Part shown: one piece after another, positions 1 to 64,000 of the stretch | How positions within the stretch are numbered: position 1 is the stretch's first letter | Layout: every line of letters begins with the position of its first letter | Assembly: GCA_037176725.1 (NCBI GenBank) | Contig: JAZBRS010000020.1 | Location: 86,994,001 to 87,058,000 of the forward strand | Length of the DNA stretch: 64,000 nucleotides | Direction of reading: 5' to 3' | Origin: Posidonia oceanica | Taxonomy: Eukaryota; Streptophyta; Magnoliopsida; Alismatales; Posidoniaceae | Program-made: the position numbers and the translations under genes | The notes under the pieces: model-generated | Databases searched by the model: none | Told to the model about the DNA's origin: nothing | What the model saw: the letters and a program-made list of their open reading frames with translations, nothing else

Positions 1-1565
1 TCTCCCAGTTCCTAGGGCAATTGACTAAGTTATACTTGTGTATGAGATAAAGTAATCCCTTAATCAACATACTTGGGAACTAGGTGGAGGGAATTAGTCT
101 TGGCCTCAGCAGAGAGATGGGAAAATCGGAGCCCAGTAGACGCCGATTGTGAGTCATCTGTAGATGCTCTAAAGATTATTGCATAAGCAATGTCTTTGTT
201 GAGAGAACGCACCCAAGCCGTGAGACATGCTTGAGTAGGACGTTATCTCCAAATCTGAGGTGAAATGATTGTTGCATCACCGGCCAGACTAATTCCAGTT
301 TTCCTACTTACTAAGTTTTCACTTGTATGTAGGGTGGATGGTGCTTTCCTTTAATTTTCTTTGGTTTTCTATTTTTTTTGGATTTTTAGACTTTTTGAAT
401 TTTTGGTATTTTGGATTTTCTATTTTTTTGTATTTTGGGATTTTCTATTTTTTGTATTTTGGGATTTTCTGATTTTTTGGTGTTTTTGGATTTTCTGATT
501 TTTTTGGTAGTTTTTGGATTTTCTGATTTTTTTGGTAGTTTTTGGATTTTTTTGTTTTTTTTGGTAGTTTTTGGATTGATGAGTGCAGTCACAACCTTTT
601 ACTTACAGATTTTGCAGTATTGCCTTATATTATCTAAGGTGAAAAAACTTTCCCTTCTAACATGCTTTGTCTTTTAAGAACTTAAGACCTCATACTAGCC
701 TTAGTTTGATTTGTTGTTTCCTTTATTTACTCAGTCCTTGAACTTTTAGGATTCCCTGCCCCTTGCCTGTGAGTGAGATAGGTGGAGGAAGTTCGAAGTA
801 CAGTAAGCTCTCGACTTTGGCTCAGGTCTTGAATTCCACTTGCCTTTCCTTGGTCCTTAATGCGTCTTTCTAGGATTTATGCCTTAGGTTCATGGACAGC
901 TTTTGCCATGCTCTTTTTCTACTCTTTGGACAGCTCTTTGCTGACCTCTTTTAGTTGGACAATTTCTTTTACTGTCTCTTTTCATTTTTCCTCACTTGGG
1001 CAGCTTCTTTGCTGCCTTCTTTCCCCTCTGTTTGGGCAGTTTTTGCTGCCATCTTTTCTGGATGCTTTCAAAGTTATTTGGCAAGTGGTTCGTACCATAA
1101 GCCTCTACTCCGAGCTTGCCTTTGTCTTACCTCCCCGTGCAGGAGTTTGTGCAGACAGGATAAGGTTGAGGTTACCCTAATTGTTCAACTTCTTTTCTAT
1201 TTGAGACACAACTTTCTTTCCTAGGCTAGGACTTGGTCTTTGGTTCCTTTCATGATTTTGGCATACTAATTAAGGGTGTATTGTATGTAATTCCCACAGA
1301 TCTAAAGATGCCTTTAGGTTGTTACAACCAGTGGTTGGACCATCCCTGGGTGTCACGGTCTCTTCTTAGGAATCTTAGGTAATATCTTGGCAACTCTGCT
1401 TAATGCTTTAAGCTGTTGGGTATGGTCCACACTCATCAGACATTTTTATTATTTATTACTTATAATCTAACTTAGCATTAGAGATAAATAAAGATAAATA
1501 AAGGAAAACAGAGTACTGAAAGAAAAAGTCTTATTTACATGTTTCAATTGAATTGACCACTGCCC
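1..1565 (-). mobile_element. Element E internal region downstream of gag, no coding seen
   Basis: This stretch continues element E on the minus strand after its gag. I find no protease, reverse transcriptase or integrase motif in any frame, so either E is a non-autonomous gag-only element or its pol lies left of the window. The region is T-rich on the plus strand and contains the minisatellite at 395-590. The short open frames here are low complexity and are not proposed as genes. Confidence 0.55.
395..590. repeat. T-rich minisatellite
   Basis: Imperfect tandem copies of a T-rich word containing GGATTTTCTGATTTTTT and GGTAGTTTTTGG, with a unit of roughly 20 to 40 bases, within the non-coding part of element E. 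The repetition opens a lysine-rich frame on the minus strand that is only a by-product. Confidence 0.8.
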
Positions 1566-4238
1566 TCAGTCGAATTCAATGGAACTTCGCACCTCCCTTC
1601 CCAGATGAGGGGGCTTACCTGAGGGGTGACTGCAGAAGTCTGCCCCTGGCGTGTAGTAGTCCGGTGTTGGTGGCGCATATTCTTGTCTTTCCTTTGGTTT
1701 GCGCCCGGTCCTTGCTTTTAGAGGGTCAGAGTCGGATTCATTCTGACCCATTTCAGGCAACGTGCCCCTGATGGCTTTGTCTTGGAGTGAGGCTATCAGA
1801 TTTCCTCCTCCTTTTGAAGTGTGACTATGGATGGGTTCTGTAATAACTTCTCCTTCATGAACACAATGCTCATGACTGCCCCTAGTGTACTCTCTGGTAG
1901 GATCGGGCGGTTTGGGAGAAGGATCAATTCTTGCTTGTGCTGTTGGGAGTGGCGAGTTGAGTATGTCGTACCAGTTAGAGTCAGCATACTCATCATAGAT
2001 GGGTGACTGGTTTTCCTCTATTAAGTCTTGGAGCATCTGAGAGTCCATTGCCATCTCATCGCGCCAGTCCATGTCAGCATACTCATCATAAGTGGGCAGC
2101 CAGTCTTCTTCTATTAAGTTTTGGAGTGTCTGAGAGCTCAGAGTAGGTGTTGAGGGTGCCTTAAGATCAAGGTCCTCTTCGCTTGATGGGCTCTATTCTG
2201 GATCCACTTGTATGCACTGGATGGATGCCAATTCAGACCGAGCAGCTGATAAGATGATCTCTGCATCTGCGTGAGCCACTCGATGGTTAAACAAGGGTTC
2301 TTGATGTATCTGCATCACTTGTTGTCTTTGTTGAGCCGCCTTTAGTTTGGCTTTAAGCTCAGGCCACATGATTTCACCCTTGTCATTAAGATTATGTATT
2401 TTATCTTTGGCAGTGAAACAGTCTTCAAGGGTGTGCCCATGGTTTTGATGATAAGGGCAGTGCTTGGACATATCAGCATTTGGAAAACTTGGCCTGGGTT
2501 CAGGGAGTCGCAGATCTCCACTTTCAACTAGCATTCTGAATGTATCAGGGATTGATTCAGGAAGCTGCGGGTAGCTTTGCCTTTGAGGGCCCTTGTAGTT
2601 TCCCGGTGGAGAGACGTTGTGGTAGTTCCTCTGCCCTTGCTGTCGCCCCTAGTATGCATTGCTCGTCCATCCTTGCTGGACATGTACTGGGTAGTCAGGT
2701 GGCTGCTGTTGTTGGTGCTGTACTGGCTGCACTAACTGCCCCTGGTACTGTACTGGTTGCCCTTGGGCTAGAAATGATTGCCCGGACTGATATTGGGGGT
2801 TCCTTTGCCCTTTCTGCCTCTGCTGAATTGAAACTTGGGCCATGTCACCAGTGATGCCTTCAAGTGTATAGCTAGAGGTCTTCTTCTTGCCCCTTCCTTC
2901 GGGTTCCAAGAATGGTAACTCTTCTTTGTGACGTAGGACTCTAGCAGCACGCTCGCACAGTTGAGGTTATGTGTGGAGATCACTAATCAGTAGCCCCATT
3001 CTAAGTGCTCCTGTAGTGTTTCGGTAAATGACCTCAACTGCTTGGCTTTCTGGGATGTAGCATTTTGACCTTGCAGCCATGTCCCTCCATTTGCTTGCAA
3101 AAGTAGCAAACTCCTCATCAGGTTTCATCCTTTCAGCGAGGAGGTCACTCATTGTAGGCTCGTGCTGGATGCGATGGCTATATTGGAGTAGAAAATTTTC
3201 CTAGACCATCTTGAAGCTATTGAGATCATATGCTGTGAGCATGTTGAACCATCCCAATGCTTCTCCTTCCAAGCTCTTGAAGAAGAGGTAGATAGTAAGC
3301 CTATTGTCGTATTGATAGGGTAGAGCATCCATAGTGAATGTGGCTAGATGGCCCCTTGGATCCTCTGTTCCATTGTATTTCCTCATCTTTGGCATTTTGA
3401 ATCCAAGTGGAAGGACAAAATGGGAAAATTTAGCAGTGTCAAACCCTATCAGCGCTTTATGTGTAACCCCTACCTCTGTAAGTGCCTCAGAGATCATTCT
3501 CTTAATGTTCTGTCTCGGCATGGCTTATTGTCCCTAGTTTAGGTGCCCATGTATTTGGTGGAACGGTAGTGATAGAGGGTTGTATGGTGGAGAGAAGGGC
3601 TGGGTTTGATGTGGAGTGTAGTATGATTGTGTGTTAGCGGGAGGTTGTGGTGAGTGTGTTATTCCGGGATACTGTGGTTGGTATGATGTTCTGGGATATT
3701 GTGGTTGTTGGTGGGTTGTGTATGATGGCATGGTTTGGTGCATGGAAGGATAGGTTGGTGTCGTGTGGTATTGTGTGAATGAACCTTGGGTAGGGAAGTT
3801 TACCGTGGGGTTTAGTGGCATGGTGCATGTGTGAGTGGGCGTGATTAGTGGATTTTGGTGAGGGTTTTGGAAAGAAGGTTGGTGGATGGATGTAGTTTGC
3901 AGGTTCCTAAAGGAGAGATGGTGGTGCCGTGCCAGGAGTTGGTAGATCTCATTAGTCGCTTCCTCAAACAGATAGGATGCGGTTGATGTAGGCGGCACTA
4001 CTAGAGAGGTTACTTCAGGAAGTGTGTGCGCAAATGAGGTACTCCATGTTCGGGAGTGGCTTACTCCTTTCTCTCCTTCAACTCCTTGTGCAAAGTTGGG
4101 AGTTTCCGGCTCTTGTGCCTGTGAAGTTGAAGCTCGGTAAAAGAACCCATCTTGGCCTAGACTTGATTGCGCCATAGAGGTAGAGGTTGAGGCAGAGGTC
4201 ATATTGATGCGCTCTTGATTTGGTCGATAAAGCTCCAT
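1566..4238 (-). pseudogene. Ty3/gypsy gag of element E, decayed by stop codons
   Basis: The minus strand has one reading frame from 4238 to 1566 that encodes a gypsy Gag-like protein. The first part (4238-3534) is rich in Pro, Gln, Thr and Ser. A capsid-type region at about 3521-2970 has RKYNGTEDPRGHLATF and SLEGEALGWF followed by a KPDEEFATFASKWRDMA segment, typical of retrotrans_gag. A zinc-knuckle-like motif CPYHQNHGHTLEDC lies near 2450. In-frame stops occur at 3534, 3201, 2967, 2649 and 2193, but all pieces stay in the same frame over 2.7 kb, so decay was by nonsense changes without net frameshifts. A Gag packages the element RNA. The copy is certainly non-functional. Family assignment beyond Ty3/gypsy (Tat-like) rests on the primer binding site type. 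Confidence 0.85.
1981..2141 (-). repeat. In-frame 93-bp duplication in the gag C-terminal region
   Basis: Two copies of a segment encoding LIEE...YDEYAD start at 1981 and 2074, a period of 93 bases (31 codons), so the duplication keeps the reading frame. The copies have diverged, so it is not recent. Confidence 0.75.
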
Positions 4239-5589
4239 TGTGAGATTGTCTTTTAAATTATTACAGAAAACTTGGAAAAGGAAATTACAGACTCAATGAC
4301 ACTACTTAATATAGACTCATTGAAATGAAAGTAAAAGGAAAACAGTAAACAGTTTCTGTTCTGGTGTTCTTGCAACCTGTTAATGGTGACAGTTTAATCC
4401 CTGTAGACAATGCACACTGGAACGGAATATCTACCCTATCATCGCCTGTAAGTCAGCCGACCAAACAAGTCGGCGTTTGAAAGGGCGACTGAGCAAGGCG
4501 CCTTCTGAACAGGCAGCTTAAGCCCTGTTCTTCCAGCAGCCAAGGTCTGTTCTGGACAGATCGCATAGCAAACAGAAAAATAAAACAGTGCAAGTTTCAG
4601 ACAGATCGCAGGTTTTATTTGTTGAAGTGAATAATTAATCAATTAATTAAACCTGCATGTTTACAATTAATGGGATTTTTGACTTATGGGTACCACTCTT
4701 TGACCTTCAGTCAAGGTCTACCAAGAGGGCCTAGGTGGCAGGTTTGTCTCTCTAAAGAGGAGCCCACCACCTAGAATTCTGTCTTTAAGATCGGCCCTTA
4801 TCAAACCATAAAACAGTAAATAAACAAGGAATATCAAAGTATCAAGTATCTACTAAGGATTAATTTTGACTTAAGGAAGAGGAGGAGTAAAAAATAAAAT
4901 CCTAGGACACCTTGAGTTCTTAACCTAACTATCCTAACCAAACAGAGTATGGGTGAGTGACTTGCACTGGCCCGGTTCACTCTATTTGATTATTTTAGTT
5001 AGGGAAAGGATTTCTCAAGGAACTTTAACTTTAATATCAATAAGATAGTTTCGAACTTAAGGGCGGACACATACAAACCTAAAATCCGAATAAAAAAAAC
5101 TAAAATTACAGTAGACAGGATGTTAATCAGTTTGTTAAGCTACTGCAGATCTAAAAGAAAACAACACAGGCTACTAAAAATAATAAACGATCTGCACTAA
5201 AAATAAAACCCAGATCTAGTCGCCTGTAATGGGTGCACCTTGAGAGATCGCCGCAGTGAACTGCGACTAACTCAGGCGCTAGATTACTGGGCGGCTAGAA
5301 ACCGGAGTTCTCTGTTTTTCAGAATAGTAGTAACTTCACCCTCTACAACCCTAGACAGGGGGTTGTCGTTGCCTCAAAGTGCTAATGAGACCTCTTGCCT
5401 TAAGATCAAGGTGGTTGGGTTAGAAAAACTGTTCTAATGACAGAAAACACTATGGGGTTTAGGAGTTATGAAAACCTAAGCGCACGGCCTCGTAAACCGA
5501 AAACAACAAAGAAAAGCAACTAGATCTAAATAAATAAAGGAAGGAAGGAAGGAAAAACTCACGTAGCACAGAGAGTTGGCTAAAGTCGG
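4239..5589 (-). mobile_element. Untranslated leader of element E
   Basis: This 1.35 kb stretch lies between the primer binding site and gag on the minus strand. It holds no conserved coding signal. It carries several GTCGCC/GGCGAC words (around 4450-4530 and 5219-5300) that also occur in the E LTR. Confidence 0.65.
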
Positions 5590-5606
5590 TCCCACTATGA
5601 TCGCCA
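5590..5606 (-). other. Primer binding site of element E
   Basis: Read on the minus strand, the LTR ends in CCACA, followed by GAAC and then TGGCGATCATAGTGGGA. The arrangement CACA-GAA(A)C-TGGYGA is the same as at LTR B (26770-26793) and resembles the tRNA-Arg-type primer site I know from Tat/Ogre-lineage elements. Homology with the second copy stops exactly at the LTR edge next to this site, which supports the boundary. Confidence 0.7.
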
Positions 5607-5610
5607 GTTC

Positions 5611-7233
5611 TGTGGATGTGGATTTGGGGAGTGTTTGGATGAAGATAACAATGCTTCCACGACGTCGTTAACTTTGTTGTGATCGCCACTTATCAATGGA
5701 CAGACAAGGCGCCTGGGGAGATGTAGATGATGTGGGTATTCGGTTCACAGGATCGACGGCAGGATGTCGTCCAGTGGCTTCCTCGTGTTACGTGAGCGTA
5801 TTCCTTTTCTTTCAAAACAAATAAAAATAAGAGATCTAGATAAGTTTGTGTGTAGTAAATGACAATAGAAAAAGACAAAGGATAACATAAACAAATGAAT
5901 CTAATACTAACCAGGGGTAATTCCCCGCATGCTTATGCTATGGGTCCTATGTTAAGAAATGCAATATGAAATGAAAAAAAGATTGGAAAAAGATACTCCC
6001 TTCACCCTCATGCTGTATGTAGTGGAGCGAGGAAGTGGAGGCACGGTCGGAGCTCCGGCTAGGCTCGAGATCTCGGGGATCTAGGTTTCTGGATGTAGTG
6101 ATCTCTAGGATCTAGAGTTTTTTTGGATTGATGGTGGGGGCTAGGGTTTCTCTCTTAGAAAATGACTCTCTCTCTAAATGTGGATCCCAAACCCTAAAAT
6201 CTTAAAATTGGCCTCCTCAAACCCTAAAATTTCCCCCCTCGTGCACCGACTCACGGAGCCTTTTTATAGGTTCGTGGGAAACAGGTGGCTCAAAGCTAGG
6301 AAGGTTCTAGAAGTTTCTAGAAGAAAACTGATTTTTAGGGTTAGTCGCCACATAGGGGGGCGACTAGGACAAATATCTCCCGAAAAGATAGAGGAAATGC
6401 CGTGAAAAATATGAAAGACCAGGTCAATCAGAGTCCACATCAGCTAGTCACCGCATATAGTGACGCTTAGCTGCTGCACTATTCCAAGCAACTAAAATAT
6501 TTGTTTCTGATTTTTAGGAGATTCTAAGGGATTGGTTTCTAATTTTTAGGGATTGGATTAGCACATTAAAACGTGTTAAAAAATCAAGATATTTGTTTGG
6601 GGCCACCTAGGATTTTCTAGATTGTTCTTTGATTATTTTATTTATGATATATGTGTTATATCATATATTAAATACGAGAAAATCATATAAATATCAATAA
6701 TTTACGAAAAAAAGTTATAATAGCTAATAAAATTCCCGTATATTATATTAATGCCCAGGATATTAAAATTAAGCTGGAGAGAGAGGTTTGATGCTAGTTG
6801 CCTGTCAGCCTAGTGCCTACACAGTCTAGTCGCCCCTGTGAAAGGCGCTTGGCTACGTCGCCACTCTGGGAGGCAACTAGCTAGGTCTTCTGTATTTTTA
6901 ACCCTGTCATTTAAGTTTAATCCAGAGAAACATGATAAAAGCCCGAAAACTTCAGAGATCTCACGAAATCATAAAAACATCTTCTTTAACTTAAATCTGC
7001 CACGGATTTGAGTGGAATAAAGTGTGCTCAAGGTACTCGGACCTGCCACGAGTCTGAGTGCGTCAGCTATGCCACAACTAACAACCTTGAGTCAATTAAA
7101 ATCAAGCTTTATTTTTATGCAAATCATGAAAATTCCAAAAAAATATGTTATTAAATCTTAGTTATGTGATCTGCGTGCCTTAAGGTTCCTATCCTCTAAG
7201 AACTCTCAGAAATGCGAAAATGGGATATCTACA
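5611..7233 (-). mobile_element. 5' LTR of element E (first copy)
   Basis: 1623-bp LTR in minus orientation, from TGTGGATG to ATATCTACA on the plus strand (TG...CA ends with TGT/ACA inverted termini). A TATA box lies on the minus strand at 6258-6270 (CTATAAAAAGGC). The left edge abuts the primer binding site; the right edge is followed by GAAGT, which matches the target duplication of the copy at 30279. The LTR carries inverted words such as TAGTCGCC...GGCGACTA (6342-6366), with further GTCGCC words near 6830-6890. Confidence 0.8.
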
Positions 7234-7810
7234 GAAGTCTCTATCTCAATTGTTGGTGTCGAGGTCTTTGTGTCGACCTTTGCATCTCTGTCGATCTCTG
7301 TCTCATATCGATCTAGGGATGTTTGTGTGGGATGTTGACCTCTCTGGGTTGTAGATCGTTTGTGGATGGGTACAGATGTAGATCGCAAGTCTCTGTCTAT
7401 ATCGCCAGGGTGTGCATGTGTGTGTTTGTGTTGCAGATCTCTATGTCGCAGATCCTTCTCAACGAAGGAGAGGGCCTTTATTTATAGAGAGGCCGCTCAT
7501 CTTGAATTCAAATATGGATATCTTTTGAATTTTAAGTTCAAAGTAACCAAGAGTAGAATATCTTGGCAATATCTACTACCCTTTTCAAAATAATAATGCA
7601 TGTCGTAGAATTTGTTGAGATGCGCTCGCTATCTTGTTGGTAGATTGGCGAGTTGGTGCAATTTGTTGGTGCATTTTGTTGGTGCATCCTATCATGTAGG
7701 AGCGGGCTAGCCTCCTTTCGTAGGGGTGTGTCGTGCATATTGAGTCTAATTTTGGTGGGCTTCAATTCGTCATGGGCCTATATTGCGCTCGAAATTTCAT
7801 GATGTCAACA
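7234..7810 (-). mobile_element. LTR remnant of gag-only element F (first copy)
   Basis: On the minus strand this segment starts TGTTGACATCATG at 7810, preceded by an AAAAGGAG purine run, as expected for a polypurine tract next to a 3' LTR. A TATA box (TATAAATAAAGG on minus) lies at 7475-7486. The other end is interrupted by element E at the GAAGT target (7234-7238). LTR identity is inferred from these signals; no second LTR of F is visible. Confidence 0.6.
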
Positions 7811-8881
7811 AGCAGTCGATCACTCCTTTTGCTATCGTGGGGGCGTGGTCGATGCTCTTCCATGTGATCTCTATAAGAATCCACCTGAGAATCTGCCTGA
7901 GGGTCAATTCTTGACTGCTCTCTCCTCTGCATCATTATCTTTGCTTTGTTGATCTCATCTACTATTATGTATTTGTTCACTCTTTCCAATGCCTCAACAA
8001 GCGTGGCCACCTCATTCAGGTTATACATGCAAGTGAGCCCGGATGGTCTCAAATCGTACTAAAAAGTAGTGAGGGCAACATCTTCTTTCGGCTCAAGCAC
8101 ATCAATGAGTGCAGCGTTTCACTGCACGTAGCTCCTTAATGTCTCCTTTGGCCTTTGGATGATGGAGAAGAGATGGTTGGAGACCTTCACCCTTCTCCTG
8201 TTCCCCAGGAAGTGGGTGCAGAAAGCACGACTAAGCTCTTCTAACCTGGAGACGAAACCTGTTCTCAAACCAAAGAACCATATCCAACTTGGCCCTCTCA
8301 AAGTGGTTGGAAATAATCTACACAAAATGGCGTCAGAGACCATCTACAATCCCATCAAATCTTTGAAAGCCATGACATGGTCGATTGGGTTGGTCGTCCC
8401 GTTGTATCACTCAAGATGAGGCATCTTGAATCTAGTTGGGAACAGTTCGATCTTAACGACCACCATAAAGGGCGAGTACATGGCTTTCTCCATGCCACTT
8501 AGGAGAGAGTGCACTTTCTTTTCTGCATCTATCTCATGCGTTCCTTCATCTCAGCTACGCGATCTTGCACACCCAGACTTGTGTACCCACTCTGCTCAGT
8601 CCGCTTGGGCACAACACTCAAAGCTGCTAGCACCTTTTCAGTAAGGGAAGGTGAGGACGGCTTAGTCTGCTTGGTCTTCCTCCTCTTGGCATCTCGTCTT
8701 GCCAGCTCCTCCGATAGAAACACAACCTTATCTTGTAGTGCTTTGAAAGCCTCAGGGGTGATCTCCCATGGAGGTGTGAGTTGAAAATTCTTGCGACTGT
8801 GATTGGACTAGTATACGACTGTCTAGAGCGAGAAAAGTTTCCCACAAATGGTAGCAACTGATTTTGCTTGGTGCTCGACAA
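7811..8881 (-). pseudogene. Gypsy gag pseudogene of element F (first copy)
   Basis: The minus strand encodes a decayed Ty3/gypsy Gag. Around 8460-8350 it has FKMPHLE followed by YNGTTNPIDHV. At 8343-8119 it has a segment with ILCRLFPTTLRGPSW, FEELSRAF-like and ETLRSYVQ elements of retrotrans_gag. A further segment at 8052-7811 contains RVNKYIIVDE. Four in-frame stops interrupt the domain, all TGA or TAG, and both duplicated copies share them, so the gene was dead before duplication. The frame runs straight into the adjacent LTR with no protease or reverse transcriptase between, so F was a gag-only, non-autonomous element or an internal deletion. The N-terminal part near 8880-8730 is in a different frame. 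Confidence 0.8.
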
Positions 8882-10287
8882 GTCGCATTGTCCGATCCGA
8901 TTGGCATGCTATCGTTGCTAGGTCTGTCGTACAGGATGTTTGAACAAAGAATTTCAAATATTTGATATCGGATGTTAATCAGAGATAGATACAGATTTAT
9001 TCATATTCAAATTTTTCGATTGGATACAGATAATATCCAAATTGAAAGATGGATACAAATATTTTTTGGTCTGGTTGTTGGGATGTTTATTTAAAATTCG
9101 TAGAAGCATTTGTTTGTTTACAAAGCTAGTTTGATGTAGAACAAAGAATGTAAAATGTCGAGTTGGAAGGTAGATCCATGATGTCGATATATTGACGTCC
9201 ATAACTAAAACGTGAAATTTGAAATATTGATTTTTTTTGTATTTTGTAATTTTATGTATCTTTACATATTTATATAAAACTTTATTTATTGCCACCTGTC
9301 CTTGTATCCGACCACACGCCACTGGGTACAGATAGTAATAGTTGGTCCAACAGTAACTTATTATTGGCATGGGCAGATGCAGAAGATGGGAAGCAGCAAG
9401 TTACAAGAACACACGAGCACGTGATTTTTTTCTGGTCCCCACAAATGTAACAGTAGTTGTAGAATATCAGCTCGTGTTTCATTGGATAATCGTGGCTGAT
9501 GTCACCACTCACCACACGCATCGCACATGCAAATGGTCTTTTATCACGTTTCCTTGGCTTTTTTAGAACAATTCTTTACCAGATTTTAGACATTTCTTCC
9601 TATATAATCAAGATTTCCTCTTTTGTGTGAAGTGAAACTCTTGCCAATAGAGCTTTAAGAAATACTTAACTAGAAATTTATAGAAATAATCCTACATCAG
9701 GCTTTTGGAATATTACGCCAAGAATACTCAAATGGATATTGCTAAAACTTTATGCTTTTAACAAACATTCTATCTATCTAGCTTAAAGAAATAACCTTTG
9801 AAAGGAAACATTATCTAACAAAAGTTTGGACCTTCATTGAGCTTTATCTATGTTTATAATTTAGTATGTGCTAAAGAAAACACAAAATGTTGTATTTGAA
9901 AATATCACAAAAATAGTTTACAATAAGGATCTAGTCTAATTACAAACACTTGGACACCATTTTTGAGAAGGATAGATTTTTTTTAACCAAAAAACATCAA
10001 TTTTAGGAAGGATGAACATTTCATTGACAAAAAAGAGAGAAAAGGTCGATATTTTGATAAATAAACAAGAACTAAGTCAACCAAGGTAATATCGATGGAT
10101 CATATATCCTGTAGGAGGCTTTCATCAATGCTAAATTCGTTAGAGAGAGAACAATGATGCTCATTATATATAAATTTTGTGTCTACTTATATATGCTTTC
10201 TCGATATATCTATGCTTAGTCTTCTAACATATATTACATCAAAATTTCTAAAGAGGTGGTTGTTTGATGCTTTTTTTGCTTAGACTT
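8882..10287. other. AT-rich spacer
   Basis: No gene recognised. The small minus-strand frames at 8975-9370 and 9282-9521 are kept in the second copy but have no recognisable domain, and conservation is expected from recent duplication. A CACGTG word occurs near 9419. About 184 bases near 9580-9768 are absent from the second copy. Confidence 0.6.
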
Positions 10288-10750
10288 GGGTTTGTTTGGT
10301 TTAGTTTCTAAATAGATTTAGGGGTCTAGATTCTACTAGAAGTCTAAAATACCCAGAAGTTTTGCCAAACAAACTATAGGACACTGATTCTGAGAGAAGC
10401 CAATAGCTTCTAACATATAGAAGGAATCATTTATGAGAGCCTCCAGAGAAGCAAGAATTGACAACTTCTATGACAAGCTATAAGTTTGGTTTTAAAATTT
10501 CAAAATTATAGTTATAATTTTCACCTATTTGTGTGATTTTGCTATTAAAATTTATTAGAAAATGCCATCGAGAGTTGTGTAGTTGGTCTTTTATCGTAAA
10601 AGTTATATCCTAAAATTTACAAGGACTTGCTTTTAATGAAACAAGAATTTAGTTCATAGGTAGAAGCTAACTTCTTTAAATTGGGCAACGAGTTAGATTT
10701 TAGGGTTGGAGTGAGAATCTAGCCTATGACAGAAGCACTATCAAACAAAT
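10288..10750. mobile_element. Possible MITE with TTTGTTTGG termini (first copy)
   Basis: Begins GGGTTTGTTTGGTTTAG and ends near CACTATCAAACAAATT, with an inner inverted pair GTTTGTTTGG/CCAAACAAAC (10290-10374). Such termini are common in plant non-autonomous TIR elements. No clear target duplication was found, so this is tentative. The counterpart is at 34775-35237. Confidence 0.4.
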
Positions 10751-11358
10751 TACCAACCAATAACTGGTTTGTTTCCTAATAAAGTTATGGAAAGCTATAA
10801 AGGCTCGAACCTTGATAGGGGTGATAAATATATACCTCCATCTTTTTACAATCCTAAAAATTAAAGAGTATATATATAGCATCAAACAACAACGTTTTAT
10901 ATAATTTTGAAATTACAATGGTTTTCTTGCCAAACAAAAAATTTCAAGTTATAGAGGATAGAAAAAGACATTATCACAAACATATTTTAATTTTGTAAGC
11001 TATTCACGGCAACTTTTAAATCAAGGGGAAATTTTGACACTTAGATCTTACTTCCTTTTTTTAGTAGTAGCCAAAGGCACATGGTTCGCATGCCTAATTT
11101 TGTATTTGCTAAAGATTATCGTAATGAGACTTGCCTCTTCATTTAATCCTCACATATCATCCTTTGTCATGTTTAGTTTTTATTCACCACTTATTTGTTT
11201 TGAAATCGTTGTATGTTGGAGAAATTTTTTTCGAGATTGCTGATTTAGCCAAGCATCTATAGACTCTTGCCTTTCCTATAGTAAAATATAATGTGAATCA
11301 TTTCAAAGATAATTTGTAGAAATATTTCTATAATAATATATATATATATATGAATATT
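10751..11358. other. AT-rich spacer
   Basis: AT-rich sequence with a short TA microsatellite at about 11330-11352. No coding or RNA gene signal seen. Confidence 0.6.
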
Positions 11359-13030
11359 GTAAGGATCCCAATATCGTTGCCTTGCAACCTAGCTACCATT
11401 TTTTTTATCTTATTAGCATTCATGAACTACAGAACTAAATTCTCACAATTGCTGTAAAGCAGAAATAAAATAAACTTAAATAACTTACTTACCCAGGACC
11501 CTTGATGTGTGACAGTGTGACTCCTTTCCTACATGCACTAGTAACTCCAGCTCCTATCCTGCACCTGCCAAAAATAGAAATGAAGCACACGTGAGTGACC
11601 ACTCAATAGGTCACCCACCACACAGCACAGCTCGACAAACAACGTCGAGGGAACAGGCGTAACAATGCCACAAGCAAACAAACATAGGCATCTCTCATGG
11701 ATGCCACAGCAGGGCACACATCAATGCTCACAAAACAAACCACTAAAAACATGCCTTTGAAATCATCATTTCTTTTTTAATTTCAAAACCATATGCATGC
11801 TCTTTTCAAAATCTTTATGCATACTTGAAATTACCACACTAGCCAAATTAAGCCCCAAAATACATCGTCTGGTCCATCACACTCCTAGTGCAGACTAGAC
11901 AACCAACCGTGTCTGAACATTCTCAATGGCATTCAGAACACACACACACAACATAACAAACACCAAAACACAAAGTCAGCGCTGAGACACTGCTCAACCA
12001 AACCAATGCGCCTCACTAGCGTATAACCTACGCTCCATAGACGCGGCCACAAGCACAACAGCCACACACACAAACAAAGTGTCATCACTCGGGCCCAAGC
12101 GAGACACCTAGCCACAAGCAGTCCACTGAGGCACTACCACAGTGTCCTTGCACTACTACGGTCGATCACCCTGTCGAGGGGTGAACCGTCCCAGCCAACA
12201 AGCCTCAATAAGTCCTATCTCTCAGCAGGACACCACAGGGTACGCCCTCTAAGCGCCCTGACTCAGTGCTCCAAACCCCTGAGGCTCCTCATCCCTAGGC
12301 TCAGTTCACACCAAGCAGTCTCGGTACCTGTACTAATTAGGGTATCACGCTCAGCTACTCAGAGGTCTCATACCCCCTGTGTCCGCTGCCACGATACACT
12401 ATGTACAGTTAGTACCCCAGGTCCTCGGCACTCGAAACAAGTGGAGTGTCATATCTCCAAGTCTAGTCGGTACCCCCAACCCACGGACTTCAACCTCGGC
12501 CTCGTGAACGACAATCAAAGAGTATCATACCTTCAAGATCCGACGAACACTTACCTCAACATCTTGGTCTCAGGACCTCAACCTAGGCAACGTGCCAGAC
12601 CAACCAGGGATGTCATCACATCCCCTGATCCCGTTGACACGTCCCTCCAGTATCTAGGTCCGCCACACACAGAAAACACCGAAAAACTCTTTCAAAAACC
12701 TTTGCCAAACCCATGCATTTCCTTTTCAAAACTCTTTTCGTAAATCATTTCGAAATCCTTAAAAGATAAATCAAAATACCTCAAAAATGCTGCACCAAGC
12801 ACAGTACAAAACCACGAGCTGAAAGCACAGCACAAAACACAGCCTCGACAGCTTCTCTGTCGAATCTAGAATCACATTTCAACACACAACAAACAGAGAA
12901 ACAATGGCAACTTCTAGGCATATCATTCACCCAGGAGATGCCCACCAGAAGCAAAGCATCGGTCCCGAAGTGCCAATGAACTTATGAGACCGAACACCAC
13001 AAAAACAACATCTAGAACACTAAGATCTGG
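11359..13030. repeat. GC-rich block, probable retroelement remnant (first copy)
   Basis: A 1.7 kb island of different composition, C-rich on the plus strand, starting TGTAAGGATCCCAA and ending near a TGGTACCA word at 13032. On the minus strand TGGTACCAGATC resembles the initiator-Met primer binding site TGGTATCAGAGC. LTR ends could not be paired, so family and orientation remain open. The counterpart at 35840-37510 keeps a long frame open that is broken here, which argues against coding. Confidence 0.4.
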
Positions 13031-16000
13031 TACCAAGATCTAATTCTAAGATTAACATATTCCTTAATGTCCGTCTGTACCAATTAGGGAAAACCTTAGC
13101 AATTCTAGGTTATTTAGTCTTTTAATTTCCAACCCTAGCTCAAGTGGGGTCATGCTAATCCATTTTAGGCAATCCCTGATTCATCCCTAATGATTGACTT
13201 AATCCTCATCTTGCCCTAATGTATTTTATAAAATATCAATCTCTTAAAGAACAAGATTCATTTTCAATCCACAAAATTCTCTAATAAACCAAAAATTAGA
13301 TGCTAAGCATCAACTAGAAAAAGGAGAACCACTACAGGGTCCGGCTTGGCCAAAATAATCATGAAAACCATTAAACTGTAACCTAAAAACTATCAAATTT
13401 TAATCTTGAAACAACTATCTAACCCTAATCCCACATAACTATCAACAATCTTAATATTTAATCTACTAACATGTTTACTTAATTTCACTTTGGATCTAGC
13501 ATTAGTACAAAAACTACAAAGCTAAAAAACAATAAAACCTTAATTTATAGACCGTAATCAAACCTTAGTCCTGCATAACTATCAAACCCTTAACTATAAA
13601 CCACTACCATGCCAATTTATTCAGATTTTTTAATTCAACCATAACATAGAAATAGAAATAGAAATAATTTAAGATTACTCCTAGAAACCACAATTTAATA
13701 ACAACAATCAACCTAGACAAAGAGAAAGTTCGACTGTAGACTTGTTTCTTCTCCACAAACATTTATATCCTCTTGTGTTACATGATACATGATAACAACC
13801 ACACCTTTATTCAGAAACTCTTATCAAGCCTTAATTCCACATAACTACTAAAACTTAACTGGGATCAAAGTGAGGAAAACAAAGGTAGAAACTGACATCA
13901 TGAGTAAAGTGTGAGAATTATTTTAAAGGGCCATATTGGGTGGTATAAACCTCCAAATTTCTTCCATGCAACCTCAATTTCTAGCACTTCCAAGTGTGAG
14001 GTCATCCAATTTTCAGCATATTAGTGGATTATAGACATAAAGAATTGAATACATTTTGTGCATTGACAGCTATGATCTACGAGATGCATAAAGAGAATAA
14101 TAAATGACTTTAATATGTGAGTCATGACAAGTTGTCATCTTCTAATTGTTTTTAAAAATAATGTAGTTTAAAACCAATTTGGTTTCAGTGTTACAAATGA
14201 ATTTTATAGTACTTATTCTTCATACTAAGTGAAGAAGAATACATCTAGTAATTTGAACGATAATAGATATTTTGTACTGATTCATACCTTCAATTATTCA
14301 CAATATGCTTGCATTCTCTTTGCTTGAATTGAAGCATGGCATTCCTAAAGCTCACTATTATAGCCATTCTCATTCCTTGTCATGCATATAACTTGATCAA
14401 ATCCTTTTGGTACCAAAAAAAAACAAGTTGAAGGAAGATTATCCCTTCTTGCCTTACCTGATTCTTGATAATATATTCCAATCGATTTGGACATTGTATT
14501 GCGTTTAACAAACCTCTGCAAGTGAAGTTTCAACTACATTATAATCAAGGATAAAATAATTTGAAGGACCAAACAACATCATATAAAAAATCATTGATTT
14601 GGAAAATCGATGTTATTGGTTGATTAATTGGCACTGCATTTTGGCGTCCTTACAGTTTAGGCCAAATACACAATTTGAAGTTTTAGAGGCTGATTGATTG
14701 GCACTGCACTTTGGCATCCTTACGGATTAATCATATTATCAGTATCAACGCTTCGACTGAACAAATTAACATTAATAATCAATTTTAGAACTTTGAAAAG
14801 ATGATGAAAAGAAGTTTTCACTCCCATCCCAAAAGTAATCACAACACAAACAGAAATGTGATTGTTTAATTCGGAATTAACATGCAATGTGAAGGATAAA
14901 AAAGAAGAATATAAGAAAAGACATTTCAAGACTAAGAATAGAAGAATAAGAAAAATTATTAATACTCTTGTGACTTCACCAAGTTATCCAAGTTCAAGGT
15001 GAAAAAGTTGGTTCATAGAGTTGTTGATGGAGTAGACACAGTGTTTGACCGGTAGAAGGTGAGAGTGACCAAATATGTCGACCATAGAAAGGTAAAAGAC
15101 AATGAGATGTATTGGCACAAAAGTGAAGTTTTGGCCATTCCCTTCTAATTTTGAATACCATGTGCCAAAGTATTTTAGTAAATACTTAATATGGTTTCAA
15201 ACTTTAAGTTGTGTTTACAATTTTAATATTTAATAATATTAAGTGTCTATTGAATTAATTTATATTCTTATTTTGTAGGTAACCTCTTTGATGGAGAGTT
15301 TCGTTATTACCAAGATTGTCATTAGTCCATTCACGGACTACATAATATAGAACAGACTCCACGACTAATTCAGTAAATACTAAAACGTGTGAAAATTTGA
15401 AATGTAAGATTTCAAATTTCATAGAAAAGACAAAGATGGCCAAAAAAGATGTTGAAGGAAAAGACAAAAAATTTGAGATATGAAATTAAGTAAAAAATGT
15501 AATATAAGATTACACAAACATACAGATGGAACAACAACCGATGTGTAAAAAAAAGGTAAAAACTAAATATATAGGAAGATTCTATGGTATCTTTGGTGTT
15601 GTCTCACAAACTTGAAACTACCAATTAGTAGTTATAATTGTTTATTTGCAACTACAAATCCTACCATCCATATGTTTGAATGAATGATCAAGAATAAATA
15701 ATTTCAGTGCCCATCAAATTTTTTGGTACCCTAGTGAGTACCATAGACACACCCAAATATACATCAAGAAAACAAAATACAAGAAAAAACTTCAAACCTA
15801 TCAAACTTTTACAAATTAAAAAAATGCAAGCAAGATTAATATTATTAATGTTATACAAATTATATTTTGACTTTAGAATCAATAAAATCATCTAAAATCC
15901 ATCAAATTGAATATATATTTTTTCCTCACATAAGGTTTAAAAATTCAACATGTTCCACTCTTCATCAATACTTCCTTCCTCCTTACAATTAAAAAAAACT

Positions 16001-16587
16001 AAATTTTGGTAATTACTTATATGGATCAAAATAATTTGAATTTTATCTTTGATCCACCATCACAAAGCAACAAAAAAATTACATGAATTCACGTAAATTA
16101 ATTTAACTTATTTATCTTCGATCACTATTACAAAATTAAAAAACAATCCTTAAACTTAGCAACAATTGAAGAACACCTCTTCTTCACCTACACATAAAAA
16201 CCGAGAAGAGACTCTCTACGTCAATAAACCCTTCTCAATTAATTTTGGAAAAACTAAAATTGGAAATTATGTTTGTACTATACATGAATTTGAATTTTAA
16301 ATTTTGATTGTATGAAAAACAATTTCAAAATAAAAAAAGAAATGCAAATTTGTTATCAAATCAATACTCTTCCAAAAATAACAACAACACAGCCTATTAA
16401 AATAGGATCTAAAATGGTTATTGTAGTAGGTTTATAAGAAATTCAATGTTGGCCTACATTTAGGGAAGAAATTATTACCACCTAGATCTTTGATGGCGTC
16501 AAACGTGCTTAACAAACAAACTTCCTTCTAAAAATTATTTAAATAGTAATAAATAAATCTATTTTTAAAAAACAGCAAGTTGCAAAT
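13031..16587. other. AT-rich spacer
   Basis: Long AT-rich stretch. The only structure seen is a direct repeat: the phrase around GATTGGCACTGCACTTTGG occurs at about 14615-14655 and again at 14695-14735. Small frames at 15255-15467 and 15688-15891 occur in both copies but are AT-rich, lack domains and overlap on opposite strands. Confidence 0.6.
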
Positions 16588-17025
16588 CTATGGGTCGATA
16601 TTTAGGACACTAAATCTAGTAAACATGTCACTAATAGATTCATAGGGTTTCATCTTGAATAATTCATATTTATGTACAAGCATGCTGATTTTTATTTCTT
16701 TTACTTGGTTTGTCCCATCATGGGTAACTTCAAGAGTGTGCCAAGCATTATATGAGGTATTATAATTAGAAATTTTATTAAATTGTTCTTGATTTATAGC
16801 ACAGAATAAAATCTTTGATGCCATTTTCTTCTCATCCTCATTCCAATCTCTATATGGTTTTTCATTAAGAGGGAATTCATTTATAACAATGTCCCATAAT
16901 TCATAATTGATAAATTTCAAGTAGATGATCATCCTACATTTCCAATAGTTATAGTTATTTCCATCAAAAAATGATGGTCTATTTATACTTTATCCTTCTT
17001 CAACATTATTGCTCGAAGAAGCCAT
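16588..17025 (-). pseudogene. Ty1/copia gag fragment (first copy)
   Basis: Minus-strand frame from an ATG at 17025. It starts MASSSNN, has RPSFFDGNNYNYWKCRM, then DWNEDEKKMASKILFCA and HKYELFKMKPYESISDMF, the arrangement seen in the copia Gag domain (UBN2/Retrotran_gag). An in-frame TAA lies at codon 12. The frame is lost after 16588, and no integrase or reverse transcriptase follows, so only the 5' end of a copia element remains. It lies just downstream of its primer binding site and LTR. Confidence 0.85.
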
Positions 17026-17066
17026 AATCAAGAAGGCTGTTAAATCTTTCACTTAGATAAACCTTG

Positions 17067-17078
17067 TTCTGATATCAA
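17067..17078 (-). other. Copia primer binding site (first copy)
   Basis: Minus-strand TGATATCAGAAC directly after the LTR end, close to the initiator-Met tRNA primer site TGGTATCAGAGC. Confidence 0.7.
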
Positions 17079-17080
17079 TT

Positions 17081-18215
17081 GTTAGATCTATAGACTTCTC
17101 TAGAGGGGGTGAATTGAGAATTTAAAAATTTAGTGATATTAACTCAATTTTAATTACTTTAACTAGGAACAATTATTTGATCATATGATGAATTTGAGAA
17201 CTCAAGCTAATATATGCAAAGAGAGGGGATGAGAGATAATGATAATGCTCAAGAATTTATAGTGGTTCGACCAATCCCGACCTACTCCACTCCTCGAGAA
17301 TCCCTCGGGACTTTTCTTAAACTAATACTTACTTGTCTTGACAAACCCTTCGCCAAGCCCCGCTCAAATCCATCGTCTGTTGCTCCTCACCGCTTGAGAA
17401 GCACTAAGCATTTGGTCTTTAAAGCAAATTACAACTCGAATATTTTCTACAATCTCTCAAAACACTTTTGGCAATGTGAAAGGATGAGAATGATGCTCTC
17501 TTGCTTAAACATGGAAATACTAGTTGGGAAATGCTTGGGAACTTTTCTCACAAGATGGGAATGGAATGCTTGAGTGTTGGATGTTTGTAGGTGAAGATGG
17601 GGGTCTATATTTATAGGAAAAAGTGAGGAAAGGGGTGTTTCTAATATCTATAATTTTCCCCCAACGACTAGTAAATCGGCATACCAAAAATAATTCGGTT
17701 GGCCGATTTACTGCTGTTGTTAACAACAATCGAGCAATTCGGTAGATTGAAGATGATTCGGTACGCCGTATTGGTTTTTGGTTGTAAACCTTGTACGCTC
17801 TGATTTCGGTATACCAAAAATATTCGGTATGCCGAAATGTCTCCTGAACATATTTCTTGTGATATTTTTAAAGGTGTTTACTTAGGCTATTGGGTTATTC
17901 TATATTCCTAGGGTTTTGGGATGTTCGGGAGATTTTTACACATTTCCTATGTACATAAAAAGAAAAATTACATCCACAGAAGCACAATTGACTTATTTTA
18001 TTTCTTCTATCTTGAATGTCGTCTTGATTCCTTCTCGAATTTTTCTTGAGATCTTCATGATGACTCATGGATCTTCCTTCATGATACATTTCTTCATCAT
18101 TCTTCTTGTATCGTCACCTCAGAGTCCTTTCTTCTTGTACTTGGATATTCTTCAATTTGTCAAGCTAAATATTTCTCAAAAACCACATTAGCTCAAATAA
18201 AATATTTTGTTATCA
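17081..18215 (-). mobile_element. Copia 5' LTR (first copy)
   Basis: 1135-bp minus-strand LTR starting TGATAACAAAATA at 18215 and ending GATCTAACA at 17081, next to the primer binding site. The TATA signal CTATAAATATAGAC on the minus strand lies at 17603-17616. An 11-bp perfect inverted repeat (AGTAAATCGGC at 17670-17680, GCCGATTTACT at 17702-17712) and a near-palindrome ATTCGGTATGCCGAAAT (17822-17838) are present. Confidence 0.75.
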
Positions 18216-20560
18216 TAAAAAAATAAATTTGAAGATGTATATTTTCCACAGAAGGCACCATCATCAAGGTCTTGCCAAAGGAACCGTCATGGCCACTAAT
18301 CTCAAGAAGGCGAGGTCAGCAGACGTGATGGAAATCACAGAGGAAGTGGAGGTGCTTACGATTTAATGGATGTGGCAATGGAGATGATTATTTTCAGCAG
18401 ACGTAGTAGTGGAGATTAGTGAGATCCAGAGGCAGATAGTAAAGAGGAGACGGAGGCGACACGCTAACAGGAGACCGACGTCAGGGAAGAGGAGATGGAG
18501 GTGGCATCGATAAGAGGGATGAGATGGTGGAGAAGGTGATGCCAACGTGGATGAGATGGAGAGGAGGAGACGACAGCAATAGATGGAAGAGAAGTAAGAG
18601 AGGGTAACAGGAGAGTAAAGACTAGTCAAACGAACACAAGTGGACATAGCACCATCCCAGGTAACATAAAAGGTAGCGACAGTAGCGGGGAAAATTGGGA
18701 AGCTCCACCAGTGGTAGCAGTGGCAGCATCCAACCCCACCACTCCACCTCCAGTTAGCCCCCATTTCTCCCCTTCTTCCTCCTTCACCACCTCCCCCATC
18801 AGAGCTATCCTCCCCTCCATCTCTCTATCTCCGATGACGACTCAATCACTGTCCTCCTCCCCAAAACCCGGCATGGATTCTACAACCTCTCTTCCACCTC
18901 CTACTCCTCCCGCTCCACGCCCAATTGAGATGTAAGAGCAGCTGCGACCTCGCCCTAGCGTTGTATTATGTCTCGAGGGTTTCATTCATCTTTCAAAGTC
19001 ATTTTTAATATGAAGGGTAACTTGGTCATTTTAGACAAAAAATAAGTGTTTATTTTACAATGTAACCGAACATGATTCTTCACCTGTGCCATAAGTTGTC
19101 TATAGTAAAAAAACACATAAGTTGGCTTTTGAAAAAACACTAAAAATTGAAAAATCACTACCAAACGCTACCCTAGATTCAAGGATCACCTGCAACTCCC
19201 TTGTCTGTATTCACAAACCTCTTAATTCTTTTTGACACTTGCCAAACCTCTACATATTGAACTGTGGCAACCTTTTAGCTTTGTTCTCCCTCTATGAACA
19301 GTTTATTTCTAGCCATTATCACATATATGGGAGCTTATCTAAAACTGTCTAGGCCACAATCGAATTTTTTTTGTTGTTTTTCCAATTTTTAGTTATTTTC
19401 TATTTTTTAAGATTTTTTAAATATTTTTTTAGATATTTTCTCCTCATATATTTATGGATCTCTGTGTTTGAGTGCTCCAGCCTTGAGGTCTAATGCATGT
19501 GAAGATAAACAAAGAATGCCTCACCATCATGAAAATTGTTTTATTTATTGTTCGAACATCATGTAATCTTTATTTTTTTAATTACTGATCCAAAAAGGGA
19601 AGGTCTGTGGTGATCTCCCATGGCACAATCCAAAAAATATTCGCTTCTAATGACAAGTTTTACAAAATTTATCACGCCCTTAAGAAGTACCTTTACGGAG
19701 GTTGATGTGTGATAATCTTAAATCATAACAAAACACAACCTACAATTTTGACAACTTCCCTGGTTTCCTTCTTCATTATTTGCTTCTCTTTGTGAGAAGT
19801 AGTAAGACAATTACATAAGCAGCAGCAACGGTAGCAGCAGAAGGAGGGGAGGAGGAGGATGTATTAGAAGAATGTTGAGTAGCAAACTAATTTAAAGAAT
19901 ATGGACAAGATAGAGCATAAGATCAAGTAGAGGACCTATCCAAAAATAAAATAAATAGAGAAGAGAAGAACCTTTTAATTGAAAAACAAGAAAAGTAATA
20001 GGACTATTAATAGAAGATTAATTATTGGACCTATGTAGACTAAATCAGTTGGGTCTTTGTGAGACATAGAGGAAAACCAAATATTAGATAAAGTTCATTT
20101 GATAGTCTAAAGTTTAATGACATGAGAAATACAAAAAATTTAGAGGAAATATTTATATAAATAATTGAAGGACCACTCATTCATTTATATGCTTATGTTT
20201 TTAATCTCATATTGTTTAGAAAGATATATCCCATATGGTCTATTATCTTAGAAGTCAAGAACGAGTGATCATGAGAACATAAAAAGGAAATAGATGACCA
20301 CGCATGTATAGACATGGCTAAGCTTGGATCTTGAGGTTTGTAGAATATTTGGATTTCTTTTGGTAGTAATTTATTTTGATTATAATTAATTAATATACTT
20401 AATTAATTTATTTTTTCATTCTCTCCCCTTCTCTCTCTCTCTTGTCCTTCGCTTCTCTGAGATCTGTGACGACTTAAATAGCATTTAGGTAGCAAAGAGC
20501 AAGAAGCAGAATAAAAAGAAATATGTTTGCCCTTCACAAGCCAAAAGATCATAATTAGAT
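18216..20560. other. Spacer between copia LTR and bHLH gene
   Basis: No convincing gene. At 18360-18960 the sequence is richer in G and C and opens overlapping frames on both strands (18363-18764 minus, 18711-18935 plus). Their products are low complexity, rich in Pro, Ser or Cys, so an old gene fragment is possible but unproven. From 18960 onward it is AT-rich. Confidence 0.5.
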
Positions 20561-21000
20561 TATCCGTCTTGATTAGACAACAAAAGATCTCAAACTACAA
20601 ACTAAAATTTCTAATGAATGATTAGACTTTCAGGAAAAGAACTGATGTTCACCAAAATCTAAAATTTCCTCTAATTCAACAGCACAAAGACATAAAAGGA
20701 AACTTGTTATTTTTAATTCAACATTAGATAGATTATGGAAAAATCTATTTTTTACATCAAATAGATTTTATATCTATAATTTTATAATTATTCTACTTCA
20801 ACTTACGTATGCATTATCTTGATTATTTTACTATCTACTCTTCCAAAATCTCAACCAAATGGATCTTCTGACTACAAACTAAAATTTCTGATGAATGATC
20901 AGACTTTCAGAAAAAGAACCGTTGATCACCAAAATCTAAAATTTCCTCTAATTCCACAGCACAGAGACATAAAAGGAAACTTGTTATTTTTAATCCAACC
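20561..21000. repeat. Direct repeat just 3' of the bHLH gene (first copy)
   Basis: A segment of about 120 bases at 20605-20724 recurs at 20880-20999 (period 275), including GCACARAGACATAAAAGG and TTGTTATTTTTAAT. It lies 90-480 bases downstream of the bHLH stop codon on the gene's strand, so part of it may be transcribed as 3' UTR. Confidence 0.85.
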
Positions 21001-21087
21001 CATCCATCACTACCTTCTCTCTTCTGCCGCTGCTGCTGCCTTTGTGCATTGCAGTGTACAAATCCAAAGCCGCTAGCGGCCAGCAGT

Positions 21088-22500
21088 TCACTTGTCCATG
21101 GCAGCAAGAAGTGCTACCTTCAAACCGTCCTCATCTCGCAACCTGGCAGGTGGCTTTGCCACCAGGTCCTGCAGCATGAGCTCCCCGACGCTCGAAATGC
21201 TTGCATGCTGCACCTTCACGTCCAGATCTCTCAACGCATCCATCACCCTCGCAGACGGGCACCCGCGGTTCACCGACTCCACTCGGATCATCGCCTCCGT
21301 CCCCAACATCCTCACCTCCAGCCTCATCGCCACCGTCGCTGCCTCCGACTTCAGTCCACCTCTGCTCCTCAACGACCCTTTGCTACTGCTACTGATGACA
21401 GAAGCTTCCACCTTGGGTGAAGTAGTATTGGTCTTCTTGTCTTCAGTTTCCAGCTCTTCTACTTTGCATTTGAGTTCACTGATGTAGGCAACGGCGTCGG
21501 CGAGCAGTGACGCCTTGTCCATCCTCGACACGTTGGGGACGACGGACCGGAGCCTGTAGAACCGGTGGTTGAGCTTCTCCCTCCTCTGCCGCTCCGCCTC
21601 CACATGGTTCACCGGCACTTGCCGCCCGTTCACGGCCAGCTTCCTCCCTCGCTTCTTCGCCTGGCGTCTCCCCATCACCAGCGCCCCCCACTCCGAATCC
21701 GAATGCTCCGAGTCCACCACGGCCGCCAATGGGTCCTTCCTGTTCTTCGGGACCTCCTTATCGGCGGTCGTGGACGGAGGCGTAGCAGTGGTGGCAGTAG
21801 TTGTCGTGGGTGTCGTAGCGGTGTCGAGCAGATCTGCAGAGCCAAGAAGGGCCTTGGCCTTCTGAACCGTAGCCCAGCTCTCGGCCACCAGCACCGACGA
21901 CCCAAGCTCCAGTACCCCTCCGTTACCGGTGGGGATGAAAGCAAGCGTCTGAACCCCGTACAAATGCGCCTCTCGGGAACGGTCACATCCATACGCCTGG
22001 AGTTCGTGGCTCCCACAAAGCCAGACCGGAGCCCCAGACTCCAGCGCCCGGATGGGAACGCTGTGGTCTCCAGTGACGAACGATCTCGCTGCGGAAAGAG
22101 CATAGAACAGCTCTACATCCGTGATAGTGCCGTTGTTGGTGATGTCGGAGTTGGTGTCGTCGTTGACGAGAGAGCGGACGGATCTGATCTGGGACATCCT
22201 GGTCCCTCGGAAATGACCCTCCCCCCATGAGAGATGGGGGTAGGCGGTGATGCCGGGGATTACGGCGACGGTGATGGAGTTGGAAGTGGAGCGCCAGAAG
22301 ATGGCGTAAGCCCACCACTCGGGGCGGGATTGGAGGAGGTATTGGAGGAGGTTCAGGAGGGAGAGGGGTTGGATTGCAGCTGCACTGGTTGGGATGGGAA
22401 ACGATTTGATCATGCTGCAGCTACTCGTTGTAGATATTGTTGGATACTGCTCGTGGTGGTGGAGGAAAGGATTGGGAGGAGAAGAAGAATGACCTGCCAT
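21088..22500 (-). CDS. MYC2/JAM-type bHLH transcription factor, copy 1
   Basis: An intact intronless 470-residue protein. Residues about 48-208 form the bHLH-MYC_N domain ([27 protein letters not shown]), including the region that binds JAZ repressors in MYC2 relatives (about 127-205, ending GGVLELGSS). A Thr/Pro/Ala-rich linker (226-245) and a basic stretch ([10 protein letters not shown], 278-287) follow. The bHLH domain is at 297-348, with the His-Glu-Arg pattern of G-box binders in HVEAERQRR. Residues 389-470 form an ACT-like C-terminal domain ([20 protein letters not shown]). Subgroup IIId/IIIe members act in the nucleus in jasmonate signalling. At 470 residues it is shorter than MYC2 and close to bHLH3/bHLH14-like members; activator or repressor cannot be decided. 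The frame is open for 44 more codons upstream (to 22632), but the second copy lacks that extension, and the chosen ATG has good context (GAAATGG). Confidence 0.93.
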
Positions 22501-22707
22501 TTCTCCCTTCTTTTTAATGATTATTGTTATGTCAGGACAAGAGAAGTGAAGAATGAAGATGGTGATGGAGAGGGGAGAGGGGAGAGGAGTATAGGACCAG
22601 AAGTGGAATAAGTTTTCATTGAAGTTATTCATATTGTATTTAATGTTATCTAGTTACATTTGGTCATATACTTCTTCTTTTTCCTACTTTTCATTGAATT
22701 CTTCTTC

Positions 22708-22929
22708 ATTTTTATTTTTTTTTCTAATGAGGAATCTGACAGAGTTGACCCACAAGTAAATTCCAAGTCAGGGTGAGACCCCGAAACCGTTGCAACCATG
22801 GAAGTCTTGGTAAACAGCCTAGGCGAAAAAAATCCTTGAAAATCTACATAACTAGGGGGTCGAATCTGAGACCTCCAGGAATAAGAAGACCCCCGCAGTG
22901 CCAACTGCACTATGGATCCTTCCCATTGT
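22708..22929 (-). mobile_element. tRNA-derived SINE upstream of bHLH copy 1
   Basis: On the minus strand it starts near GGATCCATAGTGCAGTTGG (box A-like, TAGTGCAGTTGGCA), has a box B-like GGTCTCAGATTCGAC, and ends in an A-rich tail. It resembles Au-type plant SINEs. It is flanked by target duplications GAATTCTTCTTC (22696-22707) and GAATTGTTCTTC (22930-22941). It starts about 210 bases upstream of the bHLH start codon, in the same orientation. Confidence 0.8.
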
Positions 22930-22999
22930 GAATTGTTCTTCTTGTTCTTCTTGTTCTTCTTCCTCTTCTTGCATTTGTGTTAGAGGAGCTTGAGTAGAA

Positions 23000-23890
23000 G
23001 AAGATGCATCAAGTTTACATCCACGTCCCTTTCTTGAACAATTGACTTCAAACAAGATTTGAGCAGTTATACCATTGACAATATTCAATAAATGGATTTT
23101 TTCGAGCATCAATACGGTAATAGTTCAAAATATAGGTAGTAAGGCTACCATACCAAAGGTGAGTTCTTTTGGTAGTCATAAAATAAAATACATAATTTGC
23201 CTAATTCACATTTATTTTGCCAACTATTGGATATGCCATCTTAGCTCATGCTAGTGTGAATTAATCCCTACGACTCTCCTTTTATTATAAATTAAATCTA
23301 ATGATTTTATCTACAATTCTAGCTATTGGAGTCAATTCATTTGTTATCAAAGGAACACACTCTTCATTGGGATTCTTAAAAAGAGCATTACTCACATGTT
23401 TTTTATTCCACAATTCTTCTATCCTAGTCGATCATATGTCTAATTCATACAAAGTAATTCCTAAAACTCTATAAATTACTTACTCATCAATTTTCATTTA
23501 GACATTATAAACATACGAAGAATGACCATAATTTGATCCTATTTCAAAATTTGCATAAAAAAGAGGAACGACTTTGTTGTAGTATGGAACATTGATTCCA
23601 AAGAATAGTAATTGAGTCAAACCTTGGAAATGAAAGAGTTCCTTGATTTCAACTGTAAATATGTCAAGATCGTCGAACTTCATTGGCAAGCCTTCGTAGA
23701 CCTTCCTATTTCAAAGATCAATGTATGTCTCCTCCACTTTGGAACTCCAAAAGAGGAAACACTATTCTTGAGTGGAGTAGTGATGAGGTTGGCCATCATC
23801 CACCTTGACATTGGCTTGGGTTTAGGACGTTGAAGCCATGGGACGTCCCTTCTTAGAGGGTCGGTAAGCATGCATCTTCTTTGGGGCCAT
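23000..23890 (-). pseudogene. Decayed plant transposon-type protein gene (first copy)
   Basis: The minus strand from an ATG at 23890 (MAPKKMHAYRPSKKGRP) encodes, with stops, ELFHFQGLTQLLFFG, PLFYANFEIGSNYGHSSYV, VIYRVLGI and, near 23220-23100, YPIVGKINVN and LTTYILNYYRIDARKN. The order resembles the 'putative plant transposon protein' domain (PF20167 as I recall it), whose members carry QGW...FYANL and a GR.I..G.L motif. Several stops interrupt it. It lies upstream of the bHLH gene on the same strand. A profile search against Pfam is needed to confirm the family. Confidence 0.55.
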
Positions 23891-24055
23891 TGGAAGAGTT
23901 GAAGAGTATGGGAGAAGCAAAGGAGAAAAGGATAAGGAAACTAGGAGAGATGAGTTGAAAGGAAGAGAGAATGCAGACAGCTAAGGCGGTGGCCATATAA
24001 CAAACTGTAGGAAATATTTGTGAATTAGTAGACCATCATTTTAATAAATCTAATG

Positions 24056-24846
24056 CTACGTTCGGTATGTTGGAATGAGAATACATTTGAATGGAATAAA
24101 CTTTAGAATGGAATTATAGTGGAAATGAAATGGAATGAAGTAGTTTTATTCCATTATTGTGTTTGGTAGGCATTCAAAAAATAGAATGGAATTGACAGAC
24201 AACTCATTTCCACTGTTTGGTACATAAGAATAGAATCAGAATGAAATACAACATAACACTACTTCTTCTTGGTTGTCTGATGTGGATATGGCTAAATTGG
24301 ATGATGGATTTTCTAGATCTCACTTGAAGCCTTTTGGAGGCATAGGAAAGAGGCAACTGGAGGAGCACAGTTGTTGGAGGAGCACAAGGAGCACGTCAGA
24401 GTAGCATGTCTTAGGGAGGAGGAGGGCGAAGGCGTCGGAAGAGCACGGGAGGGGTGGAGGGTGGAGGTGCTGGAGGAGGATCACGGGAGGAGAGGAGGAG
24501 GGTGGAGGCGCAAGAGGAGGACCATGGGAGGGTAGGAGGAGGGTGGAGGCGCAGGAGGAGGCCACCACAGGAGCACGACTCGGGGAGGAGGAGGGTGGAG
24601 GCATTGGAGGACCACGAGAGGGGCAAAGGAGGGTGGAGGCACAAGAGGAGGACCACAAGAAGGAGGAGGAGGAGGGTGAAGGCATAGGAGGAGGACCACA
24701 GGAGAGGAGTCTAGAGGCCATTTCTTCCCCAATGGAATAGGAATCAAATTCCTTGCGTATCATTAAGAAATAAAATTCCCATGTTGAGTGGGAATTTTAT
24801 TCCCAAGGGAATGGCTATTCTCACCCTATTTTTATATCAAACGTAG
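24056..24846. mobile_element. TIR element with GGAATGAGAAT-type ends (first copy)
   Basis: Starts CTACGTTCGGTATGTTGGAA and ends TTTTATATCAAACGTAG. The termini are imperfect inverted repeats (CTACGTTYGRTAT), and the next inner parts both carry GGAAT/ATTCC words. No transposase is present, so it is non-autonomous. The target duplication is unclear and the superfamily is undecided (hAT or Harbinger-like). Confidence 0.6.
24410..24720. repeat. GA-rich minisatellite inside the TIR element (first copy)
   Basis: Imperfect tandem copies, about 40 bases, built from GGAGGAGGGTGGAGGC and GAGGACCACGGGAGG. The second copy (48876-49085) is about 100 bases shorter, so copy number changed after the duplication. 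Long frames in both strands here are by-products. Confidence 0.85.
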
Positions 24847-24847
24847 G

Positions 24848-26770
24848 TGTAGACACCCCGATTTTGCGGTAATCTGCTGATAGACTCCTCCAGAAGATTC
24901 GATCTGGCCGCTCTAGGAAGCTCTGCCACACCTCCAACCACCCAAAATCCACTCCCAAGCATCAAGTCAACCCTTGGTTCAAATAGTCTAACTTTAGCCA
25001 AAGATCCACTAAAACAAACCTCATACTGGATCAAGCGCAATCAACTAGCGTGGGTCACCGGCGTGTGTCTCAGGTGCACCTTCCGAGCATAGGTCACAGG
25101 TGTAGTTTGTCCACGTGGTGCTCTGTCCCAGTTTCACTACAAAAGGGTAAACTTGTCTTATCACTTTTGGACGTGAATTTCGAGCCTTATCATTGGCTCT
25201 TACGAATTTGATGATATTGTTTGATATGTTTGGACCATCATACCCCCTTTCATACACACAAAGCTCAATCAAATCCTTTAAATCCAATCCCAGCCTTTCA
25301 TCTTACACCATCTTTTCATCCAATGGCTATTAACAACCACAACACCTATAAAACACCCACGTCTACCCATGACGAGGGGCTTCTTCGTCTTCGACTGTTT
25401 GGGCTCCTTCTTCTACTCTCTTCTCAACTCCTTCTACTCTCCTTCTTCCTCCCCTCATGACCTGAGTGACCAGAACCGTGAGCAAGAGTGAGAAAGAGAG
25501 AGTACCTTGAGCAAGTGAGAGCCACCTCCACATCCCGTCCTCCACCGTAAACCATCCACACCCTCACGCTTGCCCGTCACAGCCTGGAGTGTGTGGAGGT
25601 AGCAACCCGGAGCATCTTGGAGGAGTCTCGATGTGAGAAGCCGTTGTAGGCTTGGAGAGGAGAACATCTGGAACTCTGCGTGAAAGGTCAGGCCCTCCAC
25701 TCGAGGTTGTAGGCATGCTTCTACTACATTGTCATTGCAACGCCTCTGTTTTACCCTGGTGGTTTGTCATTTGGTTTTGTTTTGCTGTTTTGTTTCTGAT
25801 GCCTGCATGTGTTGGGTTCCATTATTTCTCTTAGTGCTTCTCGTTGTTTTGCTACAATACGTAGTCATGGCTTCACATTTTACTCTTTGCTCTTTCTCCT
25901 TCTTCAATCGTAGAGCCCATCTGAGGTGGTCCTAGCCTTGGGAATCCTGTAGTCCAAGTATCCATGCAAACGTGGAGCTAGGACCCATTTGGGTTCCAAG
26001 TGACAAATATGGGTTAATCGATTCATGCTTTCTTTGATTCAGTTTTATTTCGATTGTGTTGTCTTCTTACATTAGTTTACATCGTTCTTGGATGCCTTAC
26101 TTCTTCTCTGGGATTTCGGTTTGTGGGTTTGAATTATGTGTAATGATCAATGATAGGTGAAAGCAGAACATAGGTTCTGGGCATGTCTGGTGGGCACGGG
26201 CATCCTATGTGAGTATCCAGCGTAGGCCTGCAGTGCAGTTACTCACGTGGTTCCCCGGCGCGGTCCCCTGGTCCACATCTTGGTAGTCGTAGTTAAGCAC
26301 CTCTTATGCTTAATTGCTTCTCCACTCTTGGTTTTCAGCAATTTGACTTCTCTCCTTGCATGTGTACTTATGCTTGCATAACATCTCCTTTGTTGCCTTT
26401 CACATTCCTTGGTTGCCTTTGTTTATTTCCTTTTTGTCACACACATGAGCAGTTAAACATAGTGAGACCAACGTTGTTGGGCTTGTGGGGGTGTCAAACC
26501 CCTTCCTTGTACGTAACAGGAGTTCCTACCCCTTCTCTGACTGTGAGGATCTCGTCTGCTTTGTCCATTGGCAATGGAGACTTGCACTTTTATTTTCTTG
26601 CAGTTTTCATCATCTCTTGCTTTAAGTAGACTAGGTGGCGACCCCTTCTTTATCCCTTTCTCTTGCTTTTCTTAGTGTTTTCAAGTAGAGATCTGACTCG
26701 GAGATACCGCCTTTCGTGGCCTTCAGTGCGCGACTTCGCCTTGTGCCTTGGTTTCCTCACCATGGTCACA
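24848..26770 (+). mobile_element. LTR B, 5' LTR with primer binding site (first copy)
   Basis: 1923-bp plus-strand LTR from TGTAGACACCCCGATTTT to GGTCACA, immediately followed by GAAAC and the primer binding site. A TATA box (CCTATAAAACACC) lies at about 25345-25356. It sits one base to the right of the TIR element. The frames inside (such as 25045-25287 minus) are not genes. In the second copy it is cut by element D at the position matching 26494. Confidence 0.75.
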
Positions 26771-26775
26771 GAAAC

Positions 26776-26793
26776 TGGTGACTCCATTAGGAA
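26776..26793 (+). other. Primer binding site of element B
   Basis: TGGTGACTCCATTAGGAA after LTR end CACA and GAAAC. This matches the Tat/Ogre-type arrangement, usually assigned to tRNA-Arg. Confidence 0.7.
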
Positions 26794-26933
26794 GGAAAGT
26801 GCAGAGTGATTCACCTAAATGCGTGAAATCACAAGGTTTGCGTCGAATGTGCCCCTTCCTCTCCTGCCACGACTCTTGAGAAGTGGGAAGTGCAGAACAT
26901 GTTGGAAGATCTGAGGGTACGACTGTGGATATG

Positions 26934-28446
26934 GGATTTTGAGGGAGAAGATGTTTTTTGTTTATTTAGCATTCTCATGCCCCCTTGATTTGTATCCGAT
27001 TTCTCCACTCCACGTGTGTTGAAGTCAGTGTGATCGCCACTCCAGGTTTGCTTTCGCTGGCCCTCGAGACGCCTTGGGAGATGTGATATGTGTTGCGGGT
27101 TCAGCTACCTTGGAACAACGCCAGTGTTGCCCAAGGGTGTCCGTGCTTGGTAAGTTTCTTCTTCTTCTTTTCTTTGCAAAACAAATTCAAAGATGCAATT
27201 AAATATAGTGTAGTAAACGATTCAAAGCAAATTGAAAATTAATATTAAATGAAAGGAGGAATACTTACCCGAGGGGTTTTATCCCCCCGGTTGCAACTAA
27301 ATATGACTATGCCTAGCTACAACATGCAATAGAAATGAAAATGCAATACGCAAAAATATTAAAAGAAAACCCCCTTTTTATATGATGTATATGCGGAATG
27401 CAAGATGTGGTCGGAGACCGTAGAAGAACTATGCTCTTTGGCACTCTCTTTTCTCTCTTTTCACTCTCTAATTCTGATAATTCCTTTCTCTATTTTCTCT
27501 CTGCCTCTTCCCAATTTCCTCTCACTCTCCAAAAAACCTCCTCAACTCCCAAAAAAAACGTCTCCCTTTAGGCTGTGGGGGTACTCCTGCTTTTATAGAA
27601 GCAAGGGAAGAACAGATATGGATTAAATGGCCAGATCAGCAAACTTTCCAATTTAGAGGTGTTATAAGCGGGAATCCTAGCGTATAATGTTAAACGTGGG
27701 AATCCCAGCGTATAACAACCCCCGAGGTATAGCTGCCAGGATAAAGGAATATTCCCCTAATAAGATTGATTAAGAGTCATTAAGCCAGTTTTAATTGCCT
27801 TGACTGGTCAACAGACTCCAAAGGAGGCATGAACATGGATTTCGTATTTGGCCAGATAAGGAAAGTTGTGGAACACAATTCAGAGGTGTTATACGCTGGA
27901 ATGCCAGAGTCTAACGTTAAACATAGAAATCCCAGAGTCTAACGTTAAACGTAGAAATCCCAGAGTTTAACACACCCAAGTTGCAAGCTTGCCAAATTTG
28001 GCCTCTCAATCATGGGGACATGTGTCAATCAAATAAAGAGGTAATTATGACTCTATGGATAAGGAGCATTGACCTGTTTGACTTTGAATAATTGGTTTGG
28101 GTCCAAAAGAAAAGTTGGGCTAATATGGAAGGAAACTGAACTGGATACGTTAAACGTAGGGATTCACGCATATAACGTTAAACACAGGGATTCACGCTTA
28201 TAACGTTAAACGCGGAGATTCACGCTTATAATTTTAAACGCAGGGATTCCCACTTATAACGTTAAACATAGAGATTCACGCTTATAACGTTAAACGCAGG
28301 GATTCCCGCTTATTACGGTCCGGACTGGTAATTGAGCTTTTGGAGAGTACTTAAGCTGAGCAAATTGCTTCTAATGATGAGTGGTGCATGATATAGTGCA
28401 GTGGTATCTAAAAATGCAAGGAGAGTGTCAAAACGGGGTATCTACA
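26934..28446 (-). mobile_element. LTR C, 3' LTR, inserted in element B leader
   Basis: 1513-bp minus-strand LTR running on the plus strand from TGTGGATATGGG to GGGGTATCTACA. Its left edge resembles the E LTR (TGTGGAT, GATCGCCACT, GGGAGATGT), so C and E are related families. The TATA box (CTATAAAAGC on minus) is at about 27589-27600. It interrupts the leader of element B only 140 bases after the B primer site. The left-edge assignment rests on similarity to E. Confidence 0.7.
27655..28325. repeat. GTTAAACGYRGGGATTC word cluster in LTR C
   Basis: About a dozen copies of a word near GTTAAACGCAGGGATTC followed by ACGCTTATAAC. They are in close tandem (about 34 bases) at 28145-28320 and dispersed at 27655-27970. 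Some are near-palindromic, such as TTATAAGCGGGAATCC with TAGCGTATAA. Confidence 0.85.
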
Positions 28447-28462
28447 GATTGCCCCTCCTTGT
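28447..28462 (-). other. Polypurine tract of element C
   Basis: Minus-strand AAGGAGGGGCAATC directly before the LTR start TGTAGATACCCC: the usual polypurine tract and 3' LTR junction of plant gypsy elements. It fixes the orientation of C. Confidence 0.8.
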
Positions 28463-28584
28463 AGGTGGTTTCAGAATGAAACTAGCTACAAGGCTAGACG
28501 ATAGCCTCGTGTGGCGCTACCCATGGGTTCTAAAAGAGATCCAATGCCTGCTGCCACCAGACTTGGACGAGATATAATAAGGGT

Positions 28585-28880
28585 CGGATGAAGAGACACG
28601 GCCAAGTGCATTGCCCGAGGGGGTCAGACTAAAAGACACAGCCACGGGGGTTGCCCAAGGAGGTCAAACTAAAAGACACGGCCACGGAGGTTGTCCGGAA
28701 GGGTCAAACTAAAAGACACGGCTACGGGGGTTGCCTAAGGGGGTCAAACTAAAAGACACGGCCGCGAGGGTTGTCCACGGGAGTCAAACTAAAAGACACG
28801 GCCACGGGGGTTGCCTGGGGGGTCAAACTAAAAGACACGGCCAAGGGGGTTGTCCGAGGGGGTCAAACTAAAAGATGGGT
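28585..28880. repeat. 41-42 bp tandem array in the 3' region of element C
   Basis: About seven units of GGTCAAACTAAAAGACACGG followed by CCACGGGGGTTGCC, ending 130 bases before the polypurine tract. Tandem arrays in the 3' untranslated region are a known property of Tat-lineage elements. Confidence 0.9.
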
Positions 28881-30273
28881 AACAAATGTCTCCGACGACC
28901 ACTCAATGTGAATGCAATGCCTGATTAACCGCTCATGTGGATATATTTTTATATGTTCGAATATGGTGTCGAACACGTGTGCTTGAATATATTGTCGAGG
29001 TGCAAAGTATTAGATCAAACATCTATATAACCGAATATAATGTCGATGAAAATACACGATCTGTTGCAAAAAAAAGGATACAAGATCAAATATACGTACA
29101 ATCGAATATAATGTCAATAAAAATACGTGATCTAACATTATTTAATAATATGGGTAATGTTGGATCAACCACTCTACACGATTCAAGGCCGAATAGTCCC
29201 AAGATGATTGGTTTGAGGGCCGAACAGGCGTTATGTCCCAAGTGATCAGCCAGGTGTGTTATGCCACAACATCTTTGGCGAACAACCCACGTATGATGTG
29301 GAATCAGTCTCTTGGTCTAGTTCGAGGCCGAGAACACATCTGATTTTTTTATGTATATTCGAATATAGGATCGAACTTAACATGTGGTTAACGTACATAA
29401 TATTTGAGAAAGATATCATATTAAACACATCTTATTGAATATAATGTCGATAAAACACATGCTCAAATGTAGAATCAGATATAATATTGATCTAGTTATG
29501 AGATCAAACATGATTTAATTGGATTAATGCCAAAATAAATCGAATATACTGTCAATATGGATTTGGTTTATGATATCATATTCTATCTCTTATCATATGT
29601 CAAAAGGATGAAGTGTTGGAATCTGGTCCGATCGATCGGCTTGAAGCTGAGTAGGAGAAAACCAGGTCCAAACAGGCATTACACCCCTAAGGGATCGACT
29701 GACACCTGTGGAAATCGGCCAGACAAGTCATGCTATGACATCTATGACGAGCGACCCTTGTATGATATGAGATCGATCGCTCAACCCAGTTTAAGGCCGA
29801 ATGATGTCAGCCACACCAATGCTAGGGCTGAACGAGCGCCAAGCATAATCACAAACAATTTTTATGTATATTCAAATATAATGTTGAAGAAATGAATGTG
29901 ATTATGTTTCGAATATGTAGAATTGTATTAATGATTATAATGTCAAAACATCGTATAACATCGTACGATGTTGCATATAGGGACAACATGAAGTATGTGA
30001 ATCAGGTGTTGTACATATGGGTTTGTATTATTGAATATATTGTCAAATAATACATGATGTGATATTGCATATAGTAGCAATAAGAAATATATGTGGTTTC
30101 AACATCGTGTTAATGGTGATTTGTCATATACATGTAGTTCGGGTGCATATATAGCTCTACTATGGAGTGAACTTGAAAGGGGTAGAGGAAACATTACAAT
30201 ATCGAGAGGTGTTTTCCTCATTACCTTCTCCTTGAACATGGGTGGATGCAAGTGCGAGGACAAGCGATGTGAC
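28881..30273. repeat. Repetitive internal sequence between C array and E solo LTR
   Basis: No coding signal. The motif GAATATAATGTCGA and variants recur roughly every 60-100 bases from 28955 to 30040. A longer phrase (GGCCGAAC..., GGCGTTA, GGCCAGACAAG-type words) occurs near 29190-29330 and again near 29650-29830, suggesting an older repeat of about 480 bases. It is probably the internal part of element C, with the boundary near 30100 uncertain. Confidence 0.55.
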
Positions 30274-30278
30274 GAAGT
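30274..30278. other. Left target-site duplication GAAGT of solo LTR E
   Basis: GAAGT directly before the LTR at 30279 equals GAAGT directly after it at 31905-31909, and also the five bases after the first copy's LTR (7234-7238). Confidence 0.8.
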
Positions 30279-31904
30279 TGTGGATGTGGAATTAGGGGGT
30301 GTTTGGATGACGATAACAACGCTTCCACGACGTCGTTATCTTTGTTGTGATCGCCACTTATCAATGGGCGGACAAGGCGCCTGGGGAGATGTAGATGATG
30401 TGGGTACTCGGTTCACTGGATCGATGGCAGGATGTCGTCCAGTGGCTTCCTCGTGTTACGCGAGCATATTCCTTTTCCTTCAAAACAAATAAAAATAAGA
30501 GATCTAGATAAGTTTGTGTGTAGTAAATGACAATAGAAAAAGACAAAGAATAACATAAACAAATGAATCTAATACTAACCGAGAGTTGTTCCCCGCATGC
30601 TTATGCTATGGGTCCTATGTTAAGGAATGTAATATGAAATGAAAAAATAGATTGGAAGAAGATACTCCCTTCACCCTCGTGCTGTATGCAGTGGAGCGAG
30701 GAAGTGGAGGCACGGTCGGAGCTCCGGCTAGGCTCGAGATCTCGGGGATCTAGGTTTCTGGATGTAGTGATCTCTAGGATCTAGAGTTTTTTTGGATTGA
30801 AGGTGGGGGCTAGGATTTCTCTCTTAGAAAATGACTCTCTCTCTAAATGTGGATCCTAAACCCTAAAATCTTAAAATTGGCCTCCTCAAACCCTAAAATT
30901 TCCCCCCTCGTGCACCGACTCACGGAGCCTTTTTATAGGTTCATGGGACACGGGTGGCTCAAAGCTAGGAAGGTTCTAGAAGTTTCTAGAAGAAAACTGA
31001 TTTTTAGGGTTAGTCGCCACATAAGGGGGCGACTAGGACAAATATCTCCCGAAAAGATAGAGGAAATGCCGTGAAAAATATGGAAGACCAGGTCAATCAG
31101 AGTCCACATCAGCTAGTCACCGCATATAGTGGCGCTTAGCTGCTGCACTATTCCAAATAACTAAAATATTTGTTTCTGATTTTTAGGAGATTCTAAGGGA
31201 TTGGTTTCTGATTTTTAGGGATTGGATTAGCACATTAAAACGTGTTAAAAAATCAAGATATTTGTTTGGGGCCACCTAGGATTTTCTAGATTGTTTTTTG
31301 ATTATTTTATTTATGATATATGTGTTATACCATATATTAAATGCTAGAAAATCATATAAATATCAATAATTTACGAAAAAAAGTTATAATAGCATATAAA
31401 ATTCCCGTATATTATATTAATGCCCAGGATATTAAAATTAAGCTGGAGAGAGAGGTTTGATGCTAGTTGCCTGTCAGCCTAGTGCCTACACAGTCTAGTC
31501 GCCCCTGTGAAAGGCGCTTGGCTACGTCGCCACTTTAAGAGGCAACTAGCTAGGTCTTTTGTATTTTTAACCCTGTCTTTTAAGTTTAATCCAGAGAAAT
31601 ATGATAAAAGCCCGAAAACTTCAGAGATCTCACGAAATCATAAAAACATCTTCTTTAACTCAAATCTGCCATGGATTTGAGTGGAATAAAGTGTGTTCAA
31701 GGTACTCGGACTTGCCACGAGTCTGAGTGCGTTAGCTATGCCACAACTAACAACCTTGAGTCAATTAAAATCAAGCTTTGTTTTTAAGCAAATCATGAAA
31801 ATTCCAGAAAAATATGTTATTAAATCTTACTTATGTGATCTGTGTGCCTCAGAAGGTTCCTATCCTCTAAGAACTCTCAGAAATGCGAAAATGGGATATC
31901 TACA
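30279..31904 (-). mobile_element. Solo LTR of element E (second copy)
   Basis: 1626-bp LTR, the counterpart of 5611-7233, but without primer binding site or gag on its left and with matching GAAGT on both sides. This is the structure left by recombination between the two LTRs of one element. Divergence from 5611-7233 falls from about 8% at the left edge to about 2-4% toward the right, as expected if the left part came from the 3' LTR. The TATA signal is retained at about 30925-30940. Confidence 0.8.
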
Positions 31905-32481
31905 GAAGTCTCTATCTCAATTGTTGGTGTCGAGGTCTTTGTGTCGACCTTTGCATCTCTGTCGATCTCTGTCTCATATCGATCCAGGGATGTTTGTGTG
32001 GGATGTTGACCTCTCTAGGTTGTAGATCGTTTGTGGATGGGTACAGATGTAGATCGCAGGTCTCTGTCTATATCGCCAGGGTGTGCATGTGTGTGTTTGT
32101 GTTGCAGATCTCTATGTCGCAGATCCTTCTCAACAAAGGAGAGGGCCTTTATTTATAGAGAGGCCGCTCATCTTGAATTCAATTATGGATATCTTTTGAA
32201 TTTTAAGTTTAAAGTAACCAAGAGTAGAATATCTTGGCAATATCTTCTACCCTTTTCAAAATAATAATGCATGTCGTAGAATTTGTTGAGATGCGCTCGC
32301 TATCTTGTTGGTAGATTGGCGAGTTGGTGCAATTTGTTGGTGCATTTTGTTGGTGCATCCTATCATGTAGGAGCGGGCTAGCCTCCTTTCGTAGGGGTGT
32401 GTCGTGCATATTGAGTCTAATTTTGGTGGGCTTCAATTCGTCATGGGCCTATATTGCGCTCGAAATTTCATGATGTCAACA
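31905..32481 (-). mobile_element. LTR remnant of element F (second copy)
   Basis: Counterpart of 7234-7810, with the same TGTTGACATCATG start at 32481 and a minus-strand TATA box at 32146-32157. It differs from the first copy at only a few positions. Confidence 0.6.
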
Positions 32482-33552
32482 AGCAGTCGATCACTCCTTT
32501 TGCTATCGTGGGGGCGTGGTCGATGCTCTTCCATGTGATCTCTATAAGAATCCACCCGAGAATCTGCCTGAGGGTCAATTCTTGACTGCTCTCTCCTCTG
32601 CATCATTATCTTTGCTTTGTTGATCTCATCTACTATTATGTATTTGTTCACTCTTTCCAATGCCTCAACAAGCGTGGCCACCTCATTCAGGTTATACATG
32701 CAAGTGAGCCCGGATGGTCTCAAATCGTACTAAAAAGTAGTGAGGGCAACATCTTCTTTCGGCTCAAGCACATCAATGAGTGCAGCGTTTCACTGCACGT
32801 AGCTCCTTAATGTCTCCTTTGGCCTTTGGATGATGGAGAAGAGATGGTTGGAGACCTTCACCCTTCTCCTGTTCCCCAGGAAGTGGGTGCAGAAAGCACG
32901 ACTAAGCTCTTCTAACCTGGAGACGAAACCTGTTCTCAAACCAAAGAACCATATCCAACTTGGCCCTCTCAAAGTGGTTGGAAATAATCTACACAAAATG
33001 GCGTCAGAGACCATCTACAATCCCATCAAATCTTTGAAAGCCATGACATGGTCGATTGGGTTGGTCGTCCCGTTGTATCACTCAAGATGAGGCATCTTGA
33101 ATCTAGTTGGGAACAGTTCGATCTTAACGACCACCATAAAGGGCGAGTACATGGCTTTCTCCATGCCACTTAGGAGAGAGTGCACTTTCTTTTCTGCATC
33201 TATCTCATGCGTTCCTTCATCTCAGCTATGCGATCTTGCACACCCAGACTTGTGTACCCACTCTGCTCAGTCCGCTTGGGCACAACACTCAAAGCTGCTA
33301 GCACCTTTTCAGTAAGGGAAGGTGAGGACGGCTTAGTCTGCTTGGTCTTCCTCCTCTTGGCATCTCGTCTTGCCAGCTCCTCCGATAGAAACACAACCTT
33401 ATCTTGTAGTGCTTTGAAAGCCTCAGGGGTGATCTCCTATGGAGGTGTGAGTTGAAAATTCTTGCGACTGTGTTTGGACTAGTATACGACTGTCTAGAGC
33501 GAGAAAAGTTTCCCACAAATGGTAGCAACTGATTTTGCTTGGTGCTCGACAA
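32482..33552 (-). pseudogene. Gypsy gag pseudogene of element F (second copy)
   Basis: Counterpart of 7811-8881, with the same in-frame stops and roughly 0.5-1% divergence. The gag-domain segment is at 32790-33014 and the C-terminal segment ends at the LTR. No pol coding lies between gag and LTR in this copy either. Confidence 0.8.
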
Positions 33553-34774
33553 GTCGCATTGTCCGATCCGATTGGTGTGCTATCATTGCTAGGTCTATCA
33601 TACAGGATGTTTGAACAAAGAATTTCAAATATTTGATATCGGATGTTAATCAGAGATAGATACAGATTTATTCATATTCAAATTTTTCGATCGGATACAG
33701 ATAATATCCAAATTGAAAGATGGATACAAATATTTTTTGGTCTGGTTGTTGAGATGTTTATCTAAAATTCGTAGAAGCATTGGTTTGTTTACAAAGCTAG
33801 TTTGATGTAGAACAAAGAATGTAAAATGTCGAGTTGGAAGGTGGATCCATGATGACGATATATTGACGTCCATAACTAAAACGTGAAATTTGGAATATTG
33901 ATTTTTTGTGTATTTTGTAATTTTATGTATCTTTACATATTTATATAAAACTTTATTTATTGCCACCTGTCCTTGTATCCGACCACACGCCACTGGGTAC
34001 AGATAGTAATGGTTGGTCCAACAGTAACTTATTATTGGCATGGGCAGATGCAGAAGATGGGAAGCAGCAAGTTACAAGAACACACGAGCACGTGATTTTT
34101 TTCTGGTCCCCACAAATGTAACAGTAGTTGTAGAATATCAGCTCGTGTTTCATTGGATAATCGTGGCTGATGTCACCACTCACCACACGCATCGCACATG
34201 CTAATGGCCATTTATCATGTTTCCTAGGCTTTTTTAGAACAATTCTTTAGGCCATCTATCTATCTAGCTTAAAGAAATAACCTTTGAAAGGAAACATTAT
34301 CTAACAAAAGTTTGGACCTTCATTTAGCTTTATCTATGTTTATAATTTAGTATGTGCTAAAGAAAACACAAAATGTTGTATTTGAAAATATCACAAAAAT
34401 AGTTTACAATAAGGATCTAGTCTAATTACAAACACTTGGACACCATTTTTGAGAAGGATAGATTTTTTTTAACCAGAAAACATCAATTTTAGGAAGGATG
34501 AACATTTCATTGACAAAAAAGAGAGTAAAAGGTCGATATTTTGATAAATAAACAAGAACTAAGTCAACCAAGGTAATATCGATGGATCATTTATCCTGTA
34601 GGAGGCTTTCATCAATGCTAAATTCGTTAGAGAGAGAACAATGATGCTCATTATATATAAATTTTGTGTCTACTTATATATGCTTTCTCGATATATCTAT
34701 GCTTAGTCTTCTAACATAGATTACATCAAAATTTCTAAAGAGGTGGTTGTTTGATGCTTTTTTTGCTTAGACTT
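33553..34774. other. AT-rich spacer (second copy)
   Basis: Counterpart of 8882-10287, about 184 bases shorter because of an indel at about 34249-34253. No gene recognised. Confidence 0.6.
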
Positions 34775-35237
34775 GGGTTTGTTTGGTTTAGTTTCTAAAT
34801 AGATTTAGGGGTCTAGATTCTACTAGAAGTCTAAAATACCCAGAAGTTTTGCCAAACAAACTATAGGACACTGATTCTGAGAGAAGCCAATAGCTTCTAA
34901 CATATAGAAGGAATCATTTATGAGAGCCTCCAGAGAAGCAAGAATTGACAACTTCTATGACAAGCTATAAGTTTGGTTTTAAAATTTCAAAATTATAGTT
35001 CTAATTTTCACCTATTTGTGTGATTTTGCTATTAAAATTTATAGAAAATGCCATCGAGAGTTGTGTAGTTGGTCTTTTATCGTAAAAGTTATATCCTAAA
35101 ATTTACAAGGACTTGCTTTTAATGAAACAAGAATTTAGTTCATAGGTAGAAGCTAACTTCTTTAAATTGGGCAACGAGTTAGATTTTAGGGGTTGGAGTG
35201 AGAATCTAGCCTATGACAGAAGCACTATCAAACAAAT
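34775..35237. mobile_element. Possible MITE with TTTGTTTGG termini (second copy)
   Basis: Counterpart of 10288-10750, with the same GGGTTTGTTTGG start and CAAACAAATT end. Tentative for the same reasons. Confidence 0.4.
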
Positions 35238-35839
35238 TACCAACCAATAACTGGTTTGTTTCCTAATAAAGTTATGGAAAGCTATAAAGGCTCGAACCTT
35301 GATAGGGGTGATAAATATATACCTTTATCTTTTTACAATCCTAAAAATTAAAGAGTATATATATAGCATCAAACAACAACGTTTTATATAATTCTGAAAT
35401 TACAATGGTTTTCTTGCCAAACAAAAAATTTCAAGTTATAGAGGATAGAAAAAGACATTATCACAAACATATTTTAATTTTGTAAGCTATTCACGGCAAC
35501 TTTTAAATCAAGGGGAAATTTTGACACTTAGATCTTACTTCCTTTTTTTAGTACTAGCCAAGGGCACATGGTTCGCATGCCTAATTTTGTATTTGCTAAA
35601 GATTAATGTAATGAGACTTGCCTCTTCATTTAATCTTCACATATTATCCTTTGTCATGTTTAGTTTTTATTCACCACTTATTTGTTTTGAAATCTTTGTA
35701 TGTTGGAGAAATTTTTTTCGAGATTGCTGGTTTAGCCAAGCATCTATAGACTCTTGCCTTTCCTGTAGTAAAATATAATGTGAATCATTTCAAAGATAAT
35801 TTGTAGAAAATTTTCTATAATAATATATATATATGAATA
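35238..35839. other. AT-rich spacer (second copy)
   Basis: Counterpart of 10751-11358. The TA microsatellite (about 35822-35832) is shorter than in the first copy. Nothing else seen. Confidence 0.6.
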
Positions 35840-37510
35840 TTGTAATGATCCCAATGTCGTTACCTCGCAACCTAGCTACCATTTTTTTTTTTATCTTATT
35901 AGCATTCATGAACTACAGAACTAAATTCTCACAATTGCTGTAAAGCAAAAATAAAATAAACATAAATAACTTACTTACCCAGGACCCTTGATGTGTGGTA
36001 GTGTGACTCCTTTCCTACTTGCACTAGCAACTCCAGCTCCTATCCTACACCTGCCAAAAATAGAAACGAAGCACACGTGAGCGACCACTTAATAGGTCAC
36101 CCACCACACAGCACAGCTCAATAAACAACGTCGAGGGAACAGGCGTAACAACGCCACAAGCAAACAAACATAGGCATCTCTCATGGATGCCACAGCTGGG
36201 CACACATCAATGCTCTTAAAACAAACCACTAAAAACATACCTTTGAAATCATCTTTTCTCTTTTCATTTCAAAACCATATGCATGTTCTTTTCAAAATCT
36301 TTATGCATACTTGAAATTACCACACTAGCCAAATCAAGCCCCAAAACACATGATCTGGTCCATCACACTCCTAGTGCAGACTAGACAACCAACCGTGTCT
36401 GAACATTCTCAATAGCATTCAGAACACACACACACAACACAACAAACACCAAAACACAAAGCCAGCGTTGAGACACTGCTCAGCCAAACCAATGCGCCTC
36501 ACTAGCGCAAGACCTACGCGCCATAGACGGGGCCACAAGCACAACAGCCACACACACAAACAAAGCGTCATCACTCGGGCCCAAGCGAGACACCTAGCCA
36601 CAAGCAGTCCACTAAGGCACTACCATGGTGTCCCTACACTGCTACGGTCGACCACCCTATCGAGGGGTGAACCGTCCCAGCCAACAAGCCTCAATAGGTG
36701 CTATCTCTCAGCCGGACACCACAGGGTACGCCCTCTAAGTGCCCTGACTCAGTGCTCCAAACCCTTGGGGCTCCTCACCCCCAGGCTCAGTTCACACCAA
36801 GCAGTCTCAATACCCATACCAATTAGGGTATCACGCTCGGCTACTCAGAGGTCTCATACCCCCCATGTCCGCTGCCACGATACACTATGTACAGTTAGTA
36901 CCCCAGGTCCTCGACACTCGGAACAAGCGGAGTGTCATACCTCCAAGTCTAGTTGGTACCCCCAACCCACGGACCTCAACCTCGGCTTCGTGAACGACAA
37001 TCAAAGAGTATCATACCTCCAAGATCCGACGAACACTTACCCCAGCATCTTGGTCTCAGGACCTCAACCTAGGCAACGCGCCCGACCAACCAGGGATGTC
37101 ATCACATCCCCTGATGCCGTTGAGACGTCCCTCCAGTATCTAGGTCCACCACACACAGAAAACACCGAAAAACTCTTTCAAAAACCTTTGCCAAACCCAT
37201 GCATTTCCTTTTCAAAACTCTTTTCATAAATCATTTCGAAATCCTTAAAAGACAACTCAAAATACCTCAAAAATGCCGCACCAAGCACAGCACAAAACCA
37301 CGAGCTGAAAGCACAGCACAAAACACAGCCTCGACAGCTTCTCTGTCGAATCTAGAATCACATTTCAACACACAACAAACAGAGAAACAATGGCAACTTC
37401 TAGGCATATCATTCACCCAGGAGATGCCCACTAGAAGCAAAGCATCGGTCCCGAAGTGCCAATGAACTTACGAGACCGAACACCACAAAAACAACATCTA
37501 GAACACTAAG
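35840..37510. repeat. GC-rich block, probable retroelement remnant (second copy)
   Basis: Counterpart of 11359-13030, with higher divergence than the coding region. A 253-codon plus-strand frame (36468-37229) is open here but interrupted in the first copy, has no domain and has a biased composition, so it is not called as a gene. Confidence 0.4.
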
Positions 37511-40500
37511 ATCTGGTACCAAGATCTAATTCTAAGATTAACATATTCCCTAATGTCTGTCTATACCAATTAGGGAAAACCTTAGCAATTCTAGGTTATT
37601 TAGTCATTTAATTTCCAACCCTAGCTCAAGTGGGGTCATGCAAATCCATTTTAGGCAATCCCTAATTCTTTCCTAATGATTGACTTAATCCTCATCTTGC
37701 CCTAATGTATTTTATAAAATATCAATCTCTTAAAGAACAAGATTCATTTTCAATCCACAAAATTAGATGCTAAGCATCAACTAGAAACAGGGGAACCACT
37801 ACAGGGTCCGGCTTGGCCAAAATAATCATGAAAACCATTAAACCGTAAGCTAAAAACTATCAAATCTTAATCTAGAAACAACTATCTAACCCTAATCCCA
37901 CATAACTATCAACAATCTTAATATTTAATCTACTAACATGTTTACTTAATTTCACTTTGGATCTAGCATTAGTACAAAAACTACAAAGCTAAAAAACAAT
38001 AAAACCTTAATTTATAGACCATGATCAAACCTTTGTCCGGCATAACTATCAAACCCTTAACTATAAACCACTACCATGCCAATTTATTCAGATTTTTTAA
38101 TTCAACCTTAACATAGAAATAGAAATAGAAATAGAAATAGTTTAAGATTACTCCTAGAAACCACAATTTAATAACAACAATCAACCTAGACAAAGAGAAA
38201 GTTCGACTATAGAGTTGTTTCTTCTCCACAAACATTTATATCCTCTTGTGTTACATGATACATGATAACTACCACACCTTTATTCAGAAACTCTTATCAA
38301 GCCTTAATTCCACATAACTATTAAAACTTAACTGGGATCAAAGTGAGGAAAACAAAGGTAGAAACTGACATCATGAGTAAAGTGTGAGAATTATTTTAAA
38401 GGACCATATTGGGTGGTATAAACCTCCAAATTTCTTCCATGCAACCTCAATTTCTAGCACTTCCAAGTGTGAGGTCATCCAATTTTCAGCATATCAGTGG
38501 ATTATAGACATAAAGAATTGAATACATTTTGTGCATTGACAGCTATGATCTACGAGATGCATAAAGAGAATAATAAATGACTATAATATGTGAGTCATGA
38601 CAAGATGTCATCATCTAATTGTTTTTAAAAATAATGTAGTTTAAAACCAATTTGGTTTCAGTGTTACAAATGAATTTTATAGTACTTATTCTTCATACTA
38701 AGTGAATAAGAATACATATAGTAATTTGAACGATAATAGATATTTTGTACTGATTCATACCTTCAATTATTCACAATATGCTTGCATTCTCTTTGCTTGA
38801 ATTGAAGCATGGCATTCCTAAAGCTCACTATTATAGCCATTCTCAATCCTTGTCATGCATATAACTCGATCAAATCCTTTTGGTACCAAAAAAAAACAAG
38901 TTGAAGGAAGATTATCCCTTCTTGCCTTACCTGATTCTTGATAATATATTCCAATTGATTTGGACATTGTATTGCGTTTAACAAACCTCTGCAAGGTGAA
39001 GTTTCAACTACATTATAATCAAGGATAAAATAATTTGAAGGACCAAACAACATCATATAAAAAATCATTGATTTGGAAAATCGATGTTATTGGTTGATTA
39101 ATTGGCACTGCATTTTGGCGTCCTTACAGCTTAGGCCAAATACACAATTTGAAGTTTTAGAGGCTGATTGATTGGCACTGCACTTTGGCGTCCTTTCGGA
39201 TTAATCATATTATCAGTATCAACGCTTCGACCGAACAAATTAACATTAATAATCAATTTTAGAACTTTGAAAAGATGATGGAAAGAAGTTCTCACACCCA
39301 TCCCAAAAGCAATCACAACACAAACAGAAATGTGATTGTTTAATTCGGAATTAACATGCAATGTGAAGGATAAAAAAGAAGAATATAAGAAAAGACATTT
39401 CAAGACTAAGAACAGAAGAATAAGAAAAATTAATCATACTCTTGTGACTTCACCAAGTTATCCAAGTTCAAGGTGAAAAAGTTGGTTCATAGAGTTGTTG
39501 ATGGAGTAGACACAGTGTTTGACCGGTAGAAGGTGAGAGTGACCAAATATGTCGACCATAGAAAGGTAAAAGACAATGAGATGTATTGGCACAAAAGTGA
39601 AGTTTTGGCCATTCCCTTCTAATTTTGAATACCATGTGCCAAAGTATTTTAGTAAATACTTAATATGGTTTCAAACTTTAAGTTGTGTTTACAATTTTAA
39701 TATTTAATAATATTAAGTGTCTATTGAATTAATTTATATTCTTATTTTGTAGGTAACCTCTTTGATGGAGAGTTTCGTTATTACCAAGATTGTCATTAGT
39801 CCATTCACGGACTACATAATATAGAACAGACTCCACGACTAATTCAGTAAATACTAAAACGTGTGAAAATTTGAAATGTAAGATTTCAAATTTCATAGAA
39901 AAGACAAAGATGGCCAAAAAAGATGTTGAGGGAAAAGACAAAAAATTTGAGATATGAAATTAAGTAAAAAATGTAATATAAGATTACACAAACATACAGA
40001 TGGAACAACAACCGATGTGTAAAAAAAAGGTAAAAACTAAATATATAGGAAGATTCTATGGTATCTTTGGTGTTGTCTCACAAACTTGAAACTACCAATT
40101 AGTAGTTATAATTGTTTATTTGCAACTACAAATCCTACCATCCATATGTTTGAATGAATGATCAAGAATAAATAATTTCAGTGCCCATCAAATTTTTTGG
40201 TACCCTAGTGAGTACCATAGACACACCCAAATATACATCAAGAAAACAAAATACAAGAAAAAACTTCAAACCTATCAAACTTTTACAAATTAAAAAAATG
40301 CAAGCAAGATTAATATTATTAATGTTATACAAATTATATTTTGACTTTAGAATCAATAAAATCATCTAAAATCCATCAAATTGAATATATATTTTTTCCT
40401 CACATAAGGTTTAAAAATTCAACATGTTCCACTCTTCATCAATACTTCCTTCCTCCTTACAATTAAAAAAAACTAAATTTTGGTAATTACTTATGTGGAT

Positions 40501-41060
40501 CAAAATAATTTGAATTTTATCTTTGATCCACCATCACAAAGCAACGAAAAAAATTACATGAATTCACGTAAATTAATTTAACTTATTTATCTTCGATCAC
40601 TATTACAAAATTAAAAAACAATCCTTAAACTTAGCAACAATTGAAGAACACCTCTTCTTCAACTACACATAAAAACCGAGAAGAGACTCTCTACGTCAAT
40701 AAACCCTTCTCAATTAATTTTGGAAAAACTAAAATTGGAAATTATGTTTGTACTATACAAGAATTTGAATTTTAAATTTTGATTGTATGAAAAACAATTT
40801 CAAAATAAAAAAAGAAATGCAAATTTGTTATCAAATCAATACTCTTCCAAAAATAACAACAACACATCCTATTAAAATAGGATCTAAAATGGTTATTGTA
40901 GTAGGTTTATAAGAAATTCAATGTTGGCCTACATTTAGGGAAGAAAATATTACCACCTAGATCTTTGATGGCGTCAAACGTGCTTAACAAACAAACTTCC
41001 TTCTAAAAATTATTTAAATAGTAATAAATAAATCTATTTTTAAAAAACAGCAAGTTGCAA
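37511..41060. other. AT-rich spacer (second copy)
   Basis: Counterpart of 13031-16587, including the direct repeat around 39090-39210. No gene recognised. Confidence 0.6.
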
Positions 41061-41179
41061 ATCTAAGGGTCGATATTTAGGACACTAAATCTAGTAAACA
41101 TGTTACTAATTGATTCGTAGGGTTTCATCATGAATAATTCATATTTATGTATAAGCATGTTGATTTTTGTTTCTTTTAC

Positions 41180-41499
41180 TTAGTTTGTCTCATCATGGAT
41201 AACTTCAAGAGTGTGCCAAGCATTATATGAGGAATTATAATTAGAAATTTTATTAAATTGTTCTTGATTTACAGCACAGAATAAAATCTTTGATGCCATT
41301 TTCTTCTCATCCTCTTTCCAATCTCTATATGGTTTTTCATTAAGAGGGAATTCATTTATAACAATGTCCCATAATTTATAATTGATAAATTTCAAGTAGA
41401 TGATCATCCTACATTTCCAATAGCTATAGTTATTTCCATCAAAAAATGATAGTCTATTTATACTTTATCCTTCTTCAACATTATTGCTCAAAGAAGCCA
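41180..41499 (-). pseudogene. Ty1/copia gag fragment (second copy)
   Basis: Counterpart of 16588-17025, with an ATG at 41499 and the same early TAA. The frame is now closed at 41180, upstream of the KYELFKMKP-type segment, so this copy is more decayed than the first. Confidence 0.8.
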
Positions 41500-41554
41500 T
41501 AATCAAGAAGGCTGTTAAATCTTTCACTCAGATAAACCTTGTTCTGATATCAAT

Positions 41555-42691
41555 TGTTAGATCTATAGACTTCTCTAGAGGGGGTGAATTGAGAATTTAA
41601 AAATTTAGTGATATTAACTCAATTTTAATTACTTTAACTAGGAACAATTATTTGATCATATGATGAATTTGAGAACTCAAGCTAATATATGCAAAGAGAG
41701 GGGATGAGAGATAATGATAATGCTCAAGAATTTATAGTGGTTCGACCAATCCCGGCTTACTCCACTTCTTGAGAATTCCTTGGGACTTTTCTTAAACTAA
41801 TACTTACTTGTCTTGTCAAACCCTTCGCCAAGCCCCGCTCAAATCCATCGTTTGTTGCTCCTCACCGCTTGAGAAGCACTAAGCAATTGGTCTTTAAAGC
41901 AAATTACAACTCGAATATTTTCTACAATCTCCCAAAACACTTTTGGCAATGTGAAAGGATGAGAATGATGCTCTCTTGCTTAAACAGTGGAAATACTAGT
42001 TGGGAAATGCTTGGGAACTTTTCTCACAAGATGGGAATGGAACGCTTGAGTGTTGGATGTTTGTAGGTGAAGATGGGGGTCTATATTTATAGGAAAAAGA
42101 GAGGGAAGGGGTGTTTCTAATATCTATAATTTTCCCCCAACGACTAGTAAATCAGCATACCGAAAATAATTCGGTTGGCCGATTTACTGCTGTTGTTTAC
42201 AACAATCGAGCAATTTGGTAGATTGAAGATGATTCGGTATGCCGTATTGGTTTTCGGTTGTAAACCTTGTACGCCCAGATTTCGGTATACCAAAAATATT
42301 CGGTATGCCGAAATGTTCCCTGAACATATTTCTTGTGATATTTTTAAAGGTGTTTACTTAGGCTATTGGGTTATTCTATATTCCTAGGGTTTTGGGAAGT
42401 TCGGGAGATTTTTACACATTTCCTATGTACATAAAAAGAAAAATTACATCCATAGAATCACAATTGACTTATTTTATTTCATCTATCTTGAATGTCGTCT
42501 TGATTCCTTCTCGAATTTTTCTTGAGATCTTCATGATGACTCATGGATCTTCCTTCATGATACATTTCTTCATCATTCTTCTTGTATCGTCACCTCAGAG
42601 TCCTTTCTTCTTGTTCTTGGATATTCTTCAATTTGTCAAGTTAAATATTTCTCAAAAACCACATTAGCTCAAATAAAATATTTTGATATCA
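41555..42691 (-). mobile_element. Copia 5' LTR with primer site (second copy)
   Basis: 1137-bp counterpart of 17081-18215. The primer binding site lies at about 41541-41552. The inverted words are kept with small changes. The plus-strand end reads TTTTGATATCA where the first copy reads TTTTGTTATCA. Confidence 0.7.
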
Positions 42692-45040
42692 TAAAAACAT
42701 AAATTTGAAGATGTATATTTTCCACAAAAGGCACCATCATCAAGGTCTTGCCAAAGGAACCGTCAAGGCCACTAATCTCAAGAAGGCGACGCCAGCAGAC
42801 GTGATGGAAATCACAGAGGAAGTGGAGATGCTTACGATTTAATGGATGTGGTAGTGGAGATGATTATTTTCAGCAGACGTAGTAGTGGAGATTAGTGAGA
42901 TCCGGAGGCAGATAGTCAAGAGGAGACGGAGGCGACACGCTAACAGGAGACCGACGTCAGGGAAGAGGAGATGGAGGTGGCATCGATTAGAGGGATGAGA
43001 TGGTGGAGAAGGTGATGCCAACGTGGAGGAGATGGAGAGGAGGAGACGACAACAGTAGATGGAAGAGAAGTAAGAGAGGGTAACAGGAGAGTAAAGACTA
43101 GTCAAACGAACACAAGTGCACATAGCACCATCCCAGGTAACAAAAAAGGTAGCGACAACAGCAGGGAAAATTGGGAAGCTCCACCAGTGGTAGCAGTGGC
43201 AGCATCCAACCCCACCACTCCACCTCCAGTTAGCCCCCATTTCTCCCCTTCTTCCTCCTTCACCACCACCCCCATCAGAGCTATCCTCCCCTCCATCTCT
43301 CTATCTCCGATGACGACTCAATCACTGTCCTCCTCCCCAAAACCCGGCATGGATTCTACTACCTCTCTTCCTCCTCCTACTCCTCCCGCTCCACGCCCAA
43401 TTGAGATGTAAGAGCAGCTGCGACCTCGCCCTGGCGTTGTATTATGTCTCGAGGGTTTCATTCATCTTTCAAAGTCGTTTTTAATATGAAGGGTAACTTG
43501 GTTATTTTAGACAAAAAATAAGTGTTTATTTTACAATGTAACCGAACATGATTCTTCACCTGTGCCATAAGTTGTCTACAGTAAAAAAAACACATGTGTT
43601 GGCTTTTCAAAAAACACTAAAAATTGAAAAATCACTACCAAACGCTACCCTAGATTCAAGGATCACCTGCAACTCTCTTGTCTGTATTCACAAACCTCTT
43701 AATTCTTTTTGACACTTGCCAAACCTCTACATATTGAACTGTGGCAACCTTTTAGCTTTGTTCTCCCTCTATAATCTGTTTCTTTCTAGCCATTATCACA
43801 TATATGGGAGCTTATCTAAAACTGCCTAGACCACAATCGAATTTTTTTTTGTTGTTTTTCCAATTTTTAGTTATTTTCTATTTTTTAAGATTTTTTAAAT
43901 ATTTTTTTAGATATTTTCTCCTCATATATTTATGGAACTCTGTGTTTGAGTGCTCCAGCCTTGAGGTCTAATGCATGTGAAGATAAACAAAGAATGCCTC
44001 ACCATCATGAAAATTGTTTTATTTGTTGTTCGAACATCATGTAATCTTTATTTTTTTAATTACTGATCCAAAAAGGGAAGGTCTGTGGTGATCTCCCATG
44101 GCACAATCCAAAAAATATTCGCTTCTAATGACAAGTTTTACAAAATTTATCACGCCCTTAAGAAGTACCTTTATGGAGGTTGATGTGTGATAATCTTAAA
44201 TCATAACAAAACACAACCTTCAATTTTGACAACTTCCCTGGTTTCCTTCTTCATTATTTGCTTCTCTTTGTGAGAAGTAGTAAGACAATTACATAAGCAG
44301 CAGCAACGGTAGCAGCAGAAGGAGGGGAGGATGAGGATGTATTAGAAGAATGTCAAGTAGCAAACTGATTTGAAGAATATGGACAAGATAGAGCATAAGA
44401 TCAAGTAGAGGACCTATCCAAAAATAAAATAAATAGAGAAGAGAAGGATCTTTTAATTGAAAAACAAGAAAAGTAATAGGACTATTAATAGAAGATTAAT
44501 TATTGGACCTATGTAGACTAAATCAGTTGTGTCTTTGTGAGACATGGAGGAAAACCAAATATTAGATAAAGTTCATTTGATAGTGTAAAGTCTAATTACA
44601 TGAGAAATACAAAAAATTTAGAGGAAATATTTATATAAATAATTGGAGGACCACTCATTCATTTATATGCTTATGTTTTTAATCTCACATTGTTTAGAAA
44701 GATATATCCCAAACGGTCTATTATCTTAGAATTCTAGAACATGTGTTCATGAGAACATAAAAAGGAAATAGATGACCACGCATGTATAGACATGGCTGAG
44801 CTTGGATCTTGAGGTTTGTAGAATATTTTGGATTTCCTTCGGTAGTAATTTATTTTGATTATAATCAATTAATATACTTAATTAATTTATTTTTTCATTC
44901 TCTGCCCCTCTCTCTCTCTCTTGTCCTTCGCTTCTCTAAGATCTGTGACGACTTAAATAGCATTTAGGTAGCAAAGAACAAGAAGCAGAATAAAAAGAAA
45001 TATGTTTGCCTTTCACAAGCCAAAAGATCATAATTAGATT
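42692..45040. other. Spacer between copia LTR and bHLH gene (second copy)
   Basis: Counterpart of 18216-20560. The low-complexity frames at 42839-43240 (minus) and 43187-43411 (plus) stay open as in the first copy. No domain is recognised. Confidence 0.5.
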
Positions 45041-45480
45041 ATCCGTCTGGATTAGACAACAAAAGATCTCAAACTACAAACTAAAATTTCTAATGAATGA
45101 TTAGACTTTCAGAAAAAGAACTGATGATCACCAAAATCTAAAATTTCCTCTAATTCAACAGCACAAAGACATAAAAGGAAACTTGTTATTTTTAATTTAA
45201 TATTAGATAGATTATGGAAAAATCTATTTTTTACATTAAATAGATTTTATATCTATAATTTTATAATTATTCTACTTCAACTTACGTATGTATTATCTTG
45301 ATTATTTTACTATCTACTCTTCCAAAATCTCAACCAAATGGATCTTCTGACTACAAACTAAAATTTCTGATGAATGATCAGACTTTCAGAAAAAGAACTG
45401 TTGATCACCAAAATCTAAAATTTCCTCTAATTCCTCAGCACAGAGACATAAAAGGAAACTTGTTATTTTTAATCCAACCC
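45041..45480. repeat. Direct repeat just 3' of the bHLH gene (second copy)
   Basis: Segments at about 45084-45204 and 45359-45480 repeat each other as in the first copy. The repeat therefore predates the large duplication. Confidence 0.85.
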
Positions 45481-45566
45481 ATCCATCACTACCTTCTCTC
45501 TTCTGCCGCTGCTGCTGCCTTTGTGCATTGCAGTGTACAAATCCAAAGCCGCTAGCGGCCAGCAGT

Positions 45567-46979
45567 TCACTTGTCCATGGCAGCAAGAAGTGCTACCTTC
45601 AAACCGTCCTCATCTTGCAACCTGGCAGGTGGCTTTGCCACCAGGTCCTGCAGCATGAGCTCCCCAACGCTCGAAATGCTTGCATGCTGCACCTTCACGT
45701 CCAGATCTCTCAACGCATCCATCACCCTCGCAGACGGGCACCCGCGGTTCACCGACTCCACTCGGATCATCGCCTCCGTCCCCAACATCCTCACCTCCAG
45801 CCTCATCGCCACCGTCGCTGCCTCCGACTTCAGTCCACCTCTGCTCCTCAACGACCCTTTGCTACTGCTACTGATGACAGAAGCTTCCACCTTGGGTGAA
45901 GTAGTATTGGTCTTCTTGACTTCAGTTTCCAGCTCTTCTACTTTGCATTTGAGTTCACTGATGTAGGCAACGGCGTCGGCGAGCAGTGACGCCTTGTCCA
46001 TCCTCGACACGTTGGGGACGACGGACCGGAGCCTGTAGAACCGGTGGTTGAGCTTCTCCCTCCTCTGCCGCTCCGCCTCCACATGGTTCACCGGCACTTG
46101 CCGCCCGTTCACGGCCAGCTTCCTCCCTCGCTTCTTCGCCTGGCGTCTCCCCATCACCAGCGCCCCCCACTCCGAATCCGAATGCTCCGAGTCCACCACG
46201 GCCGCCAATGGGTCCTTCCTGTTCTTCGGGACCTCCTTATCGGCGGTCGTGGACGGAGGCGTAGCAGTGGTGGCAGTAGTTGTCGTGGGTGTCGTAGCGG
46301 TGTCAAGCAGATCTGCAGAGCCAAGAAGGACCTTGGCCTTCTGAACCGTAGCCCAGCTCTCGGCCACCAGCTCCGACGACCCAAGCTCCAGTACCCCTCC
46401 GTTACCGGTGGGGATGAAAGCAAGCGTCTGAACCCCGTACAAATGCGCCTCTCGGGAACGGTCACATCCATACGCCTTGAGTTCGTGGCTCCCACAAAGC
46501 CAGACCGGAGCCCCAGACTCCAGCGCCCGGATGGGAACGCTGTGGTCTCCAGTGACGAACGATCTCGCAGCGGAAAGAGCATAGAACAGCTCTACATCCG
46601 TGATAGTGCCGTTGTTGGTGATGTCGGAGTTGGTGTCGTCGTTGACGAGAGAGCGGACGGATCTGATCTGGGACATCCTGGTCCCTCGGAAATGACCCTC
46701 CCCCCATGAGAGATGGGGGTTGGCGGAGATGCCGGGGATTACGGTGACGGTGATGGAGTTGGAAGTGGAGCGCCAGAAGATGGCGTAAGCCCACCACTCG
46801 GGGCGGGATTGGAGGAGGTATTGGAGGAGGTTCAGGAGGGTGAGGGGTTGGGTTGCAGCTGCACTGGTTGGGATGGGAAAGGATTTGATCATGCTGCAGC
46901 TACTCGTTGTAGATATTGTTGGATACTGCTCGTGGTGGTGGAGGAAAGGATTGGGAGGAGAAGAAGAATAACCTGCCAT
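45567..46979 (-). CDS. MYC2/JAM-type bHLH transcription factor, copy 2
   Basis: Intact 470-residue paralogue of the gene at 21088-22500, with the same domain order: bHLH-MYC_N at about 48-208, bHLH at 297-348, ACT-like region at 389-470. By eye the two proteins differ at 11 positions (H4Y, I43T, S47T, A79T, T85S, Y87N, Q168K, V203E, A217V, D354V, R455Q; copy 1 to copy 2), about 97.7% identity. None lies in the bHLH core, so G-box binding residues are unchanged. Q168K and V203E fall in the region that contacts JAZ repressors in MYC2 relatives. A 7-bp deletion in the purine-rich leader removes the upstream open frame seen in copy 1 and supports the MAG start. Both copies carry the same SINE upstream and the same repeat downstream, so they may share regulation. 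Confidence 0.93.
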
Positions 46980-47180
46980 TTCTCCCTTCTTTTTAATGAT
47001 TATTGTTATGTCAGGACAAGAGAAGTGAAGAATGAAGATGGTGATGGAGAGGGGAGAGGAGTATAGGACCAGAAGTGGAATAAGTCATCATTGAACTTAT
47101 TCACATTGTATTTAATGTTGTCTAAGTTACATTTGTACATATACTTCTTCTTTTTCATACTCTTCGTTGAATTCTTCTTC

Positions 47181-47404
47181 ATTTTTTTTTTTTTTTTTGC
47201 TAACGAGGAATCTGACAGAGTTGGCCCACTAGTAAACCCCAAGTCAGGGTGTGACCTTGCAACCGTTGCAACCACGTAAGTCTAGGTAAACAGCCTAGGT
47301 GGGAAAAATCCCTAAAAATCTACATGGCTAGGGGGTCGAATCTGAGACCTTTAGGAATAAGAAGACCCCTACAGTGCCAACTGCACTATGGGTCCTTCCC
47401 ATTG
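47181..47404 (-). mobile_element. tRNA-derived SINE upstream of bHLH copy 2
   Basis: Counterpart of 22708-22929, here with a perfect 13-bp target duplication TGAATTCTTCTTC (47168-47180 and 47405-47417) and a longer A tail on the minus strand. The perfect duplication confirms that this is an insertion rather than a tRNA gene. Confidence 0.85.
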
Positions 47405-47465
47405 TGAATTCTTCTTCTTGTTCTTCTTCCTCTTCTTGCATTTGTGTTGGAGGAGCTTGAGTAGA

Positions 47466-48356
47466 AGAAGATGCACCAAGTTTACATCCACGTCGCTTTC
47501 TTGAACAATTGACTTCAAACAAGATTTGAGCAGTTATACCATTGACAATATTCAATAAATGGTTTTTTTCGAGCATCAATACGGTAATAGTTCAAAATAT
47601 AGGTAATAAGGCTACTCTACCAAAGGTGAGTTCTTTTGGTAGCTATAAAATAAAGTACATAATTTGCCTAATTCACATTTATTTGCCAACTATTGGATAT
47701 GCCATCTTAGCTGATGCTAGTGTGAATTAATCCCTACGACTCTCCTTTTATTATAAATTAAATCTATTGATTTTATCTACAATTCTAGCTATTGGAGTCA
47801 ATTCATTTGTTATCAAAGGAACACACTCTTCATTGGGATTCTTAAAAAGAGCATTACTCACATCTTTTTTATTCCACAATTCTTCTATCCTAGTCGATCA
47901 TATGTCTAATCCATACAAAGTAATTCCTAAAACTCTACAAATTACTTACTCATCAATTTTCATTTAGACATTATAAACATACGAAGAATGACCATAATTT
48001 GATCCTATTTCAAAATTTGCATAAAAAAGAGGAACGACTTTGTTATAGTATGGAACGTTGATTCCAAAGAATAGTAATTGAGTCAAACCTTGGAAATAAA
48101 AGAGTTCCTTGATTTCAACTGTAAATATGTCAAGATAGTCGAACTTCATCGGCAAGCCTTCGTAGACCTTCCTATTTCAAAGATCAATGTATGTCTCCTC
48201 CACTTTGGAACTCCAAAAGAGGAAACACTATTCTTGAGTGGAGTAGTGACGAGGTTGGCCATCATCCACCTTGACGTTGGCTTGGGTTTAGGACGTTGAA
48301 GCCGTTGGACGTCCCTTCTTAGAGGGTCGGTGAGCATGCATCTTCTTTGGGGCCAT
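47466..48356 (-). pseudogene. Decayed plant transposon-type protein gene (second copy)
   Basis: Counterpart of 23000-23890, starting at an ATG at 48356, with the ELFYFQGLTQLLFFG and FYANFEIGS segments and the same kind of stops. Confidence 0.55.
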
Positions 48357-48521
48357 TGGAAGAGTTGAAGAGTATGGGAGAAGCAAAGGAGAAAAGGATA
48401 AGGAAACTTGGAGAGATGAATTCAAAGGAAGAGAGAATGCAGACAGCTAAGGTGGTGGCCATATAACAAACTGTAGGAAATATTTGTGAATTAGTAGACC
48501 ACCATTTTAATAAATCTAATG

Positions 48522-49213
48522 CTACGTTCGGTATGTTGGAATGAGAATACATTTGAATGGAATAAACTTTAGAATGGAATTATAATGGAAATGAAATGGA
48601 ATGAAGTAGTTTTATTCCATTATTGTGTTTGGTACGCATTCAAAAAATAGAATGGAATTGACAGACAACTCATTTCCACTGTTTGGTACATAAGAATAGA
48701 ATCAGAATGAAATGCAACATAACACTACTTCTTCTTGGTTGTCTGATGTGGATATGGCTAAATTGGATGATGGATTTTCTAGATCTCACTTGAAGCCTTT
48801 TGGAGGCATAGGAAAGAGGCAACTGGAGGAGCACAGTTGTTGGAGGAGCACAAGGAGCACGTCAGAGTAGCATGTCTTAGGAAGGAGGAGGGTGGAGGCG
48901 TCGGAAGAGCACGGGAGGGGTGGAGGGTGAAGGTGCAGGAGGAGGATCACGGGAGGAGAGGAGGAGGGTGGAGGCGTTGGAGGACCACGAGAGGGGCAAA
49001 GGAGGGTGGAGGCACAAGAGGAGGACCACAAGATTGAGGAGGGTGAAGGCATAGGAGGAGGACCACAGGAGAGGAGTGTGGAGGCCATTTCTTCCCCAAT
49101 GGAATAGGAATCAAATTCCTTGCGTATCATTAAGAAATAAAATTCCTATGTTGAGTGGGAATTTTATTCCCAAGGGAATGGCTATTCTCACCCTATTTTT
49201 ATATCAAACGTAG
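48522..49213. mobile_element. TIR element with shortened GA minisatellite (second copy)
   Basis: Counterpart of 24056-24846: starts CTACGTTCGGTATG and ends ATATCAAACGTAG. The internal GA-rich repeat (48876-49085) is about 100 bases shorter. Confidence 0.6.
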
Positions 49214-49214
49214 G

Positions 49215-50857
49215 GTAGACACCCTGATTTTGCGGTAATCTGCTAACAGACTCCTCCAAAAGATTCGATCTAGCCACTCTAGGAAGCTCTCCCACACCTC
49301 CAACCACCCAAAATCCACTCCCAAGCATCAAGTCAACCCTTGGTTCAAACAGTCAAACTTTAGCCAAAGATCCACTAAAACAAACCTCATACTGGATCAA
49401 GCACAATCAACTAGCGTGGGTCACCAGCGTGTGTCTTAGGTGCACCTTCTGAGCATAGGTCACAGGCGTAGTTTGCCCACGTGGTGCTCTGTCCCAGTTT
49501 CACTACAAAGGGGTAAACTTGTCTTATCACTTTTGGACGTGAATTTCGAGCCTTATCATTGGCTCTTACGAATCTGATGATATTGTTTGATATGTTTGGA
49601 CCATCATACCCCCTTTCATACACACAAAGCTCAATCAAATCCTTTAAATCCAATCCCAGCCTTTCATCTTACACCATCTTTTCATCCAATGGCTATTAAC
49701 AACCACAACACCTATAAAACACCCACGTCTACCCATGACGAGGGGCTTCTTCGTCTTCGACTGTTTGGGCTCCTTCTTCTGCTCTCTTCTCAACTCCTTC
49801 TACTCTCCCTCTTCCTCCCCTCATGACCTGAGTGACCAGAACCGTGAGCAAGAGTGAGAAAGAGAGAGTACCTTGAGCAAGTGAGAGCCACCTCCACATC
49901 CCGTCCTCCACCGTAAACCATCCACACCCTCACGCTTGCCCGTCACAGCCTGGAGTGTGTGGAGGTAGCAACCCGGAGCATCTTGGAGGAGTCTCGATGT
50001 GAGAAGCCGTTGTAGGCTTGGAGAGGAGAACATCTGGAACTCTGCGTGAAAGGTCAGGCCCTCCACTCGAGGTTGTAGGCATGCTTCTACTACATTGTCA
50101 TTGCAACGCCTCTGTTTTACCCTGGTGGTTTGTCATTTGGTTTTGTTTTGCTGTTTTGTTTCTGATGCCTGCATGTGTTGGGTTCCATTATTTCTCTTAG
50201 TGCTTCTCGTTGTTTTGCTACAATACGTAGTCATGGCTTCACATTTTACTCTTTGCTCTTTCTCCTTCTTCAATCGTAGAGCCCATCTGAGGTGGTCCTA
50301 GCCTTGGGAATCCTGTAGTCCAAGTATCCATGCAAACGTGGAGCTAGGACCCATTTGGGTTCCAAGTGACAAATATGGGTTAATCGATTCATGCTTTCTT
50401 TGATTCAGTTTTATTTCGATTGTGTTGTCTTCTTACATTAGTTTACATCGTTCTTGGATGCCTTACTTCTTCTCTGGGATTTCGGTTTGTGGGTTTGAAT
50501 TATGTGTAATGATCAATGATAGGTGAAAGCAGAACATAGGTTCTGGGCATGTCTGGTGGGCACGGGCATCCTATGTGAGTATCCAGCGTAGGCCTGCAGT
50601 GCAGTTACTCACGTGGTTCCCCGGCGCGGTCCCCTGGTCCACATCTTGGTAGTCGTAGTTAAGCACCTCTTATGCTTAATTGCTTCTCCACTCTTGGTTT
50701 TCAGCAATTTGACTTCTCTCCTTGCATGTGTACTTATGCTTGCATAACATCTCCTTTGTTGCCTTTCACATTCCTTGGTTGCCTTTGTTTATTTCCTTTT
50801 TGTCACACACATGAGCAGTTAAACATAGTGAGACCAACGTTGTTGGGCTTACGGGGG
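49215..50857 (+). mobile_element. LTR B, truncated by element D (second copy)
   Basis: Counterpart of 24848-26494. The first bases are damaged (GGTAGACACCCTG instead of TGTAGACACCCCG). The TATA box is at about 49711-49722. The sequence stops at 50857 after GGGGG, which is the likely 5-bp target duplication of element D. Confidence 0.75.
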
Positions 50858-53800
50858 TGTAGTAATCCTGAAATTCTGATCGTCCATGCACGATGCCAAA
50901 GCTTGCGTGCACCGATCAAAATAGGCTCACTATATGCGGTAGGATCCGAGGGAAGAAACTTGACTCGAAAATGCTGGCAAAAGAAGGAAAAAGAAATGAT
51001 AAGACAAATCGAAGTTGCCACCAGGTCTATTGAGTTGAGAGATAGGGAAAACTGAGGGTAATGCATGGAAAGACATGCAAAACTAGATGCAAAGAGATGC
51101 GATGCAACACAATGCGATGCTATGCTATGCTATGCTATGACTCGTGCCTAGGATGAAGGAATGGTCATTACGGGTCAAGAGAAAGGGCAATGACTCCTGT
51201 TACGCACGGGGAAGGTGTTAGGCACCCCCGATACGTCCGAGAGTGGGTCCTTCTTAGGCAATCTCGCTCGCTAATGCAGGAAGATGCTTGCCTAATGCCT
51301 AAATGCAATGAATGTCTGATTGCTATGCATGGGAAATAAACGTGCTATCTATGTGCTCAGCAGCACTGCTAGTGTTCCAAACTAGGCGAACCCTAGTTCG
51401 TGAGAACTCCTAGGCAGTAAGCATCATTACCCTAATGCAAATGCTGGCGATAAAGCAAAACAGCGAGGAAAACCATGCAATGCAAACGACATGCAAGGGA
51501 TAAACCAAAGCAGGCACAGAAAACGGTGCAAGTGCGGGAGACGATGCGAAAGCGCAGGAAATGATGCAAGAGCACGGAAAATGATGCAAAGGCACGGAAA
51601 ACGATGCAAAGGCACAGAAAACTATGCAAGCATGGGAAATGATGCAAGCGAGCAACATGCAAAAGAGAAAGCGAAAGCGAATCTAGGGCGAAAACCTCGA
51701 GAAAGCGTGCAAGGCAAGGTGCAAAACCAAAACAGGGGTCAGGTAGCATGCATGGGAGTAGCAGTATGTATAAGAAGCGATAAAACACAGAAAACGGTGA
51801 ATGAAACCAAATCGGCGTTTTAAAATCAGGTTCAGCCAATTGCAAGCGTTGGACGCTGGCAACTCCAACATCCAACACCTGCTGAAGGCGAACAGCATGC
51901 AGTTTTCAAAAAGGATGCATTCTAGCTATATGAATGCGATGCAGATGCAGAAATGCAATAGAAATGGGTGCATGACATGTAGAGCAAACAGGACAGCAAA
52001 CCAGAAGCAGATTCAGAGCAAGATGCAAGCAAAGATCAGCATTTTAAACAAGCAGGGCGTTGGACGCCCGAGGGCATGGAGTCCAATGTTAGACGCCAGA
52101 GGGACTGGCGTCCAACACAGGCTAAAGGACAGCAAAGCAAATAAGCATCCAGATGATAAATAAAGTATTGAAGTATGCATTTAGGCTACTGTAAGCAAGC
52201 ATAGGCTAAACATGCAAGCATGGGATATGAAAAATTCAAGAAGAAACAACATCTACAACGCGTGCCAGGCATAAAGCTCAACCAGAGCGTTGTACGCGAG
52301 CTAGACCTACGTCCAACGTTGGACGCGAGGAACAGCAGTGTACAACGCACTGGGAGGCACAAACAAACAAACGACCCGCATAAAACTTGCATATGAACTA
52401 AGAAAGCTGAGGGACAGTTGCCATGAAGGCCAAGCAAGCATACAAGTACAGAGATCATGCAAACATAGGGATCAGAGCATCATGCAAACACTTAGAACCA
52501 AAGTGAAAGAGCAGCAACGTTAGACGTTGGTAGCAGCAGCGTCCAACGTAGGACGCTGAAGCCCCCAACGTCCAACACATGTAGAATGCAAACCCACCTG
52601 CAAAGGGGGAGCTCAGCTCTAAACCCCACTTAAACATGCATGCAAGCTACTGATGACATGCCAGATCAAGAGAAAACACTCATACCAAGCATATAATCCA
52701 TGAGAAACAAATAAAAAGAGCATGCATAAGAGTAAAGGGGTAAAAAACCCAAGAAAAATTAGCATGCAACTTGAGAGGAGATTAGATAGCCTAAACATGG
52801 TTGCCATAGGGGCTAGGCATCACTAAATATGCATGGATCAAGTATAAATCTCAAAAAGAAGCAAGATACAAGCATGGCAGCAGATATGAGCTAGCAGACA
52901 TGTAGGACGCTGGATGATCCAGCGTCCAACGTTGGACGTGGCTCACTCTAGCGTCCAACACAGGTAGACAGCAGAATGACCTAAGGCATGCAAAAATGAT
53001 CCAAACAAGGATCAAAACAAGGAAGCAGGCATGGCATAGCATCTGAAAATATGTAAGGAAAGCATGCAGAACAAACTCATAAAAGGCAAGCAACAGCGAA
53101 GCATGGCAAGCTTCAAAGCAAAAGCAAAGGTAGATAAGGCATAGCAGGGTGTTGGACGCCTGACCTTGCAGCGTCCAACGTTGGACGCACCAGGCTGTGC
53201 GTCCAACAAGGCGATGATCTTCCTGGCCAAGAACAGCGGCCAAATCGATCAAAAACCTCAAACAAACTTGCTAGTAAGCAAGTGTGACCGATAACAAGCA
53301 TGATGGTATGCTTGGTGTCGGAGATAGGTGGGTGGATTGCTCCACCCACATCCTCCTCCTCGCGGCCGGAAAGCCAAGGCGAGGAGGTGTGTGTGCTATG
53401 CAAGAAGGCATGGAAATCATCTAGAAACGTTCATACACTCATGCATGAGCAACGGGGATCAAAAACCAACCTTGCCGCGGCCTAAGGTGGCTGTTCACGT
53501 TCTTCGCCGGCGTTGCGGAAGCTTGCGGCAGGCGGACTCTGGCGAGGTCGCAGGACGTGTAGGAGGCACGGGAGAGGGCGCCGAAGGTCTGGGAGTGAAG
53601 GTGGGAGATCACTCTTCGCTCTGGTAACGCTCAATTTTCTCTCGGGCAAGTGTGGTGAGGTCTGCAATGGTGTGAAGGTCGCTGTTTGTTGGGTGGGTGA
53701 CTGGGTTCCTCCGCCAGTGGCAGAGGTTGTAGGTGTGGCAAAGGCTCTTGCAGGCAATGGCAGGTGAAGCTGGGTGTATGGAGGCCATGAGGGTTGTCAG

Positions 53801-54365
53801 GTGGAGGCGTGGGACTTGTTAGAGGGTCGGGGAAAGTCGTTGGTGGCAGGAGAAACATGGCTGATGGCAATGACCGCGGAGGAGAGCAGTTTGCCCACCG
53901 GGGAAGGAAGGGACGGCTAGTAAGTGGACTAACTTCGGCTTGGAAGGTAGTGGATGGCTTGGAGTGCATGAGAGGATGGGTAGTAAGTGCATACGAGCGG
54001 TGGAGAGGACGGGAGGTTAGCCGAAGGTGGTGGAGCAGCCGCTATAGCTTCCAGGTCGTTGGAAACTAGTGCAGAGCACATCCAACGTTGGATGCTAGCA
54101 CAGGACGCGTCCAATGTTGGACGCTGCCCGTGCCAGCGTTCAACATGCCCAGGAGGCCAAAGGCTGAAATGGGCTTGCGCTTGGGCATAAAAAAGGTTTA
54201 AAAAGGTGTAGAAGGCTTGGGTTAAGGTTTTGGGGTTTTGGTAAGATTTTAGGTTTGGTTTTGGGTAGAAATGGGTTAGTCTAAAAAAAGAGAGCCATCC
54301 AAGAGTCCAAGCAAGCCTACAGGAGAAATCACCAACTTCCAGGCTGTCAGAATGGGGTGTCTACA
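50858..54365 (-). mobile_element. 3' LTR of Tat-lineage element D
   Basis: 3508-bp minus-strand LTR with 5-bp inverted ends: TGTAGTAATCC at 50858 and GGGGTGTCTACA ending at 54365. It is followed on its right by a polypurine tract, so it is the 3' LTR. It is rich in ATGC words (ATGCT microsatellite at about 51115-51138) and carries a cluster of GCGTCCAACGTTGGACGC palindromes. Open frames inside, such as 51432-51878 minus, are by-products of simple composition. Confidence 0.85.
52075..54125. repeat. GCGTCCAACGTTGGACGC palindrome cluster in LTR D
   Basis: Perfect or near-perfect copies of an 18-bp palindrome at about 52085, 52312, 52540, 52920, 53170, 54078 and 54108. Most are flanked within 30 bases by half-sites (GTTGGACGC before, GCGTCCAAC after). 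The order and spacing match the palindromes in the D2 LTR (60338-62215). Confidence 0.9.
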
Positions 54366-54380
54366 GATGCCCCTCCCTGA
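54366..54380 (-). other. Polypurine tract of element D
   Basis: Minus-strand AGGGAGGGGCATC directly before TGTAGACACCCC. It fixes D as minus strand, with its 3' end at the left. Confidence 0.85.
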
Positions 54381-54825
54381 GCGAGGTCAAGCGTAGCGAG
54401 ACCGCTGCTCTGGGTAGATAAGACACCCTACCTAACGCTGGTAGGAGTGCAAATTGCTGTAGGCGTGAGTCATTTACCCAGCGAATGCACCGAAAATCAT
54501 GACTCAGAGCCACAATGCAGATGCAGATGCGAATGCTAATGTTGATGTAATGCGTGCCAATGCAGATGCAATGCGTGCTGATGCAGTTATTTATCATGCA
54601 ATGCTGTTAGTAAAAGAATGCAGTGCTGATGTGGAAGGGATGCAAAGAAAGCTACAGTGCAATGCATGAGTTCGGTGATTAGTCCGAGCTCACAAAAGGG
54701 ACGCCTGACAAGACTGACGGGATTGGCATCCGAGCAGTTAGGGCTGCTAGCCCAACAAGCAAAAGGGTTCAGACAATTTGACGGTTGTCGACCGAGCAGT
54801 TAGGGCGGCCAGCCTGCAGGGGAAC
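54381..54825 (-). mobile_element. 3' untranslated part of element D next to the array
   Basis: Non-coding. ATGC-rich microsatellite at about 54510-54660. The phrase CCGAGCAGTTAGGGC occurs at about 54731 and 54793, forming a short repeat that leads into the 147-bp array. Confidence 0.65.
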
Positions 54826-56340
54826 AGAAGCAGCTTGTCCTCACCCGAGGAACCAAGCAAGAAAGAGAAAGAGAAAGGGGGAAGGCAAGCGTGGGCATCG
54901 TCAGCCCGGAGCGAAGCCACATAAGGGCTGATCCTCGCACGAGGATACATGGAAGGACTCCGAGCATATGGGGTCTGAGAGGAGCTTGTCCTCGCTTGAG
55001 GAAGCAAGCGCGAAAGGGAGAAAGGGGGCAGACAAGCGTGGGCATCGTCCGCCCGGAGCGAAGCCACGCAAGGGATGATCCTCGCACGAGGATACAGGGA
55101 AGGACTCCGAGCATACGGGGTCCAAGAAGAGCTTCTTCTCGCCCGAGATAGCAAGCAAGAAAGGGAGAAAGGGGGAGGGCAAGCGTGGGCATCGTCCGCC
55201 CAGAGCAAAGCCACGCAAGGGCTGACCCTTGCACGAGGATATAGGGAAGGACTCCGAGCATACGGGGTCCAAGAAGAGCTTGTCCTCGCCCGAGGAAGCA
55301 AGCAAGAAAGGAAGAAAGGGGACAGGCAAGCGTGGGCATCGTCCGCCCGGAGCAAAGCCATGCAAGGGCTGATCCTCGCACGAGGATACAGGGAAGGACT
55401 TCGAGCATACGGGGTCCGAGAAGAGCTTGTCCTCACCCAAGGAAGTAAGGAAGAAAGGGAGAAAGGCGGAGGGCAAGCGTGGGCATCGTCCACCTGGAGC
55501 GAAGCCACGCAAGGGCTGACTCTCGCATGGGGATACAGGGAAGGACTTCGAGCATACAGGGTCCGAGAAGAGCTTGTCCTCGCCCGAGGAAGCAAGCAAG
55601 AAAGGAAGAAAGTGGGCAGGCAAGTGTGGGATCATCCGCCCAGAGCGAAGCCATGCAAGGGCTGATCCTCGCACGAGGATACGGGGAACGTCTCCGAGCA
55701 TACGGGGTCCGGGAAGTGCTTGTCCTCGCCCGAGGAAGCAAGCAAGAAAGGAAGAAAGGGGGCAGGCAAGCGTGGGCATCGTCCGCCTGGAGCGAGGCCA
55801 CGCAAGGGCTGATCCTCACACGAGGATACAGGGAAGGACTCCGAGCATATGGGGTCCAAGAAGAGCTTGTCCTCGCCCGAGGAAGCAAGCAAGAAAGGGA
55901 GAAAGGGGGCAGGCAAGCGTAGGCATCGTCCGCCCAGAGCGAAGCCATGCAAGGGCTGATCCTCGCACGAGGATACAGGGAAGCACTCCGAGCATACGGG
56001 GTTCGAGAAGAGCTTGTCCTTGCCTGAGGAAGCAAGCAAGAAAGGAAGAAAGGGGGCAGGCAAGCATGGGCATTGTCCGCCCGGAGCGAAGCCACGTAAG
56101 GGCTGATCCTCGCAAGAGGATACAGGGAAGGACTCCGAGCATTCGGGGTCCGAGAAGAGCTTGTCCTCGCCCGAGGAAGCAAGCAAGAAAGGAAGAAAGG
56201 GGGCAGGCAAGCGTGGGCATCGTCCGCCCGGAGCGAAGCCACGCAAAGGCTGATCCTCGCACGAGGATACAGGGAAGGACTCCGAGCATACGGGGTCCGA
56301 GAAGAGCTTGTCCTCGCCCGAGGAAGCAAGCGCGGCCTCC
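54826..56340. repeat. 147-bp tandem array in element D
   Basis: Ten units. The anchor CGAGCATA or a close variant lies at 54961, 55108, 55255, 55402, 55549, 55695, 55842, 55989, 56136 and 56283: spacing 147 in eight intervals and 146 in one. Each unit contains two self-complementary stretches, TCCTCGCCCGAGGA and TCCTCGCACGAGGA or variants. Because 147 is divisible by 3, long frames open on both strands (for example 55632-56780 minus and 55574-56455 plus), but they are artefacts of the repeat. The array sits between the broken RNase H and the 3' LTR, where integrase would normally be. Confidence 0.95.
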
Positions 56341-56925
56341 GTGTGGACGGAGACGGAAAAGGCTTGTCCTCGTCCGAGAAAGCAAGCAGGGGATTCCGTG
56401 TGGACGGAATCCAAAGGGGGCTTGTCCTCGCCCGAGGAAGCAAGCTGCAGTCTGATCCTTGCCTGAGGAAATAGACAGGGGACTTCGTCTGCACGGAGCG
56501 AAGTCACCCGGGGGCATGTCCCCGATCGGGGAAACAAGCGGGCCTGATCCTCGCCCGAGGAAACAGGAAGGACTTCGTTCGCACGGAGCGAAGTCGCAGG
56601 GGGCTTGTCGTCGCACGAGGTAGCAAGTAGGCTTGTCCTCGCCCGAGGAAGCAAGCAAGCGGGACCCCGTCTACACGGAGCGAAGTCACACGAAAAGAAA
56701 AGGAAAAAAGGCTTGTCCTCGCCCGAGGGAGCAATCAAGAAACAAAAAGAGGGCTTGTCCTCACCCGAGGAGGCAAGCAAGAAAGGAAAAAAGGCTTGTC
56801 CTCGCCCGATGAAGCAAGCGGGGTGTGCATACGCTTATCCTCGGTCGAGGAATAAGCGGGCCTGATCCTTGCCCGAGGAAATAGGGAAACTCCATCTGCA
56901 CGGAGCTGTGCAGGGCTTGTCCCTT
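56341..56925. repeat. Irregular hairpin-rich extension of the array
   Basis: Shorter units (about 50-100 bases) that keep GCTTGTCCTCGCCCGAGGAA but alternate with other self-complementary blocks, such as GGATTCCG...CGGAATCC, GACTTCG...CGAAGTC and CCCCGATCGGGG. It ends against the RNase H fragment at about 56925. Confidence 0.85.
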
Positions 56926-58349
56926 GCAAAGGGGATCATCTACCCCTGTGGCGTGGTCAGCACTATGCCTATGCCTCGACCCTTCTTATTGACAGTGCCA
57001 TCAAAGTACAACCGCCATTGCTCTGGATCTTCAGGGTCCTTCTCCTCAAGGTCCTCCATTGCAAAGAGGATGTCATCATCTGGGAACTGTGTCTGGAGAG
57101 GCTGGTATTCAGGCAAGGGAAAGTCTGCAAGGTGATCCGCCATGGCTTGGCCCTTCATGGCTTGCTGCGTGACAAAGGTGATGTCGTACTGAGACAACAG
57201 TACCTGCCACTTGACGCATCTGCCTACCATTGCTGGCTTCTGGAAGAGGAACTTGATGGGGTCATGTTGGCATAGAAGCCGAACTAGATATGCCATCATG
57301 TAGTGCCTCAGCTTCTGTACAGCCCAGAAGAGGGATAAGTAGGTCTTCTCCATTGTGCTATACCTAGCTTCGCAATCATTGAACTTCTTGCTCAGGTAAT
57401 AAATTGCATGCTCCTTTCTACCAGTTTTGTCATGCTGGCCTAAGATGGTGCCCATGGAATGCTGCGTGGTAGAGAGGTAGAGAAGCAGAGGTCTCCCCAG
57501 CGTGGGAGGGACCAAAACAGGAGGCTTGGTCAGAAGTTGCTTGATCTTGTCAAAGACAGCTTGGCACTCCTCGCTCCAGTTAATCTGTACATTCTTCTTC
57601 AGGAGTTTGAAGATCGGTTCGCAGATAGGCATGAGCTGTGCAATGAACCAACTGATATACTATAGACGTCCGAGCAGGCCTCAGACTTCTTTCTCTGTCT
57701 GGGGGGGTGGCATGTCCACGATGGCCTTTGCCTTCATCGGGTTCACTTCAATCCTCCTCTGGCTAACAATGTAGCCCAGGAGCTTGCCCAAAGATACCCC
57801 GAATACGCATTTACTGGGGTTAAGGCGCAGCTTGTACTTTCTCAAGCGGTCAAAGAGCTTCCTTAAACAGGCAAGGTGGTCCTCAAGCTCTTTGGTCTTG
57901 GCAATCATATCATCCACGTAGACCTCAACTTCTTGATGCATGAGGTCGTGGAAAAGTACAGTCATGGCCCTCTGATAGGTTGCGCCAGCATTTTTCAGCC
58001 CAAATGGCTTAACTTGGTAGCAAAAGACACCCCAAGGGGTGATGAAGGATGTTTTCTCCATGTCCTCTTTTGCCATTCTGATCTGGTTATAGCCAAAGAA
58101 GCCATCCATAAAGGAGAGCATTTTATGGCCTGCAGTGTTGTCGACTAGGATGTCAATGTGCGGTAGTGGGAAATCATCCTTAGGACTCGCCTTGTTCAGG
58201 TCCCGGTAGTCGATGCACATACGGACTCATCCATCCTTCTTGGGCACTGGCACAATGTTTGCAAGCCACTCAGGGTAAAGGACGACCTTGAGGATGTTAA
58301 CAATGTGCTGCTTCTTGATCTCCTCTTTGATCATGAGCAGCCACTGCGA
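56926..58349 (-). pseudogene. Reverse transcriptase and RNase H of element D, decayed and truncated
   Basis: Minus-strand Ty3/gypsy pol fragment. It contains CIDYRDLNKASPKDDFPLP, FGLKNAGATYQRAM and the catalytic YVDDM (residues 101-104 of the 57681-58220 frame). A gypsy RNase H region (KEHAIYYLSKKF, AVQKLRHYM) follows, and then the start of a second, archaeal-type RNase H (LYFDGTVNKKGRGIGIVL, about 56943-57020). A dual RNase H is diagnostic for the Tat/Ogre lineage. In-frame stops lie at 58350, 58227, 57681 and 56940. The second RNase H ends near 56925 where the tandem array begins, and no integrase is found, so the element could not move by itself. Confidence 0.9.
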
Positions 58350-60017
58350 TCACCATCGCCTTAGCTTCTGCTTTACTGGCCTTGCGTTTGGGTCCAAAGG
58401 TAGGTTGTGCACAACTATCTCAATGTCGAGGCCGACCATATCTTCGTAGCTCCAAGCGAAGACATTTGCATACTCCTTCAAGAATGCGATGAATTCTGCT
58501 CTAGTCTGGGGCAACAGATGGGTGCTAATGCGGACCTCTCTAACTTCTTCTGCTGTACCGATGCTGACAACCTCTGTCTCCTCTTCGACATGGAGGTTGG
58601 GGCCTTCTGGATCGTCGTCGTGGGGCCGGAATTCAGGCGACGGTTCGTCATTCTCATCTTCGCCTACATCATCCTCCTCTCCACATGTAATAAGTTCCGA
58701 GAGGATCTCCTTCTCAAAGGTGGGGTCTGAGATATCGAAGGAGTGCAAGTGTTCCGCTGCTTGGCCCTGGTGACGCTTCAGGATGGTCACGCTTACCCGA
58801 GTGTTTCTGTACCCTCGGTGCGCGACCTCTGTCCTGGCAAACTCCTCGACTGGCTCTGCCTGCTCTGACTCTGCTGCTGGCTCTGTTGACTCTGCTACTG
58901 CCTGTTCGAGGCTAACCGTGCTTCGACTGCCTACGCTGAAGCTGGTTGTGCTGCTGCTTGCTGTACGGGGGTTGCATGTGCTACTGCTTGCTGCTGTGCT
59001 GTTGGTGCTTGCTGTGTTACTGCTTGTGCATGTTGTGCCTGCTGGTGCATGTTGTGCCAATGCTGCTACTTGCGGTGCTACTGGTGCTGCTTGTGGTGCT
59101 GATGCCGCTGGTATTTGCTGCACTGCCACTTCCTCTGCATGTTCTGGTGTGCTTGCTAGGGATATATCAGGTTGGCGGCTGATCAGTGTACTGCTGCTTG
59201 CTGCATTGCCTAAGTGGGGCATGCACTGCACAAACCATCTAGACCCACCCCTTGGCTGCAGGGTAATCAGCTCATCTGGTCTAGTGGGTGCCTCGACCGC
59301 TAGGTCTTCCTCTAGGACCATGATAGAGGGATCTGCGGCCACAGCCTTCCCCTTCTTCTGTGCTGTCTCATGCTCTGCAACGTCCTGTGCCAGCGATGTG
59401 AGGTTCTCTTGGAACAGTTGCTCCAAGTCTCCCATTGAAAAGTCAATCTGAGCGTCTGCAGCCACTCCTCCCTCCTCATCTGAGGGTGAGTCGACGTAAT
59501 AAGCGACTACTGGGTTTGCGGCCAGTCCTGGCTCGACTGCTGGGCTTTCTGCTGCTTGGGGTACTTGTTTCGTTGCTGCTGGGTAGGCTGCCTAGGTCAC
59601 TGCTGCTACTAGAGGGGAGGTACAATTGCTCCTCCGAGGGGCCAATGGCTGGGCCACTGTGCTTGGGGACGAAGCGCCGGTGCCCGTGGGTGACAGTGGT
59701 TGTCTCCCGGTAGCAGCGGTGAGAATCTTCTGCAAAGCAAGATCTGCTGAAGCTGACAGTGGTGTGCCGAACAGAGTCGCCTGGCTTGCTTGTGGTGCTG
59801 TTGATGATGCAGACCGAGTCATGCTGCTACCTGATCCGACTGACTGCGCCGTCGGAGAAGGTGATTTCCATGCTAGTGCAGTTGCGGCCACAAGCTGACT
59901 GCTGGATGATGCCGGAGGACGTGCTTTTGACTCTGGCGCTGCAGCTGCGGATGTTGGTGACTTTGGTGAAGCTGCAGGAAGAGGAGAAACTGTCAACCCC
60001 GCCGAAGGGCCTACCAA
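58350..60017 (-). pseudogene. Element D polyprotein segment upstream of reverse transcriptase
   Basis: Two minus-strand frames. That at 58350-59465 (371 residues) starts MAADAQIDFSMGDLEQLF and runs through a long Ala/Ser/Thr/Pro-rich stretch. It ends with an acidic segment and EYANVFAWSYEDMVGLD with PVKQKLRR, which is the usual lead-in to gypsy reverse transcriptase. That at 59592-60017 is Pro/Ser/Ala-rich. No protease active-site motif or Gag domain is seen, so the expected protease is missing or unrecognisable. GCTGCT-type trinucleotide runs (58930-59130) underlie the Ala/Ser-rich part. Confidence 0.7.
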
Positions 60018-60095
60018 TTCTGCTACTGCATTAGTGAGTGCCTAGCAAACTGATCGAGGCACTGTCACGCTGAGTTGATCCTTACTGCTGGCTGG
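60018..60095 (-). mobile_element. Internal fragment of D before the D2 insertion
   Basis: 78 bases of D internal sequence. The last five, GCTGG, would be the target duplication if D2 inserted here. Confidence 0.5.
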
Positions 60096-62433
60096 TGTAG
60101 ACACCCCATTCTGACAGCCAGGAAGTCGGTTGTTCTCTTTTGCAGGCTCGTGTGGACTCTAGAATGGCATCCCTTTTCTAACCCATTTTCTAGCCCCAAA
60201 ACCAAACCCAAAACCTTGCCCCAAACGTTAGAAGCCTTTACCAAGCCTCTTTGCATCTTTTACAACACTTCTAAGCCCAAGCCCAAGCCCATTTGCAGCT
60301 TATGCCACCTGAGTGTGTTGGACGCTGGAACAAGCAACGTCCAACGTTGGACGCGGCCTGTGCTAGCGTCCAACGTTGGACACCCTCTGGTCTGGCGTCC
60401 AATGACTTGAGAGCAGCAGCGGTTGCTCCGCCCCCTCCAGCTCACCAGCCATCCAATCCCGCGCCTCCCCACACTTACTACCCGTCCCTTCCTCCACTTC
60501 ACGCCATCCACTACCTTCCAAACCTAAGTAACTACCCATCTCCTCCATATCAGCCGAAAACAAGCTCTCTAACCTCTCTCTAATAGGGCTAACTTCCACC
60601 GCCCGTGTCAGCCACCGCCTTGCCTTCGCCGGCCTCCTGCCAATGCCCACGCCCTCCTCTGACATTCCACATGGACCTCTCACACTCACCCACACCTGCC
60701 AGCACCTGAATCCGTCAGAATTCAGCCTGCAACACCTCTGCCAAGCACAAGAACCCATGCCATTTGCACAAAACCGCAACTTCATGCCTCTGCCACAGTC
60801 ACCACACAGAGCTGAGGAGAGAATTCCCACTTCCGAGAGCAAAAAGGCACTCCCCTCTTCGCCCGTGATCTGTTGCTAGCCTCTCCGGCGCTCCGAGCTG
60901 TCCAGGCGACCTCGCCGAACTTGCTGCCGCAGCACACCTGCAACTCCAGCAAGCTTGGTGGAGCACGCCGTTCCAGGTCTTCAAACGGTAAGCCAACTAT
61001 CCCCTGTAGTCTTGCATGCGTAGTAGAGCGTTCCCATGCAACTTAGCAATTTATTTGACTCCTCTTGGACGTGATTCACATCCAAGAGAGAGTTTAGTGT
61101 GTTGGACGCACCAACTGGTGCGTCCAACGTTGGACGCCTGCTATAGCAGCGTCCAACACTCTGTTTAGCTTTGCCCTTGTTTGAATGCTTCCTATGCATT
61201 ATCCTTGCATGCTTTCCTGCAGACCCATGCAATATGATTCCTGTGATGCTTTCTGATGTGGTGCCATGCTTTTTAACTTATTCCATGCTTGTTTGAATCC
61301 TTTTTGCATGCTTGATGCTCGGTTTGCCTCCTACTTGCGTTGGACACCAACGTGAGCTGCATCCAACGTTGGACGCTGGTTCACCTAGCGTCCAACATAT
61401 CTGCTTGCTTTGCTTTGCTGCGATGCCTATGTCTTGCATATTCTTGATATTATTTTGTGATCCATGCATGCTTAGAGATGCTTGGCCCCTATGGCAACCA
61501 TGCTTAGGTTTGCTAGGATTTCTTTAAGCTATTTATTCCTTTTTGCAAGTTTGAAGCCTATTCTTTCATGCATGCTTCCTTTTATCTTGTCTTCTTGGAT
61601 TAAATGCTTGCCATACTTGATGTGAATGTTTCTTTCTTGTTATGGCATGCTTCAGTAGTTGCATGCATGTAGGTGGGTCTGAGCTGAGCTCCCCCTTTAG
61701 AATAGGTGAGTCTGCATGTCTGGGTCATTGGACGCCAGAGCCTTCAGCGTCCAACGTTGGACGCTGCTGGCTCTAGCGTCCAACGTCCTGGCTCCACATT
61801 CATTTGTTTAAAGCTTGCATGCCTTTCTGATCTCCTTGTTTGCTTATCTCCTATGTTCTTATGCATGTCTAGCTTCTCCAGCAACTATTCTTTAATTTCA
61901 ATGGATTTATTTGCTTGTTTATGCATGTCTTTTGTGTGTTGTGCCTCCCAGGGCGTTGTACGCTGCTGGAGTTGGCGTCCAACATTGGACGCTGGCCTAG
62001 CTCGCGTCCAATGACTTGGTTGCGTCTCTGACCTGGCACATGCTGTAGGTAAGGTCTGAGTTGTTTTTCTTAAGCTTCCCATGTTTGCTTGCTTGCCCCA
62101 TGCTCACCTCCAGTGGCCCAAATGCATGATCCCCACTCTCATCTATCATTTGTTTGCTCCCTTCTCTCCTCTGTCTTCTGTTCTTGTTGGATGCCAGCCA
62201 CTCTGGCGTCTAACGTTGGACGCCCAGCCTACAGGCGTCCAACAACCTGCTAGCTTGAATCCTTGATTCTGGCTTGCTCCTTGTTCTAATCCCTCTTCTA
62301 ATCTTCTGTTAGGTTAGTCTTGCATGTCAGGCACCCATTTAGCTGCATATCTGCATCTGTATTGCATCCATATAGTTAGAATGCATTGTTTCTAAAATCT
62401 GCATGCTGTCTGCCTCCAGCAGGTGTTGGACGC
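60096..62433 (+). mobile_element. LTR D2, plus-strand LTR of the D family, truncated
   Basis: Starts TGTAGACACCCCATTCTGAC at 60096 and is homologous over its length, inverted, to 54365-52000. It is therefore not the 5' LTR of D, which would have to be in minus orientation. It is probably part of a second element inserted into D. About 2.3 kb of an expected 3.5 kb is present before LTR G begins. The copies differ at many positions, so the two elements are not recent sisters. Confidence 0.85.
60310..62250. repeat. GCGTCCAACGTTGGACGC palindrome cluster in LTR D2
   Basis: Copies or variants at about 60338, 60366, 61116, 61360, 61747, 61974 and 62205. Spacings of roughly 244, 387, 227 and 231 for the last five mirror those in LTR D (250, 380, 228 and about 225). 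Half-sites flank each copy. Confidence 0.9.
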
Positions 62434-64000
62434 TGTTGACACCCCATCTTGGCAGGCCCGGACCCTTGGAGCCCTCTTGGTGATTGCTGGATCAAACCCC
62501 AACCAAACCCTAACCCTAATCCTCCTCTCTACCCTTCAAAATCAGCCTGTTTTGACCTAAACCTTTACCCCCCTTCCCAACCTCAAAACCTAACCAAAAT
62601 CTATAGGAAAATCCACCACTATCCACCCAACAAGTCTACTTAAAAACCTAGAAATTTCCAAACCTAACTCATTCCCAAAAACCATAGAAAACCTAGGTGA
62701 AACTACCCTTTTTCTACACCTTGAAATCCCTCCAAAACCTCCTTAGAATCAAACCAAAACTTCAGAAGCAAGACTTCAAATCCTAGACTACCCACTCACC
62801 AATTCTCACCCCATTCCAAGACCATTAAGACCCTCTTTCACCCAAATTATCCTTTTCTCTCTCCGGGATTATCATTTTCTCTCTCCTCTCTCTCTCCTGA
62901 TTATCATCTCTCTTTTCATCCCTTTCTTATCCTTTTTCTGGTCTGGCTGTGGGCCCCCTCTGTGCTTCTATCCTTCCTCTATCTTATCCCTATTTTTACT
63001 TTATTTTTAACACTTTTTCTGAATTTTAAAAAAAATCGTTTTCCTCCAACCTATCTCTTTTCCTCTTATCTCCCTCCTTTCTCCATTTCTTTCCTCCTTC
63101 TCTTTTCCTTTTCTCCCTTTTGCAAAAATCCACAAAAACCCATAAAAATCTGTAAAACCTCAAAACATAAAAGAAACAATTCAAAACTCTATGAAAAACA
63201 ACTAAAAAACATTAAGGAAGCAATTAAAAACCTAAACTTAACTAAATCAAGCTAAAAGGAAACCCAAACATGTAAGCTAAAAAATGCAAAACAAATCAAA
63301 AGAAAACACTGAAAAATCAAGAAAAAAGCTAAAATAAAATTGAAACCCACCAAAAATAAAAACCCCATCAGAAGAACTAAAAGACAAACCCTAAAAAGGA
63401 GAATTAAAAATCAAACACTAAAACAAGTAATTAAAGAAGGCAAAAGACTTAACCTAATAAACATAAGAAAAACAAGTTAAAAACTTAATTAAAAAAGAAA
63501 AGAAAAACACATCTGAAAGACTTAAAAAATACCCTATCAAACCAGAAAAATCCAACCAAAAACTTCAAGAAAAATCAATAAATAAAAATCAAAACATAAC
63601 TTAAAAGACTTAAGAAGGAAGAAACCCTAAGAAGACTAAAACTTAAAAACCTAAAACCAACCTTGATTAATACGAAATTAAATCCTAAAAAAATCCTAAT
63701 TAATATACTAAGTGTCCAACAAGGGAAATACAATTTTTAAAACAATTTAAAAAAAGGTTTAACAAACATTTAATCAAGTAAAAAACTAACTAAAAGAAAA
63801 ACCAAAACCCTAAAACCCTAATTAAGCCCAAAGCACATTAATCAACTCAAAATGACCATTAAAAATTCTAATTGAAATCCTAATCTACAGCACAACCTCT
63901 CCAGTATTTTTGTTTATTTTTAGTTTATTTTTACCTAATTTTATTTCCCCATTCTACCCTCTCATTCTACCTTACTTCTCTTTTTCTTTCTTTCTTTTCT
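62434..64000 (+). mobile_element. Start of LTR G, runs off the window
   Basis: Begins TGTTGACACCCCATCTTGG inside LTR D2, cutting it at CAGGTGTTGGACGC. The start matches the TGTNGACACCCC pattern of the other gypsy LTRs here. A CT-rich tract (62850-63120) and a long A-rich stretch (63130-63850) follow. No LTR end is seen within the window. The plus-strand frame at 62962-63255 is low complexity. Confidence 0.65.

Follow-up and report, generated by a model that had tools for sequence, protein, structure and literature searches.

Why do long terminal repeats (LTRs) of different retrotransposon families in one stretch of plant DNA each repeat a short inverted word of their own? The question is raised by a window of 64,000 nt of Posidonia oceanica (GCA_037176725.1, contig JAZBRS010000020.1, positions 86,994,001 to 87,058,000), in which the initial annotation described such words in four LTR families, one of them Ty1/copia, and proposed hairpins, protein-binding palindromes useful in LTR transcription, or a host process amplifying the words. 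All of the named words are present: TAGTCGCC at 5217, 6342 and 6827 (copies at 31011 and 31496) and GGCGACTA at 6359 (copy at 31028) in E; ATTCGGTATGCCGAAAT at 17822 (copy at 42298) and AGTAAATCGGC at 17670 with GCCGATTTACT at 17702 (copy at 42178) in the copia LTR; GTTAAACG five times in C (27689-28289), together with TTATAAGCG at 27662 and CGCTTATAA at 28195, 28223 and 28279; and, by word search in D and D2, GCGTCCAACGTTGGACGC at 53171, 61120 and 61747, with a 14-base core at seven places. The complement of GTTAAACG also occurs twice outside the LTRs (14502 and 38975). Since a 21-kb segment, 5611-26494, is duplicated at 30279-50860 with about 97% identity, E and copia are present twice, and the second copies (E2, copia2) are not independent.

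Table. Features of the window discussed in the text (LTR bounds were inferred from one end)
Feature	Positions	Strand	Remarks
E unit GTTAGTCGC-N11-GCGACTAGG	6340..6368	-	
E unit, weaker, CTACGTCGC-N11-GCAACTAGC	6853..6881	-	
TATA box of E	6262..6269	-	71 bp to nearest unit
gag piece adjoining E	8122..8343	-	Retrotrans_gag, E 8.8e-7
copia gag (Retrotran_gag_2)	16591..16989	-	
copia LTR end/PBS	17066..17081	-	14/16 to Sirevirus junction; motif from PMC2829016 section 12
TATA box of copia LTR	17609..17616	-	54 bp to nearest dyad; second match at 17262
copia dyad, exact 11-bp arms	17670..17712	-	
copia dyad, 13-bp arms, one mismatch, 10-bp spacer	17803..17838	-	
C LTR	26495..28447	-	typed as Ty3/gypsy only from its LTR start and PPT; TGTAGATACCCC start after AGGAGGGGCAATC; left end uncertain
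TATA box of C	27591..27598	-	63 bp to nearest unit
C module, 2 units R-N10-H	27661..27716	-	
C module, 3 units	27888..27971	-	
C module, 6 units	28149..28316	-	28-bp tandem array
D LTR	50858..54366	-	sequence read; inferred bounds; Ty3/gypsy by neighbour; starts TGTAGACACCCC after PPT-like GGGAGGGGCATC
D module, 1 unit R-N11-H	51848..51876	-	
D module, 2 units	52059..52116	-	
D module, 2 units	52289..52346	-	
D module, 2 units	52519..52576	-	
D module, 2 units	52902..52959	-	
D module, 2 units	53151..53207	-	one N11, one N10
D module, 3 units	54058..54144	-	
RNase H and RT pieces (RT_RNaseH, RVT_1)	56943..58226	-	Pfam; D would be the 3' LTR of this element
D2 LTR	60097..62434	+	sequence read, alignment; interrupted at ~62435 by another LTR-like start (TGTTGACACCCC)
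D2 module, 3 units	60317..60403	+	
D2 module, 2 units	61101..61157	+	one N10, one N11; N10 exception common to D2 and D (53180)
D2 module, 2 units	61339..61396	+	
D2 module, 2 units	61727..61784	+	
D2 module, 2 units	61955..62012	+	
D2 module, 2 units	62186..62243	+	

The recurrence of inverted words in four families holds with unequal strength. Inverted 8-mers with at least three G/C, lying within 200 bp, were counted against 500 shuffles; the observed value was equalled or exceeded in none for D, D2, E1 (5611-7233) and copia2, in one for E2, in nine for copia1 and in 13 for the part of E1 upstream of the TATA box (6269-7233). C was not enriched for these exact words (136 of 500 shuffles), so that the similar density in shuffles which the initial annotation had named as speaking against its idea was found in C, and in none of the 500 shuffles for D or D2. 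Seven non-LTR control stretches gave 14 (1-5000), 58, 89, 277, 345, 403 and 500. Without the G/C filter C (P 0.040) and copia (P 0.020) were enriched, as were, at P<0.05, three of the seven stretches outside LTRs (18-26.4 kb, 0.000; 28.46-30.27 kb, 0.000; 1-5000, 0.045); inverted 8-mers alone are therefore no LTR marker, and G/C-containing ones at fixed spacing mark LTRs better. Hairpins with 9-base arms reached z scores of 2.1 in C, 4.7 in E and 3.9 in copia, and outside LTRs 6.0 (18-26.4 kb, above E and copia), 3.2 (28.46-30.27 kb) and 2.9 (9.6-16.5 kb). Perfect 10-base palindromes with at least four G/C were equalled or exceeded in 0 (D2), 23 (D), 32 (E1), 33 (E2) and 48 (C) of 500 shuffles and in 45 for one control; copia has none. 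A blind scan of the whole window for lattices with spacers of 3-25 gave 23 matches, where 20 block shuffles gave a mean of 2.3 and at most 6. D/D2 holds 17 of the matches, in 12 distinct modules of which some were found more than once, and 14 of the 17 have spacing 11. No known RNA family at the gathering threshold and no tRNA was found in the window.

D and D2 belong to a single LTR family; in their alignment they share 63% of positions outside the words, and no partner LTR for D was found in the window. The half-site GTTGGACGC and its complement define 27 units, 25 of the form R-N11-H and two R-N10-H, and give the site GTTGGACGC-N11-GCGTCCAAC. Units abut within modules, mostly two or three copies in each (seven modules in D, six complete ones in D2), and all 54 half-sites keep T2 and A6. 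A D module had no match in a collection of viral contigs that is ill-suited to a plant sequence.

Comparison of D with D2, the one diverged pair on which the conservation result rests, showed that the half-sites are identical at 207 of 234 positions (88.5%), the spacers at 91 of 142 (64.1%), the 30-bp flanks at 211 of 356 (59.3%) and the rest at 992 of 1576 (62.9%); the excess in the half-sites was matched by 0 of 2307 circular shifts. It is seen outside CpG (91.3% versus 62.5% elsewhere) and at CpG positions (82.2% versus 50.0%). The boxes of Sirevirus repeated motifs form CpG islands; here, as whole-LTR averages, CpG observed/expected is 0.66 in D, 0.51 in D2 (0.33 with the half-sites masked), 0.68 in C and 0.72 in E, and 0.58 in the whole window. 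The six modules common to D and D2 align without a single internal gap, every spacer length being unchanged. Outer half-sites (0.80 changes per site, n=20) and inner ones (0.63, n=24) have diverged to a similar extent (P 0.41), which indicates that the half-site is kept and not just the AACGTT junction; on this ground bZIP-type binding at the junction alone was rejected.

C has a layout like that of D/D2, with N10 and the half-site GTTAAACGC, and is chiefly a direct tandem array with imperfect dyads: direct repeats number 148 versus 6.8 in shuffles, forming a true 28-bp array, and arm position 5 pairs in only 2 of 11 units. Its dyads show a weak excess at L=10 (20 of 200 shuffles) and are absent at L=11. 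Other tandem arrays are also present in the window. The LTR start and PPT of C are D-like, and no gene of its element was identified; a 42-bp similarity to D (79%, opposite orientation) makes its left end uncertain. The dyads of E are of the N11 kind and weaker than those of D/D2. Six spacing-11 dyads were equalled or exceeded in 3 of 200 and 11 of 500 shuffles, and seven over 5200-7233 in 3 of 500, a preference that is not unique, since L=36 equals L=11 over 5200-7233; among gaps between consensus words, 39 (four cases) is commoner than 11 (three).

The copia LTR looks like that of a Sirevirus, a lineage in which palindromic LTR motifs have already been published (PMC2829016); this weakens the earlier argument that the design extends even to copia. 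The Sirevirus LTR/PBS junction CA/ATTGG-TATCAGAGC was found with 14 of 16 bases beside gag, at the expected LTR end. Such a match is not rare across the window (chance mean 0.59 at ≤3 mismatches; of the two matches, the second is the duplicated copy of the first), and its position carries the weight. In Sireviruses the PPT AGGGGGAG lies 10 bp upstream of the 3' LTR; no 3' LTR of the copia element was recognised in the window. Boxes with the CGG-CCG core of Sirevirus palindromes occur at 17670-17838 (CGGTTGGCCG, CGGTACGCCG and CGGTATGCCG); the count, taken within one LTR, is three full boxes plus partial words, and Sirevirus repeated motifs have at least eight copies per element. The copia dyads show no spacing excess at L=10 (110 of 200 shuffles) or L=11 (44 of 200).

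On balance, each word is probably one half of an inverted-repeat site, and such sites, in U3 upstream of the promoter, would be bound as double-stranded DNA by a protein acting as a dimer or multimer. The predicted protein would bind pairs of half-sites and drive LTR transcription; in D/D2 the site would be repeated back to back as a docking array, C would offer the same layout with its own half-site, E a few N11 sites, and the Sirevirus-like copia LTR CGG/CCG palindromes. The earlier suggestion of protein-binding palindromes for LTR transcription gained support from the half-sites and spacing kept in D/D2 and from the TATA box that three families have at a distance of 54-71 bp; a match within 100 bp arose in 25 (copia), 13 (C) and 27 (E) of 1000 shuffles. 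On the sense strand no TATA match was found in D or the present part of D2 (D has one antisense match), and the promoter link therefore fails for the strongest family. It is unlikely that the words persist instead because RNA or single-stranded DNA folds into hairpins there, which would serve packaging or, as has been suggested in maize Sireviruses, feed small-RNA silencing. R-N11-H units are able to pair, 10 of 30 mismatched D/D2 arm pairs are G-U, and in passages of PMC10760457 and PMC5311732 clusters of LTR palindromes in maize Sireviruses are reported as small-RNA hotspots. However, compensated arm changes between D and D2 number 1 of 31 versus a permutation mean of 1.16 (the 31 are not all independent, as D and D2 are orthologous), paired spacer positions show no excess of self-complementarity (41 of 125 versus 42.5 by permutation), and the arms of C mispair systematically, with 9 of 11 units mismatched at position 5 and 7 of 11 at position 7. 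The D/D2 pattern favours a putative protein-bound inverted repeat over a selected hairpin, which the initial annotation had offered; hairpins may form as a side effect.

Multiplication of a short functionless unit by slippage or unequal exchange would leave minisatellite by-products, as the tandem array of C and the other arrays in the window might suggest. For D/D2 this reading is already disfavoured: spacers of different units are barely more alike than expected from composition (mean identity 0.32 for 13 D spacers of 11 bases and 0.29 for 12 in D2; expectation 0.26), whereas D2 half-sites are 0.905 alike, and orthologous half-sites outlast their own spacers. We regard it as distinctly unlikely overall. 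The nearly unrelated spacers, with all six complete D2 modules (13 units) at positions shared with D, also leave the proposed host process amplifying words in D/D2 without support. Word-hopping or double-hairpin mobile units were rejected because of these shared positions and from a comparison of inter-module segments, in which five orthologous pairs scored z 12.5-36.5 and 40 other pairs 0.9-6.0 (mononucleotide shuffles, 10 of 12 segments, <400 bp). In VANDAL elements, VANC co-evolves with its motifs, and on this model an element-encoded DNA-binding protein, an anti-silencing or transposition factor, could co-evolve with its own half-site. The family-specific half-site letters, the layout kept in C and D and the spread of D modules across 2.3 kb are in its favour. 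Yet in the retroelement pieces searched no domains other than those of gag, RT and RNase H reached the Pfam cut-offs, and the ten matches of a 413-aa piece comprised six with a reverse transcriptase domain, three with neither a listed domain nor a DNA-binding name, and one PF01585; this source of the protein is highly improbable.

The earlier statement that the words differ holds only in part: any two of GTTGGACGC, GTTAAACGC and GTTAGTCGC, the half-sites chosen, have 7 of 9 positions in common when compared by eye. It is a doubtful extension that one host regulator family reads three Ty3/gypsy-type LTR families, perhaps also the Sirevirus, through GTT-NNN-CGC half-sites about one helical turn apart (N10/N11). 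Against it, A6 is invariant in D and C but T in E, and copia lacks a spacing excess; a shared factor, or convergence across families, is conjectural. If it were true, unrelated retrotransposons of one host would use a common promoter code that includes a rule of spacing, and the family-specific letters would reflect escape from, or co-evolution with, the regulator. D/D2 provides a clean evolutionary test in a Ty3/gypsy-type family, in which half-site letters and spacer length were kept and spacer letters and arm pairing were not, and its site would be an exact probe for pulling out the factor controlling a retrotransposon family.

The L-box of Tto1 consists of repeated MYB-type boxes in a Ty1/copia LTR, short sites upstream of the promoter to which a host factor binds. 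The sites here are likewise short, repeated and promoter-upstream, their factor being only predicted, and we know of no description of Tto1-type MYB boxes as a fixed-spacing inverted lattice.

Our best reading is that the arrays are promoter-upstream dyad sites, a candidate Ty3/gypsy counterpart, more strictly spaced, of the Sirevirus repeated motifs. Those motifs, in the sections of Bousios et al. (2010; PMC2829016) describing them in Ty1/copia, are palindromic and lie upstream of TATA in many copies per LTR. Common to both are multi-copy palindromic boxes upstream of TATA, with family-specific letters around a common symmetry, and the copia LTR adds CGG/CCG words and the PBS junction. Boxes shortly upstream of TATA were found in C and E, not in D or D2. 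Unlike Sireviruses, D and E are accompanied by Ty3-type genes, presumably of the same elements (RVT_1 and RT_RNaseH for D, Retrotrans_gag for E), and C resembles D in its LTR start; the half-sites of C, D and E have no CGG-CCG core; and the fixed gapless R-N10/11-H lattice of D and C is absent from section 9 and table 3 of PMC2829016. In the portions of the plant literature found, palindromic LTR motifs are mainly those of Sireviruses, partly as structures attracting small RNAs; by title and start of abstract, none of the matches listed, mostly outside subscription papers, describes a fixed-spacing dyad array in Ty3/gypsy LTRs. The LTR palindromes of 2016, as cited in a passage of PMC10760457, also cluster in the LTR regulatory region. 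Secondary structure is stressed there, whereas D/D2 lacks arm covariation, and their arms are 3 bases apart versus 11 in D; their GGAC/GTCC letters resemble TTGGAC/GTCCAA of D.

All of the self-complementary words that the initial annotation named in LTRs of four families exist in the window. We counted 8-mers that recur in inverted orientation within 200 bp and contain three or more G/C, and compared the counts with 500 dinucleotide shuffles. D and D2, two LTRs of one Ty3/gypsy-type family, contained 44 and 64 such words vs 7.6 and 6.3 in shuffles (observed value reached in 0/500 for both). The first copies of E, an LTR beside a Retrotrans_gag piece, and of the Sirevirus-like copia LTR contained 14 vs 3.0 (0/500) and 6 vs 1.3 (9/500). 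Their second copies behaved similarly (1/500 for E, 0/500 for copia), but are not independent evidence, because they lie in a duplicated segment. C, Ty3/gypsy-type by its start and PPT only, was not enriched (6 vs 4.2; 136/500). For seven non-LTR stretches, the same test gave 14, 58, 89, 277, 345, 403 and 500 of 500; without the G/C filter, P was 0.040 for C and likewise below 0.05 for three of these seven. Counts of hairpin-like pairs gave z of 17.7 (D), 16.3 (D2), 4.7 (E), 3.9 (copia) and 2.1 (C); three of the non-LTR stretches reached 6.0, 3.2 and 2.9. The proposed word clustering is therefore firm in D/D2 and moderate in E and copia, and holds in C only as an imperfect dyad.

In D and D2 the words form units R-N11-H, where R is the half-site GTTGGACGC, H its complement and N11 the spacer, and adjoining units follow each other without a gap. 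Of the 27 units, D holds 14, in seven modules (runs of units), and D2 holds 13, in six. The spacer has 11 bases in 25 units and 10 in the remaining two, which belong to corresponding modules of both LTRs. T2 and A6 are constant across 54/54 half-sites. A blind scan of the window for pairs of abutting units, whatever their sequence, with spacers of 3-25 found 23 matches, vs a mean of 2.3 and a maximum of 6 in 20 block shuffles. D/D2 accounted for 17 of them (12 distinct modules, 14 matches at spacing 11), C for one and other places for five. In both LTRs, modules recur every ~211-249 bp, apart from two longer gaps, of 383-388 and 784-907 bp.

In the alignment of D and D2, the single diverged pair on which the conservation result rests, half-sites were identical at 207/234 positions (88.5%), spacers at 91/142 (64.1%), flanks at 211/356 (59.3%) and the rest at 992/1576 (62.9%). 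The half-site excess was matched by 0/2307 circular shifts of the half-site labels, and was present outside CpG (91.3 vs 62.5%) as well as inside it (82.2 vs 50.0%). Units were chosen by the D2 sequence and by a consensus derived from the two LTRs; this is a caveat, although under neutrality the choice should hardly affect identity to D. No gaps were found within the six common modules.

All six complete D2 modules have a counterpart in D; of the extra D module, which falls where D2 breaks off, a single half-site is left in D2. Another LTR-like start (TGTTGACACCCC) breaks D2 directly after a half-site R, as would result from a nested insertion into the spacer of a unit. The inter-module pieces of D and D2 are orthologous, pieces adjoining different modules are at most weakly similar, and spacers of different units are nearly unrelated (identity 0.32 and 0.29 vs 0.26 from composition). 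The array is older than the D/D2 split. Amplification of words by a host process, which the initial annotation had considered, is not supported for D/D2, where the array is no fresh amplification. In C, a plain tandem array, amplification is evident: its 11 back-to-back units R-N10-H (R = GTTAAACGC) form a 28-bp tandem repeat.

In C, dyads at spacing L=0 exceeded shuffles (reached in 1/200), L=10 was borderline (20/200) and L=11 was absent. E has one N11 unit and a weaker second one; L=11 was its most enriched spacing within 0-30 (reached in 3/200 shuffles, and 11/500 in a second test), equalled by L=36 over 5200-7233. The two copia dyads gave no excess at L=10 or L=11 vs shuffles. L=11 ranked first in D2, second in D behind L=13 (odd spacings have common centres) and first in none of seven control stretches. 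By eye, GTTGGACGC (D), GTTAAACGC (C) and GTTAGTCGC (E, picked by us) agree pairwise in 7/9 positions, although E has T where D and C have A6. Apart from one 42-bp stretch between C and D, the C, D and E LTRs had no similarity at E 0.01. The half-sites may resemble MYB, bZIP or VANC sites.

On the sense strand, a TATA match lies downstream of the nearest dyad by 71 bp in E, 54 bp in copia and 63 bp in C; matches within 100 bp of a dyad occurred in 27, 25 and 13 of 1000 shuffles, respectively. Copia shows another match 408 bp downstream, and a looser pattern yields one further match in C. The sense strands of D and D2 gave no TATA match. The dyads of E, copia and C thus match a putative promoter-upstream placement. 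Sirevirus LTRs carry palindromic repeated motifs upstream of TATA, with a CGG-CCG core in 12/13, as passages of PMC2829016 describe. Since the copia element resembles Sireviruses in 14/16 bases of the LTR/PBS junction and has CGG/CCG words, its part is of an already known kind. Fixed-spacing dyad arrays in Ty3/gypsy LTRs were not found in the literature searched.

The words had been proposed as possible hairpins or protein-binding palindromes. In a selected stem, a change in one arm is expected to be answered in the other. In D/D2, compensation was seen at 1/31 non-consensus arm positions vs 1.16 with permuted partners, and spacer self-pairing was not above permuted (41/125 vs 42.5). The arms of C are systematically mispaired (position 5 pairs in 2/11 units, position 7 in 4/11), and the outer half-sites of D/D2 modules are conserved as well as the inner ones. 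Together, these observations argue against a selected hairpin and favour a protein that would read duplex half-sites at a fixed distance.

Coordinates of the LTRs, dyads and neighbouring features
Feature	Position	Strand
bHLH/MYC gene, plant type	21091-22653	minus
21-kb segment, first copy	5611-26494	
21-kb segment, second copy	30279-50860	
LTR C	26495-28447	minus
LTR D	50858-54366	minus
LTR D2	60097-62434	plus
E N11 unit	6340	
E second, weaker unit	6853	
Copia dyads	17670, 17803	
C, further TATA match	27382	
D unit with 10-base spacer	53180	
D2 unit with 10-base spacer	61101	
D extra module	51848	
LTR-like start breaking D2	62425-62435	
40-bp tandem repeat	28594-28875	
Tandem arrays	54826-56819	
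18-base motif GGTGCCTAACACCTTCCC	51209-51226	D sense
Counterpart of GGTGCCTAACACCTTCCC	26490	opposite

LTR bounds were inferred from TG starts, purine tracts, TATA boxes and one primer site, and the left end used for E is simply the duplication edge. In a self-comparison of the window, the 21-kb segment with the gene and the E and copia LTR pieces recurred at ~97% identity, D and D2 were similar in inverted orientation, and no direct LTR pairs were seen besides the duplication. The two copies of the segment share a GGGGG as their end point, beyond which C follows the first and D the second. Retrotransposon remains surround the bHLH/MYC gene; among the best 120 of its 2082 matches, the top two come from the Araceae genera Colocasia (52% identity over 82%) and Anthurium, followed by other monocots, which points to a monocot as the probable host. 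The 40-bp repeat, in seven copies, is found a short way upstream of the C LTR in the sense direction. The tandem arrays, one with ten 147-bp copies, carry the word CCTCGCCCGAGG; they follow the RNase H piece belonging to the element upstream of D and occupy the expected place of the remaining pol. The counterpart of the 18-base motif, diverged by 4 mismatches, lies at the presumed end of C.
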